From assembly GCA_034440615.1 (NCBI GenBank), contig JAOTOM010004736.1:62001-126000 (forward strand): 64,000 bases of DNA, written 5' to 3'. This stretch comes from Ashinkailepas kermadecensis. Its lineage: Eukaryota; Arthropoda; Thecostraca; Neolepadidae. The notes beneath the pieces are model-generated. The model made no database searches. It saw only the letters and a program-made list of their open reading frames with translations, and was not told the DNA's origin. Numbering within the stretch: the stretch's first letter is position 1; each line of letters begins with the position of its first letter. A program made the translations under genes and the position numbers. This document shows, piece after piece, positions 1 to 64,000 of the stretch.

Positions 1-370
1 AAATTACGCAAAACGTCTCAATTTAACTGTGTGCACTTTGTGGGGTTGACTAGTTTTATCCAGTCCTTGCTACTATGTACAAAATGGTACAAATTGTAGA
101 CTACCATCACACCGACCGAATTAGCTCTGGCGTGTTATTTCCAATCCCGAACACCTTCATATCCTTGGTACGCTCTTAGCGGCATTCACGCCTCCCCTGG
201 ATCCGCCACTTCAGCTGCCCCACCGACGTGCCGTCCTGGCGGCGGCCTCTGGCCGCCGTGCCGGTGTAGGTGCACGTCGTGTAAACACACGACACCGCCC
301 CCCCGCGCACGTGCAGTCTGGTCAGCAGCAGTGCAGAGTCGTCTGTGGTTCAGACGCCGCTGCACCGCTG

Positions 371-434
371 CTGTTACGCCTTTCGGCCCTGTTACGCCTT
401 TCGGCCCTGTTACGCCTTTCGGCCCTGTTACGCC
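371..434. repeat. 18-bp tandem repeat, about 3.5 copies
   Basis: Unit ctgttacgcctttcggcc repeated almost without change inside a GC-rich segment (about 180-600). The surrounding 370 bases hold no recognisable gene; a GGATCCGCCA end typical of the hAT-like elements of this window lies near 200. Confidence 0.9.
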
Positions 435-610
435 ACGCCACGCCACGCCGCGAATGCCACTGCGCCGGTTGAACTCGTACATCACTTGAACTCGCGAGAA
501 AAAAAACTGCGCCGCCAAATGTGTACCGATTTACATCGGATTGACCCGTGCCGTCCGCGGCAGGAAAAGCGGGCAGGGCGGCGACTGAGGTGGCTGAGGA
601 CGGAGGTGTA

Positions 611-893
611 TCATAACCTCCACAGCTCATAACCTCCACAGCTCATAACCTCCACAGCTCATAGCCTCCACAGCTCATAACCTCCACAGCTCATAACCTC
701 CACAGCTCATAACCTCCACAGCTCATAACCTCCACAGCTCATAACCTCCATAACTCATAGCCTCCACAGCTCATAACCTCCACAGCTCATAACCTCCACA
801 GCTCATAACCTCCACAGCTCATAACCTCCACAGCTCATAACCTCCACAGCTCATAACCTCCACAGCTCATAACCTCCACAGCTCATAGCCTCA
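611..893. repeat. 16-bp minisatellite, about 17-18 copies
   Basis: Unit tcataacctccacagc, highly homogeneous, with only a few ataacc/atagcc variants. Homogeneity suggests recent expansion. There are no spacers between copies, so it is not a CRISPR-like array. Confidence 0.95.
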
Positions 894-1139
894 CGTCGTT
901 ACACCACCACTGGTAGATTTTGCCCGTGGATCGCGCCGACCAAATGGCACCCACACGGCCGGATGGGCTCTCGGCTGGGGAAAATTCGATACCCTTGCCG
1001 AATGCCGGTGGATTCTGGATCGGAACGGATCCATGGATCCACTGCGACCCCATCTCGCGCCCCCGAGTCATGGGCTAACATCTGCAGCAACCCAGGAATG
1101 TCGTGAGCAACCTTACCAGAGCAGACTGCCCGTGCTGAC

Positions 1140-1470
1140 GGGTCACCTTGGTGGCACGACGGGTGGCACATGTGGCACCTTGTGGCACTTTGGTGGCATC
1201 CTGTGGCACTTTGGTAGCATCTTGTGGCACCTTGTAACATCTTGTGGCACCTTGTGGCACCTTGTTAGCGACCTTTCGTCACATTATGGCACCATGTGGC
1301 ACCTTATAAGCGACCTTTCGTCACCTTCTGGCACCATGTGGTACCTTGTGAGCGACCTTTCGTCACCTTATGGCACAATGTGGCACCTTGTGGCACCTCA
1401 TGAGCGAACTTTCTGCACCTTGTGGCCCCTAGTGGCATCTTGTGACACCATGTGCCACATGACGGGTGGC
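1140..1470. repeat. 11-bp based minisatellite with higher-order structure
   Basis: Base word tgtggcacctt recurs with variants. From about 1265 a longer unit of roughly 55 bp appears three times, marked by agcgacctttcgtcac. The array stays open in several frames only because of its composition. Confidence 0.85.
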
Positions 1471-3375
1471 ACCGAAAACTACTGTTCGCTACGAGTGCGA
1501 GGGGCCCTTGGTTAAAGCATGACCTTGGACAGACTTCCCTCGGCTGCTCCTTCCCAGTAGGGCAGCACCTGGGGCGTGCTCGCCGTGCCACGGGATCGCC
1601 GCTCACCGACCGGCGCCGGCGGCATCGCCTCAAGGGCATGATCCGCCTTTAAGCCCGCCCGTCGGTGCTGCGGCACGCCCCGGTTCCCGGTTCCCCGCCC
1701 CGGTTCCGCCCAGTGTCGCCGGAGCAGTCGTCTGTTCGCCGGGCGCGACAAAGTTCGGGACAGCCCCGCCGTGAGCACGTGCTACGGCGGAAACCTGAGA
1801 GTAATCACGTGATCAAGAGTGTACAGCAACGGTGCCGACAAAATGGACGTCATGATGGGCATTTGGCGTGTGTCTAGTGAGTGGGTGCACTGAACATAAT
1901 ATGCAAGAGAGTTATCCAAAATACTGCGAAGAAAAATCGTATCGAGCGCGTTATGCACGAATATTAAAGTTGCTTCTCGTCATAAAATGTCTTGGCTCGG
2001 TGTCCGTCAGAGCCAGCTCCGAGATTAGTCATGTACTCCCTGTTAATTGGCTTCTTCCGAAATTGTGGCAAGTGGAGAACATTAGTTTTGGGAAATCACC
2101 TGTAACAAAAACCTGGCTTCCAATAGGCCGAATGCAATGCTCGAAAACGCAACGAAATACCAAATACACCCGGCAAGCGCGTGGGCGATCTGGAAAATAT
2201 CCGAACACTTCTGGCACATTCGTGTGGTGCCCCTAATAGAGTACCTAAGTTGTCTACTGATATTGCAGGTCAGTTGATGCGCCGCTAAACCTACTGAGCT
2301 TTTAGACTACGTTTGCTTGGCCGGACTAATTTCGGAAGAATTCCCTCAATGCAATGATGCACATTCATACCATCCGCGTGGAAGTAGCCCAAGCAACCAC
2401 GATGCATGCTGGCTTAACTATTTGTGCTTAATCACACCTACAATGAGGTCGCTCACAGGGACCAATGCAGCTGAGATCCGCCTCAAGAAATGGATTGCCA
2501 GATATATTGATATGCATATAATATAGGCAATTATAAAGCAACTCCCATGCTATCATGCAGGCAATCCTATATCTGAAAGCCGGTGAATGAATGCATCAGG
2601 TAATTTCATCTAATTATAGGGCTTGAGCTAGGGAGTTTTGGTTAGCAGACGTGGTAGTAAAACACTAATATTTTAACTGGATCTCAGCGACTTCAAAATC
2701 TAACTATTGCCAGTGCGTTCAGTTCACTATCATTGGGACCGAGCGTGACTGCGGGCTTCACCATCCCACAGTTCCCACATCTCCAGACAAAGAACTCACA
2801 ATATGGGTGATGTTGTCCGGCAGACAGGAAACTGAGTTACCAACTCGCACAGGAGCCGGCAGTGTCGGTATCGATCCCCAGGCTGTTGGCCTGACACAGC
2901 AGGGGGGGGTAGCGCTTTGTGTGACCACCGCTCAGAGACAGAGGCGCAGGCAACGGGGGTTGGGGGGGGTTGCTTTCCTTAACTAAAGAGATACTACCAG
3001 ATCGAATTAGAGGGTTCAGGACTTGCATCGCCCCAAAATGAAAAATGTTGGGTGTAATTCGCGCTCCAAGCGTCCCTTCTGTGACGTGACAACTCTTGGG
3101 TCGGGCCGGCTAAGAAAATCACGGGTGCACCCCTGATCAGAGCGCAGTTTGGGTCCGCAGTGCCGTGGTATTTACCTATGTGGGTGGAAGTCTCCCCGTC
3201 ATTGTTGACATGCCTTTTATGTGCTCAATGATTCCAACCATCAAAAGACCCTCTGAGGACCCGGCCAAGGCGAGCGCTTCACAAAGCACGCCGTGTGCCT
3301 ACATTGAGCCTTGTGCAAACACAAAAAAAATATACCCGAAGAACAACACGTGAAATGCTTACACACGAGTCGAGG
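1471..3375. other. No gene recognised
   Basis: Ordinary-complexity sequence with short G-runs near 2903 and 2963. Open frames up to about 120 codons (for example 1868-2236) show no domain, no splice support and no codon bias, so I do not call them. Confidence 0.5.
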
Positions 3376-3431
3376 CATGTCAACACAGACATATCGACAC
3401 AGACATGTCAACACAGACATGTCGACATGTC
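3376..3431. repeat. Short tandem repeat of about 16 bp
   Basis: Three to four copies of acacagacatgtc-type words. It lies just before the CRE-containing array but shares no unit with it. Confidence 0.7.
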
Positions 3432-3449
3432 TCGGTTCATGTGATGAGC

Positions 3450-3805
3450 GCCGTCACTCGCCGACGTCACGACATTACTAGCTGACGTCACACCGCCACT
3501 CGCTGACGTCACCTCGTCACTCGCTGACGTCACACTGTCACTTGTTGACGTCACATCGTCACTCGCTGACATCACATAGTCACTCGCTGGCATCACTCAT
3601 TGACGTCACATCAGCACTCATTGACGTCACATATTCACTCGTTGACGTCACCTCGTCATTCGTTGACGTCACACCGTCACTTACTGACGTCACATCGTCA
3701 CTCACTGACGTCACACCGACACTCGCTGACGTCACACCGACACTCGCTGACGTCACATCGTCACTCACTGACGTCACTCCATCGCTCGCTGACGTCACAC
3801 GTGAA
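3450..3805. repeat. 21-bp minisatellite carrying 14 CRE palindromes
   Basis: About 17 copies of a 21-bp unit of the form TGACGTCACacCGTCACTcgc. The octamer TGACGTCA, the consensus site for CREB/ATF factors, is perfect in 14 units by my count. The rest of each unit drifts more than the palindrome. Whether any factor binds is inference. Confidence 0.9.
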
Positions 3806-3963
3806 TCAGCCGTCCGGGGCGGGTCGTCCCCATGTCGGTACCATGTGTCACCACCACGACAGTGCAGCTGTCAGGGGCAGGGGCCGCCCTCGGAGTTATG
3901 GACCCATCCTAATGTCAAATACTTCCACGTTACTCACAGCAATGGTGTTGCTAAAATCATCCG

Positions 3964-4095
3964 AAGGACTAGGATTATGACTAGGACTAGTACTATGACT
4001 AGGACTAGTGTTATGGCTAGGGCTAGGACTAGGACGATGACTAGGACTAGGACTAGGACTAGGACTATGACTAGGACTAGGACTAGGACTAGGAT
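3964..4095. repeat. 6-bp tandem repeat (aggact)n
   Basis: About 20 copies of aggact with single-base variants. Confidence 0.9.
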
Positions 4096-5276
4096 AGCTG
4101 CCCTTACTAGTGACCCGAAAGCTATGACAGCTTCACACTTCGGACGGGTTGGATCAGAATCTTATTCCGGCTTTGATTCTCGGCAGGACGACTTTCCCTG
4201 TGATCCCTGTTTCCTCCCCGCTCTCCCTGTGGGTGCAACTGACATTGATACCTGAAAAATCTGGCTGAATACAGAATTAGGGAAGAAATTGATTTTCGAG
4301 ACAAATTGTAATTGTCTCTCCTTTCTATAGATCGTTCCGTGAAAAAAAAACTTCACATGCGATTGTATACCATTCAGATGAGGGGAGTCGGAGACTCGGG
4401 GTCATATCGGGACTTTATTTCAGTTTTCGACGTTATGATCCTTGGAGGTCGTGAGCTTTGGAAGTTGTCATCCTCGGAAGTAAATGGACCTTGAATATGA
4501 ATGCTCCCCGGGGCGGCACGACCTCCCTCTTTCCCCCTCCTCATTGGTCGCCGTCGCTTAAATTACCGGATAGCGGCCGATGGTAAATTATGGATATAAT
4601 AATGATCCGATAATTATCCGATTCACGTCCGAGCCAGACGACGGGATCCGGGTCACGACCTGTCGCGGCGACCGCACAGCAGCCAACATCAAAAGGTGAC
4701 GCCGACTTTCAACAAACAGCCGCTTCCGGTCGCTACGACTCACATCCTGCCCGATTGCGGCGCGAAATGACCACTATCGACATTCAGGTGGACTGCGAGT
4801 CAGACGTTATTTGCATACTGATAACGCTGCTAGAGCCGCAGATTCCAGCATGTGTAATTCAACAGCTAGTCGTTGACCGCCGGTGTGAGGCAGTTCGACT
4901 CCTCCCGGTGGCTGGTTGTCTTCCAAAGTTGTATCCGATGGCTTCGAAGTGCAAATGTGATGTGTAACCACACAAAAAACCTCTTCCGTTACCTAATACA
5001 ATTTAAATTCAACTCCGGATCCTCCTTTTAGAGTTAGAACTCCGCGTAACATAATTAGTAGAAAATTTACAGGATGCATCATCTCATAGTTGAAATCTTG
5101 CTCTGTTGCTCGAGTAAGTTCCATTCGTGCTCCTCATGTAATACTTAGTGAACACTCATAGACGGCTAGGATATTTGTACGTGTCGTAGATATCGACCTC
5201 ACCTGCAGAACATCAAGTTTACCAAAATGCCCTCGTGTCCTAATGGGGAATATATTTGTTCTCAAATACATTTAAG

Positions 5277-5326
<50 letters not shown>

Positions 5327-6395
5327 CCCCCCCCCTTCCATTCTGTTCCATTCCGCGTTCCCTCCTCGCCCTCTCCTCTTCCCTCCCGATGTACTCATTT
5401 TAAAAATAAATTAAAGGAGATAAACACCTGCACTGCCTCACACGCCCAAGCCTTCAATTTGTTGCATGCAACTTCTAGACGTCCCACCAATTTTGGTGCC
5501 GTGGACATGCCACTGACTTTTTGAGACATGTAATACGGCACGAATGTCTACGAACGAAGTTAAGAGCCACCTATTGCTCTCAGTTTTCTTACGAGAGACC
5601 CACAAATACACCAGGGTATTTGAGGAACACTTCATAGTGAACTATGAAGGGCCTGACTAGACGTCGATAGAAACGGTAAGTATGACATAATACGACTCCG
5701 CATATCCCTTCCTTTCTTCCTTCCCGGTAACGCCATGACTTACTGCTTTTACAGAATGTATTGTGGAAATACATGAGCAACGTCATGAAGCTTTAAAGCC
5801 ATGGTGCCAACGGTTCAAAATGCATGGAAAAACTCGGGACCGTCTTTCCCGTTACATAGGTATTGAGCTAGCTCTTTCCCCAAAGGCGGTTATCAACATC
5901 ACTGTCTACCTGGATCCCCGTAGACTTTTATATTGCCTTTAATTGTGATTCTAAAACAAACACGAATCGACAGCAAGTTGCTGGATTTGCGGCAACTTAC
6001 CAGACCGGGAGGCGGGCGTCTGCAATCCAAAAACCCGTCCCCACGAGCACTCACCTCAGCAGCCTGCGGGTGAGGTGGAGTGCGTTGTTGGAGTGCGTGC
6101 GGCCCCGAGTCTCTCCGCGGCTCCAGGCGCGTAGTGGCGCGCCACGCCGGCCCGCCAGACGTACGCGCGCCGGCGTGGCGCGTGGCTCCCCTCCGGCGGC
6201 AAATCGATGCTCGGCGGTACCGAGGGCGGTCTCGGGAGGGGGGGGGGGGCACGGCGGAGTGAGCCGGACTGACGGTCGATGCAGTGTGGACCGTGGTGGA
6301 CACTGCGGTGCCGACTGGACGTTTGGATCCGGTGTCCGTGGGGGGGGGGGTGTGGCCCCTGCGGCCGCCTGGTTGAGATACGTTCACGTTACTCG
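4096..6395. other. No gene recognised; CpG-rich end
   Basis: Mostly unique sequence with one TA tract. About 5990-6390 is CpG-rich with G-runs at 6238 and 6341, next to the 38-bp array. No splice-bounded coding segment is recognisable. Confidence 0.4.
5281..5323. repeat. (TA)n microsatellite
   Basis: About 21 perfect TA dinucleotides. Confidence 0.95.
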
Positions 6396-6830
6396 TCAGA
6401 GAAGCGCAATATCGGCAAGGGTGCAGGCAATTTCAACAGAAGCGCAATATCGGCAAGGGTGCAGGCAATTTCAACAGAAGCGCAATATCGGCAAGGGTGC
6501 AGCCAATTTCAACAGAAGCGAAATATTGGCAAGGGTGAAGGCAATTTCAACAGAAGCGCAATATCGGCAAGGGTGAAGGCAATTTCAACAGAAGCGCAAT
6601 GTCAGCAAGGGTGCAGGCAATTTCAACAGAAGCGTAATATCGGAAAGGGTGCAAGCAATTTCAACAGGAGCTCAATATCGGCAAGGGTGCGGCCAATTTC
6701 GACAGAAGCGCAATATCGGAAATGGCGCAAGCAATTTCAACAGAAGCGCAATATCGGCAAGGGTGCAGCCAATTTCAACAGAAGCGCAATATCGGCAAGG
6801 GTGTTGTAGCCAATTTCAACAGAAGCAGAC
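6396..6830. repeat. 38-bp minisatellite, about 11 copies
   Basis: Unit built from gcgcaatatcggcaagggtg followed by caggcaatttcaacagaa. Because 38 is not a multiple of 3 and the unit lacks stops, all three plus frames stay open here; the resulting long frames are not genes. Confidence 0.95.
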
Positions 6831-8031
6831 TAGTTTCCAAGACACTTATGGTGACATTGGAGGACCGGTTTCCGAAAGCGGGCTCTTGCTCCAAATACGA
6901 TGCACGCGTCTTGGCACTCGCAGTGTCGCAGAACTCCTTACCTTGTACAGTGCTGGTGGCAATTTGACCTCACTTACTTTTTTCTGGACTAGATAGAGAA
7001 GTGCGGTGCACGGCATGATGTACTTCGATCATTGAGCTTTCGGAGTCACCTGGAACATTTGAATCCATCTCTTTTGGTTAGCCTGCCAGGTCAGGTCAAA
7101 CAGGTAAATGTCAAGGTGGAGGAAGTCACCCTGTCGTCGTTCGAGTTGTCGGCTCTCGTCGTGAAACAAATACGATTTCCTGCTTCAAGATCAGTGATTT
7201 GCAAACTGAAGACAGTCAAAGACCATGACACTTACAATGGTCAATGTAGCATATCTGGTCAAGGTAAAGTATCAGGAAATATGTAAGGACCTATTCAAGC
7301 CGGTGATTTTCGGAACAGATTGCACTCTGGAAAAGATGGTGAGACACGCAAAATAATGTGTTAGAACTTAGAAATGAAACTAACAAAAATAGAGAATTTC
7401 GAGAAAAATGTTTTCTTCTAAAATTGCTTTGCCCGTAAGTTTATAATCATTTGATCAAAAATTTGCACGCCGGGCATTCTAACGCTATGCATATAAGAAC
7501 CGAAATTAGCGCGCTGAATGACTCAGAGCTTGTTCTTTTTATGTCGCAATAGTCCGTATTTTGCCTGTGATGAGTGTGCCCTCGTGAATATTTCAGGTCA
7601 TATCCGAGTGCTGGTCTTGATTTGAAATGTGCAAGAATAGTATAACCCATTCTTTGTCATTACATACATTCAGGGTAAATTCTCACAAATAAACTAGTCC
7701 ATGGACTAATGAAAATAGCATGCTTCCAGCTTACACCTCCGTTTGACTATATGACCCGACCTCGGGACATTTTTTGTTTGCATTTTTGCATTTGTCTATA
7801 TCCACTGGTGTATACACTCATATCTAACATTAAACTGTGGTTCGTACGGTTCGCTCGTGTTAAATGCTTCAATGTACCTACACTTAACGACAGCGTTGAG
7901 ACGGGTCTGCGACCTGACTTTAACTTTCCTCAATGACTGCACTCTGTGACCTCAATTGATCTCCATTGTTGACAAAATGCATGCTCGTCAATTGTTCAAA
8001 GGAATGCGGATTTCAAAGCGATATATTGAAC
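6831..8031. other. No gene recognised
   Basis: AT-moderate unique sequence. I see no tandem structure, no domain and no convincing exon. Confidence 0.4.
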
Positions 8032-8230
8032 CAGTGGCGCAGCCAGGATACAAGATATATAAGCTGGACCGATCAAAGAAAATGTGATGAAAGGGAGAAA
8101 GCTCCCGGCGTGCGAAACGCGCAGAAAATTTATGGTCTTCCGTGATAAAAAAAAATCAAAATGTATCGTCTCATCTAGTGTATTTTTGGGTGCTAGGGGG
8201 CGGGTCCCCTCCCTCCTGGCTGCGCATCTG
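8032..8230. mobile_element. hAT-like MITE, 199 bp
   Basis: Ends form a 17-bp terminal inverted repeat, CAGTGGCGCAGCCAGGA on the left against TCCTGGCTGCGCATCTG on the right (15 of 17 paired). Flanking octamers tattgaac and tcttaaac match at 6 of 8, a plausible eroded 8-bp target duplication. No transposase is encoded. Family assignment rests on the 8-bp duplications seen at related elements in this window. Confidence 0.7.
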
Positions 8231-8555
8231 TCTTAAACGGCTTCGGAGCCATCTCAGGGAACATCAGGAGGCGAGGGCAACTTGATCCTTCCCGCACTGC
8301 CAGAGTTAAATTTAATTCCACTGCGCTGAAATGCGTGGCACTTTTTTCGGAACACCTCCGCTTCCGGCTGATTGAACACAATGCCGCTTCGTCTCCCTGG
8401 GTTGCCAAGAGAGTCTAGTTGTTGGCTGGGCCAAGGCTGGTCTGTGGCCCTGGGCCAAGAGAGACAAGAGAGCCAAGAGAGTCCAGGTGTCTGCTGAAAA
8501 GCTTCGGCTCTCTCCATCAGGTCAGGGCCCTGCATATTGGCTCTGGGGCTTCTCA

Positions 8556-8775
8556 GTCAGCCCCGAGACCCTTTCAACGATCCGGGGCCCCTCCGTCGAT
8601 CTAGAAGCCCTTCACGTTGGCCCAGCCTTGAGCCCTCCACATCTTCCCGACGGCACTCTCTGTTGACTCGGGACCTTCTTGTTCGGCCCGGGACCCTTTC
8701 CATCAGCCCGGGGTCCATTCGTCGTTCTAGGGGCCCTTTACGTCGGTCCAGGGGGTCCTTGCGGGCCCCTTGATC
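8556..8775. repeat. Diverged GC-rich tandem repeat
   Basis: Imperfect units such as ggcccctttcgtcgatc and variants, recurring about every 24-48 bases. Too diverged to give an exact copy number. Confidence 0.5.
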
Positions 8776-8993
8776 CGACGTCTTGAGGGGTCCGCGAGGG
8801 CCCCTCAAGGCAAATACTGTTGCTGACATTTTTCCCCGACGGAAATGATGGGTACGTGAATGGTATGAGGCCTAGACGTTATCCAGTTGACTTAGTAACA
8901 GGAAACCCTGGAGAGCCGTTTTGAGGCCAGGTTGATAACACACGTTATAATTTACAATAACTACCTGGATTTTGATAGCCCCAGATGTGTGGA

Positions 8994-9206
8994 CAGGAGA
9001 GCCATGATTTTCCTAAGGGGTAGCCGCCCACCACCACCACCCAAAAAAAGAAGATGGTATGGAGAATGCATTCGGCGCGTGAAGCGTGCCGAAAATTTCC
9101 AGTTTGGTGCCGTGTGAATTCCAAAATGTCTTGTTTGATCTTGTGCAATTTTATATGTTAAAGGGGCGGACTCCCGCCCCCGCCCCCGCCCTTGGCCGCG
9201 TCTCTG
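8994..9206. mobile_element. hAT-like MITE, 213 bp, with perfect 8-bp target duplication
   Basis: Left end CAGGAGAGCC, right end GGCCGCGTCTCTG. The octamer tgtgtgga occurs immediately before (8986-8993) and immediately after (9207-9214). Internal CCCGCCCCC runs. Non-coding. Confidence 0.75.
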
Positions 9207-9868
9207 TGTGTGGACATATAAAAATTATTTGTAATGCAATTACTTAAAATTTATATCAGATCGCTTCGTTATTCTGCAAAATTGACCCGAAGAGGATCGA
9301 TAAGAAGCAAGAAGCGTGCGCATATCGATGAAGTACGTGGTTAGACGAAGATATATAGGTATTGTTAATAGTCACTGTACAACTTAGATTAAGTGTTATT
9401 GCACACTATTTTATTCTCACTCATGATTCTGATGAAGGCATTGAGCTGAAACGTTGGTCTTCTTTTCCGGTGAACATAAGTTCTTGTGCCATGGGACATA
9501 CATCTAACGTTCCTCATGTTAATGAGCTATGATGCAGAGAAAATTGCATACGCATGAATCATGGAGCGAATGAATCATGCACAGCAACAATACATGACGT
9601 CTTTTGTTTGAATGTGCATGGCTGTGGCTGAGTTCGGTTGCACTTTTTCTTGACTGGAATGTTGCTCTTAAATGTGGCAGCTTCAAAGGAAGCCATCCGT
9701 GTTGTATAGGGCAAGACGGATCGGTTAGGCACCAGCTTAATCAGAAGTGTATTGTTTGACCAAACAAACGTACGTACTTACCCCAATTTGTGTTGCATCG
9801 TCGGAAGTGCAATGTAGTGCGTCCACTACTTAAGGGATGTCGTTTTTACGCAATTTTTGGAAGCAGTA

Positions 9869-10038
9869 CAGAAGCGCAGCCAAGGGAGGGGCCATAGCAA
9901 CCAAAAGTACACTGGATCAAACAATAAATTTTGAGATTTTCAACACGCGAAACCAAAAATTTGCGCGCCGAAAGCGTTCTCTGTTCCATAACATTTGTTT
10001 CGGGTCGCCCCTTTAAGGAAATTCTAGTTGCGCCAATG
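9869..10038. mobile_element. hAT-like MITE, 170 bp, with perfect 8-bp target duplication
   Basis: Left end CAGAAGCGCAGCCAAGG pairs imperfectly with right end TTCTAGTTGCGCCAATG. The octamer aagcagta flanks both sides (9861-9868 and 10039-10046). The interior carries a gcgcgccgaaagcgttctc core shared with the elements near 42.1 kb and 50.7 kb. Confidence 0.8.
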
Positions 10039-10656
10039 AAGCAGTATTATTTCATTGCAAGATGTATTAGAGTTTTGTGGGCTAGCAAGAAACGGTATTG
10101 CTACCGACACCTGAAACAGCCACTTTAGGTGCCCGACCTGAACAAATGAAGTACAGCACTAGAATACGCACTTAAAATTTACAATGATAATATAATGTCT
10201 CAAAGTTGAGGTGATACGTGTCGTTTTCTTGGAGAGGGTTTAATTTTCAAGTGGACGGACAGTTATCGCTCAACTGGATACGGTTGTTTGCCCCTGCTGT
10301 CCATACGACGAAGGTGGGGGCGGAGCCTATTTCTACCCTGGCCTATAAACACGCAGCAGCAAAACGTAATGGCGGCAGACAGCCTGCACATGGTAAGTCA
10401 ACATGTGTGAAACAAAGCTGTGGAAATAACAACAACGATGTGGTTTTTCTTAAGTTCCTCAGATTAGACCAATGAAATCGTTTTCCCAACTAAAACGACA
10501 CTTAACCGCAGAGTCGAAGGAAGAGTGGTGAAAATGATGGGACCTGGGTGTCAGCGCCATTTTCTCCCTCCTGGTTCACGGCTAGGATGACCGAAAACTA
10601 GGGAGAAATGCAATTCTTCATCACCTACGTTTTACGCTTCAGCCATTTTTTATTCG

Positions 10657-10782
10657 TACGGCGAGTGGACAGGGAGGCCGGGTATTCTGGACACTCGTGG
10701 TACAGCTGGGTGCCGGGTAGTACGGCGAGTGGACAGGGTGGCCGGGTATTCTGGACACTCGTGGTACAGCTGGGTGCCGGGT
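10657..10782. repeat. 63-bp direct duplication
   Basis: Two nearly identical 63-bp copies starting tacggcgagtggacagg and ending gctgggtgccgggta. Confidence 0.95.
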
Positions 10783-10811
10783 AAATAGGGCAGAAGGTAC
10801 ACGTTGAGCGG

Positions 10812-10817
10812 TTTATT
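10812..10817 (-). terminator. Candidate poly(A) signal for PRDM9
   Basis: AATAAA on the minus strand (TTTATT on plus), about 580 bases past the open-frame stop. A second AATAAA lies at 10649-10654. No transcript evidence, so the true 3' end is unknown. Confidence 0.25.
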
Positions 10818-11399
10818 TACGCATGGAATAATCTTGTCTTCCAGATTTGGCATGGAGCCCTGAGAAGCTACCCCTCGGGTCATTCCATACGCTACCCACG
10901 TTTGGTAGTCTCATAGATACATGCAATTTTTATACCACGTAACCGATCTCATAGGACTCCGCCAGTGGACTTGTTAAAAGGTTCCGGGAGAAATGGGGAG
11001 GGGATATCAGGGCTTCCTGGTGTTACTTTTGGCTGAAATCTATGAAATTCAGAGCGCGGTTCGGTTTTACGCCCCGATTAGGTCAGAGATCGTAATCGCA
11101 CGACCAAAAGCTCCACGCAAGCACGTACGCGGATGTCGCGCACAATTTGCCCTGACCGTCACGGAGCAGTGGGCGGAGCCAATTTTAGCCTGGCCTAAAG
11201 AAGCAGCGCCAGTAATGAGGCAGGGCGCAGGGTCATAGCGTTCCTGTGAAGGGGAGGGGCAAAACCAGGCCGCTGCTGACGCACCGGAGATAGATATCCT
11301 GATCAATCGTTGACGTTCTGCTGTACCTAGTTGACGTACTGTGGAGGTTTTCTTTTACACATTGCTGGCGTATTGTACGTTGTGCAGTAGGTTCTTCAT

Positions 11400-12412
11400 T
11401 CATGTTGACATGGAAGACGATAAAATGAGCACGCGGTTAAATCGCATGCCAAATTCCCACAGATGTAACGAAACACCGCTGTCTTGAAGCATGTATTGCA
11501 CATCACACCACCGTGGCAGCGTCGCCATATTGCATTTGATATACACGGCATATGAAATCAATACATAACACTGGTAAATTGATGGGTTGAATTCGCCACG
11601 TAAAGCATGCAGCGTGGGTGTAAAAAGGCAAGAGTTGATTGTGCCGAATAAATTAATTGAGCTCAGGTCCGATCCAGACCAATGAGCACCACTGACGTTC
11701 ACACAGCAGCATGCGGCAGCCATCAGCCCGTGCACTTGTCCACGTGTTCTCCTCATGACGCTGGGCTGCACGAAGCCCTTACCACACCTGCCACACCGGT
11801 GTTTGTAGTCGTGGGTGTGGACGGCGATGATGTGTTTTGTCATGTTTGACTGACATGTGAACCGTGTCTGACAGAATGAGCAGCAATAGGGCCGCTCCCC
11901 AGTATGTGTCCGCACGTGTATAGCGAGATCCATCCGTCTGACAAACCGCGCCGGACACACGTCACACTTGTGCGGCTTCACGCCGCCATGCGCCTTCATG
12001 TGCCTGTTGTAGTGCGACTGAATTGTAAACTGGGCGCCGCACTGTTCACACCGCGCCACCTTCTCGCCGGTGTGGATCCGACGGTGCTCGACAAGATGAG
12101 CAGAACATGCACACACCTTGCCGCACTCGTCACACCTGAATCCAACGCCAGTGTGAAGCACCGAATGTCTGGTCAGATGGCCCTGCCGAGTAAACGACTT
12201 GCCGCAGTCGCCGCACCGGAACGGCCGCTCGCCTGTGTGAGTCACACGATGTCTCCTCATGTGACCGGAGCGATCTGTTGAGTAGTCGCACCACTCACAC
12301 TTGTGTCGACCGGTCCTGCCGATGTGGCCGTGACGATGCTTGATGTGCGCCTCCAGACGGCGCTGCTCCAGATACCCGCAGCCGCAGTGATTGCAGTAGT
12401 GCATGACGTCAC
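11400..12412 (-). CDS. PRDM9: PRDM9 last exon: isolated finger plus C2H2 array
   Basis: The acceptor CACCACAG precedes 12412 and the phase (1) fits the SET exon at 15871. The first finger, CNHCGCGY...HIKHRH, is the lone finger that follows SET in PRDM9. After a short linker come six clear C2H2 fingers with TGE(R/K)P-type linkers; predicted base-contacting residues (-1, 3, 6) are RHR, RHR, CHE, IHR, RDI and CNK. A seventh, CGRCGKGFVQPSVMRR, loses its first histidine. Fingers differ widely from one another, unlike the near-identical repeats of mouse or human PRDM9. The frame runs another 110 codons to TGA at 11400-11402, but that tail has no finger or coding character. Dropping one A near 11744-11752 would restore a histidine and give a stop at 11723-11725, so the C-terminus is uncertain. 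Confidence 0.85.
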
Positions 12413-12421
12413 CTGTGGTGC

Positions 12422-12835
12422 ACACCAGCGTCACAAAACTACACACGCGACGTTCTGTCAACGGGTAATTAATCAAACAATGGCGATTCAACCTAGAAAT
12501 GGACGTCGTATAATCAGTGCAGTTCATGCGCTCTTGAACATAAATAACCAACCAACCAACCAAGTAATAGTGATCACTTTTGTGCCGAATAAGTAGCAAA
12601 GCATCATTTATCATTGGGCACAACCAGTAAACTATCCTTTTCGCTGTGAACGCACAGGATCAAGCCATCAGCATCAACAGGCCAGAATCTCGCAGTGCAA
12701 TGTGCAAGTACAAAACACTTCACATTGGCAAGCCGTAGTGTGTCACCAGACACCAGCACAACATTGCATGCCCTGTCAGCTGTGTCAAACAATCAACTGC
12801 TAGAACACGTGCTTCAATGCAGAGGCCAGGGAAGG
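12422..12835. repeat. Intronic duplicated segment, copy A
   Basis: Begins caccagcgtcacaaa just upstream of the finger-exon acceptor and includes a caaccaaccaac tract. It matches, with substitutions, the two parts of copy B (12922-13085 and 13780-14078). On the minus strand both copies retain a coding-like stretch (ILCVHSEKDSLLVV in A, ILCAYSNKDCLLVV in B), but copy A is frameshifted. I recognise no domain. Confidence 0.7.
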
Positions 12836-13109
12836 TTGAACGACCGAATATACATAATACACTGAGCGTTACATTTCATATGATCATTATAAAAAACTAT
12901 TTGGTAACAGATTCTGGATTATACACCAGCGTCACAAATATACACACCCCACATCCTGACAACGGGAAATCAATCAAACAACGGCGATTCAACCACGAAA
13001 TGGGCTTCGTATAGCCAGCGGAGTTCAGTGATAACTTAACTCAGATAACCAGCCAACAAGACAAACAGTGACGAATATGTTATTGCTATGCTTTTCTGTA
13101 TGTAAATGG

Positions 13110-13654
13110 TGTATTGCACGGTCATACTCGGCAGCCACCATACCATCAGAACATTAATAACATGGCCGCTTTGACGTCCAGAGCCGCTAGTACCGAGTTA
13201 AAGCCGCGGCCGTCAGTATGTACAGGTGCTGCCGCCCGGCGACAGCCGAGTGAAACTCGCTCAATAGGTGTCGCTGGCGCTGAGGAGAACGGCCACCGCA
13301 ACGGACAGTCGGCCGCCACCGATCTGCACGCTGAGCACAAAGTCGACGCAGTCGCAGCCCCACCAGCCTCCCATGGGCCGCAGGACGGTCAGGCAGGCTG
13401 CGCCGGCCGGCCATCCACAGCGACACGCAACGCACACCAGAGCCCAGCGGCGACCTGGAACACGGCGCGCGGCACGTGGAACCCGGAGGAACCACGTGGA
13501 ACACGTGAGGCCCTCGAGGGAGCAGCGTCAAGGCGGAGGCGGTGATGGTGCACAGCTGGTGGGTGAGACGCTGCCGTTCAGGCGGAGGCGCAAGTGTCTG
13601 AGAGTAGGCAGGACGGCCACGCTGCCAGCCGGCCCATAAATCCACATACGTGCG

Positions 13655-13655
<1 letters not shown>
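13110..13655. other. CpG-rich intronic insert
   Basis: About 500 bases, GC- and CpG-rich, unlike the AT-rich intron around it, ending at a TA tract. Both strands have open frames above 120 codons, as expected from composition. The finger and SET exons already join in phase without it, so it need not be an exon. Internal promoter, alternative exon or inserted element all remain possible. Confidence 0.35.

Positions 13656-13656
<1 letters not shown>

Positions 13657-13720
<64 letters not shown>
13657..13720. repeat. (TA)n microsatellite
   Basis: 32 TA dinucleotides inside the copy B interruption. Confidence 0.95.
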
Positions 13721-13722
<2 letters not shown>

Positions 13723-14641
13723 AATACAAATGCATATGCATATATATACACGCCATATATGTGCATCGTCACATAAGTGACAAAGTATCAATTTACCATT
13801 AGACACAACCAGCAAACAATCCTTGTTGCTGTAGGCGCATAGGATTATCTCGTCGACATCGGCGCTGTCAGCATATCGCAGCGCAATGTGCATCACAAGT
13901 AGAAACTAGTTTGCTTTTCATATTGGCATGCCGTAGTGCGTCATCTTCACAGCACCAGCACAACAGTACGTGTCCTGTCAGCTGTGCCACATAATCAACT
14001 GTCAGAAAACGAGCTTCACAGCCGATACCTGTCATGACGATGTCAATGCTCGTTTGGAAACAATGACTGTTATACACCAGGTAGGTAGTTTAATTCGGTA
14101 TGTACACAATTGATACAATTAATTATATGATACAACGCACATCCTTCATTCAAGTGCGTTCAACCTGAGCTGGTCTACGATTGACTCTGACTGGTATTAC
14201 ACCAAATTACAGTTGATATAATCATAGAAAAGCATCAGGTGCAAAATTATGTTGAACTATTTATACAACTATACATGTTGAAATAATCAGTACCTCGCAT
14301 TCATATATTCGTAGATATGCCCTTCGAAGCACTTCCCGATTTCCTACCTTTGATCACCATTTGCGCACCTACTAAATAACACGAATCCGAGTCACCATGC
14401 GTGCAGTGGCACTCAAGAAGCCAACACCATCAATGTGTAAAAAACTGAACAGTTCCTCGTGCTGAACGTTGTGGACCGCCATTCAGCAATATCTTAATCG
14501 TCTTCACATCACACGTTCATGGTAGGATAGTACATCTCATATGCATTGGGCAGCTCTAATACCTACATAAAAGCACATAACGCTTACCTGATGTACCATC
14601 AAAAATAGCATGCAACATCGCAAATATGTAGTAGGTACACA

Positions 14642-15770
14642 CACTGGCGGATCCGGGGGGCATTCCGGCCATGCCCCCCAAGCGCTTCAGAGGGGGGCCA
14701 TAGTATCTTTGGCCCCCAAACCAACAAGTAAACTGAATTAAAATGCAGTAATCTTTGCTGAGGTTAAAAATAGCGTTCCGGGTGAAATAATCTCCATTTT
14801 ACAGGTATTTTTTTACTAATTTTTGGAAGCACAATATGGTAGCAGAGTAGATTCTGACATGCCGAGGGTTCTATGCTGTTGAAGTTCTGCTTACAGCAAG
14901 AGATGACGAAATCGCGTTTTTATTCCTTCGTCAGATAGGTTCATGAAGTTTGTTTAGCCAGTAACGGGCAAGTGGACCCAATGAGCCGATTTCGAAAGCG
15001 AAATTTGACAGGATGTTTGTGCGAGTGACCAGTTGAGCTCAGTTGAGCAGCATGTTTCGTATGTTGGTGTTGGGGTTGCTAAGATGACAGACAGGCTACA
15101 TTGACTGTTTTTTTCAGAAGAATAGCAACAGGAGGTATGTATTTACACTGGCGGATCCGGAGGGGCCATTCCGGCCATGGCCCCCCGAAGCGCTAAAGGG
15201 GGGCCATGGTGCCTTTTGGCCCCCGAAACCAACGAAGTCAACTAAATTAAAATGCAGTAACCTTTGCCGAGGTTAAAAGTAGCGTCTGGATGAAGAATCT
15301 CCAATTTTAAATTTTAAAAAATATTGTTTGGAAGCCAGTGTGGTAGCATAGTGATTCTACACACATCGAGGGTTCCATGCTCTAAGTTCTGCTTACAGCA
15401 GAGTTGACAAAATCGGATCCGCCAGTGTGTCACGTGCATGAACGTTGACGTGGTACAAGACGTTGAACGAGAACGTGAACGTTTTGGTAAGCAAGAACAA
15501 AATCCGGTAACATAGAAACGGTGGAGGTAGGCTGGGGCCCCTACACGGTAACTACGTTGTATTATTATTTTTGTCTTCAGATTCTTCTTTGCCAAATAGT
15601 GGTCGAAATCCGGTGCTTTTAACCAAAATAGCGGGAGAAGGGGCACCCTCCAAATCCGTTCGACTCCTGCCCTGATGTAATTCCTAGGTACGCCACTGGG
15701 GGGGGGGGGGGGGGAGGGGCTGACGCCGAAAACCGAAAGTTTGCCCCCCAAATCGATGGGCGATCGAGTG
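14642..15770. mobile_element. hAT-like non-autonomous element, 1.13 kb, with internal tandem duplication
   Basis: Starts CACTGGCGGATCCGG and ends GATCGAGTG. The octamer ggtacaca flanks both ends (14634-14641 and 15771-15778), a perfect 8-bp target duplication as made by hAT transposases. The first about 500 bases are repeated in diverged form from 15146. The unit from 15146 to the end is the inverted counterpart of the element at 45358-46014. No transposase frame is visible; the minus-strand open frame 15314-15751 is element sequence. It lies in the PRDM9 intron between SET and the fingers. Confidence 0.85.
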
Positions 15771-15870
15771 GGTACACAGGTGCCGACTTTATTATCGTAA
15801 TAACCGAATGCTCAATTGAAATGGCTCCAACCCTTACTTTGCTCAGTTATGAAGCCGGACTACCACTCAC

Positions 15871-16001
15871 CTAATAAAGACACGGGGACCGGTGCCGGTG
15901 GGGCCTTCCTGAAGGAGCGCACGTCGATGGCCAGCTCCTTGGCGTAGGCGTCCCCGTAATAGACCAGCAGCTCGGAGCCCTTCGGAATGGCTTTGTAAGT
16001 C
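15871..16001 (-). CDS. PRDM9: PRDM9 exon: end of PR/SET domain
   Basis: Encodes TYKAIPKGSELLVYYGDAY followed by AKELAI and a proline-rich tail. Acceptor TTGCAG, donor TTAG/GTGAGT, phases 2 in and 1 out, matching both neighbours. The ELLVYYGDAY block holds the tyrosine equivalent to human PRDM9 Y357, needed for methyl transfer. It joins directly to the finger exon. Confidence 0.93.
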
Positions 16002-17433
16002 CTGCAACAGCAAGTATGTTGTGTGTATTCAGCCAACCAATCTAAGGCTGGGCATCACAACCCACGACGGAAAATGGAGCTTATCTGGGTTTTCCGTAGA
16101 CACAAATATTATCCATGAACAATCCCAACCCATGGTGGAAAATTGAGCCTTTCTGGACTTTCACAGATAATTAATGTTTCAAATGTGAACATATTCAAGT
16201 AATATTTCAAGATATATTTCAATATATCAATAATCAAATATTCCAGAAATATTTCAGAGAAATAATGTATCTATGACCATGCCACCAACGATACGTTCTG
16301 CAGGTATCTACATATTATGCTTTCGGCCTCAGCTCGTCTAGAGATGTCACCAATTACACTTAAGCGAGTGTTATTTGTAGCTTGTCCGAAAATAAACTTA
16401 CCTAGCTATTTTGAACCCGATTGTCCAGCATGCACCGGACGTTTAAGCCAGCCGATTTCCACACACAAGACGAGTATAATGGACCCATGTCCTGATCCTG
16501 CGATATTTAGGTGAAAATCAACGCCCTAGACACCCTCGTCGAATGATAACCCCGCTTTAACGCTCTGAATCGACTCCTATAAAATAGAAAAGCATTCATA
16601 CGCAATACAATATTAGTTTCACTCGGCTAGATATCTGGCGTCTTTATCATCAAACTTTAAGATACATGCGCATTTTTTTAAAATACATTTGAACGCCGTA
16701 TCATGCTCACCATGTTGATACCTTTTTTACGTGCTCCCATGATATCCTTCACCCCACAAAATGAATTTCAGGACGCTGAATTCATCAAAACAATGCCTGG
16801 CTTATGTAATCCCACCCAGTGTTTAAATAATAGTTGTTCGTTAGATGTGAGATGTCAAAACGAGTACAGTAGGATGTCGAAATTGGTCATTGAAGCATGC
16901 CAATTATAATGTTTCAGTCCTTCATGCTCAATTTTGGGTCCATAGTGTACGGATAAGTGCATGTTTTCCATTTAAATTTTGGTGGATACCTAACATGGTG
17001 ATACCTATGCTAACGATATCGATTGCAATACCATGGTTTCAACATATGACATTGTTTAACAGATCATAGATCTATGATCAATCTCGGCACCTGGAATTGT
17101 GCAACGAGATGCTTGTGTATCACAATCCGTAATGAAGAAGTCATGGAGACATAAGCACCCATCAAGAAGCACGATGTCGATGCTTCCTTGGAAAGGATGT
17201 CTATTCAGCGCTCAGAAAATGGTACATTCCACCCTATTTTACGAATAATTTATCACTGATCCCACCATCACCCTATCGCAGCGGGGCGGGCGGCGCGTGG
17301 CGCCAGGAATAGCGGGTTTGTGTACCGACACAGTTGGCAGCGCTGGCGGCTCAAACCGTAGCAGACTACAAACGCCGACGCCTTCGTTGAAATTGGACCG
17401 TGGAACTCTTCTCCATTTAGCTACAACAAACTA
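16002..17433. other. PRDM9 intron; no further gene recognised
   Basis: AT-rich unique sequence with no array or convincing element, apart from a short GC-rich patch at 17280-17400. Confidence 0.5.
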
Positions 17434-17535
17434 GCGGTTTTTTTTTTAAAAAAAGTAAAAAAATGGGGGAATTTTTTTTTTTTTTTAAAAAAATTAAAAA
17501 AATTTTGTTTTTTTTTTTTATTTTTTTTTTTTTTA
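17434..17535. repeat. Poly-T/poly-A low-complexity tract
   Basis: Runs of T and A of 7-17 bases, about 90 bases from the 3' (donor) end of the exon at 17623-17765. Confidence 0.9.
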
Positions 17536-17622
17536 ACTTCCGAAGTATATTCGCTGACTGTGCTGCTGTAAAACCAAGAGGCTAATCATCCATCTGTACA
17601 TAGCGCAGATCGGTGGACTTAC

Positions 17623-17765
17623 CTGTAGTACATCTGGCCCTTGTACTGGAACGCGATGACGTTCTGCTCCTGCTCGAAGCGGGCGCAGTTGACGTATCTG
17701 AGCCAGTTGCTGCGGCTGGAGTCGCCGGCGTCCACGTAGTGATGGACGCGACGGCACTTCTTGAT
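17623..17765 (-). CDS. PRDM9: PRDM9 exon: PR/SET core
   Basis: Encodes IKKCRRVHHYVDAGDSSRS then NWLRYVNCARFEQEQN and VIAFQYKGQMYYR. The NW(L/M)RYVNCA and N(L/V)(V/I)AFQY blocks are signatures of the PRDM9 SET fold, where substrate and cofactor meet. The second tyrosine of MYYR corresponds to human Y341. Acceptor GCTTGCAG, donor CTACAG/GTAAGT; phases 0 and 2 fit. Confidence 0.95.
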
Positions 17766-18069
17766 CTGCAAGCAATCCACCTCTATCGTGCACTGGTGTT
17801 GCCATCACAATTAAAAATACAGACTTCAATAAAGTTGAACAAGCAATGTACACTTGTACTTAGTTGTGTACCAAGTGTACTATGTACACTTGGTTACAGA
17901 AGGCAATAATGAACTACTAGAGCATAACGTAGGTAATTCACCACGCAGATCAACGACAAATGGTTAGTAACAGTTTCCGCCCCAGCCAAGCGAGCCACCT
18001 GTCACCAACACTGTCCACCAGCGACAAGCAGCTCGCAATTGATTCCCATGCAAGCGGCAGGTGGGTCAT

Positions 18070-18775
18070 AACCGCAACACGCACATACTATCACTGTGGT
18101 ACCGTCGTGCCCTCACCACCCAACAGTCAGAATGGCAACACTCGGATACTGTCACTGTGGTACCGTCGTACCCTCGGCGCCCAACAGTCAGAATGGCAAC
18201 ACTCGGATACTGTCACTGTGGTACCGTCGTACCTTCGGCGCCCAACAGTCAGGACGGCAACACCCGCATACTATCACTGTGGTACTGTCGTGCCCTCACC
18301 ACCGAACACCCAGAACGGCAACACTCGCATACTATCACTGTGGTACCGTGGTGCCCTCGCCACCCAACAGCCAGAACGGCAACACCCGCATGCTATCACT
18401 GTGGTACCGTGGTGCCCTCGCCACCCAACAGCCAGAACGGCAACACCCGCATACTATCACTGTGGTACCGTGGTGCCCTCGCCACCCAACAGTCAGAACG
18501 GCAACACCCGCATACTATCACTGTGGTACCGTGGTGCCCTCGCCACCCAACAGTCAGAACGGCAACACCCGCATGCTATCACTGTGGTACCGTGGTGCCC
18601 TCGCCACCCAACAGCCAGAACGGCAACACCCGCATGCTATCACTGTGGTACCGTGGTGCCCTCGCCACCCAACAGCCAGAACGGCAACACCCGCATGCTA
18701 TCACTGTGGTACCGTCGTACCCTCGCCACCCAACAGTCAGAACGGCACGTACTATCACTGTAGTACCGTGGTGCC
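18070..18775. repeat. 61-bp minisatellite, about 11-12 copies
   Basis: Units carry cactgtggtaccgtggtgcc and cagccagaacggcaacac. Central copies are almost identical and edge copies diverge. 61 is not a multiple of 3, so three overlapping plus-strand frames of 230-355 codons stay open; none is a gene. Lies in the PRDM9 SET intron. Confidence 0.95.
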
Positions 18776-19743
18776 CTCGCCAATCAACAACTAATCAATG
18801 GTTTGGTATGCTGACGAACTACAACCGCCCAGCATGTTTCACGGTCCCAAAAATTACACGGTACTTTTCTGACGGTAGATGGGACACTAAAATGAGCATA
18901 GTGGCCTTTCCCGAAGGAATGTCAGTTCGTTGGGCCCGAGGCTCACTGTTGGAATGTTGTTTTCGTTGGGCGTCGAATAACAACAACGATATTCAGTTTC
19001 ACACAAAATATGCAAACAAGATGCGAAGCTGTATATATGAGATATCCATGCAACTCTTCCTTGTAAGTAAATGCCCGCGTAGCCTCCAAAAGAACATAAA
19101 CCCGCCGCTAGCTTCGCAAACTCGTTAGCCAGCTTGCGGGTTTCGCAGTGGAGTATTTTTCTTAAATCAAAATAGATGCAGGAATGCAAGCGAAATATGG
19201 TGAAAATAAGATCGTGCGCTTCTTAGCTTCACGTCTTCTGAAAGCAATCCGGTTAAGTCATAACCTATGGACACCAGCAAATTCAAAGCGAAGGATGATT
19301 ATGCATGTAGCATAGGACTTGTATGAAAGAATGTTTTTAAACAAGCTTTTGTTTGCTTTATACAACAAAGTGAAGAGAGGTAATGTATTAATGACGCCTG
19401 GGTTAAGAGTGAAGAATTGCGTTCCCCTGCGTATCATCTCATATCTGAGTATCACCCAAATCCTGAACATTTGGAATACTGCCCAAAGCTGCACATATTA
19501 AATACTAGTTGTACGTTTTGTCTTAGATTTATAGATGGCAAATTAATATTTTACGCCAATGAAGATGTAAATAAAGTCAAATGTCAAGAATTGGATATAC
19601 GTCCTTAGCTGCGTAGCTTTTCAGCACAATTTCCAATTCGGTGGCCAAACCTCGGGTCAAGAGTGTACCCACTGTATGGGGCGGTCAGGATGGTGGACCA
19701 AATACGTACACTACTCGACAGCGTTGGAGTGTAGTGACCTCAC
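18776..19743. other. PRDM9 intron remainder; nothing recognised
   Basis: Unique AT-leaning sequence. Plus-strand frames that continue out of the 61-bp array lack any domain. Confidence 0.5.
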
Positions 19744-19850
19744 CTCCCAGCTATATCCTGACGTGGTGGCACGACGTTTCTCTGTTGTGACGTCTCCTTC
19801 ATAAGGGCCAAACCTCAGCCGGGGCAGCAGGTCCTTCTCCGTCCAGATGC
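19744..19850 (-). CDS. PRDM9: PRDM9 exon: start of PR/SET core
   Basis: Encodes GIWTEKDLLPRLRFGPYEG (first G shared with the previous exon) and then a stretch ending ATTSGYSWE. RFGPYEG is the PRDM9 SET signature whose tyrosine equals human Y276. Acceptor TATTGCAG, donor GGGAG/GTGAGG; phases 1 and 0 fit neighbours. Confidence 0.95.
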
Positions 19851-21189
19851 CTGCAATAGCACACGGCAGACGTTGGGGTTTAGAGATCGACTTGGCAGCA
19901 GAGAAAATGCCGCGGACACGCACGGAACATGCCATGGAAACAACTCTGAGCTACTGCATTTCCCAAGTTCACAGCTTACACCAAAATCCAATCCAGGCCG
20001 CAGCTGTCAGCTTAACAACTCCTACAGTGCAGCGTTTTATTATCCCACGAATATGACCCCTCTGAGGTTTTCTGGTGGCTCCTAAACCGCTAAAAAGGTC
20101 GCGTTGAAATTTGCCATAGATTTGTCAATTTATAAGCGCACATCATCTTTTAAGCAATGAGCTATAGTATGATCCCCGGTTAGTCAGTTCACGACTTGCC
20201 TCAATGCGAAGTGATCTTAGGTCAGGCGAGTTTTGGAAACTTCTTTTCTGATAAGTTAAATAATAATTACAATTTATGAAAAATAATGAAGACGTGTAAT
20301 GGGAAATCACATCCTCTAATAACAATTCAAGTTTGACGTCGATATCGTGTGAGGTTATTGAGATATGACCTGAAATATCGCAAAATTATATCAGAGTATA
20401 TCAAAGGTGCTCTGGAGACTAAAAACGGGCTATTACAAAGCGATAAAATGGACAGTTTTGCATTCTTCACTGCAATTTTGAATTTTCATGTGATTAGCAC
20501 ACCCAAACTTCTTTGGGATTTTTAGCAAGAAAATGTCAATTTCCAGGAACAAAATGCATTCCGCAAAATTACCAAAGAAGGGAGGGGAAACGTGTGGCTT
20601 TACTTTTGTGACACCTACTTCATTTTTCTGAACTTCAGCTTCGGAGATCATCAGCTTTACAGGTCATCACATATCTTCATGTACTTGATATTGACCTGAT
20701 CCGTAACCTTGCCCTTCGCCCGCGCCAGTGTATGATGACTCTGGCACGGGCGTATTATTACTCTGGTAGTGTGCACATCACCGATGTGAAGGACGAAACT
20801 GCATTTGCTTCACGAACATTCTGAAGACCATGGTGAAACCCGAATGTCGACTACGCTCGGGCACTGACCTGCTTCACCTGACATATGAGGCGAAATATAA
20901 GAGGGAGATAACTTTACGCTAAGTAACTCTGAAAGCTTAAAGGATTTGGACTACATAATGCTATGTACCACATCTAAATCTAGCTTAGAACAAAAGCACG
21001 CTGGTCGTGGTGGGTAAGTGCCCACAGTGTCTATTTGTCTGCAACATCTGCGGAAGGAAATGGACTACTGGGCTACGCCCACGGTAATCTGCAAACCGAT
21101 AGCTACCGTTCATTTAACATGTTAAGAAACAGGTAATATGCTTGGCATTGAAAGTCCATCATAACATAACTGAAGCAGGGGGGTAGGAA
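19851..21189. other. PRDM9 intron; nothing recognised
   Basis: Unique AT-rich sequence, no elements or exons identified. Confidence 0.5.
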
Positions 21190-21345
21190 TGTAGCACGGA
21201 GACAAGGGCTGTAACACGGAGACAAGGGCTGTAGCACGGAGACAAGGGCTGTAGCACGGAGACAAGGGCTGTAGCACGGGTTAAGAGGACTAGCACGGGG
21301 TAAGAGGACTAGCACTGGAAAACGAGACTGCAGCAAGGGAGGTAG
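21190..21345. repeat. 20-bp minisatellite
   Basis: About five copies of gtagcacggagacaagggct, then two diverged copies with gttaagaggact. Confidence 0.9.
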
Positions 21346-21507
21346 GACTGCAGTTAGTTGGTGCTTACAGTTAAAGTATTCCGTAAAATTCAGTGCTGCC
21401 ATATTTTGTGTTATTTTATGCTCGGATACCATAACTAGAATCTGAAAATTGATCGCCAGAGGGTCAAGATTCAAGCAAAGTAAAACAGGACCGGGAAGGA
21501 TCGGTAC

Positions 21508-21601
21508 CGATGTTCGCGTCCAGGATCTTGGATCTGCCTGCGCTCAGGAAGTCGGGCAGGGTTTTCAGGTCGCGTTTCGTATCACCGATTTCCATGGACA
21601 C
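21508..21601 (-). CDS. PRDM9: PRDM9 exon: pre-SET linker
   Basis: Encodes VSMEIGDTKRDLKTLPDFLS and then AGRSKILDANI, the segment between zinc knuckle and SET (human equivalent includes SLPPGL). Acceptor CGTTTCAG; donor CATCG/GTACCG is weak, but its phase (1) is the one needed to join the SET exon as GIW. Length 94 nt. Confidence 0.85.
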
Positions 21602-21763
21602 CTGAAACGATTCAGGTGCACCTTATGCTCGCCACGCAAGGAAACAACACCAGCAGGATGGGCAATACTACCAGAACAGTTGAAACGACCTCACTGCTCC
21701 TCAGTTGTTGTCATGCATTTTCTGCAGTCCCCATTACCACATTACAGATCCATCATCCTGAGG

Positions 21764-22907
21764 CCAATTTCACTAACATCACAAGTTGTGTAATCACACT
21801 GATTTTGGTGTGAATTCACCTATAGGTAATCTTGTTGAACTATATTTAATTTAATAAGATGTATTTCATTATTTATATTTAATCTTCTTTAATATTAAGT
21901 CACCAATAGCCGACTGGCAGACAGCTGACCGTGACTTAACCCTCGCCAGTATTCGGCATTTTACCACCTTCGGTCGTATAGGGGGGGGGGGGGTACGACC
22001 CACCTTGGCGATTCGAAACCGTGCTTGTTACGAAAACGAACCAAAGACCACAGTCATAGATCTGGCCGAGATAGCGCGATTGGAATTCAGTATGACCTTC
22101 TAAGGTCAATGGTTGACCTTCCAGGTCAGGTCAAAGGTCTAAAATTGATTTGTTTTTTGTTTTCCTAAGAAAATCGTCAGTTATATCGAAACTACTGTCT
22201 AAATATGCACGAAATGGCCGGAAATATGTTTATTGGGACCTTGCGAACATAACGACATGTCACACGATGTGATCGGACCAATATGTCATGCACCAAATGA
22301 GGTCAAAGCCGTGACCCCAAATATCCAACTTTTTGAAAAGTGGTTCCAATTTCTAAGTTTAAAGTTCCCTAGGGTAAAATGGACGCTGAATTCTAATTCA
22401 GCACGAAAAATTACCGTAGGTCAGCTATAAAAAAAAGGTCGAAAGGTCAAACGAGGTCACCGATTTTTGGAACATTATTTTTCAATGGGAGCCCATCTGG
22501 GCATCTGTACTTTTACCGGTCACATAATACCAGTCGATGTAGGCAACAATATCATGCTTAGGTGCGATAATCACGTATTTCTTGAAAACTGGTCGGAGGT
22601 GCTCCCCTTTATGACCTCGAAACTCCGTGACCTGACACGACCTCCCAAAAAAGTTCACACAAAAGTCGTCAAAAGGTTGCCCCAGAGGGTACTGAAAATT
22701 TCAGAGCGATCCGTTCATCGGTTTGGAAGGAATACACAAAAACCTTACGGGGTTGCCCCCCCCCCCTATACGGGCGAGGGTTAAATACCTTCTTAATATA
22801 AGGAATGTGTGAGGGGTAATACTGGAATATTACCTAAAGGTTTATTCACACCAAATTCAGTGTGAATACACAGCTTGTGATGTTAGTGAAATTGGCGTCT
22901 GGTTGTT
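21764..22907. mobile_element. Long inverted-repeat element, host of a nested insertion
   Basis: Arms of about 65 bp, each beginning GCCAATTTCACTAACATCAC when read inward, lie at about 21764-21830 and, inverted, 22842-22907. They differ at only a few bases. Between them sit AT-rich arms and the TTAA element 21936-22784. Superfamily unknown; no coding capacity. Confidence 0.75.
21936..22784. mobile_element. piggyBac-type non-autonomous element, 849 bp including TTAA sites
   Basis: TTAA is followed by CCCTCGCC at the left and preceded by GGCGAGGG at the right, the TTAA target duplication plus CCC/GGG termini typical of piggyBac. A second inverted block, CGTATA plus a G-run (left, near 21974) and a C-run plus TATACG (right), continues the terminal repeat; the left arm has a 27-base insertion. 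No transposase. Confidence 0.85.
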
Positions 22908-23473
22908 TTGATGTATGCGTATCTTACACTGACTGCCCAACATACCGTGGAAATTCAACAACCTCAATACTTCATGACTGTTTAGAAATTACCACATTAA
23001 GCCTCGAGCGATATATCGACGTGACAAATAAACAAGCGCTTGGTATGTCCTTGTGCATATGAGCGTGTACTTACGTCCCCGATAACACACAATCTCTCAG
23101 TACCAGTGCCAGTGCCGATACCATCAACTTAAATGATTAGCATGGGAACCGTGCTCGAGGTGTAGTGTATTAAGTTGGTGTGAAAAAAAGGGCGCACCCA
23201 AAAAAAGGGGGGCGAAGGGGGGGGGGGGCCCGGGCCGAGTTAAGTGTATTAAGTATTGTATGTAGCTGGTGTGTACCCCCCGGAACCTACGCGCTTTGAA
23301 GCGACAAGGCGCATGCCCACGAATAACTAATAATATACTACTATTAAATATAAACTTCCGAAACATGCTGAGTAAACAAAATTTAACCCCACCTGACTGG
23401 TGACTGTTGACACAACCATTGATGAGAGGCGTCACCGTCATCATACCACTGGCTTTGTTATTCCAGCACTCAC
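22908..23473. other. PRDM9 intron; nothing recognised
   Basis: Unique sequence with a G/C homopolymer patch at 23208-23232. Confidence 0.5.
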
Positions 23474-23550
23474 CTTGGTATCGGATACCACCACCAGAGG
23501 CCCGTGGTTGGGGCAGTCTCCTTCCCACTCCCTGTCACACTCGTCACAGA
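23474..23550 (-). CDS. PRDM9: PRDM9 exon: zinc knuckle
   Basis: Encodes (F)CDECDREWEGDCPNHGP then LVVVSDTK. Spacing C-x2-C-x7-C-x2-H is identical to the zinc knuckle that precedes SET in vertebrate PRDM9. Acceptor GTCCCCAG, donor CCAAG/GTGAGT; phases 1 and 0 fit. Confidence 0.93.
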
Positions 23551-23955
23551 CTGGGGACACGCGGGGTCAGGTCAGCCAACAGACTGCGGGCTCGAGATCG
23601 CGACCGTGCAACAAACCAGGGGCGTGCGAGGCTGGGTCAGCGTAACAAACAGCGGACAGAAGGTCGTGTGTGACGGACTGCGAATACATAAGGTCGAGCC
23701 GGTGTCACACCTTCGTCACACAGACACAGCAGTGCGACAGGGCGAGGTCAGTGACCCGACACCGGCCAGTCGACAGCATCATCACTGCGGAGGGCGACAC
23801 CCTTCTCATCACACAGCAGCTGCAGTTGATGTGTAATTACAGTCCGAACAGCGGCCAACAGTCCAGCTTGAATGAACCTCGCCGGTACAAAAGTCTGGCC
23901 AGCCAGACCCATCACCATGTAGCCGTGAAATCAGCGTAGGAAATGGACCACTCAC
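23551..23955. other. PRDM9 intron, GC-rich, with a degenerate duplication
   Basis: Words such as tgtcacac-tcgtcacagac from the adjacent exon edge recur near 23703-23730 in diverged form. Nothing else recognised. Confidence 0.35.
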
Positions 23956-24042
23956 AGATGTAGTCATCGTCATCCAAGTCCTCCTCCTCCTTGTAGTTGA
24001 CCTTCTTCCGGTTGCGTCTCGGCAACGGGCTGTCCGGGGCTT
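23956..24042 (-). CDS. PRDM9: PRDM9 exon: SSXRD-like segment
   Basis: Encodes EAPDSPLPRRNRKKVNYKEE and then EDLDDDDYI(F). A basic cluster, a tyrosine and an acidic DDDY block match the SSXRD motif and the (D)DDYLYC that leads into the PRDM9 zinc knuckle. Acceptor ATCACAG, donor CATCT/GTGAGT; phases 1 and 1 fit both sides. Confidence 0.92.
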
Positions 24043-25783
24043 CTGTGATGAAGAACACAGCAACTATTAAACTGACTGGCTGGGGTATTGATCGAACGCC
24101 TGAGAGCTGGAGGAGGTAATCGCCCATAGTATATCTCAGCAGCCGATTAGTCGATCGAGCTTCAGGCAGCCGTTGATGCACCCGGGTTTTGCGCATTTGG
24201 CGAGGATGCTTTGTGTATTTTACGTCACATGTTATCGCAGGAACATGCAATACAATTTGAAGTGTGCAAAAAGTCTACAACGCCCATAGCTCGTAAACAT
24301 TGTACATTAGAAAAGATACGTGATCATGAATCTATCAGAACCTATCCATCAGAATATAATGCTTAAAACCTATAATGCTAAAAAAACATAACGTCGTCTA
24401 TATCACCTGACGACTATGTATCGACCACTATGACGACTATCACCATATGACGACTATAACGCATGTCATTATTTATTCCCACGGTAGGACCTCACGTTCT
24501 ACGGTTGTCCACCTGTTTCATTGGTTGATCCAGACGGGGCACTGGGGGGGGGGCACGTTCCCGGTTCCAATGAGCCTCCCCTCAGAACTGTTTGAGCCGA
24601 ACGCGCTACATTCAATGAAATCGATGCCTCGTCGGGAGGTCAGCACGCACCCATTCGAACTGTCTTCATTAGTGACGCTCCTCCGGGGGGGGATGTTCCC
24701 CCAAGAGCAGTGCTCCTTCCGATCAAAATCCCTGGATCCGTCCCTCCTCTGTTCGTGTCGGGCTACGCCATGCTACGCTAAGATAGGCTAAGAGGGACTG
24801 GGTTAAGAAAGGTAGGGTTGCGTTGAGTCAGATTACTTTAGGTGAAGTTAAGCTAGGTTAGATTAACTGTTGTCAATCCTTGTGCTTGTTTGTGCCAAAA
24901 CGCATCATTACAATTACTGCTTGACACCCAGTCAGCTGATAGGTTATGAGCAATGCATATTCTGGTATATACTCGTATGCTCCGCTTACGTTCAAATTGA
25001 TATTCGGATTACGAACAATCATCGTTGCTGATTATACGTCAAGCTTCGGGAAATATGCAATTTCGACTTGCCCTAAATCACAGAATCCGAGCAAAAACAT
25101 GCGCATGCTGGCCAGGTGCATCATATTTTCCCTTCTAGCATTGGTCTCAGCGAGCACTCAAATATACCGAACAATTGTTCTTGTCTAGATATCGTAAACC
25201 GAAGGAGAGCACCTTTCAACACCAAAGGTATGGGTACCCGCGTTGTTCTTCAGCAGGGTGGAATAGTAGAATACTATTCCTGAAACGATGATGTTGGAGC
25301 GAAACATTCAGAGCAGACGTGGAAGAAAATGACGAGTTCTTAAGTGCATTGCTGCACAATTGTGCTTGAGAAAGCAACTAGGAAATGTAATGACAGTTCA
25401 TTTCAATTTATTGGTTATCTTTGCATTATGTCTCCATCCACGCAACTTTTCAATCAGTCCCCTTCTCATAATTCATAAGACCCAGCGATGCAAGTCAAAA
25501 TTGTCAAATGTGCGGTACGTGTCACGGCGAATTATTGTCAATTCGGTGCCATTTCCTACCATTTATAAGTAAATAACCAATGGCCCACTGTTCAAATAAC
25601 CAGGTCCTCCAGTGCATTGGAGGACTTGGTGCAGTGGCGTATCGACAATTTCCAAGCCAAATTCGAAAATATTGGCAAACTACACCAGTGAGAACCACAT
25701 CACACGACTTCCCCTGTTACTCTACACGACCAGACCTTTGTAGACACATGCCCGGCGTGCAGCACGTGTCATCCGGCACCCAC
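24043..25783. other. PRDM9 intron; one probable element fragment
   Basis: About 24540-24755 resembles 36310-36450 (both contain gatcaaaat or catcaaaat, then ctggatccg) and has a G-run, so it is probably a hAT-like fragment. The rest is unique. Confidence 0.4.
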
Positions 25784-25860
25784 CTTCGCCCAGCCTCCTC
25801 AACTCGCTGGTGAAGAACTTCCAGAGTTGGTCCAGTCTCATATCCACGAAACTACTCGAC
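25784..25860 (-). CDS. PRDM9: PRDM9 exon: inter-domain segment
   Basis: Encodes SSSFVDMRLDQLWKFFTSEL then RRLGE. Acceptor TTGTTTTAG and donor CGAAG/GTGGGT give phases 2 and 1, which join the 27178 exon (GCC CA + G) and the 23956 exon (G + AA) without a frame break. I know no named domain for it; position and phase are the support. Confidence 0.8.
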
Positions 25861-27177
25861 CTAAAACAAGAAAGGAATCGCGGTATTATGACGAATGCCC
25901 TGCTGAGGGCGTAGCCACAATTCGCTCACTCAGTCAATGTAATGCATGGTGGTGATGCAGAAGAAAATATTCAAACCATGAGTACCGGTCTTCCTTTAAA
26001 GCTATTCTAGTAACTTCGAGTCCTGGACAGTTTCGGACAGGAGACATGGTTTTTCTTTATTTTCCTACTTATCCTCTGAGCCAATAAAGTTACAGCCGTG
26101 TGCGTTCAGACATTACAAACGGAGGGGTGGGGGACGCATGTTTGGCGCTGTAAACTTGACACTTAAGCCGATGATTCGGTCCTGACGGCCCGCTAAAATA
26201 GTGACGTTCTCCAATGTCCGTGAGCCCGTGAGTTCGATGAGCACGCAAAAGTGGCCTGATTCTTTGGCTAAAATATAATTTTCAAATCCTGCCACAAGAT
26301 AAAAAAAAAGTTTAGGACAAGTCACCAAGTATTGCGATGCTGCACTAAACAGCTTAGCAACGGCGAGCGAGACATACGTGAAGCCACTCGTATGGAAAGT
26401 TAACGATGTTGATAAAGCGGCAATATTTAAGTGCAAAATGACCGGACTCTGCGCATTCCAATGTCATCGCATCTCATGCGGTGCCATCAGAATCGCTCTA
26501 CTCATCGCCTGAAATTTCTTGGCATATTAGTTCCTTTGTCAATAGCGAGAACTTAGGCATCAGTGATACCCAATTTTGCGGTTGCGACTCGTGCGAAATT
26601 AAACCAAATGTAATACTCCAGACAAAAAAAACTACCCGAGCCAACCAATTTTAAACTTTCAGGTAGGCTGCATACCCAGATTCCAGTAGTATTCAATGAT
26701 GGGTGAAACGTCTCTCACATTTGTGTTTTCACATTTCGCAATGGGTGAAGTGAATAGGGCTAGATAGGCGAGATAGGTAGGATAGATAGATAGGTATTGG
26801 TATGCGTGTTGGATATTGGTGGACAGTCTCTTTGGAATTTAACATGTGGTATTGGTTGGAGTGCTGAGTACCTTTTTGCCCAGGCTGATAGTATCTTCCA
26901 TTGCAGACTTAATCCAGATGGGCCCTGTAGCTTCTTACTATGTTGGAACACTTTATGCCTTCATTTGTCATGTTTGTTAAAATTTACCCCAAAGTGGGAT
27001 TTTGTTCTCTTTTACCATGGCGGGGAACCAGCTGAAACATGGAGAGGATGCAGCGATACCCGTTTGAGACATCGAGATGCAGCGATATCTTCCGATGAGC
27101 TCTTCGATACGAAACACCCAATGACATGATCCCATGACCACCAACGTGCACCCGCCCCACGCGCGCACATCACTCAC
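25861..27177. other. PRDM9 intron with a LINE tail
   Basis: Apart from the LINE 3' fragment at 26760-26960, the sequence is unique. Confidence 0.5.
26760..26960 (+). mobile_element. LINE 3'-end fragment
   Basis: Shares gatgttgg/gatattggtgga, tggtatcttcca-type words and a cttaatccagatgggccctg / cttaacttgatgagccctt ending with the LINE tail at 47680-47836. Lacks recognisable ORF2 sequence. Confidence 0.6.
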
Positions 27178-27314
27178 TGGGCCACCTCCTCGGCGGAGAA
27201 TCCTCTAAAGTCGTACGGCGGCGACGGTGGCGGCTGCTTTGGTTCTTGTTGCTGCTGCTCTTGGCTGGACACGACGGTTGCCGACGGCTTTTTGGCCTTC
27301 TTCCCGGCCTTGGC
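27178..27314 (-). CDS. PRDM9: PRDM9 exon: low-complexity linker
   Basis: Encodes AKAGKKAKKPSATVVSSQEQ, a glutamine run, a proline-rich stretch and PYDFRGFSAEEVAQ. Acceptor CCGCTGCAG, donor GCCCA/GTGAGT. Phase 2 out fits the next exon. It starts in phase 0, which conflicts with the strongest donor of the upstream exon (see 29329-29546). Confidence 0.8.
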
Positions 27315-27334
27315 CTGCAGCGGGCCAGCGCATT

Positions 27335-27625
27335 TGTGACACAGCATTTGTGACCGGACTGTGACACAGCACTTGTGACCGGACTGTGACACAGCACTTG
27401 TGACCAGACTGTGACACAGCACTTGTGACCGGACTGTGACACAGCATTTGTGACCAGACTGTGACACAGCACTTGTGACCGGACTGTGACACAGCATTTG
27501 TGACCGGACTGTGGCACAGCATTTGTGACCGGACTGTGGCACAGCATTTGTAACATTTGTGACCAGACTGTGACACAGCATTTGTGACCAGACTGTGACA
27601 CAGCATTTGTGACCAGACTGTTACT
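27335..27625. repeat. 25-bp minisatellite, about 12 copies
   Basis: Unit acagcatttgtgaccggactgtgac, very homogeneous, ending about 20 bases from the acceptor of the exon at 27178-27314. Three minus-strand frames stay open through it as artefacts. Confidence 0.95.
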
Positions 27626-28620
27626 AGACAACATACGCTGGGGCCACAGCCGGTGGATACGCAGGTGTAGCAAGGGGCTGCAGAAATTACATGTGTTGCC
27701 GACAGACACTGCATGTCGCGCTGTGGTCTGCCGTTCGCGGGCAGCCGCGACATCGGGATGGACACCGCATGTCCAGCGACGACGTGTCTGCTCGACCTGC
27801 GGGGCGTCCCCGTCGCGTCGCCCGTATTTGTTCTGCCTATTTGTTGAACGCCGGTCGCGGCGCAGGTGCGGGTGTTATGCGACCCGTGACCCATTTTTAT
27901 CCTTGTCTCAGCTGGCCCTTGCCTTCATATATAAGCGGCGCGTCTACCTCGCTCTCTTCTTCTGTCGTCTTCGTCAGGTGCACTGCACCTCTGCCGTCCC
28001 GCCGTTGCCAATATAGAAATGAGTACTTTGAGCGCGTGTTGAAGTGATAAGTGGAACAGTGAGTGATCAGTGAAGTGAATTGAGGAACCACACGCAGCAC
28101 TGTTCGTCACGGCTGGGGCACCGTGCCTGACTTTGTTTTTCCTGTTTTCTTTCCACGTTTTTCGTACTCCTTCATTTCCTAATGCCACTGCTCTCTTGAA
28201 TTGGAGGGTTCATTCACTCTTGAATTGGAGTGCTCTTATCTAGGTCCTTGCCCTCTTGAATTGGAGGGTTCATTCACTCTTGAATTGGAGTGCTCTTATC
28301 TAGGTCCTTGCCCTCTTGAATTGGAGGGTTCCTTCACTCTTGAATTCGAGTGTTCTTGATTAGGCCACTGCTCTCTTGAATTGGAGAGTTCCTTTGTCTC
28401 CCTTGAATTTGGGAGCTCTAACCTACGACCTTTATTATTACGTCCACCTTTATTTAGGTACTTCGATTATTTCTTTCTATTCTCCCATCACACATCTTTC
28501 CAACCACTCACATTGTAATTATTTGTTCCTTTTCCTATTGTTATTCCAATAAATTCATTTCACATGGTATTCCCGCTTACTTCTCCCCGCTCTCTCTTCT
28601 ATACCATTATCTTTAGGCCT
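27617..28620 (+). other. Possible solo LTR or promoter-bearing repeat
   Basis: A TATATAA box at 27928-27934 lies in GC-rich sequence and is followed after about 25 bases by a pyrimidine-rich start-like region and a GTCAG/GTGCAC donor-like site. About 620 bases later comes an aataaa at 28548-28553. The order GC-rich U3, TATA, short R, poly(A) signal resembles an LTR. I could not find matched TG...CA ends or a target duplication. Confidence 0.25.
28186..28400. repeat. 60-bp tandem repeat, about 3.3 copies
   Basis: Unit contains ctcttgaattggagggttca and tgctcttatctaggtccttg. First copies nearly identical, last ones diverged. Confidence 0.95.
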
Positions 28621-28859
28621 CTTGGTCATTCTACCCAATGCTGCAGGGCGCCACCCACATATATACAGTCCACTACTAGCGGTTGAACACGGCGTCCGCA
28701 ACAACATGGTAGGACCTCACCGGCAGTGTCATCCTTGATCACTCTTCGATCGCGACCTGCACAGTTTACACAAGTTCCGAAGTGTTGACACTGTGGGAAA
28801 TGCTTGCCTCTTCCCGCATACTTAGCCAATTATTGGCTACACTAACCAGATCAGAAGCG

Positions 28860-29281
28860 TCACCCTAGTGTGGGTGTGCTGGACATTCCCTTGGTGTGGG
28901 TGGTGGTTAATGTGGTTTGTCAAAAAAAAATATGTTGCTGGTGACGTCAAACATTACGTGCGCGTCATGACGTCACCTTGGCGCGGGGGCTGCGAGATGC
29001 GAGATGGCGTCCAACACCTCTATGTTGCCGTTGGCGTAGCCGTCAAACACTGGGTGCCGGTCGTGTCGGGACGAAGCCCGGCGTGGGTGGTGCCAAGCAT
29101 TACCTTGGTGTAGGCGGTGCCAAACATTACCTTGCTGCGTATGGTGCCAAGCATTACCTTGGTGCGGGTGGTGCCAAGCATTACCTTGATGCGGGTAGTG
29201 CCAAGCATTACCTTGGTGCGGGTGGTGCCAAACATTACCTTGGTGTGGGTGGTGCCAGATGCAGGCGGTGCCAAGCGTTAC
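28860..29281. repeat. 27-bp minisatellite abutting a PRDM9 exon donor
   Basis: About eight good copies (29065-29281) of gccaagcattaccttggtgc plus gggtggt, preceded by diverged ones. On the gene strand each unit reads CACCCGCACCAAG/GTAATG, a copy of the exon's terminal bases plus splice donor (CACCAAG/GTAACG at 29282). The array therefore grew from the exon edge and carries about eight decoy donors. Confidence 0.9.
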
Positions 29282-29328
29282 CTTGGTGCGGGTGCCTTCC
29301 GACACGTCCTCGGCGCGGCTGGACCCAC

Positions 29329-29546
29329 GGCCGCCGCCGCCGTCTTGACCGGAGGCCGGAACCTGGCGGCCCTGGCCGGCCGGTCGCACGAGCTGGTGCG
29401 CCGCCGAGCCTGTCGCGCCGGCTGCACGTGCCGGGACGGACTCCACTCGTCGCCGCTGTCGGCGGACGCCGCGCGAGGCCGCTTCGGGCGCACAGGTGGC
29501 GCCACCGGCGGCGGCTGCATGAACTGCGGCGGCTGGTTGGCTATGC
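29329..29546 (-). CDS. PRDM9: PRDM9 exon: post-KRAB linker
   Basis: Encodes (G)IANQPPQFMQPPPVAPPVRP followed by KRPRAASADSGDEWSPSRH and an Arg/Pro-rich tail. The SGDEWSP block matches the DSDEEWTP block after KRAB in vertebrate PRDM9. Acceptor GGTTCCAG, phase 1, fits the KRAB exon. The strongest donor, CACCAAG/GTAACG at 29282, ends in phase 2 and breaks the frame into the next exon. GCGGCC/GTGGGT at 29329 ends in phase 0 and keeps it, so I chose that limit. Alternative splicing or an assembly indel could also explain the conflict. Confidence 0.75.
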
Positions 29547-31216
29547 CTGGAACCGCGAAGGAACCGTATCTAACCTGGAACCGTATCTAGAAGAACCGTG
29601 GCGTGGAACGGGTTCAATGTGCATGGACGTGCGAACCGGTGCGTGGGGTAGAAGGGGGAAAGCGCGCCTCCATCACACTTTGGACGAGCTTAGCACTCAC
29701 CCTATGCGCACCGCATTTAAATAATCGATCTCAAAATATATCTTGCTCCCCCCCACCCAACACACACTAGGACAAATCCTGCGCCACCAGAGGTTTGTCT
29801 ATTTCACGGCCGGCCTACTATTGAAGGTATTGCAGCTTTAGCAACCCATTAGTGGTGCCGCCACCTTTACAATACGTCGCATACCTGGCAGCACTAATTT
29901 TTCATCTGCACGTGGCTGTGACAGCTTACAGCACAAACATTTTGACAATTTTCCACTCATGGCATGTCCATTGCCACATAGTCCGCCTGTTGAACAAGTG
30001 TTTGACCGATTGAAACATTCATTTCCATGAATGAACCCACATCTTGCCAGCGAGTGTGCCACCTAACAGAAGTCACATAAATACTGTATCACTGCATGGC
30101 TCACTCACATCATGTATCATCACTCACTGCATCACAACTCACACTGTATCACAAATACACACACACTCACTCCATCATGTAGTTTCGGGTTTCTACAAAC
30201 ATACCCAAAGCATTGGTTACCCTGGCTGGAAAACCTAATAGGGGTGTATCTATTTTTGAGTAATCAGTAAACACCGATCACACCGAATCACTCCATCTGT
30301 GTTCGTGTTAGTGATTATTTGAGTGATTCGATTGTCAACACTGACAATCGATGGTTCCCATTTAATCGTTTGCTCAGTACACTTCCACTCAAATAACAAA
30401 CGGAAAATAGTCAATAATCACGAAATGGCACGTCGAAAATGTGTGTTGGGACACTTCATTTTGAATGTATACTGGACATTTGCTAGAATACCGAAATACC
30501 TTAGACTTTTCCTACCTTAATTTCCAACGCCATCGCTTAAAGAATCATTTTCCACTCCGACACACAAGCTCAAAATATGTTTTGTGACCCTGCGGGCAAC
30601 GAAGCGGCATTCTGGCCGAAGCCGGTGTCGGTTGAAACCGTGCCGCCGCGTTGTCTGGCCGCAGCACGGCCGCTGGGGTGCACACACGTACGGTGTGGCA
30701 TGTACCGCCAACGGCGGTTCCACGACTTAATTTTACCAATTACTATTAATGATCATAGCATGGGTGCAGAATGAGGGCTCCTTTTGGTAGGTGTCGTACG
30801 TTTCGAAAGCGAGGAATATATGTTCTCCCAAATGATAACCAGGTAAAATGGATTGATTATATCTTATCTGAACTTCGACACGCTTTCCGCAAGTATAAAT
30901 GTTTTCAGTGGAGAGGTCTACCACACAGAGAACGAAGCTTGCTCTCCACGTGGGACGAAAACTTGTCAAGCGACGGCTGAACCAGGGTCGGTGCGATTCT
31001 CAACATTCATCAGTGTTATAAGAAATATCAAGGCAACAGACGCAGGCAGGCTCCACAATATCGCTGGAAATGCGAATTTCAATTTTCACGAGATGATACG
31101 TGCAATCTTTACCAAAAAAAAAAAACGTTTGGGTTGCGATGAAATTGAAACAAAATATATCTTGATATTTAAGCAATACAAATATCACTTGCTTCCTGAA
31201 GCATCGCATGCTAGTG
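29547..31216. other. PRDM9 first mapped intron; GC-rich patch
   Basis: Mostly unique AT-rich DNA; 30577-30730 is a CpG-rich patch with no exon features I can support. Contains one copy of a 138-bp direct repeat (30741-30878). Confidence 0.45.
30741..30878. repeat. Direct repeat flanking the KRAB exon, copy 1
   Basis: Shares gtgcagaatgagggctcctt and taaaatggattgattatat with 32490-32627 in the same orientation, about 85 percent alike by eye. Confidence 0.85.
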
Positions 31217-31573
31217 AAAGGCACCCATGGACGGACCACTGGACGTCCCCACACACCCATGGACGGACCACTGGACGTCCCCACACACCCATGGACGGAC
31301 CACTGGACGTCCCCACACACCCATGGACGGACCACTGGACGTCCCCACACACCCATGGACGGACCACTGGACGTCCCCACACACCCATGGACGGACCACT
31401 GGACGTCCCCACACACCCATGGACGGACCACTGGACGTCCCCACACACCCATGGACGGACCACTGGACGTCCCCACACACCCATGGACGGACCACTGGAC
31501 GTCCCCACACACCCATGGACGGACCACTGGACGTCCCCACACACCCATGGACGGACCACTGGACGTCGAGCGA
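31217..31573. repeat. 32-bp minisatellite abutting the KRAB exon donor
   Basis: About 11 near-identical copies of acccatggacggaccactgg plus acgtccccacac. On the gene strand the exon ends CTTG/GTGAGTGTG and the first unit follows within about 10 bases. GTGAGTGTGTCGCTCGACG resembles the unit's GGGTGTGTGGGGACG, so the array seems to start at the donor itself. 32 is not divisible by 3, so five long open frames on both strands are artefacts. Confidence 0.95.
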
Positions 31574-31582
31574 CACACTCAC

Positions 31583-31730
31583 CAAGCTCCTTCATTTTTT
31601 CGTAGTTTGCCTTCTTTTGCATGAAAGCAGTCTTCTCGTACCTGCTCATCTGCGCCCAGTCTTGTTCGCGAAAGAACGCGCGAATCGGCGCGAATTCTGC
31701 GTCGGTCTCCATGACGCACAGGCAGTTATC
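31583..31730 (-). CDS. PRDM9: PRDM9 first mapped coding exon: KRAB domain
   Basis: Encodes DNCLCVMETDAEFAPIRAFF then REQDWAQMSRYEKTAFMQKK and ANYEKMKELG. The pattern F-x3-(E/Q)-(E/D)W-x2-M-x3-E-K-x6-K-x-NY-x2-(M/L) is the PRDM9 KRAB-like domain, a protein-interaction module. Acceptor CGTTGCAG suggests an upstream exon; an in-frame ATG at 31710-31712 (G at -3 and +4) could also start translation. Donor CTTG/GTGAGT, phase 1. Confidence 0.9.
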
Positions 31731-31932
31731 CTGCAACGTACAAGCCACATTAAGTTTGCAAAAGAGAAAGACAATGTGGTCATTGCAGCCGTCAGTGAAA
31801 AAGTAAACACAACGTATTTGGGGGATATAGGTTGTTGCTTCCGAATGTATTCGAAGAAAAAAATCGATTTAAAGCATGAGGATCTCCCTGCTTCCCTTCT
31901 CCCTTCCCTGTTTCTGTCCCTGCCCATGTCCC

Positions 31933-31986
31933 TGTTCTTGTTCTTGTTCTTGTTCTTGTTCTTGTTCTTGTTCTTGTTCTTGTCCT
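31933..31986. repeat. (ttcttg)n microsatellite
   Basis: About nine hexamer copies with single changes. Confidence 0.9.
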
Positions 31987-32489
31987 TGTCTCTCCCTATC
32001 CCACCTCAAGAAGAATATTATGTTGAGCGCAAGCCAATTTCAGAAACATTCGGAGACAGCAGTCAGAAAGTCCCTATCATAGGACACATTGATAAACAGA
32101 CAAATACAATATGGTATTTGGTGTTTCGAAGTCGAGAAGAGAACATCGCCAAATATTATCCAACTTAGCCTCCTCAAACTTGCATCGTTCCACCAGGAAT
32201 CTCGACATCTGGGAGAAGTGCTACTACCGTAAATGTTCACATCATTATTTCGTTACACTGCCCGAGGTGCCAAGCTGAAAGCAGCATACGCGCATTCATC
32301 GCTGCTTTCCCCACCCCACTGGCTGAAGTTTAATACCTAATTGCACATAACCTGATCAATGGATTCAAATTGTCAGTATATTGCAGACACCAGATCCGGC
32401 AGTTTAAGCAAAACTTGTTGATCGAGTTAGGGGCATCAACATCAAGGAAGGGCGGGTGGTGAGGGCGGAACAAAATGGTAAATTCGAGG

Positions 32490-32627
32490 GCCTACTATTA
32501 CTGATCATAGCAGGGGTGCAGAATGAGGGCTCCTTTTGGCGGATGTCATACGTTCCACAAGCAAGGAATATTCGGTCTCCTAAATGTTAACCAGATAAAA
32601 TGGATTGATTATATATTATCTGAAGTT
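32490..32627. repeat. Direct repeat flanking the KRAB exon, copy 2
   Basis: Partner of 30741-30878; the two copies bracket about 1.6 kb containing the whole KRAB exon and the 32-bp array. Confidence 0.85.
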
Positions 32628-35600
32628 CATGTCGCCGTTTGTAATCGAATGAGTCGTGCCATTGATTTAATTATTAAATAAATGCAATGGTCCCAAGTGC
32701 AATGCACGCGCCATCGGCTACCGCTGCGTCGAGGTGGGAAGATGCACTTGAGTGGAAATAAACTTTAAGGCGGAAATGAACTTTTTGAATCGATCACGTT
32801 GTCAAGCGAGTCACATATTCCATGCTTCATATTTTAGAGCTTTGACCTTGACCTGTGACCTTAATGCGGACCTAAAACATAATTTCTTAAGTGCTCTGAG
32901 ATCGCTCCCCACGGCGCCATCGAATGTCGTTTGGATTTTTCATCGGTCCAGCCCAGCCGTTCTTGAGGTAAGCAGGGGAAATACCCCCCCCCCCATCAAC
33001 GGTGTGTGGCTGAGAAGCTCGGGTTAAGCTAGGTCAGATGAGGCTGTCTATACTTTTGTAGGATCAAGTTGTAGCATTAGACGATGTGTAGCTATAATTG
33101 CTAAACTTAACAACAAATCAAATTGTTCACTTCAGGGCACTGTCGCGAGTTTGAATTTAATTTGTAAGAATTTGCAAGTTTTGCGTAAGGCAATGTTTCC
33201 TGTGGCATGAAGTACCATGACCTCTGGCAGACAGAGAGCACCAACTATTCCACAGGACTGGCACTTAACTGAACATAGGTCGACTGGAACAGGAAGGGGG
33301 TGCCGAGGGAGGGAGGGGCAAAATAGAAAATTGTCCCTTCTTCTGTGAGATGGTTGTATCTAAAAGAACCGAATAGGGCTCTAAATAAAATGTGTTGGGC
33401 ATCGAAAAATCACTCTGGGCAAAAAAATGGAGCAAACATCGCGCAGTGTCCAGAAAACACCGCGCCCGAACCAAGAAAAAAATATGTGCCGAATCTCACA
33501 CAAATCGCACTGTGGGACTCCAAAAAAGAAATCCGTCTGAACCCAATGACTTGTGTAAAGCCAAGAAAAACGTGGGGACCTGAAAAAAATCGCTCCAGGG
33601 CCCAAAAAAAAAAGTGCATTGGGCCCTAAAACCTCGCGTCGGAGCCCAGGAACAACGCCATTATTGCATTTATTTAGGACTTACCTACCCATGTCGGTAT
33701 TATTGTGTTTTAAGGTATTCATGAGGCAAGCTTTACACACATTTTACCTACATAAAACAAAGAAACCGGCTGGAATTGGTGCGGTTAGGTTATGTTAGGT
33801 TTTCTAACTTGGAAAAGTGAGAATCTTTTTTATTTCAAAAATATTCGTAGGTTTTCTTCAAAAGCGATTTAGGCTAGGTTAGATTTTGCTGGGTCATTCA
33901 GCTTGGGTCATGTTAGGTCATTTCGAAAATTTCAAAGAAACAATTGGTTGAAATGTTTCAAAATGTTTGCATTGTCGTGCTTTTTAACGTGTTACCGGCC
34001 CATCACACAAATTTGACACACATTGTACCTTCATAAAGCAAACAAATGGATCAGGTTTTGTTTGGTTACATTCAGTTAGGTTTCTTTAAAGTTGGATTTC
34101 TTAGTTTAAGAAAAAAGAAAGTCTTTATTCTTCACGAGTAGGCTATGCTATAGGATAGGATGGGTCAGTGTTTTCCTTGGCAAAATTTCGGAAAATATTT
34201 AACCGAAAAATGGATTGTTTGCTCCAGAGGGAGGTTAGGTTAGGCTATGCTACAATTTATTTTATTTTAAGCGTTACTGTTGATGCCACATTGTCTAACT
34301 GAAAGCCTACTATTGTTGTTATTTTACTCACGAACTGAAAAGTAAGCATTTCCCAAGATATGATTGGTCACATCGTCTTACTCACGTTCGTAAATATGGC
34401 ATTGAAAAGTTATCAAAACGTCAATAATTAATAAAACGCCTTAAAGCGCAAATTAACCGAATTGATTCTGGACTTTTTCTTAAAAGGGGGGCTAAGCTAG
34501 CCTAGGTTAGGTCATGTTTCATTGTTCTACATCATTTGTACGCTGTATTAGGAACCTTCCTTACTAAAAAACCAGACTTCATCAGTCTTCTTGGTGTTAT
34601 TTTGCTCCTCAACTGAAAAATAAAGAGCTTCAGAGAAAAAGAGCGGTCACATAGTCCTAATCACGTTCATAGACGTTGCACTGAAACAAAAAATCCGAGA
34701 ACTCAACTTACCTTAAAGCACAAATTTACCCCTGTTGAGATCCGTATAGGTACCTAGTAACTTCGTTACCTAATATGACCTCTGGTGATATCATTATAAG
34801 TCAGAATGCAAATGAATGCCAAGGTATGCTTCGAGATTACCATGATCAAAGGTTTCCAACGGTCTTCTACAGTTTATCCTAGCTTACCTAGCTTAGAGGG
34901 GGGGGGGGGGTCAAAAGCCCGGCTCGGCGAAGGCGAGTTCGCCGTCCTGCCCGACGAGAGGATATGCGGGACTATAAAACATGCAGGGGTGGAGTTTCCA
35001 ATACTTTTGGTGGGGCCCAGGTCCCATCATCTTTGCCCTGGCCTCACCAACTTCCTGCTCTTAGTATGGAACCCTATGTGGTGGGGCCCATCAGCAACCA
35101 AATTGACAGCACTCATTTCCTCGGCGCATCTGCATTGGGCCCTACCAATAATTCCCACGCTTCCCCCCCCGCCCCGTCATGAAAGCATTCCTCGATAATC
35201 GACGTACACACACATACATGCATCACCGTAAGGCTAGAACCATGGGTGTTGATTTCCGAAAATTATTTTTGGGGAAAATGCATCAAGGGAATGGGCAGGC
35301 CGAAATGGGATGGGGGCACCATCCATAGGTTCTTATGTTAAAAGTTGAGATTCTTGGGGGACAAAGCCAACATTGAGGAGGCACCTGCCCCACCCAAGGT
35401 ACATAAAACACCTATGGTTAGAACGCTGCTTAAGTAGCCTAAACAACGGAACTTCTCAAAATCAAATGTGAAATGTGGCGCCTCTCCATAGATATAGCTC
35501 TCCCTCGATCAGACCTTCCGCCGCCTGTGGTGCCTACCTCGACTGATTGCTGCAGAACTTCAACAGAACGCTTTGAATTCCAACTGCTTGCTTCGGTAAT

Positions 35601-35859
35601 TCAATAATACGTGAGTAATGCTTCAGTGTTCGGTATCCCAAACATCAATTACCAGTCACCGTGTGTACAAACAACACGACCACTATGCCCGCAGACCCAT
35701 CGCCACTCACTGTCATCAAAATACTGCCTTCTGCTTACATACGGAGCCTCCGTTTCTGCTAAATTTCTGCTTCTTATTTCTGCTGTCTGCTGCCCGACTC
35801 TTGTTTTAAGCCATGCCTTGATTAGTTTACTCTGCAATACTTAGCCAGTTACATGCAGC
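32628..35859. other. Intergenic region between the divergent genes; no gene recognised
   Basis: Contains C- or G-runs at 32985 and 34899 belonging to element fragments. Short open frames near 33345-33629 are A-rich without domains. Confidence 0.45.
33775..34515. other. Scattered TTAGG-like words
   Basis: ggttaggttatgttaggtt, ggttaggttaggctatgc and ctaggttaggtcatg occur over 740 bases without forming an array. TTAGG is the telomere word of many arthropods; here the signal is weak and dispersed. Confidence 0.3.
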
Positions 35860-35960
35860 AATACCAGTGACGTCACGACGTCTTCGCATCTCATTGGTTC
35901 GCGCGCTCCAGCGCTGTTCTTGGTCCGTAGGATCGTACGCATGGGGCTGCGCAGCGAGGT
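35860..35960. promoter_or_regulatory. Candidate promoter segment (CRE, CCAAT, CpG-rich)
   Basis: TGACGTCA at 35868-35875 directly followed by CGACGTC, then ATTGG (CCAAT on minus) and a CpG-rich stretch. Located about 4 kb upstream of the KRAB exon. Candidate start region for PRDM9 or an unknown transcript; no first exon could be placed. Confidence 0.3.
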
Positions 35961-37189
35961 TATTTTCCCGCTCTTTGGGTATGGCAGCAAAGTACCTAAA
36001 ATACCCTACTTGAAGGGTAAAATGAAGGAGTCACAACATGATCGGATGGAGCAAATTATGTCAAATTACAGTATGAGAGAGGTAGAAATCCAGCCGGAAA
36101 CATAGCATATGAAATGGCCCAGAGCGGACGCAGATTTGGGCCGGGGAGCACTGAGGCTATGTCCCCTCATGGAAAGTGGCACCCTCTGACCGAGAAAAGG
36201 CGTTCTGCAAGGAGACTCGAGAGCACCCTCACCAGCTGAACACATTTTTCAGCCAAAGAGTTGAATAGACATCTCAGTTGAATAGACATCCCTTAAAAGG
36301 AAAAAGCTTCCTTTCAGTATGCTCGAGTGCACTCCCCTCGCGGTGAACCATGTTTCAACCGAAGGCACCTATTGAGGACTTCCGCGGTGGCGTTCCTACG
36401 GACGAAAGGAACGAGCAGTGCCGTCCCTCGTTCCCATCAAAATTTCTGGATCCGCCCCAGACTCAAGGTGTTAAGGGTTCGCGCGCGAGCGAGCAGCCAA
36501 GACATTTTTCTGGAGGCAGTCGTGTGAGCGAGTCTTGCCAAGATGGTTGCTTTCGGGGGAACGGTGCTGTCCTTCACATAAGGTTCGGGTATGCTCAACT
36601 TTCATGCAAAGCATGGATAGGGTTTTTGAGTCCCTAGATATAGGCACTTCCAATAGTGGAAGGGTTATGACAATGTCTGTTTCTCTGCTTTAAGAAAATG
36701 TAGCATTAAGTATATGTCATACACAAGATATTTTGTACTCAAGATACGTTGTGGGCACCGCCCCCCCCCCCCCATAACATTGAGAGGGAACCTCCAGTAA
36801 TGAATAGCATTCCTGCCGACATTTGTCCTGCCGCGGAAATCTCTCAAGCTTGTACCCGGTGAACCTACCTAACAAGGGTCGGGTCCAGCGTCCCTTCCCT
36901 CGCCACACCTCAAGGGTGTGCACATGGGCATCGCTACAGATCTTGGATGGGGGACGAATTTTCCATAGGTTGATAATTTTCATGTCTACGTCTTCGGGTC
37001 TTTGGGAATGCTTATGGGCCTTTACGGGCCATTGCAAACATCTGCGGGTCGTTGCGAACGTGTACGGGCCGTTACAAAGGTGGGTGGGCCCTTATCAGAG
37101 CTTACGGGCTGACCCTTACGGGCGTTTACTTACTCCTCATGGTATACTGAATCGACGCCTCTTTCAACGAATGTTTAACATCCTGCACA
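35961..37189. other. Intergenic; no gene recognised
   Basis: About 36310-36450 resembles the hAT-like fragment near 24.7 kb; a C-run lies at 36762. No exon identified. Confidence 0.4.
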
Positions 37190-37430
37190 CTGGCGGATCT
37201 AGCCCACCGGTTGAGGGGGGGGGGGGGACTTTCGGTTTTCGGCGTCAGCCCCCCCCCCACCCCACCCCCACCCCCCACCCCCCCCACCCTCACCCCCCAC
37301 CCCACACTTCCACCCTCCCCAGTGGTGTACCTAGGAATTGCATCAGGGGAGGGGTCGAACGGATTTGGAGGGTGCCCGTTCTCCCACTATTTTTGGTTAA
37401 AAGCCACCTTGTCACCCTGTCGCACGTGGG
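37190..37430. mobile_element. hAT-like element fragment
   Basis: Starts CACTGGCGGATCT with a G-run and contains cctaggaattgcatcagggg and cactatttttggttaa, as in the full element at 45358-46014. The other end is missing. Confidence 0.7.
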
Positions 37431-37770
37431 CACAATTATACTTCCCAGACCTCAGCATAATCCTACGTGGGCAAGATCGTAACAAAATATAAAGTTCTAC
37501 CAGAAACTCAGGCGTTCGTATATCCAATCAGTCAGGTGCAGAGCATGCAGTAGCTACTAGGTTACTGAGCAGAGGGGAAGTGAACTCCTGGGATCCCTTG
37601 TCAAATACTGAAGCCATTGAGGGGTAAAATTGAGCATAATGACTACCTAGCAAAATACAAAACACAATATTTCAGCCGAGAAAGCATGATGTCATTTCAG
37701 TGGAAACATATCGTTTCATATGATTGTGAAGTTAGGTGGATTCTCAGCTTAAGATGGCTTCCTGATCCAA

Positions 37771-38100
37771 AGCCCCGGTAGCTCAGTTGGTAAGAGCGCT
37801 GGCCTGCACTGGTCTCCCCTGTCCTGGCAACGCAGGGTCCGAGTCGCTTCACGCGCTCGCATTTAGCTCCCGGCTGGGAGGGTCAGTTGGCAGCTGGTCC
37901 GATAAGGCCGAGGACGAGCTACTGGGCGGCCGTGCCGATGCATTGACGGCACGTTAAGCTTTCGGTCAAAATTCTGCCGTTGAACTGGAATTCATGGATC
38001 GGGTGGTGGGGCCAGGGTTCACGCAACAAGCTCTGCTTAGCAATAGGACCCTGGTTCATAAAGCCACCCCAACAAGAACTCGGATTAAACTGTTTTTTTA
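37771..38100 (+). mobile_element. tRNA-derived SINE, copy 1
   Basis: The head has a tRNA-like A box (TAGCTCAGTTGGT) and a diverged B box (GGGTCCGAGTC). The body has gcattgacggcacgttaa and caataggaccctggttcat, and the 3' end is T/A-rich. A second copy at 61791-62125 is roughly 85 percent alike. Pol III promoted, mobilised by LINEs. Confidence 0.85.
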
Positions 38101-38468
38101 AGAAAGAAAAAAGATTCAAGGCGTTTGGTCTGGTTAACATTCGTCTGCAGAATTGTGCTCCCTCATGGAAACCCCTAGTTTTCCTGATTTCCGGAGCGCA
38201 GAGTGTTCGGAGACCCCGAAACTAACGGAGTGTCTACCCATGGAAGGCGCCCCAGACGAAAACAAGTCGAAATAAAAACTAGCCAGCCAAGCGAATAAAT
38301 TTTACCCCGCCCCCTGTCCCGCATCTCCCAGACATGTATTGTCCGAGAATGTCCCGCCTTTGCTGCGTTCTGTGAAGCCAATACATGGCATCCTCCATTG
38401 CCGGGCACGAGGTTCTTCAATATTCATGAATATTTGTGATATTTGACATCCTTTCATCATTTGAATCA

Positions 38469-38544
38469 GGGCGTCGGTAGCTCAGTGTTTAAGCCAAGCG
38501 TCTGGCACGCCAGAGGTACGGGGTTCGATTCCCCGCGATGCCCG
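38469..38544 (+). ncRNA. tRNA-like sequence, probably a second SINE head
   Basis: Good A box (TAGCTCAGT) and perfect B box (GGTTCGATTCC) with a 5-bp CGGGG/CCCCG T stem and a pairable acceptor (GGCGTCG/CGATGCC). The anticodon arm fits badly: TCTGG/CCAGA closes a 4-base loop and the acceptor/D spacing is off by two. Hence a tRNA pseudogene or SINE head rather than a functional tRNA. Confidence 0.55.
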
Positions 38545-38729
38545 CCCTTCCTGCCAGGGTGAGAGGCAGGCGACGCCATATCCTCTCAGCTTCCGAGTGC
38601 GTCGTGAAGTCACAACCACCGTCCTTTGAGCCATGAATGAGAACGGTCCACCCAGACACAGACACCCAGTCCATCCGCAGCACTCCAATGCTCACCGTAA
38701 CAGAGCCTTGGGTCGTGGTCACGGCCATG

Positions 38730-38986
38730 ATTCGCCATCCAGTGACGTCACACGGCCCAGCCGCCGACGTCCCGCCAGCTGGTGACGTCACTCGTGAGAC
38801 GCTCGGCGGCGGGTTCACTGACCCTGCTGCTATTCTCTGCACGCGATTTCTGCGCCGTTCGCCGACTGCAGATCGAGTGGTGCCGGTGCCGCGTGGCCCG
38901 AGATGAGCGGTCGCCAGTCGCGGTGGCTCGTGGTGGTCGCACGGACGCGTCTTCGTCTTTGACCGCCAGCTGATTCACGGGTTCAG
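38730..38986 (+). promoter_or_regulatory. Candidate CpG-rich promoter / 5' exon of the CASD1-like gene
   Basis: Two TGACGTCA sites (38743-38750, 38783-38790) in a CpG-rich 250-base segment that ends in a good donor, TTCAG/GTATGA (38986/38987). The first coding exon of the plus-strand gene begins right after an acceptor at 43234, so a non-coding first exon here would fit. No transcript evidence. Confidence 0.35.
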
Positions 38987-40142
38987 GTATGACGCACTTT
39001 TACGCATCGGAATCGAAATTAGTGTACTGGAATGGAAATTAGTGTCATGTAATGTTCAGACATAGGAGAAGTTTAGGCTGTGTGTGCTGGAATGGCTCTA
39101 CGGTGCGAGGTCCTGGATGAAGTGGGGATTAATGTGTGCGCCGGGCCTGCCCATGGGTGGAAGCTCGTGTACTTTCGGAATTTCCGGTGCAACACCAGTG
39201 GAAGTATTGGTGCTGTCTTGCAACACCAATGTTTTCACTTCCCTCCTGGTTGTCACCCAATGGTGATATTCGCTCTTTGAATTTGGAGAAGGCACAAAGC
39301 CCCTTTTAAAGAAAGATACAAACGTTGCTCAATCTATCAGAATACAGCAAACGTCCTTCATTGTTGGAAACGCCTATATGTTTGGCTCTGCGAATGCAAC
39401 ACAGGCACAAAGCCCCTTAACAATATTCACGCTTTGGCATTCAGTATGCGCCGCTGCACGAAGTTAAGTTGGTTGAATCAACATACAGCTGGCATTAACA
39501 TTAAAATCAAGTTGGCAACAGCAATAACCATGCGAAGTCTCCACCTATGGGCTTGACCGGAAATGGGCATAGCTGAAGTGATAGAGCTCAGTTGAACTGA
39601 AAGTGATAGAGCTCAGTTGAAGAAGCTCAACGGAGAGCTTGACGTGCCGCCATCTCGTCGAGCGCACGCCGCCACACGTTGCGCCACCGCCGCCCCGTTG
39701 TCGCGTGCGGTAGGTGACGGGAATGGGTATGAATGGGAATGGATGGGAAATGTGATTGGGAATGGGTATGAATAGGTATGAATGGGAAATGTGATTACCG
39801 GAGCGGTTTAGAAACTAGCCGTCGCGGTTCGTTCAGATCAGGCCACCGGGTGTGGATCCCAAAGCCTAGCTTGGGGGGATTCAAGAAAACTCACTAAGAT
39901 TTCGAAAAGCTCATCAGGTTTGAACAGCTAACATTCGTCAAGCCTATCGAAGAAGATATTTATCTCATAGAATGTTCGTACATTTCACGAACATGCCTTA
40001 ACGACGAATATGCCACGAATTGCTAACAACTCACGAATATGCCAACAACTCAAACCAGTGCAAAATTTCGGCAAAAGTCGGCCGAATTTGGGCAAGAGGT
40101 ATGACGCCGTCGTCCACCCCTGGATCCGCCACTGGGGGCCCC
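38987..40142. other. No gene recognised; small local repeats
   Basis: Short duplications at 39575-39620 (gtgatagagctcagttga) and 39718-39795 (gggaatgggtatgaa). A GGATCCGCCACTG element end lies at about 40122. Confidence 0.45.
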
Positions 40143-41350
40143 ACCGATCACTCACACTCGCAGCCGTGTGCACAACTCACACTCACAGCCGTGTGCACAA
40201 CTCACACTCGCAGCCGTGTGCACAACTCACACTCACAGCCGTGTGCACAACTCACACTCACAGCCGTGTGACAACTCCACTCAGCCGTGTGCACAACTCA
40301 CACTCGCAGCCGTGTGCACAACTACACTCACAGCCTGTGCACAACTCACACTCACAGCCTGTGCACAACTCACACTCACAGCCGTGTACACAACTCACAC
40401 TCGCAGCCTGTGTACAACTCACACTCACAGCCGTGTGCACAACTCACACTCGCAGCCGTGTGCACAACTCACACTGCCGTGTGCACAACTCACACTCACA
40501 GCCGTTGCACAACTCACACTCACAGCCGTGTGCACAACCACACTCACAGCCGTGTGCACAACTCACACTCGCAGCCGTTGTAACTCACACTCACAGCCGT
40601 GTGCACAACTCACACTCGCAGCCTGTGTACAACTCACACTCCGCCTGTGCACAACTCACACTCACAGCCGTGTGCACAACTCACACTCCAGCCGTGTGCA
40701 CAACTCACACTCGCAGCCTGTGCACAACTCACACTCCAGCCTGTGCACAACTCACACTCGCAGCCGTGTGCACAACTCACACTCACAGCCGTGTGCACAA
40801 CTCACACTCGCAGCCGTGTGCACAACTCACACTCACAGCCGTGTGCACAACTCACACTGCGTGTGCACAACTCACACTCACAGCCGTGTGCATAACTCAC
40901 ACTCGCAGCGTGTGCACAACTCACACTCACAGCCTGTGCACAACTCCACTCGCAGCCGTGTGCACAACTCACACTCACAGCCATGTGCAAAACTCACACT
41001 CACAGCCGTGTGCACAACTCACACTCCAGCCTGTGCACAACTCACACTCGCGCCGTGTGCACAACTCACACTCACAGTGTGCACAACTCACACTCGCAGC
41101 CGTGTGCACAACTCACATACAGCTGTGCACAACTCGCACTCACAGCCGTGTGCACAACTCACTCACAGCCGTGTGCACAACTCACACTCGCGTGTGCAAA
41201 CTCACACTACAGCCGTGTGCACAACTCACACTCGCGCCTGTGCACAACTCACACTACAGCCGTGTGCACAACTCACACTCACAGCCGTGTGCACAACTCA
41301 CACTCACAGCCGTGTGCACAACTCACACTCATAGCCGTGTGCACAACTCA
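40143..41350. repeat. 25-bp minisatellite, about 48 copies, 1.2 kb
   Basis: Unit cagccgtgtgcacaactcac plus actca. Many copies carry 1-3 base deletions, so frames shift constantly; a 453-codon open frame through it is an artefact. CpG in gccgtg is largely kept. Confidence 0.95.
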
Positions 41351-42384
41351 CACCAATTGCTGAGCTGTTGACTTGGCTCAGTGGCGTAACTATTTATTCC
41401 ATGGCCTCGCCTCGTTGATTCTCGCCTCGTCTCTTCGAGCGCTTTAGCGAACATTGAGAACTTCCAGTCCCTCCCCAGAAGATATAGACAACCTCCGTGG
41501 TGAACTCCAGGTCAGCAACCCAACGTGACCCAACTTTTGTGTCGGGGGTGTAGGTACCGAATTGACAAACAAACCTGAATTGCCCTACACAATTATTGGT
41601 GTTGGTGGCGTGTTCTTTTACACCCAGGAACATCAGTAGTGATTGAGATTCTTCCACTCATCAGCAATGTTTCGGTCAAGGCTGAAATTCATACCTGGAT
41701 TTGTTTAAGCGCCCACAAACCACTGGCAAATGCGATGACGACCGCCGGCCTGGTATTTCCAGAGGTGAAAAGCAAACCCGCCCCCACATATGTTCCACTT
41801 CTGCTAACTGTTCTCAAAATTTGCTTGGCTCGTTATTGCCATGGTGCTGCACGCTGGAATTGGATTGGCGTTTCGTTAGATGGGCGTGTCAGTCTGTAGG
41901 TGGGGGGTCTTCTGGGGGTTTGGGGTCGTGTCATCAGGCTGCCGCGTTTACTGTTATTAGCACCCCAGCACTAGCTGCCGAAAATTTTTTTTTCTTTTGA
42001 TGTATGAGCGCTGAACCGCATACGTTTGGGTCTGCGGGGGTTGCGGGCTGCCCCCTTATGAACTAAAATTTCACTAGTTTAAAGAAGAAATTTTGATATT
42101 TTCACTATGCAAAACCAAAGATTTTCGGTGCGCGATGCGCGCCGAGGGCGTTCTCTGTTTCATACCATTTGTTTTGTCGGTCCCCTTAGGAAAATCCTGG
42201 CTGCGCCGCTGCTCTCAGATCACACTGATCGCGTTATCTTTCCATAACATGTTCTGTATTTGTCCGCCAGGTGGCTCTCGTTATGAGGTCGTCGGGATAA
42301 CGACACCCCGCCGCTGGCGGTAAGGAGCTGGCTGGGCTGCATCAGCAGACACTGGCCGTGTTACGGTGGTTGACTGGGGAGCTG
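41351..42384. other. Intergenic; one hAT-like fragment
   Basis: No gene recognised. The fragment 42090-42211 ends AATCCTGGCTGCGCCGCTG and carries the gcgcgccgagggcgttctc core also seen at 9.9 kb. Confidence 0.5.
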
Positions 42385-42545
42385 TTTCTAGTCAGCTCTA
42401 ACATTCATTCTAACATATTAAACTCTAGCATTCATTATAACATATTCAGCTCCAGCATTCATTCGAACATATTCAACTCCAGCATTCCTTCTAGCATATT
42501 CTGCTCTAACATTCATTCTAACATATTCAGCTCTAACATGCGTCG
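42385..42545. repeat. 27-bp based minisatellite, about 6 copies
   Basis: Unit agctctaacattcattctaa plus catattc, diverged. Confidence 0.85.
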
Positions 42546-43234
42546 ATTTCAATGCCAGAGTGAACTAAGTTGTCAGGCTTAGACATGATTTTGACATGCA
42601 CCCTACATACCATTTACCTATCATTCTATCGTTTTTTTAAAATAAATATTGGCATAACAATTGTGCTCACACTGAAAGCATGTGCTTGCATGTACATTAA
42701 TTACGAACATGTTACAGAAAAAGAGTCCCAAGTCAAGTTATACAGCTTGGCCTGTATCTCACCTGCAGAGGCGCACCCAAGGGGGCCCGCCTCCAGCCCT
42801 CCTCAGCAAGCAAGAATCCTGGCGGCGTCCACGCATCGCCTGTTCCGTTTCATTAGCAATGCATGTTGCATATGGTGTAATAATGTTGCAATAAATTATG
42901 TAAGTTGTATAATTAACCATATCAGGCTAAGAAGACTTTCATGATTTTCACCTGGTCAAAGTGTGCTGCAATCAGCACTTAAGCTGGAGAACTCTGGTAA
43001 ACTGGAGAACTCTGAAAATTGGCTTCCACCACGGCAACGTGCCGATAGGCAAGAATCGGAACGCGTGACATTTTACACTATAATTAGTCGCATTCGTTAG
43101 AACAATATCTGATTTTGCACGGTACGACCTATTTTTACGCACTGTACGTCTTTACGCACTTGGGTGGTGATCACAGCTTGGCATACTTTCAGCTCCGCTA
43201 CAAATCTACCTTCGGCCTCATCACACCCCGTCAG
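42546..43234. other. Upstream flank of the CASD1-like coding start
   Basis: Unique sequence ending in an acceptor-like tract (ccccgtcag, AG at 43233-43234). No TATA or CpG-rich promoter is obvious, supporting a spliced 5' UTR. Confidence 0.35.
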
Positions 43235-43236
43235 CG

Positions 43237-43478
43237 ATGCCGGGAGGCGTCCCAGCTCCGCTGACCTTTGACACGACGCTGGTCGTGGCGGCACTTCTGT
43301 TCTGCGGTATCCATGGCAACCCGCTAATGGCGGCGTCGGGTAGCCATGGCAACGCCGGCAACAACTGCAGCGCCGTGTTTGAGCAGGGCCTCGCCTGGGT
43401 GATGTGGAGGGGGTCGGGACCGGGCGCGAAGCCAGCGCCCGGGGCCCCATACTGCGTCATACAGAGGTTCGACAAAAG
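43237..43478 (+). CDS. CASD1: CASD1-like exon 1: membrane anchor and lumen start
   Basis: Starts MPGGVPAPLTFDTTLVVAAL and continues LFCGIHG, a likely signal anchor, then NNCSAVFEQG and YCVIQRFDK, two cysteine-bearing blocks that align with the start of the CASD1 luminal domain. The ATG directly follows an acceptor, so the 5' UTR is probably spliced. Donor AAAAG/GTCAGT, phase 2, gives FDKSLAEEC across the junction. Confidence 0.75.
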
Positions 43479-43974
43479 GTCAGTTCTTCAAAAGATCGGT
43501 CGGAAGCAAGCATAAAACCACAGCACTACATAGCATTAGGTCGTGAGAGGGTGGACAGGCCATGGAAAGGCAATGGTCATGCGTCTGGAAGATATTGGGA
43601 TGTTTGAATCAATTCATACCGTGTAGCATTCATGCCAAAATGCAGTGACCAGTGATAGAGATCACACGTGATGCTAAATGCGGAGGATATGTGAATCCAC
43701 GTAAGCCCCCCCCCCCCCCCCCCACCCATTCACGAAAGTCATCGCCAATGTTAGTCGGCTTATATCGCTCTCAGTACATGGCTGAATTATGGGAGCTGAC
43801 CGGTAATGGTTTCCATAGCAACAGTAGCGATAGCTTACACAGTCTTAAAGGTAGGAGATGGTCATGCAGAGCCATGTCGACTGAATACCACGATGTGCAT
43901 TGCTAAGACTAGCACGTCATGCTTCTCAGCGGTTTCTCAGTGACGCCTTCCCGTACCGGTTTGATCACGCCTTC
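43479..43974. other. CASD1-like intron 1, first part
   Basis: Unique sequence with a C-run at 43706-43722. Confidence 0.4.
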
Positions 43975-44775
43975 CAGCATGGATGCCTGAGTGCTGCTGT
44001 GAGTGCCTGGGTGCTGTGGGTGTCTGAGTGCTTTTGTGGGTGTCCAAGTACTGTTGTGAGCACCTGAGTGCTGTTGTGAGCACATCCGAGTGATGTGATA
44101 TTATGAGTGTCTGAGTGCTGTTGTGAACGCCTGGGTGCTGTTGTGAGTGTTCAATTGTTGTTCGGAGTGTCGGAGTGTTGTTGTTGGCGCCTGATAGCTG
44201 TTGTGAGTGTCTGATTGCAGTTGTGAGTATCTGACTGCTGTTGTGAGTGTCTGACTGCTGCTGTGAGTGTCTAAGTGCAGCGGTGGGCACCTGGGTGTTG
44301 TTGTGGGTGTCTGAGTGCTGTTGTCACTGTCTGACTGCCGTTGTGAGCGCCTGACTGCCGTTATGAGTGTCTGACTGCTGTTGTAAGTGTCTGACTGCTG
44401 CTGTGAGTGTCTAAGTGCAGCGGTGGGCACCTGGGTGTTGTTGTGGGTGTCTGAGTGCTGTTGTCACTGTCTGACTGCCGTTGTGAGCGCCTGACTGCCG
44501 TTATGAGTGTCTGACTGCTGTTGTAAGTGTCTGACTGCTGCTGTGAGTGCCTAGGTGCCGTGGTGGGCACCTGGGTGTTGTTGTGGGTGTCTGAGTGCTG
44601 TTGTCACTGTCTGACTGCCGTTGTGAGCGCCTGACTGCCGTTATGAGTGTCTGACTGCTGTTGTAAGTGTCTGACTGCTGCTGTGAGTGCCTAGGTGCCG
44701 TGGTGGGCACCTGGGTGTTGTTGTGGGTGTCTGAGTGCTGTTGTCACTGTCTGAGTGCCGTTGTGAGTGCCAGAT
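43975..44775. repeat. 20-bp minisatellite with 140-bp higher-order repeat
   Basis: Base unit ctgagtgctgttgtgagtgt. From about 44220 a 140-bp block of seven base units repeats with few changes, about 3.5 times. The array ends about 16 bases before the acceptor of exon 2. Confidence 0.9.
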
Positions 44776-44791
44776 CGCCCGGTCCCGACAG

Positions 44792-44926
44792 TCTTGCCGA
44801 GGAGTGCCTGGAGAGGCGGCGCGGCCGTAGCCTGCGGCCTTTCGAAGCGTACTTCATCGGCGACTCCAGGGCGAGGGACCTCTACGAGCACGCGAGCTCG
44901 CTCCTGAACGCCGACGGGTGCGTGCG
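44792..44926 (+). CDS. CASD1: CASD1-like exon 2: GDS nucleophile block
   Basis: Encodes SLAEECLERRRGRSLRPFEA then YFIGDSRARDLYEHASSLLN. FIGDSR is block I of SGNH/PC-esterases; its serine is the acetyl-accepting nucleophile (CASD1 has FIGDSRIRQL). Acceptor CCCGACAG. Donor TGCG/GTGAGG chosen; an upstream GACGG/GTGCGT has the same phase (2) and would remove three residues. Confidence 0.8.
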
Positions 44927-44945
44927 GTGAGGAGCTCCGGAGCAC

Positions 44946-45200
44946 GGTGTTCCGGGTCCGGGTCCGCGTCCGGGTCCGGGTCCGATCATGTCCGATCATG
45001 TCCGATCATGTCCGATCATGTCCGGATCACCAGATACGATGGTTTCTACGTGCTGGTGCAGGGACAGCCTGAAGGGGGATACTGATACAGCCTGAAGGGG
45101 TTCACTGGTACAGCCTGACGGGGAGACAATGGTTCAGCCGGAAAGGGGACACTAGTACAGCCTCCTGAAGGGGACACTCGTACAGCCCGAAGGAGGGCAT
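44946..45200. repeat. Three adjacent short arrays after exon 2
   Basis: gggtcc hexamers (44953-44985), gatcatgtcc decamers (44984-45022) and a roughly 30-bp unit with acagcctgaagggg (45062-45190, five diverged copies). Confidence 0.85.
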
Positions 45201-45357
45201 GGTCATATAGAAATCAACACGGCGAATAACTAGGTTTCCTGGTGAAGGAAGCTAGATTTCCTGGTGATGCTAATATTTTGCAACGCGGAATGTCGGCTGT
45301 TGTCTGGTTTTGGCGCACGTTGCGGGAGATATCAACACGTTTTAGAGGAGGTGTAAG

Positions 45358-46014
45358 CACTGGCGGATCTCGCGCCTACCGGTTTGGGGGGGGGGGGGCA
45401 ACTTTCGGATTTTGACGTCAGCCCAACCCCTACCGACCGGTGGCGTACCTAGGAATTGCATCAGGGGAGGGGTCGAACGGATTTGGTGGGTGCCCATTCT
45501 CCCACTATTTTTGGTTAAGAGCACTGGATTTTGACCACTATTTGACAAAGAGGCCCATTTCTTTTAATAATAACTAATGACAACATAATTTCCTGTGTAG
45601 GGGCCCCAGCCTACCTCCACCGTTTCTAAGCTACCGGATTTGTGTTCTTGTTTACCATAACGTTCACGTTCACGTTCAACGTCTTGTACCACGTCAACGT
45701 TTGTGCACGTGTACACACTGGTGGATCCGATTTTATAAACTCTTGCTGCAAGCAGAACTTGAGCAGCATGGAACCCTCGATGTGTGTCAGAATCTATTAT
45801 GCTACTATATTGGCGTCCAAACAATTATAAAATATACCTTTAAAATTGGAGATTCTTTCATCCGGACGCTATTTTTAAACCTTGGCGAAAGTTACTGCAT
45901 TTTAATTTAGTTTACTTCTGTTGGATTGGGGGGGCGGCAAAAGACACTGTGCCCCCCCCTTTAAGCGCTTCGGGGGGCCATGGCCGGAATGGCCCCTCCC
46001 TGGATCCGCCAGTG
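45358..46014. mobile_element. hAT-like non-autonomous element, 657 bp, with perfect 8-bp target duplication
   Basis: Termini CACTGGCGGATC and GATCCGCCAGTG form a 12-bp inverted repeat. The octamer ggtgtaag flanks both ends (45350-45357 and 46015-46022). The interior has a G-run and matches, in inverted orientation, 15146-15770. No transposase. This copy defines the family best. Confidence 0.92.
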
Positions 46015-46135
46015 GGTGTAAGTGCTGCTGGTGTCCAATACATTGTAGCAGCTTCAGCTTTAACGTGATGAAGATCTACCGGAGCATTAGATGTTGCACA
46101 AGGCGGTCATATCTAAATAGATGGCTTATCCATGC

Positions 46136-46388
46136 CAGACAAGATCCATCCATCTATCCATTTATCCATCCATTCATGCATTCATTCGTCCATTCATTTA
46201 TCCATCCATTTATCCATCCATTCACTCATTCAGCCATCCAGTCATCTATTCATTCATATATGCATTCATCCATTCATCCATACATTCGTCCATCCATTCA
46301 TCCATCTATTCATCCATCCATTCAGCCATGTATTCATCCATCCATTCAGCCATCCATTCAGCCATCCATTCAGCCACCCATTCATCCA
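46136..46388. repeat. (ATCC/ATTC)n tetranucleotide tract
   Basis: Mixed atcc and attc repeats over 250 bases. A related tract lies on the opposite strand at 50126-50352, flanked by the shared atggcttatccatg / catggataagccat sequence, so the two are inverted copies of one element. Confidence 0.9.
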
Positions 46389-47048
46389 TTTCCCCCTGGG
46401 GGAGGGGGGATTACGCCCAAGCGGTTGGTGTCTGCTGGTATCTGCTGGTATCTGCTGGTGTCTGCTGGTGTCTGCTGGTGTCTGCTGGTGTCTGTTGGTG
46501 TCCAATGTATTGCAGCCGCTTCCGCCACAGCCGTCGTGGCCGGTATGCTTGCGGTGTTGACCAACGCAAACCGCGGCTGGGGAGTTCGTGCCGCCGGCCG
46601 GTTTTGGTGGGTTAGAGCCGCGGTTAGAAAAAGACCAGCTTATGCCAGTTTCGGTTTCCTGGTGCCCAAAACTGACCAAACTTGCCAAAATCTGGCCAAA
46701 TCTGGTCAAAACTGGCCAAAGCTCGCCAAACAGCAATACGTTTTGGCCACCTTCCTGAGGGAAGGCACATCTGTGTGGGGTATTTTTGGCCTTGGTGCAT
46801 GTGCTATGGTTTTCCGTCGGATAGACGGATCATGTTGCTTTTAGGTTAGGAAAAGGAGAGATCAGCACCAAAACCATGGAGACACATGCAGTGGTATAAT
46901 GCCATGGTTGTTGAAGCTACGAAATTCCATGCAATACCTAGGCTGGCAAAAAAATAATACCTAATAAATAAATAAAAATACCTAGGCTGGAAAAAAATGT
47001 TGGCTTAATCCATGCCAAGTTCCACGATTCGGCTTCGATCCCTACCCT
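46389..47048. other. CASD1-like intron 2, mixed repeats
   Basis: Decamer array tgtctgctgg (46428-46502) and a loose ctggccaaa repeat (46670-46730). No exon recognised. Confidence 0.5.
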
Positions 47049-47212
47049 TGATGCCACAAATACTAATCCAATACTGATTAAAAACACAAAAAATATAAGT
47101 TGGTAGACTCTCCAGACGAAAAGCTCCCTACCTTTCATGCCACAGATACTAATCCAATGCTGATTTAAAAAAAAATAATACATAAGTAGGTAGACTCTCC
47201 AGATGAAAAGTC
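47049..47212. repeat. Direct duplication of about 95-100 bp
   Basis: Two copies share aatactaatccaat / gatactaatccaat and gtagactctccaga. Confidence 0.85.
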
Positions 47213-47424
47213 ACACACGTAGTGGTCAGGGCATGCTCACACCTGTGCTGCCATATCTGTGCTGCCATATCTGTGAACCGTACAGACAAGGGGTGGTGCA
47301 CTTTTTCATCAATGAAAAACATTTCCAGCCACCCAGCCTGGTCCAATATGCACACATGCGAGAATGTTTGAGCCTACCACTACACCTTAAGGTGAGATGC
47401 ATAGTTAGCTGACGGAATAAAAGT

Positions 47425-47836
47425 CAAAGGGTTGTTGATCAGTGGAATAGGCTGTCTGCTGATGTTGTGGGAAGTTCCTCATTGAATGTATTTAAAAGTA
47501 GGGTGGACAAATTTTTAGACAGGAAAATCTTGTTTTTGAGTTTTAATTAGTGATGGGTGGGGTGAGATTATGCTAAGTAAGTGTGCACGGCACAGACCCC
47601 TTTTATGCAGGTATGGATGCAGTTTGAACATTATTGGTAAGGCATTCAATCCACATGTGTTAAGAGGAATCAAGGGAATAGGATTGGATAGCGAGGGTAG
47701 ATAGGCACTGATAGGTGTGTGGGATGTTGGTGGATGGTGGATGGTGGATGGACTTTTTACCAGCCTTATGGTATCTTCCATTTACAGACTTAACTTGATG
47801 AGCCCTTGTGGCTCTTATTAAGTCTAAACACTTCAT
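47425..47836 (+). mobile_element. LINE (non-LTR) 3' end with ORF2 C-terminus
   Basis: 47425-47550 reads QRVVDQWNRLSADVVGSSSL then NVFKSRVDKFLDR, a pattern (WN-x-L-x6-V-x4-LN-x-FK-x-R-x-D-x-F) common at the C-terminal end of CR1/Jockey-like ORF2 proteins, with a stop at 47548-47550. The 3' UTR that follows is shared with 26760-26960. Truncated at the 5' side. Confidence 0.75.
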
Positions 47837-47871
47837 GACTTTATAATACTCATACTACGTCGTCACACCAG

Positions 47872-47995
47872 AGATTTGGAGGAACGGAGGAACGAATGTC
47901 TGGAGAGATTCAACCGGACGTTCGAGCCGGGGGAGCGGCGGACCGGCAGAGACCACTGGTGCAGCTACAACGAGACGGGGCGACTCGTCAGCATG
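47872..47995 (+). CDS. CASD1: CASD1-like exon 3: variable luminal segment
   Basis: Encodes (R)[20 protein letters not shown] then [21 protein letters not shown]. Two N-glycosylation sequons. It lies where CASD1 is poorly conserved, so support comes from phase (2 in, 0 out), acceptor CACACCAG, donor GCATG/GTGAGA and the missing-segment position. Confidence 0.7.
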
Positions 47996-48028
47996 GTGAG
48001 AGAGGACTACAGAGCACGGGAGGGAAGC

Positions 48029-48690
<662 letters not shown>

Positions 48691-50125
48691 AAAGCCGAAC
48701 ACCATGCAACCCCATATACGTCGATAAATTCAAGAAAATAAGTAGGGAATGCGTCACTGGAAATGCTTTGATAGGCATAACAGTGTACATACCCCGTTCG
48801 TAGAAGATATGTTGGTACAAAATTTCCCGCCGCCCCCTGACTACGTCCCTGGGTCCGGGCCAGAACATGTGCTCGCAGTTTACCCAAGGGTGACACCCAA
48901 TTTCTCGTACACACTTCCATCACTTCTTATCACTCATCATATCACTCATTCTTATCACTCATCATCGTATTACTACATCACTATCACTTCTTTGTAGCTC
49001 CAAGACATGAGCGTTGCCAAAACAGACAACGATTCGTGTGCCGTTAAACTATGGCATTGTATGGGAGGACGATCGGCTAAATCCTTCTTCTTCTCCCGCC
49101 CGTAGCCAAAAACCTTTTTCGTATTCAAAATCCCCACTCTTCTCCCGCCCTGTATCCAAAATAATTCTTCTTCTCCCATACCGTATCCCAAATCCTTCTA
49201 TTTATCCCGCTCCGTATCTAAAATCCTTCTTCTCTCGCCCCGTATCCAAAATCCACGTCGACTCCAACGATTCTGGAGATTAAAATCGTTTACTGAATTC
49301 GAATTCAGGCCAAAGATCTCCTTGAATCTATGCTTCGGCGAAAAAGATGGTCCCACGTCAGTTGATGTCAATTGCCTTGCTTGACCTTGAGAACGTCACC
49401 CGGTGACACGCTATGGTTCACAAACGTCGCCAAGGAGCTCCCGTAGGGATCAACTCACTCCACCCAGTTGATAAAACTTGTGTTTTTGCCAGATCGAAGC
49501 GGGCTGAACGTTTTCTGGATCGAAGCGAAGCACGGATACCACATTCGAAGGCTCAGCCAGGATGTTATTTGACCGGCCGACCCCCAAAAATGTCATGTTG
49601 CCTATACTGCTTTCGGCCCGCGAAGCGCGCAAAAAAACTGGTTTTGCGGGGTGAAATTCTACCAATGTTATTAATAATCCTTAGTGTAGCCTGTAAATGT
49701 ATTTGTATGCGTAATGATGTATATGGCTGCGCATCTTACAAAACGGTGCTAAAACGTTGTATAACGGGATACTGCGACTATGCGGTATAAAGCGCCTTCT
49801 CGACACCCTGAAAACCCCTGGTACGGTATGAAAACATCCAGCAATCGAAGTGTACTTCTCACGACACATCAACTGCAGCAAAACGGGAGCAAAAACACAG
49901 TGCCATTATTTTGCATTGCACCAACTCAGAATCCGGACGACCCCAGAGAGTCCCAGACATCCGTGCCCCGACTTGACCTGATCAATTTCTGCCCGACTGA
50001 CCTCCACAGCCCCACCTCCATAGCTTCACGCCCCACCAGCCATACCATTATGGGTGTTCCGCCAGGACAAGCCGTTGACTAGCGGTCGAAAGCAAACCGC
50101 TTGGGCTCAACACTCACCCTCCATG
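48691..50125. other. CASD1-like intron 3; nothing but small repeats
   Basis: 49075-49255 holds about six diverged copies of a unit with ttctcccgccccgtatccaa. No exon recognised. Confidence 0.5.
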
Positions 50126-50352
50126 TGGCAATGGTGAATGGATGGATGAATGGATGGATGAATGAATGGATGAATGTATGAATGTATGATTGTATGAATG
50201 GATGGATGGATGAATGGATGGATGAATGGATGGATGGATGGATGGATGGATGGATGAATGGATGGATGAATGGATGGATGGATGGACGGATGGATGAATG
50301 GATGAATGGATTGATGAATGAATTAATGGATAAAGGAATGGATTGATGGGTG
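50126..50352. repeat. (GGAT/GAAT)n tetranucleotide tract
   Basis: Inverted relative of 46136-46388, including the flanking catggataagccat. Confidence 0.9.
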
Positions 50353-50650
50353 GATCTCATCTGCCATGGATAAGCCATGTCTTTCGATATGAACACATTG
50401 TGCACCACCTTGGGCTTCGATAGATTTTGATCTCGTTGAAGCTGATTCAATGCTTATAACTGACTGCATACGACGTTTGAGTTAGAGCGAACATGAGCAT
50501 GCATGCACGAACTCGAACCCTGAAATAAATGGAATCATCTTAACCTAAACGAACAATTACTATCTTTGATGTTCCTGGTGCGGTGCAGGTTTTTGTTAGA
50601 AAATGCACATAACCACAAAATTCAACTTCTTACCTGGTATGTACAACTGA

Positions 50651-50856
50651 CAGAGGCCTAGCCAGGGGCGGATCCGGTACCCCCCACCCCCACCCCCCAT
50701 TAGGAACCGAAATTGCCTTTGGTTAAATGGGAACTTTGGGATCTCCACCACAGACAAACTAAAACATTCGGCGCGCTCTGTGCGCCGAAAACTTTCTCTG
50801 CTTCGTTCTATTCTTTTGGTCGGGTTCCCCTTGGGAAAACCCTGGCCGCGCCACTG
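50651..50856. mobile_element. hAT-like MITE, 206 bp, with 8-bp target duplication
   Basis: Left end CAGAGGCCTAGCCAGGGG, right end CCCTGGCCGCGCCACTG. Flanking octamers acaactga and accactga match 7 of 8. The interior has the gcgcgctctgtgcgccgaaa core shared with 9.9 and 42.1 kb. Confidence 0.8.
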
Positions 50857-51651
50857 ACCACTGACGTCACTAGCAAGTGATATCAAACGTCGTCTCTGCC
50901 CAAATATCAGCCCAAAACATCGTTCCATTCTATATTAGCCAAATAGGCATCCGAACTTCAAACCAGCCCAGTCGCCGAATATTCGCCGCGCAAATGATAA
51001 CCAATCACGTGAAACGTCTACGTGCTCCGCGCGCATCGACCAGCCATCAAGTGAGACAGTGACGTCATAAGACAACAACGTCATAGGCTGTTGATCCGTC
51101 CGCAGCAGTGATAAATTATTCGTGAAATAGGAGTAGAATGTATCACCTTCTGTACACTTAATACACATCATTCCACAAAAATATCGACACCAGACTTCCG
51201 GATGTGTGTTTATAGAGTTGCCATGCCTCGTTTCAAAAAGTTATTTTTCGTGTACGAGCATTATGTTTATATTCCCCAATACAGATCGTAATACACAATC
51301 ATCTCATAACACAATGCCCTGAGCTACGAGATGCATATTTGCTACGTTGTTGCGCAACAGGCGTGTAGTGTGCTCTGTTATGCTATATAATGTGTTGATA
51401 GTAAGGCATTTGTTATCATTATCATTAATAAATGTGTTCGTATGATAGATGTCTCCCAAAATAAACGAAAAATATCCACATCTGAGTATGGTATTGGCTG
51501 AAAATTGGGCTTGAAGGAATGATATTTTAAACGGCATGCTTCCGTAGGAAACTTAGATACCCTACTAACTGTACTAGATTCGACATATCACACCTAACGA
51601 AAAACAAATATTTAACACGACGTTATGACATCACCATGACGTCATCCGCAG
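50857..51651. other. CASD1-like intron 3, end
   Basis: Unique sequence with three TGACGTCA octamers (50862-50869, 51060-51067, 51637-51644), the last only 7 bases before the exon 4 acceptor AG. Confidence 0.45.
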
Positions 51652-51805
51652 ACGTACCTTTGGCGGCAATATCTGGACGACGACTACCTGTCGAGCATAC
51701 GTCAGCTGCAGCGGCAGTGTCAGCTGACTAAGTGTCCAGACCTCGTGCTGGTGAACGGCGGAATGCACGTGATCTGGAAGTACTTCGGGAACTCCACCGT
51801 CTTAG
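51652..51805 (+). CDS. CASD1: CASD1-like exon 4: NGG block
   Basis: Encodes TYLWRQYLDDDYLSSIRQLQ then RQCQLTKCPDLVLVNGGMHV and IWKYFGNSTVL. PDLVLVNGGMHVIW aligns with CASD1 PHV(I/V)VAGAATWSI, the oxyanion-side strand of the SGNH fold. Acceptor ATCCGCAG, donor CTTAG/GTGGGT, phases 0 and 1. Confidence 0.85.
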
Positions 51806-51868
51806 GTGGGTTGGGGTGCTTCACCCTGGTCCACCGTCTTAAATGGGTTGGGGTACTTCAACCTGGCC
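51794..51868. repeat. 37-bp duplication spanning the exon 4 donor
   Basis: Exon end plus intron start (ccaccgtcttaggtgggttg, then gggtgcttcaccctggt) is repeated once in tandem. In the second copy the donor reads cttaaatggg and is destroyed. Confidence 0.9.
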
Positions 51869-53479
51869 TACTACCGTGATGGCTCAAACTAAATATCATT
51901 GGGTTTAATGCAAGTAATTCCTCGTACTGGCTATCAACTCAGAACGTGGCCTTCGTTGGATGCTCGGCAATAGAGGTCATCAGGTAGAGACGTCCTGTTC
52001 CGAGCTGTTGCGACTAACAAAAGCCGTGACATTTGGCCTTCCAGGAGGCGGAGTCCCGCATCAGCTGATTCAAGTGATTCAAAAGCTGGAAAGTTCTTTT
52101 TCTCAACATCAGACATTTTTTTCCGATTTTTGTTTGCTGAGGCGTGGGGCGGCCAGCGGGGAAATTGGTTCGAGGCCTCGAAGTTTTTGAGACATTTGAC
52201 AGCAAATATAACATTCAAATTTCCACCTTCATTTTGTTATTGTCATATTTATTTATAAAGTTTTTCGTTGCCGAGAAACCACGAACTACACTTGAGTGGT
52301 GTTGAAATTGCTGAGTGGTGCGGAATTCCTTTGCCGGTTATATCGGTTGCATCGTCGACCATTTTGAAAAGAAGCTTCATCTACATGCATGAATATGGAT
52401 GCTAATTTAACAACTGTCGGGGAGATAACGTTTTGGACGGGGACTATACGTACATACCATATTCAGACAGGGCGGTCGGATTTTTTTCGTCAGCAGACGA
52501 TGACTCGTATGTCATCATATGTTGTGTCACATATGAATTTAGACATAATAAATGGCGACATTTCTAGACTGGATGAATTCCTTCGATGCTAATTTTCAAA
52601 TGGTTGCATTTCCAATCCTTGTCTTGTCCCTCCGACGATCTACCACTGCGTAACAGTTATACTTAATAAATCGTTTGATGTTGAGTAATAGGGTTTTCGA
52701 GGTTTTGAAGTATTTGAATCAGCTGCTGTTCCAGGCCTCACAATTTAACAGGGGCAGAGATTTTGATGGTCTTTGCTTTCGGCCTATTCTTAATTGCCCG
52801 GATGGCTCTACCCCGGACGGGTAGGGTATCGTCGAGATACACAACAACACAAATCTAAACTACGATGCTCACACTTGCAGATCTGAAGTTATAGCTGTAA
52901 TACAGCTCTTTAGAGCACGAATCTTCTTGGTAAGCTTCGCACTAGCTAATCCACCTTACAACACCAGCATCTCCTTTGCCACCACCAGGGGCGAGGGATT
53001 AGGGGGCTGGGGGCACGGGGTGGTGGGTGAGATGGCCCCGTGCCAAAACGATGGAATTCTGAATCCACCGTTGCCGTGCATCACCAGATTGGAAATTGCG
53101 ACACCGGACTGGAAGGCGATCGACAATGGAATCAGAGAGGGGGCGGGGGAAGCGATGGGAAAATGAACTCGAAAATGGATATATGACGGGACCCATGGAG
53201 GGGATTGGGGAAGGGGACCGGGAACCGCAAGGCGATTCCTATGAGCGAATCCATAGGAATCGCTCACCCCTAGCGTCGCCTTCTTCGGTGACGAAGAAAG
53301 TCCTCCTGCGTCGGACTACACTTTCCGGAAAGTTGGAAGTTTCCGGAAAGTTCCGGAAGCCCTCGTCTCCCCTTGTGCAGCATGACACGGGACTCATTTT
53401 ATCGGTGAGCTGTTGTCTTTGAAGCAGTCGCCACGTGACTATTTCCGGGCACGATGGCACAAGTTGGCCAGGTGGTACG
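51869..53479. other. CASD1-like intron 4; no gene recognised
   Basis: A minus-strand open frame at 51934-52218 has no domain. CpG-rich patches near 53130-53300 lack exon support. Confidence 0.4.
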
Positions 53480-53890
53480 GAACTTCCTCGAGCTCACTTG
53501 TCTATCTGAGTTATCTTATCTATCTGTGTCACTTGTCTATCTGAGTTATCTTGTCTATCCGAGTTGTCTTGTCTATCTGACGAATCACTTGTCTATCCGA
53601 GTTATCTTATCTGAGTTATCTTCTCTATCTGAGTGATCTGTTTTCTGGGTCACTTGTCTATCTGATTTATCGTGTCCACTTGAGCTATCTTGTCTATCTG
53701 ACTTGCCTTGTCTACCTGAGATATCTTGTCAATCTGAGTTATCTTCCCTATCTGAGTTATCTTGTCTATCTGAGTTATCTTGTCTTTCTGAGTTATCTTG
53801 TCTATCTGAGCTATCTTGTCTGTCTGAGGTATATTGTCTATCTGACTTACCCTGTCTATCTGAGCTATCTTGTCTGTCCGAGTCACTTGT
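53480..53890. repeat. 18-bp minisatellite, about 22 copies
   Basis: Unit gagttatcttgtctatct with variants. Confidence 0.93.
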
Positions 53891-54044
53891 CTTCTGACTT
53901 TAGGACCTACGGAGAGCTGTGTTAACTAGCCGAGAAATGTGCGGCCTTTGCTGCAGCCTGTCGGCGTCACTGCTTCCGGCTGCTGTCGGCGTCCTCTAGG
54001 TGGGCGCATTTCTGCCTCAGCACCCTACGACAGTTTTCCCACAT

Positions 54045-54375
54045 TCTCGTGTGTTGTGTTGGGTTGTGTTGGGTTGTGCTGTGTTGTGTGTTGTGTTGTG
54101 CGTTGTGTTGTGCGTTGTGCGTTGTGTTGTGTTGTGTTGTGTTTTGTTGTATGTTGTGTTTTGTTGCGTGTTGTGGTGTGTTGTGTCGTGTTGTGTTGTG
54201 TTGTGTTGTGTTGTGTCGCTTTGTGTTGTGTTGTGTTGTGTTGTGTTGTGTTGTGTTGTGTTGTGTTGTGTTGTGTTGTGTTGTGTTGTAGTGTGTTGTG
54301 TTGTGTTGTGTTGTGTTGTGTTGTGTTGTGTTGTGTTGTGTTGTGTTGTGTTGTGTTGTGTTGTGTTGTGTTGTG
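54045..54375. repeat. (TGTTG)n pentanucleotide tract, about 65 copies
   Basis: Starts irregular and becomes perfect from about 54225. Confidence 0.97.
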
Positions 54376-54732
54376 CATTTGCGTCAACATGGCGGAAGAA
54401 GGGGGACGCATCCCCTCAAGCTTTGTGAAGTTTAACATTGCAGCTATGGTGTTGTTTTGGAGAAATCGAGCAAAGCCACTTTAGCCCCCCCCCCCTACCC
54501 AAAGCCAGTGGCCAGGCCCATGTTACTGATCTTACATGTGCCAGTTTCATTGCTCTCATTCTACTTTCCCTGGAGATAGGCACCCATGATCATGTTAGAC
54601 ACTCATTGCACGACACGTAGTTATTTTCAATGAGTGGAGAGGGGTGTTATATATGTATTCCTATATGTGACACTACGAATACCTTCCACAGGTGTTCATC
54701 AGTCGATTTGAGGTGTTGTTCGGCCCTCATTG

Positions 54733-54880
54733 GACATCCAAGTGTTTTATTTCCTCGGCTATTCGGTTCCTTTCTACTTCCTTGGGTATTTAGCCTTTTA
54801 CTTCGTTTGGTATTCAGCTTTCCGCTTCGTCCGGTATTCAGCCGTTTCTTCCCCCAGGTATCCAGCTTTTCGGTCGTCAG
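54733..54880. repeat. 24-bp array running into CASD1-like exon 5
   Basis: GGTAT(T/C)CAGC-type words recur exactly 24 bases apart (54785, 54809, 54833, 54857) with poorer copies upstream. The last copy is the exon itself: CAG/GTATCCAGCTTTTCGG. The pyrimidine-rich unit also supplies the 3' splice-site tract. Confidence 0.85.
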
Positions 54881-54931
54881 CTGAAGAAACTGGCGCCTCT
54901 GCTGCAACAGGTGGCGGAACTCGGTGTCACG
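54858..54931 (+). CDS. CASD1: CASD1-like exon 5: helix after NGG block
   Basis: Encodes (G)IQLFGRQLKKLAPLLQQVA then ELGVT, matching the CASD1 helix with SIAPLLEKLA. Acceptor CCCCCAG, donor CACG/GTATGA, phases 1 and 0. Confidence 0.85.
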
Positions 54932-54951
54932 GTATGAGATGTGCAGCTAGC

Positions 54952-55194
54952 CAGAGGCGGATCCAGGGGGGGGGGAAAGGTCCATGTCTCCCCCCCCCCC
55001 TCCCCACGAGAGACCGATTTTTGGCCGATACTATGCGCTAAAGTTGCATTTGCTCGAAATCTAAGAACATTTAAGTAGATGAATATCGTCTTAAGCTGAC
55101 CTGACAAATGTTGGTTATTCAAATCTGATGAGTTTTTAGAAATTGGAGTTTTCGATTGCCTCTCCCCAAAGCCAGGCTTCTGGACCCGCCTCTG
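54952..55194. mobile_element. hAT-like MITE, 243 bp, with 8-bp target duplication
   Basis: Inverted ends CAGAGGCGGATCCAG and CTGGACCCGCCTCTG. Flanking octamers cagctagc (54944-54951) and caactagc (55195-55202) match 7 of 8. It sits between exon 5 and a diverged copy of the exon 5 end (55201-55246, ggtggaact-type words). Confidence 0.88.
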
Positions 55195-55202
55195 CAACTA
55201 GC

Positions 55203-56225
55203 ACCTCTACTACAGCAGATGGTGGAACTAAGCATACACGGATTTGAAAGTCATTCCGAATGAAGGTCAAATCATGTAAGATCAGGTCAAGTCACTTCAG
55301 GCCAGTGGTTGACCATTCCATGTCATATCGCACGACTTAGGCGCCAATGAAACCGAATTCGGATATGACTTCACGAGGAACAGCAACAGTCTATATAATA
55401 TGCATGGTATATAATATACATCAACCTTGACCGGATCTTATGTCGTTGACCTTTGACTGGTATTTTAGCACAGCAAGCTTCTTACCTGCTCTTTAACATT
55501 ATTGCATGAAAATTACCCACAATTTCAAATTCTCCCACTAAGTAGGTACGGTAAAAAAGCGCGAAATTTTCCTGTACTCAGGTCAGTGAGCTTGACCTTA
55601 ATTGAAACTTCAGAATAGCAGGTTTTCGTCTTCGTGAAAGAACAGCATGAAGTTTGGCGCTTTTTAGCCTCACCAGAGTTTAATGCGTGTGAGATGCTCA
55701 GAGTCAGGGATGTTGTTTTATATACTTTTGAGGAGGGGCACATGCCCCTTCAATATTGGCTTTGTCCCCTCAATACTTTCAACTATTAACATGGGACCCC
55801 ATGGGCAGTACCCCTCAATGCATTTGGGCTCGTCCTTGTCTTCATGCCTCCGCAATAATTTTCGAAAGTCAACGCCCGTGCTCAGAATTGCCACTTTGCA
55901 CACGCTAAGTGGGCGCTGGCCCACTCAATTATTGATTTGGCCCCATCAATCATCGATTCCCCCGCCGCAATCGGACTGAAGCTTAACAATTGAGCCTATG
56001 GGCGTACACTACATGCAAATGTTTTTGGCGGTGCCTTTTGCCATCAAAAGGCCATTTACCCCCTCCCCCCCCCTCCCCAACCAACTTCATAAAGTGTCAC
56101 CCATGGTGGTGCTTTTGAAAATGTCCCGTTGAGCATGGTCAGAATCCACAATTTTCTTGCTAATCTGGTATATTTTGTCTTCAGTGCGGAGCTCGGAACT
56201 CCCCCTCGTTTGAGCCACTGCTACA
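55203..56225. other. CASD1-like intron 5; no gene recognised
   Basis: Starts with the decayed copy of the exon 5 end. The rest is unique, with gggg/cccc short runs near 55735-55830 and 56058. Confidence 0.45.
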
Positions 56226-56750
56226 TCTACTGACTCCCACTATACGACGTGTCTTGGTGTGCGCTGCTGTACGGTCCACGCTTGGAGCACCGTTGAAATC
56301 GTAGTTCGATGTTTGTTCACCAGGTGACGTGGCTGCTGTACGGCCTACACGTAGAGCAGCGTGGAAATAGTAGTTCGATGTTTGTGCAACAGGTGGCGTG
56401 GCTGCAGTAGTTCTATGTTTGTGCAACAGGTGGTGTGTTTGCTGAATGAACCGATGATGGAAGTCGCTACTGTACGACCTACACGTGGAACAGTGTGCAA
56501 ATAGTAGTTATACATTTGTATAACAGGTGGTGTGGCTGCTGAATCAACCACTGATGGAGGACGCAAATAGTCGTTCCAGGGTTGTCCAACAGGTGGTGTG
56601 GTTGCTGTACGGCCCACACGTGGAGCAGCGTGGAAATAGTAGTTCGATGTTTGTCCAACAGGTGGTGTGGCTGCTAAATAAGCCACTGGTGGAGGACGCA
56701 AATAGCAGTTCTAAATCTGTCCAACAGGTGGTGTGGCTGCTGAGTGAACC
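56226..56750. repeat. Roughly 65-bp array of exon 6 acceptor copies
   Basis: Six to seven units, each with a splice acceptor and exon start, (c)aacag/gtggtgtggctgctg, followed by one of two alternating bodies (accactgatggaggacgc or acggcccacacgtggagcag). Only the last unit continues into the real exon 6. The others are decoy 3' splice sites with in-frame or nearly in-frame exon-like sequence ending at TAG. Confidence 0.9.
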
Positions 56751-56834
56751 GATAATGGAAGACGCCGGGGGCGGTTTCGCCCGGATGCATACCGAAGTGC
56801 TCTGGCTGCTGAACCAGGTTGCCGTGACCATACT
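56728..56834 (+). CDS. CASD1: CASD1-like exon 6
   Basis: Encodes VVWLLSEPIMEDAGGGFARM then HTEVLWLLNQVAVTIL. VVWLLSEPIMED matches CASD1 VYWVLQDPVYED, and LNQVAVTIL matches YNEAAVSIL. Acceptor TCCAACAG, donor ATACT/GTGAGT, phases 0 and 2. Confidence 0.85.
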
Positions 56835-58231
56835 GTGAGTTTCCCACCACATCTCGTGATCCGACCACGTGGTATGGCATGGCGTGGTATGGCTGGTAAA
56901 CATGGGGTTGGAGAGGGGATGGGAACACAAACCCATTCCACAACTTTGGACGAGTTTAGCATTGACCCTGCGGACGTTCCAAGAATGACTGCAAAGTTGC
57001 TCGTGTCTCCCCTAGCTTTGGGACAGTTGATCCGCCACTGCCGATAAGCCAGGTGGCCGCGGCCGTACTGCGAGCTTCGCAGTCCCCACCACATCTAACG
57101 TTCCGTTCAAGTTGGCAGTGGCGTACCCAGGATTTGTGTCAGGGGAGGTGGTCAAGCGGATTTGGTATCGACCCACGTGCCCTCATTTTTTTTTATTTCC
57201 AGGATTTCGTCAACGATTTTTAATGGGCCATTTTAATTGATTGAAAAAATAACCAACTTGATTTTCCCGTGGACGTGGCCCAATGTATCGCCATCGATTT
57301 GAAATCATCGGATTTCAGCCCCCTCACCCCTGTTAAAAATTAATTTATCTGGTATCCCTTGGCATCTTGGCTCACGACGCTAAGATGACGCCAGTACAAA
57401 GCACTTTAACTGTGAAAATTCCCCAATTCACGTATTTCAGTTCATATTGACAGGTCACCACCATGCCCACGTTCGTGCACGTGTACACTTGCCTTGTGCA
57501 TTCGGCGCATTCGCCGCACTTCGTGTGATTCTGCGGTTTCTGCTAGGCCCCCTACGTTTTACTAATTGCTGCAATGTGATAGACTTGTGCCATATTTAAC
57601 GTCATGGAATGCTTCGTATGGGGTTCTCTGGGGAAATTCGATGATTTCAAGTTGAACGTTATTTCCCTTCTACCCACATTTTCTATTGGCGATGAAATTT
57701 GGATTCTTCGCTGGGCTTTGATGCATCTCATTGTTTGAATGTTCTCCCAGATTATCTGCCAAACTTCGGTGTTACTTTTCACGGGATCCATTGCATTTTT
57801 ATTCTTCTAGTGGTGTGTGTTAGGGCTACAGCGCGTTTTTGTTTTGGGCCTGGGACGTGTTTGAGACCCAGCGCTTTTTAGTGCTCGGTTCCTTTTTCGT
57901 GGGTTCATTTGTGGGTCCATTTCCGGGTTTCCTTTGAGGGCCTCCGATGAGTTCTTGAGAGTTCCCGTTATGATAAATAATGCGCTCAGTATTCAGCCTC
58001 AGCAGCGATGGTTTTCTCGATAATATTGTTAAAGTTTCGCCTTCAACATGGCTCTATCGTTGTTTCCAAAGACGATCGAAAAACATACTCTAAAGGAGAC
58101 TAAGTTCGACAGAAGAAGAAAGGTTTTAATTGGTGAGCGAAGCTATGCTAACATTAGATAATATTTTCATAGTCAAATTAATAATGCTTAACAGGCTCGC
58201 GCACTTTTAGTATTACCGTTCTAACACCAAC
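56835..58231. other. CASD1-like intron 6; no gene recognised
   Basis: A CAGTGGCGTACCCAGG hAT-like end at 57116 lacks a visible partner. Remaining sequence unique. Confidence 0.45.
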
Positions 58232-58272
58232 AAAAATAGTGTGCAGCTGCTGTGCAGCTGCACACTATTTTT
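58232..58272. repeat. Perfect 19-bp inverted repeat with 3-base loop
   Basis: AAAAATAGTGTGCAGCTGC (58232-58250), loop TGT, then its exact complement (58254-58272). A partial third copy and a ctgctgtgcagctgctg word follow to 58322. It would fold as DNA cruciform or RNA hairpin; E-box CAGCTG in each arm. Confidence 0.95.
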
Positions 58273-58489
58273 GATTTTACACAGCTGCACACTATTATTT
58301 TTACAGCTGCTGTGCAGCTGCTGTTGTCATGGGTGCATCCACGGTTAGGGGGAGGGGGGGGTGGCGTCCTACCCAAATTTCGTAAAATTTAGTACGGCGT
58401 CGCGTGGGATAAATCGACCTGAAAACCCTCTCGTCCCCCCCCGCATCCAAAATCCATCGCGATGTGCGTGGCTGTACAGAGAGCTGTAG

Positions 58490-59085
58490 GGCTGAGGTGT
58501 TGCTGTGGCTGTGGCTGTGTTTATGGCCATTGTGGCTGTGGCTGTGGCTGTGGCTGTGGCTGTGGCTGTGGCTGTGGCTGTGGCTGTGGCTGTGGCTGTG
58601 GCTGTGGCTGTGGCTGTGGCTGTGGCTGTGGCTGTGGCTGTGGCTGTGGCTGTGGCTGTGGCTGTGGCTGTGGCTGTGGCTGTGGCTGTGGCTGTGGCTG
58701 TGGCTGTGGCTGTGGCTGTGGCCGTGGTGTGGCTGTAGGCTGAGGTGTGGTGTGGCTGTGGCTGTGGCTGTGGCTGTGGCTGTGGCTGTGGCTGTGGCTG
58801 TGGCTGTGGCTGTGGCTGTGGCTGTGGCTGTGGCTGTGGCTGTGGCTGTGGCTGTGGCTGTGGCTGTGGCTGTGGCTGTGGCTGTGGCTGTGGCTGTGGC
58901 TGTGGCTGTGGCTGTGGCTGTGGCTGTGGCTGTGGCTGTGGCTGTGGCTGTGGCTGTGGCTGTGGCTGTGGCTGTGGCTGTGGCTGTGGCTGTGGCTGTG
59001 GCTGTGGCTGCTGTGGCTGTGGCTGTGGCTGTGGCTGTGGCTGTGGCTGTGGCTGTGGCTGTGGCTGTGGCTGTGGCTTCTTGGC
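58490..59085. repeat. (GGCTGT)n hexanucleotide array, about 95 copies
   Basis: Almost perfect, with a break at 58722-58752. The flanking words gagagctgtagggctgaggtg (left) and gagagctgtagagctgagg (right) are copies of each other. Open frames encode dipeptide repeats only and are not genes. Confidence 0.97.
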
Positions 59086-59187
59086 TGTGGCTTTGCTTCT
59101 TTTTTTGCCGAGAGCTGTAGAGCTGAGGTGTTGCTGTTACTGTGGCTGCACCGAGAGCAGCATAGGCTGTACCGGCTACGCCGGCAG

Positions 59188-59413
59188 GCAACGGTACCCG
59201 AGCGTGGTGATCTGGTCATCGCACCTGCCGGTGGCGCTGTGGTACCAGGAGGTGTGCCGCGTGCTCGACTACCCCCACCGGTTCAACTTCGTCTGCCACG
59301 ACCCGATCCACCTCGGCCAGTTCGCCTACGTCAACTACCTGGACATCATGATGAACCACGTGTGCGACGGCTACGTGGCCATGCCCGAGAGTAACTGCTG
59401 CGGTCGGCACTGA
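59188..59413 (+). CDS. CASD1: CASD1-like exon 7: DxxH block and stop
   Basis: Encodes (L)QRYPSVVIWSSHLPVALWYQ, EVCRVLDYPHRFNFVCHDPI, HLGQFAYVNYLDIMMNHVCD and GYVAMPESNCCGRH, then TGA at 59411-59413. DPIHL provides the Asp and His of the SGNH triad, as DGLHL does in CASD1; ESNCCG matches DGSCCQ just before the first transmembrane helix. Acceptor GCCGGCAG, phase 2 in. A TGCG/GTCGGC donor at 59402 could instead splice on to membrane exons outside the window. Confidence 0.8.
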
Positions 59414-59545
59414 TGATGGTGAAGATGCTGCGGTAGGCACTGATGATGGTGAAGATGCTGCGGTCGGCACTGATGATGGTGAAGATGCTGCGGTCGGCAC
59501 TGATGATGGTGAAGATGCTGCGGTCGGCACTGGCGATCGTGAGGA
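59395..59545. repeat. 30-bp array overlapping the end of exon 7
   Basis: About five copies of ctgcggtcggcactgatgat plus ggtgaagatg. The first copy is the exon's own last codons, possible donor and stop; the second copy improves the donor-like site to gcggtaggc. Confidence 0.92.
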
Positions 59546-60357
59546 TGCTGCTGCGGACGAGGCTGTTGTTGGTGAGGTTGTTAGTGATGGTGATGCTGAC
59601 GACGATGCTGGTAATGTTGTTTCTGAAGGCGTTGATGGTATAGTTGGCAATGGTAGTGTCGATGATGGTATTGGTGATGTGGGTGATGATGAGGGTGCTG
59701 CGAGAGATGTTAAAAATGCTGTTCCTGATGGAGATGCTATCGATAATGCATGGTGATGTTTTTTATGTTTGTATGGATGCCGTTCATCATGTTTTCGACG
59801 GCGGGGATGTTGATGATGTTGTTGATGTTGTTGTTGGTAAAATTAAAAAGTCGAAGATGTTTTCGTTCGATTGGCTGTTCAACTAATGGCGACTCCGTCC
59901 TTATCTCACCATGCAATCATTCAGGCCCCTCGCACTGGTGAGCACATATTACCTAGCGAACACCAGGTTGTCGCCTTGACGTAGACGCCTAGTCAGCCTT
60001 GGAAAATCAACTTTTGGAGAAGCAGCCAGCTCAATGGCGCGTCGACATGTATGTTACGCTGTGTGATGCGCTCAACCATGCGGCGGCATATGTCTGCCAT
60101 TGTCCTGACTTGCCTTGCCTTTTCCTGTCTTAAATATTTAATTCCGCCTTCTTGTTTTGTTCCCCGGCAAGCCGTGCTGTGCCCTACGCATCGTCCTGTC
60201 TTGCCGATGTCCTCTGCCTTTTCTCTCCAAATCTGTACGGTATTCTGCTGACATGGTGGCTCGTGCGATATTTTGCGCACGTGCGGCATTTTGCACACGT
60301 GCCGTATTTCACACTCGTGTCACCTTCATTGTGCCGGATGTGTAAAGGTTCTGAATT
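59546..60357. other. Downstream flank of exon 7
   Basis: Degenerate gatgatgttg-type repeats to about 59840, with a weak ATTAAA at 59842-59847 that could be a poly(A) signal if translation ends at 59413. No other gene. Confidence 0.4.
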
Positions 60358-60985
60358 ATAGCCTTGTTTCCATGGCAGATTTGAATTGGGATTGGATTTC
60401 CACAATGAATCGAATCCGGATTACAAATTGTTGTTTGTATAATTTGTACAATTTGTACAAATTGTACAACTTGTTTCCATGACCATTCGCGAGGAAATCA
60501 GGATTACATGTAGGATTTCCGAATCCAGATTTGGTGGGAAATCCCGGATTTGCTGACAGTTGCGGCGCACGTGCGACATTTCCCTTCAATACCCAAAAAC
60601 GTATGCCACATCGGCGTGGGCTGCGTCGTTGCATGAGAGACTCGAAGAGGGCTCGCTGTTATCTGCGAATTTATTGGATTGGACAAGCAACTGGCAGATA
60701 TACAAGTTGCATGCAGTAGTCGATTCGCCATGGATCGTGAAGCAGACGTCGCTCTTGGAGTTGCATTGCTGTTAACTGTGCTGGCGACGACAGAGAAAGC
60801 AGGAAAAGGACGCGGAGTGAATGCTACCATATGCTTCCAACTCCTGGGAAATCCGGATTTCCTCAGGAAATCTTCTTTCTAAGCCGGATTCTGAAATCCA
60901 ATTCAGTTAGCTGACGAAGGCGTTTCCATGACTTCGGAAATCTGGATTGGTAAGTAAATCCGGATCTGCTAGTGTCATGGAAGCG
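60358..60985. mobile_element. Possible DNA element with aatccgga-rich ends
   Basis: Left gtttccatggcagattt and right agatccg...catggaagc pair loosely, and both ends are rich in ggatttcc/aatccgga words. An internal plus-strand start MDREADVALGVALLLTVLAT is not a domain I recognise. No clear target duplication. Confidence 0.35.
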
Positions 60986-61790
60986 GGGATTATGTTTAAA
61001 ACAATAGAGCGCACCGCCAGCGCAGACTATGTATTTCCTGTTTTGAGTTGATGCTACCAAGTGTTTTTTCCACCAAAAAAGTTAAACCCTTTTGCTGAGT
61101 TAGAAATTTTTCCATTCACAAATTGTGTTATTGTAGAACACTTTGCATGACCTTTAAATGCAGAAATGTTTTTAAGCCAATAGTTGTATATCATGACAAG
61201 GAATTCCTTCTTATCGCATAAAACTTCTGACCAAAAAAAATCCTTCGTTGTGATGGTGATCAGAGCTGTTTTACAATGAAGTGCTCTTTCGGTCTAGTAT
61301 TTGTACGCTTACCACCAGGCTGCCTTTCGACGTTAAAGAAAGTAGCTGGTACACTGTGATATATATATAAACGACACAAAGATCCCAGCTTCTAGTTCTC
61401 TATTATCCTCATTCAATGAAGGGAAATAAATGATGAATATTTTGTGACTGAATGCCAATGTTTAGAGCGGTTCTGACCTGCCCAAATGAGCAACTCTCGA
61501 CAAGAAAAGCACGTGGTGACCTGCATGCAATAAGCTGCCGAAGAATCTACTCCTACTGTTGAAGCTCGCCAGCCGATATATGTGAGAGTGTCAGGCCAAA
61601 AAGGTGCTGAGGTCATAGGATGCAAAGGGAGGCGTCCTCTCACCTTCGAGAGTCATAGCCAATTACACTTTCTTGTCCTGCCTGACGCCTATGGGTATTA
61701 CATGGAAAATAAAAGACCTTAAGCCCTTTAACTCCCTCCCCATATTATTAAACGATCTTACGCCCATATCTGTTCAAATGTAAGGTCAAA
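60986..61790. other. No gene recognised
   Basis: AT-rich unique sequence between the possible element and the SINE. Confidence 0.5.
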
Positions 61791-62125
61791 GCCGGCAAGT
61801 AGCTCGGCTGGTTAGAGCGCCGGCCTGCGCTCGTCTCCCCCGTCCTGGCAAGACGGGATTCGAGTCGCTTCGCGCGCTTGCATTTAGCCTCAGGCTGGGA
61901 GGGTCAGTTGGCAACTGACACGATGAGGCCGGAGACGAGCTACCTGGCGCCGTGTCGGGGCATTGACGGCACGTTAAACTTTCGGTCAAAATTCTGCCGT
62001 TCAACTGGAATTCATGGACCGGGTGGTGGGGCCAAGGTTCACGCAACAAGCTCTGCTTAGCAATAGGACCCTGGTTCATAAAGCCACCCCAGCAATAACT
62101 CGGATTACGTTTTTTAAAAACAAAG
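61791..62125 (+). mobile_element. tRNA-derived SINE, copy 2
   Basis: Same family as 37771-38100, with tagctcggctggttagagcg as A-box region, gggattcgagtc as B box, the gcattgacggcacgttaa body block and a T/A-rich tail. Closer to a canonical tRNA head than copy 1. Confidence 0.87.
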
Positions 62126-63429
62126 AAAAAACGTGCACAGGCAGAATGCGAAGGTGACAGGTGGCCACCTTATTGGTGGCGCATCTTTGGTAGCGTGGGA
62201 AAGCAGGAAGCTTTGTCGTGCTGCCTTGTGTTTTGTTTTTGTTTTGTCCGTTGGTAGGCAACGATATGACCACATATGAGATACTGTGAAGGACCTCAGG
62301 TGCTTGACCGTCAAACAGGCATTCGATTAGCACGCAGTGTGTGCTATGCAGACTATCATTACAACCGACCAGCCTGACTGCATCCATCGTACCATCGGGC
62401 AGCCTGCCGACCAGAGAATTGTGCACAACACAAGGCGCCCAGATCGCCGGGCACTTCCAAAAATCCGCACAGAAGCGGGGAGGCGCCGTCTGTGTCGCCG
62501 ACGCACAGCCGAGCCGAATGGGATTGGGGGTGGATCTACTACCGCGGCTTTCCAAGCTAATCTGAGGTGTGCTGTTATGAGGCAATAGTCGATCTGATAT
62601 GGGCCTGTGCGGCACCTGATTATCATAGTTATGTGTTGCGATGACGCTGCATTTGTTCCATGTTTATAAAACATGACGCTCGTAAGTGAAAAACCACCAT
62701 TGGACCGTTACACGAATACATCTATCAATCAATCTATCTATATATCTCGAGCACGTCTGCTCGGGTGAACTCCAGTTGGTCCATCTTCTTCTCAAAATGC
62801 ATGCAGGGCATTTTGACTCGTAACGATGCGGATGACATTGACGACGAGGGTGCCGTACCGCTTGTCACAGCGGATGTTGGCCGGTACGCTGCAGTTGTGC
62901 CGTCTAGAAGATCGAAGCCGCTGCCGCGAAGTGTGCTGGTTATGGTCATGGATTAGCTTCTTCAGCTGCTTCTTCTTCTTCAGCTGCGTGATCTGAACTC
63001 TTCCTTGCCCTGGAAGATCGAAGCCGCCGATGTGCTGGCCATAGTCATGGATTAGCTTCGGCTGCTTCAGCTTCAGCTTCGGATCTCAACTCTTCCATTT
63101 CGAGGGCCAACAGGACACATGCAGAGGAGTGATGCTTGTGATTTGCGACGACCATAGTGGGTTTGTTGTCTTCCACTTCACGACGAGGCCGCCGTTGGCG
63201 GACTGGAACAACGATGTTCCCCTTGGTGCTGCTTCAACAGCATTACTTTCGGGCAGCGGACACGGTTGTCGCGTATGGTTGTGGTTGTCACGGTTGTCGC
63301 CAGCCGTGTCCGTGGCACGAACACCTCCCTAACGCAGACTTCGCATCAGCGCGTACGGTGTAAAGAAATCGTCGAAGCAGACTGAACGGTGCTTCGGCGC
63401 ACTCAAAGAAGGCGACGGACAACATCGGC
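62126..63429. other. No gene recognised; local duplication
   Basis: 62907-62957 and 63007-63058 are duplicate segments (gatcgaagccgc ... tcatggattagcttc). A minus-strand open frame 62734-62949 ends DQLEFTRADVLEIYR; it is domain-free as far as I can tell. Confidence 0.4.
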
Positions 63430-63466
63430 ACTTAGTCCTGGTCATGCATCATGACCAGGACTAAGT
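63430..63466. repeat. Perfect 17-bp inverted repeat with 3-base loop
   Basis: ACTTAGTCCTGGTCATG (63430-63446), loop CAT, then the exact complement (63450-63466). Followed by several agtact/ccgtaagtact words to 63525. Confidence 0.95.
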
Positions 63467-64000
63467 ACAGATACCGTAAGTACTAGGTACTCTACTTAAT
63501 GCCGTAAGTACTCAGAGGTGTTCTCACTTCCTAGTGAGCATTCCCACGCTGAATGGATATGCCTATTTATTTATGTATTTATTTATTTATTTCACGATAC
63601 ATGTCCTCCCCGTGCAGGTGCTATTATCCCTACGATGGATAATATTATACGATGGATAATACGATGGCTATTATCCATACGATGATGTCAGTGTCCAGGG
63701 CCTGAAGCCAAGCTCCACGGGTATTCCTTCCATGAACATCTTGCTCGAATGATGGTCAGAGTACGGGACACCATTTGTTCATCATAGCTAAAATCTGTGT
63801 GGACATCTCCAAATTACAGGAAAATCCCATCCACTTCATCAAACAATGGCCATACTTTGCTTTGCTATACCTTACCACTACTACTATGCTTTGCATACTT
63901 TGCTTTGCTTTGTTTTGTGTTACTTTCCTTTGCATTACCTTGCCGACCTCGCCTCCACGTGACCTCGTCTCCACGTGACCTCGTCTCCACGTGACCAGTT
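63467..64000. other. Window end; no gene recognised
   Basis: Short repeats only: attta/ttta near 63565, acgatggataat near 63633, and a cctcgtctccacgtga triplet at the very end (63949-63995) that may begin another array beyond the window. Confidence 0.5.

Follow-up and report, generated by a model that had tools for sequence, protein, structure and literature searches.

Minisatellites that copy exon-intron junctions in a barnacle-like crustacean look mostly like a by-product of repeat-rich introns

In amphioxus, minisatellite-like tandem duplications across exon-intron boundaries, termed 'mirages', have been described in Adh3, globin, TnC and PGBD5, and the available portions of these reports place them on the donor or the acceptor side, with the AG or GT kept in many copies and units ranging from about 10 to 160 bp among the examples given (PMC3087553, PMC3902484). 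The amphioxus precedent for border minisatellites, which an earlier note on the DNA analysed here had mentioned, is thus real. In human duplicated genes, minisatellites of about 30 bp at exon-intron boundaries are able to create new introns, according to the available part of that study (PMC2812944). We found no case of a barnacle mirage in the literature searched. The word 'splice' does not occur in the accessible text of a study on Daphnia tandem repeats (PMC3152781), and earthworm metallothionein introns, considered for comparison from the accessible part of PMC12783039, were set aside as being of no use.

The stretch of 64,000 nucleotides analysed here (the window), 17% of which consists of arrays called by TRF, carries gene A on the minus strand and gene B on the plus strand. 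The junctions examined number 18, 12 of them in gene B and six in gene A (whose exons downstream of 27178 were left out of the count), and 16 lie in eight introns with both ends fixed. At 4 of the 18, an array unit spans the junction, as it does in a mirage. The earlier note had named six exon borders at which the unit of an array contains or begins at the junction, and four of these stand, namely the 29.28 kb donor in gene A and the exon 4 donor, exon 5 acceptor and exon 6 acceptor in gene B.

The stitched protein of gene B has its best match, at 59% identity, in P0121 of the goose barnacle Pollicipes pollicipes, and the exon borders were set by comparison with Pollicipes protein together with phase. 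Exon 4 (51652..51805), placed by alignment of the stitched protein with P0121, has its donor at 51805, and across this donor TRF and self-comparison found a 37-bp array of two copies (51793..51866), the second of which is missing the GT. Exon 5 (54858..54931) begins at the acceptor cccccag|GTATCCAG, placed by phase and the Pollicipes protein, and is preceded by a 24-bp array (54769..54866; called by TRF at 54769-54851 and extended to the junction copy) that holds the acceptor region and the start of the exon in degenerate copies. At 55% identity this acceptor has four further copies and at 65% only one, and none keeps the AG. The acceptor of exon 6 (56728..56834, by Pollicipes protein comparison), at 56728, lies in an array of units of about 66 bp (56255..56765, TRF and self-comparison) in which the acceptor and the exon start (CAACAG|GTGGTGTGGCTGCTG) are copied, the AG being kept in 6 of 6 further copies, all of them upstream. 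The end of exon 7, the last exon (59188..59413), had been counted as a splice border; the 30-bp array of 5.2 copies called there by TRF (59396..59551) overlies the TGA stop codon at 59411-59413, so it marks the coding end and not a splice junction.

Gene A we take to be a PRDM9-type gene, with an exon at 29282..29546 that is presumably an SSX-like linker and one at 31583..31730 that is presumably KRAB-like. Pfam gave no match for either of these two exons. The KRAB-like exon was also missed when the genome was searched for KRAB, but the controls of that search matched nothing either. The SSX-like exon has splice consensus at both ends and an open frame, and its donor, GTAACG at 29281, lies at the edge of a 27-bp array (29085..29295, TRF and self-comparison) in which it is copied as CACCAAG|GTAATG. 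TRF itself called 29085-29257, and the junction copy is a diverged copy at the edge; CACCAAG|GTAA recurs in eight more copies at identities of at least 65%, with GT kept in 7 of 8. The claim that the donor of the KRAB-like exon, at 31582, coincides with a 32-bp array was not borne out: that array (31222..31567, 10.8 perfect copies) begins 15 bases into the intron and holds no junction copy, and in self-comparison the top intron match to the junction is 12 of 24 bases, the same as at array-free junctions. Arrays were also said to end within 16-36 bases of three other exons. They are indeed present, but none copies the junction: arrays at 43987-44771 stop 20 bases short of the acceptor of gene B exon 2 (44792..44926), a GA repeat begins 35 bases past the donor of gene B exon 3 (47872..47995), and an array at 27335-27621 stops 20 bases short of the acceptor of the gene A exon at 27178..27314.

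Compared with edge-matched intronic positions, of which 2.4% are copied at a threshold of 20/24 bases, 3 of 16 window junctions are copied (binomial p 0.006), and 4 of 16 at 17/24 (p 0.005), in a window that had been chosen for the pattern. In an unselected, independent sample of 90 introns of myosin genes, comprising 180 junctions and 208 kb of DNA, the pattern recurs with a smaller excess. The myosin models hold 117 exons in 18 blocks with 99 introns, nine of which were dropped since a neighbouring exon was shorter than 25 bases or more than 5% of the sequence was N; the models do not include the alternative versions of the 377-435 exon that two muscle myosin genes carry. The profile was built from the genome's own exons located by Pfam, because a PDB myosin search gave only close-kin Dictyostelium myosin II chains among the matches listed, and the aligner's splice-site weight matrices were generic values. 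The borders follow the conserved profile, agree in phase and have GT-AG ends. A comparison of paralogous stretches for extra exons gave 312 matches, the 80 listed of which resemble interspersed repeats and not coding exons, and a kinesin search listed 125 exon matches; the sample consists of myosin introns only.

TRF arrays of all periods make up 23% of the 208 kb. Arrays cover 12 of the 180 sampled junctions (6.7%, or one in 15) as against 21% of random intronic positions, and 26 junctions (14.4%) have an array within 30 bp as against 25.3%. The earlier note held that random placement would not produce the pattern; these figures do not support it, and a large share of the coincidence between junctions and arrays is expected from introns so rich in arrays. 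In all 12 in-array cases the unit fits its junction better than it fits about 99% of other junctions of the same kind. Units at junctions are 27-140 bp long in the sample and 24, 27, 37 and 66 bp in the window; two donor arrays of the sample, for example, have 39-bp units repeated 19.6 and 27.6 times. A concern is that wrong exon borders or misassembled repeats might create such coincidences, given that the borders are predicted from sequence, that the assembly's array copy numbers may be wrong, and that one acceptor array, on C3897, reaches 98 bases into its exon and may reflect a gene-model error. The gene B borders nevertheless agree with the Pollicipes protein, the sample borders fit a myosin profile that is conserved, with GT-AG ends and phases that are consistent, and the arrays overlapping sampled junctions are spread over nine different contigs, and we consider an artefact very improbable indeed.

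Our results suggest that the pattern looks like mostly a by-product of a repeat-rich genome and not the product of a splicing mechanism. The explanation that we consider probable is pervasive formation of minisatellites in introns, in which those copies that are anchored in an exon stay where they are and persist because selection acts on the exon. In the minisatellite-saturated introns of this barnacle-like crustacean genome, short tandem duplications (units of 24-140 bp at junctions) would arise all along the intron, and where the founding duplication crossed an exon edge, every unit of the array would come to carry the exon's splice site. The outermost copy would be part of the exon and kept by selection, the inner copies would drift, homogenise and change in number as in any minisatellite, and splicing presumably still takes place at the exon-adjacent copy. 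The exon may act as a wall that arrays can touch but not penetrate deeply, and the exon-anchored copy probably decays more slowly.

Enrichment of arrays at junctions had been proposed. In the myosin sample, arrays adjoin or cross junctions more often than matched intronic positions, at a ratio of about 2-2.5, and this modest enrichment persists with density controlled, but much of the overlap is expected from array-rich introns. Edge-matched tests overall put self-copies at junctions at about 1.7-2.5 times those at intronic positions, for donors and acceptors alike. In the refined run, which set a stricter condition on the other side of the control position, 11 of 180 junctions were copied at 20/24 against 2.3-2.5% (4.2-4.5 expected), a ratio of 2.0-2.5 with a gene bootstrap interval of 1.5-3.6 over 13 contigs. 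The first edge-matched run gave a smaller excess or none, depending on the window chosen: 11/180 against about 3.6% for 12+12 bases, 7/180 against about 4% for 20 exonic plus 10 intronic bases, and 4/180 against about 4%, no more than intronic controls, for 20 exonic bases only. Another early run gave ratios of 1.65-2.1 (p 0.07 to 0.004). Among the 168 junctions outside arrays, 14 have the next array edge within 30 bp, against 3.3% of intronic positions (about 2.5-fold); the excess is largest there and is absent at 30-60 bp (5/154 vs 3.3%), and edges are again somewhat commoner near junctions at 60-100 bp (10/149 vs 4.0%) and 100-200 bp (16/139 vs 8.9%). Re-placing arrays wholly within introns yields a threefold excess (25 vs 8.1 of 180 within 30 bp of intron ends), which is an upper bound only because straddling is forbidden and the excess is thereby overstated.

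An alternative origin for this excess is that expressed exon edges, through co-transcriptional R-loops, pausing, nucleosome edges or slippage, start duplications more often than other parts of the intron. Junctions would then be genuine birthplaces of minisatellites at about twice the rate of the rest of the intron, several percent of all exon borders in the genome would hold more than one copy of their splice site, and the cell would be choosing among up to about 30 look-alikes. The roughly twofold self-copy excess and the surplus of array edges up to 30 bp from junctions (2.5-fold) speak for this alternative, as does the genome-wide tandem pairing of the donor consensus, 7.2% against 3.2% for the same motif reversed, although this 2.2-fold figure has a single control motif and some big arrays carry much of its weight; the sample alone holds 10 single donor motifs and no pairs, numbers that are too small. 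Donors and acceptors, however, contribute about equally (five and six of the 20/24 matches), so that neither side is singled out. Near-identical copies (22/24), which should be least affected by slow decay, show a ratio of 1.95 with an interval of 0.65-3.5, yet perfect 24/24 matches number 5 against 1.2-1.3 expected. Persistence and the exon-wall effect already predict an excess and can explain much of the twofold figure. We regard junction-driven duplication, together with what would follow from it, as unlikely. Pervasive intronic formation has difficulties of its own, in that an excess appears at most thresholds, slow decay of one copy should give only about 1.4-fold by our own estimate, and array edges are commoner again at 60-200 bp from junctions, and a modest junction-specific excess is possible.

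The earlier note also raised selection for redundant splice sites. In principle several usable sites could aid splicing or diversify isoforms, and some arrays keep nearly all of theirs (30/32, 12/12, 6/6 and 7/8). Many array copies have predicted scores about equal to that of the authentic site, and in 4 of 16 arrays some copies would add in-frame, stop-free sequence to the exon, any exon-open frame being counted. Averaged over the 16 junction arrays, a fraction of 0.74 of copies retains the splice dinucleotide, and the corresponding value is 0.72 at other dinucleotides (Wilcoxon p 0.51, computed from rounded per-array values), so splice dinucleotides in the copies show no clear advantage in conservation over other bases. 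Pooled over copies, the splice dinucleotide is kept in 87 of 104, and it looks better kept (0.89 vs 0.67) in a subset chosen post hoc (ten arrays with at least two copies, leaving aside one that lost its AG). None of the alternative sites in 12 of the 16 arrays would be productive, owing to a frame shift, a stop codon or a lost dinucleotide; one donor has 32 further copies, 26 of which have scores close to that of the real site, and none would leave the frame open if used. Selection for redundancy seems to us quite improbable. Still less probable, in our view, is that the arrays are traces of intron birth by tandem duplication of exon sequence bearing AG|GT. Such intron gain has been proposed for amphioxus mirages and degenerate intron repeats, in the available text of PMC3087553; a weak argument against it here is that the sampled introns have a median length of 1.1 kb and hold much other sequence.

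The arrays show that minisatellites copying splice sites occur beyond amphioxus and human paralogs, while the 12 of 180 sampled junctions within arrays provide a density-controlled estimate of their frequency. Genomes of this sort offer a natural test of how one site is selected by the spliceosome when many are nearly equal, and of how introns expand, relocate or arise.

Like amphioxus mirages, the arrays described here are tandem minisatellites, with units of 24-140 bp at junctions; they cross exon-intron boundaries (4/18 junctions in the window, 12/180 in the sample) and affect both sides, with five donors and six acceptors. The host, in contrast, is a barnacle-like crustacean and not a cephalochordate, and unlike the amphioxus studies we gauged frequency against a matched intronic background. 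Because of the difference in host, indicated by the best match of gene B to Pollicipes pollicipes, we say that these arrays work like a mirage. The human cases, in the available text of PMC2812944, come from recent paralogs that lie in segmental duplications and are backed by transcripts, whereas ours are in conserved genes, such as myosins, seen in genomic sequence only. Intron gain of the Rogers type, as cited in the accessible part of PMC3087553, also duplicates in tandem a sequence that includes splice signals, but the arrays here lie within existing introns.

Each of the 18 junctions in the window (contig C4239, 62001-126000) was compared directly with its own intron, and copies of the junction were present at four: the donors at 29281 (minus strand, gene A) and after 51805 (exon 4 of gene B, plus strand), and the gene B acceptors of exon 5 at 54858, where the copy is degenerate (at most 16 of 24 bases), and of exon 6 at 56728. 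The earlier note had named six borders as coinciding with arrays that contain the junction or begin at it; with four of the six confirmed that observation is largely right, but the perfect KRAB array (32-bp unit, 10.8 copies) has its first base 15 bases into the intron and leaves the junction outside, and the last array, at exon 7, starts 15 bases upstream of the gene B stop codon. The exon 6 donor (56835) has a weak 18/24-base copy about 235 bases downstream (about 57060), old and diverged. The borders of gene B, stitched from its exons (43.2-59.4 kb), were set by comparison with P0121, a protein of the goose barnacle Pollicipes pollicipes and the better of the two proteins found (59% identity over 96%; the second, an ENA protein, 49%), which places the exon 2 and exon 7 acceptors at 44792 and 59188. 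On these matches the host is most probably a barnacle or a nearby crustacean lineage, with no sign of amphioxus. Adjoining near-pure dinucleotide tracts (GA x 77, AT x 135, AG x 120; 48031-48689) begin 35 bases past its exon 3 donor. Gene A (11406-31730, minus strand, running from 31.7 to 11.4 kb) resembles PRDM9, here in a barnacle-like crustacean: Pfam identifies C2H2 fingers in it and part of a PR domain (PF21549, E 1.2e-6). Its first exons look KRAB-like and SSX-like, a likeness that Pfam did not confirm.

Because the window had been chosen for the pattern, myosin exons were sampled genome-wide (4689 contigs, 907.7 Mb) to avoid that selection. Myosin-head exons were located, 30 loci and 20 further stretches were taken, and a profile made from the genome's own exons was used with a custom spliced aligner, which gave 117 exons in 18 blocks; 90 introns and 180 junctions were left after filtering. 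TRF arrays make up 23% of the sampled DNA, and examples lie at donors on contigs C3231 (39-bp unit, 19.6 copies) and C4659 (39 bp, 27.6 copies; the stitched protein is presumably myosin V-like) and at an acceptor on C4219 (74 bp, 3.3 copies). At all 12 array-embedded junctions the match between array unit and junction beats that of about 99% of the remaining junctions of the same kind, and 4 of the 19 arrays starting 1-60 bp inside the intron reach the 95% level. Two muscle-type myosin genes, on C4393 and C4673 (L031-L036), have three copies each of the exon for head positions ~377-435, an arrangement like that of exons spliced in a mutually exclusive way in the muscle myosin of arthropods. 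Beside this intron-rich family there is a divergent intronless head on C2400 (L001:1501-3378, minus; 669 codons in a single open frame). In L037, L039, L040, L047 and others, exons and introns are spanned together by open frames about 600-2275 codons long, possibly owing to a lack of stop codons in long intronic arrays.

In this sample the expectation that array boundaries are enriched within 30 bp of splice sites held for array edges, which lie that close to 14 of 168 junctions outside arrays against 3.3% of intronic positions, but not for arrays as such: only 12 of the 180 junctions (6.7%) are inside a TRF array, against 21% of random intronic positions, and 26 (14.4%) are within 30 bp of one, against 25.3%. 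The edge excess is absent at 30-60 bp, smaller at 60-200 bp and absent at 200-400 bp. Since a junction can sit only at the edge of an array, intronic array-edge positions are the fair control, and in the self-copy test, where a copy of the 24-base window centred on the junction was sought in the first 500 bases of the intron side, the controls were positions in introns for which a match was required on just one side. Copies at 20 or more of 24 bases were found for 11 of 180 junctions versus 2.3-2.5% of controls, a 2.5-fold ratio (1.5-3.6 by gene bootstrap). With a 17/24 threshold it is 2.1 (1.3-3.0) and with 22/24 it is 1.95 (0.65-3.5); perfect matches number five against 1.2-1.3 expected, and a looser control used before had yielded 1.65-2.1. 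The two kinds of junction, donors and acceptors, make similar contributions, and wholly exonic windows show no excess (4/180 versus about 4%). Genome-wide, 27,718 occurrences of the donor motif MAGGTRAGT include 2005 tandem pairs, and 32,035 of the same motif read backwards include 1039; the ratio is 2.2, in counts weighted by some large arrays (C817 and C1068 among the matches listed).

A certain excess should arise even if no special mechanism is at work, since the copy on the exon side, being under selection, would diverge more slowly than a pair of free copies; the decay of the control with threshold suggests a factor near 1.4. Exons would also serve as a wall to arrays, and any junction-specific effect left after both is at most modest. 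The earlier note's interpretation is half right. Selection for redundant splice sites, one of the mechanisms it raised, is not supported: in 16 junction arrays (12 from the sample, four from the window) the mean share of copies that retain GT/AG is 0.74, versus 0.72 for other dinucleotides (Wilcoxon p 0.51), and two big arrays supply much of the pooled figure of 87/104. Many copied sites score within 1 nat of the real site, and no alternative site is predicted to be productive in 12 of the 16 arrays; of the 32 copies at the C4659 donor, 26 reach such a score, and the reading frame would stay open with none of them. With copies so good in score and so unproductive, the cell would have to find the site next to the exon reliably, or else put up with mis-spliced RNA or degrade it.

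The border minisatellites of amphioxus are a real precedent. PMC3087553 describes such 'mirages' in the globins, citing Adh3 too, with regular splicing and unstable length; PMC3902484 adds PGBD5 and TnC, and PMC2812944 reports minisatellites in duplicated human genes, placed where exon and intron meet. No crustacean case was found in the literature searched, which included a minority of subscription journals; in the main text of two barnacle genome papers (PMC9582164, PMC8416341) the word 'intron' is absent, as is 'minisatellite' in the former. The junction arrays of the window and the myosin sample work like the amphioxus mirages, which are known from a cephalochordate, and add a new occurrence to that kind, apparently in an arthropod.
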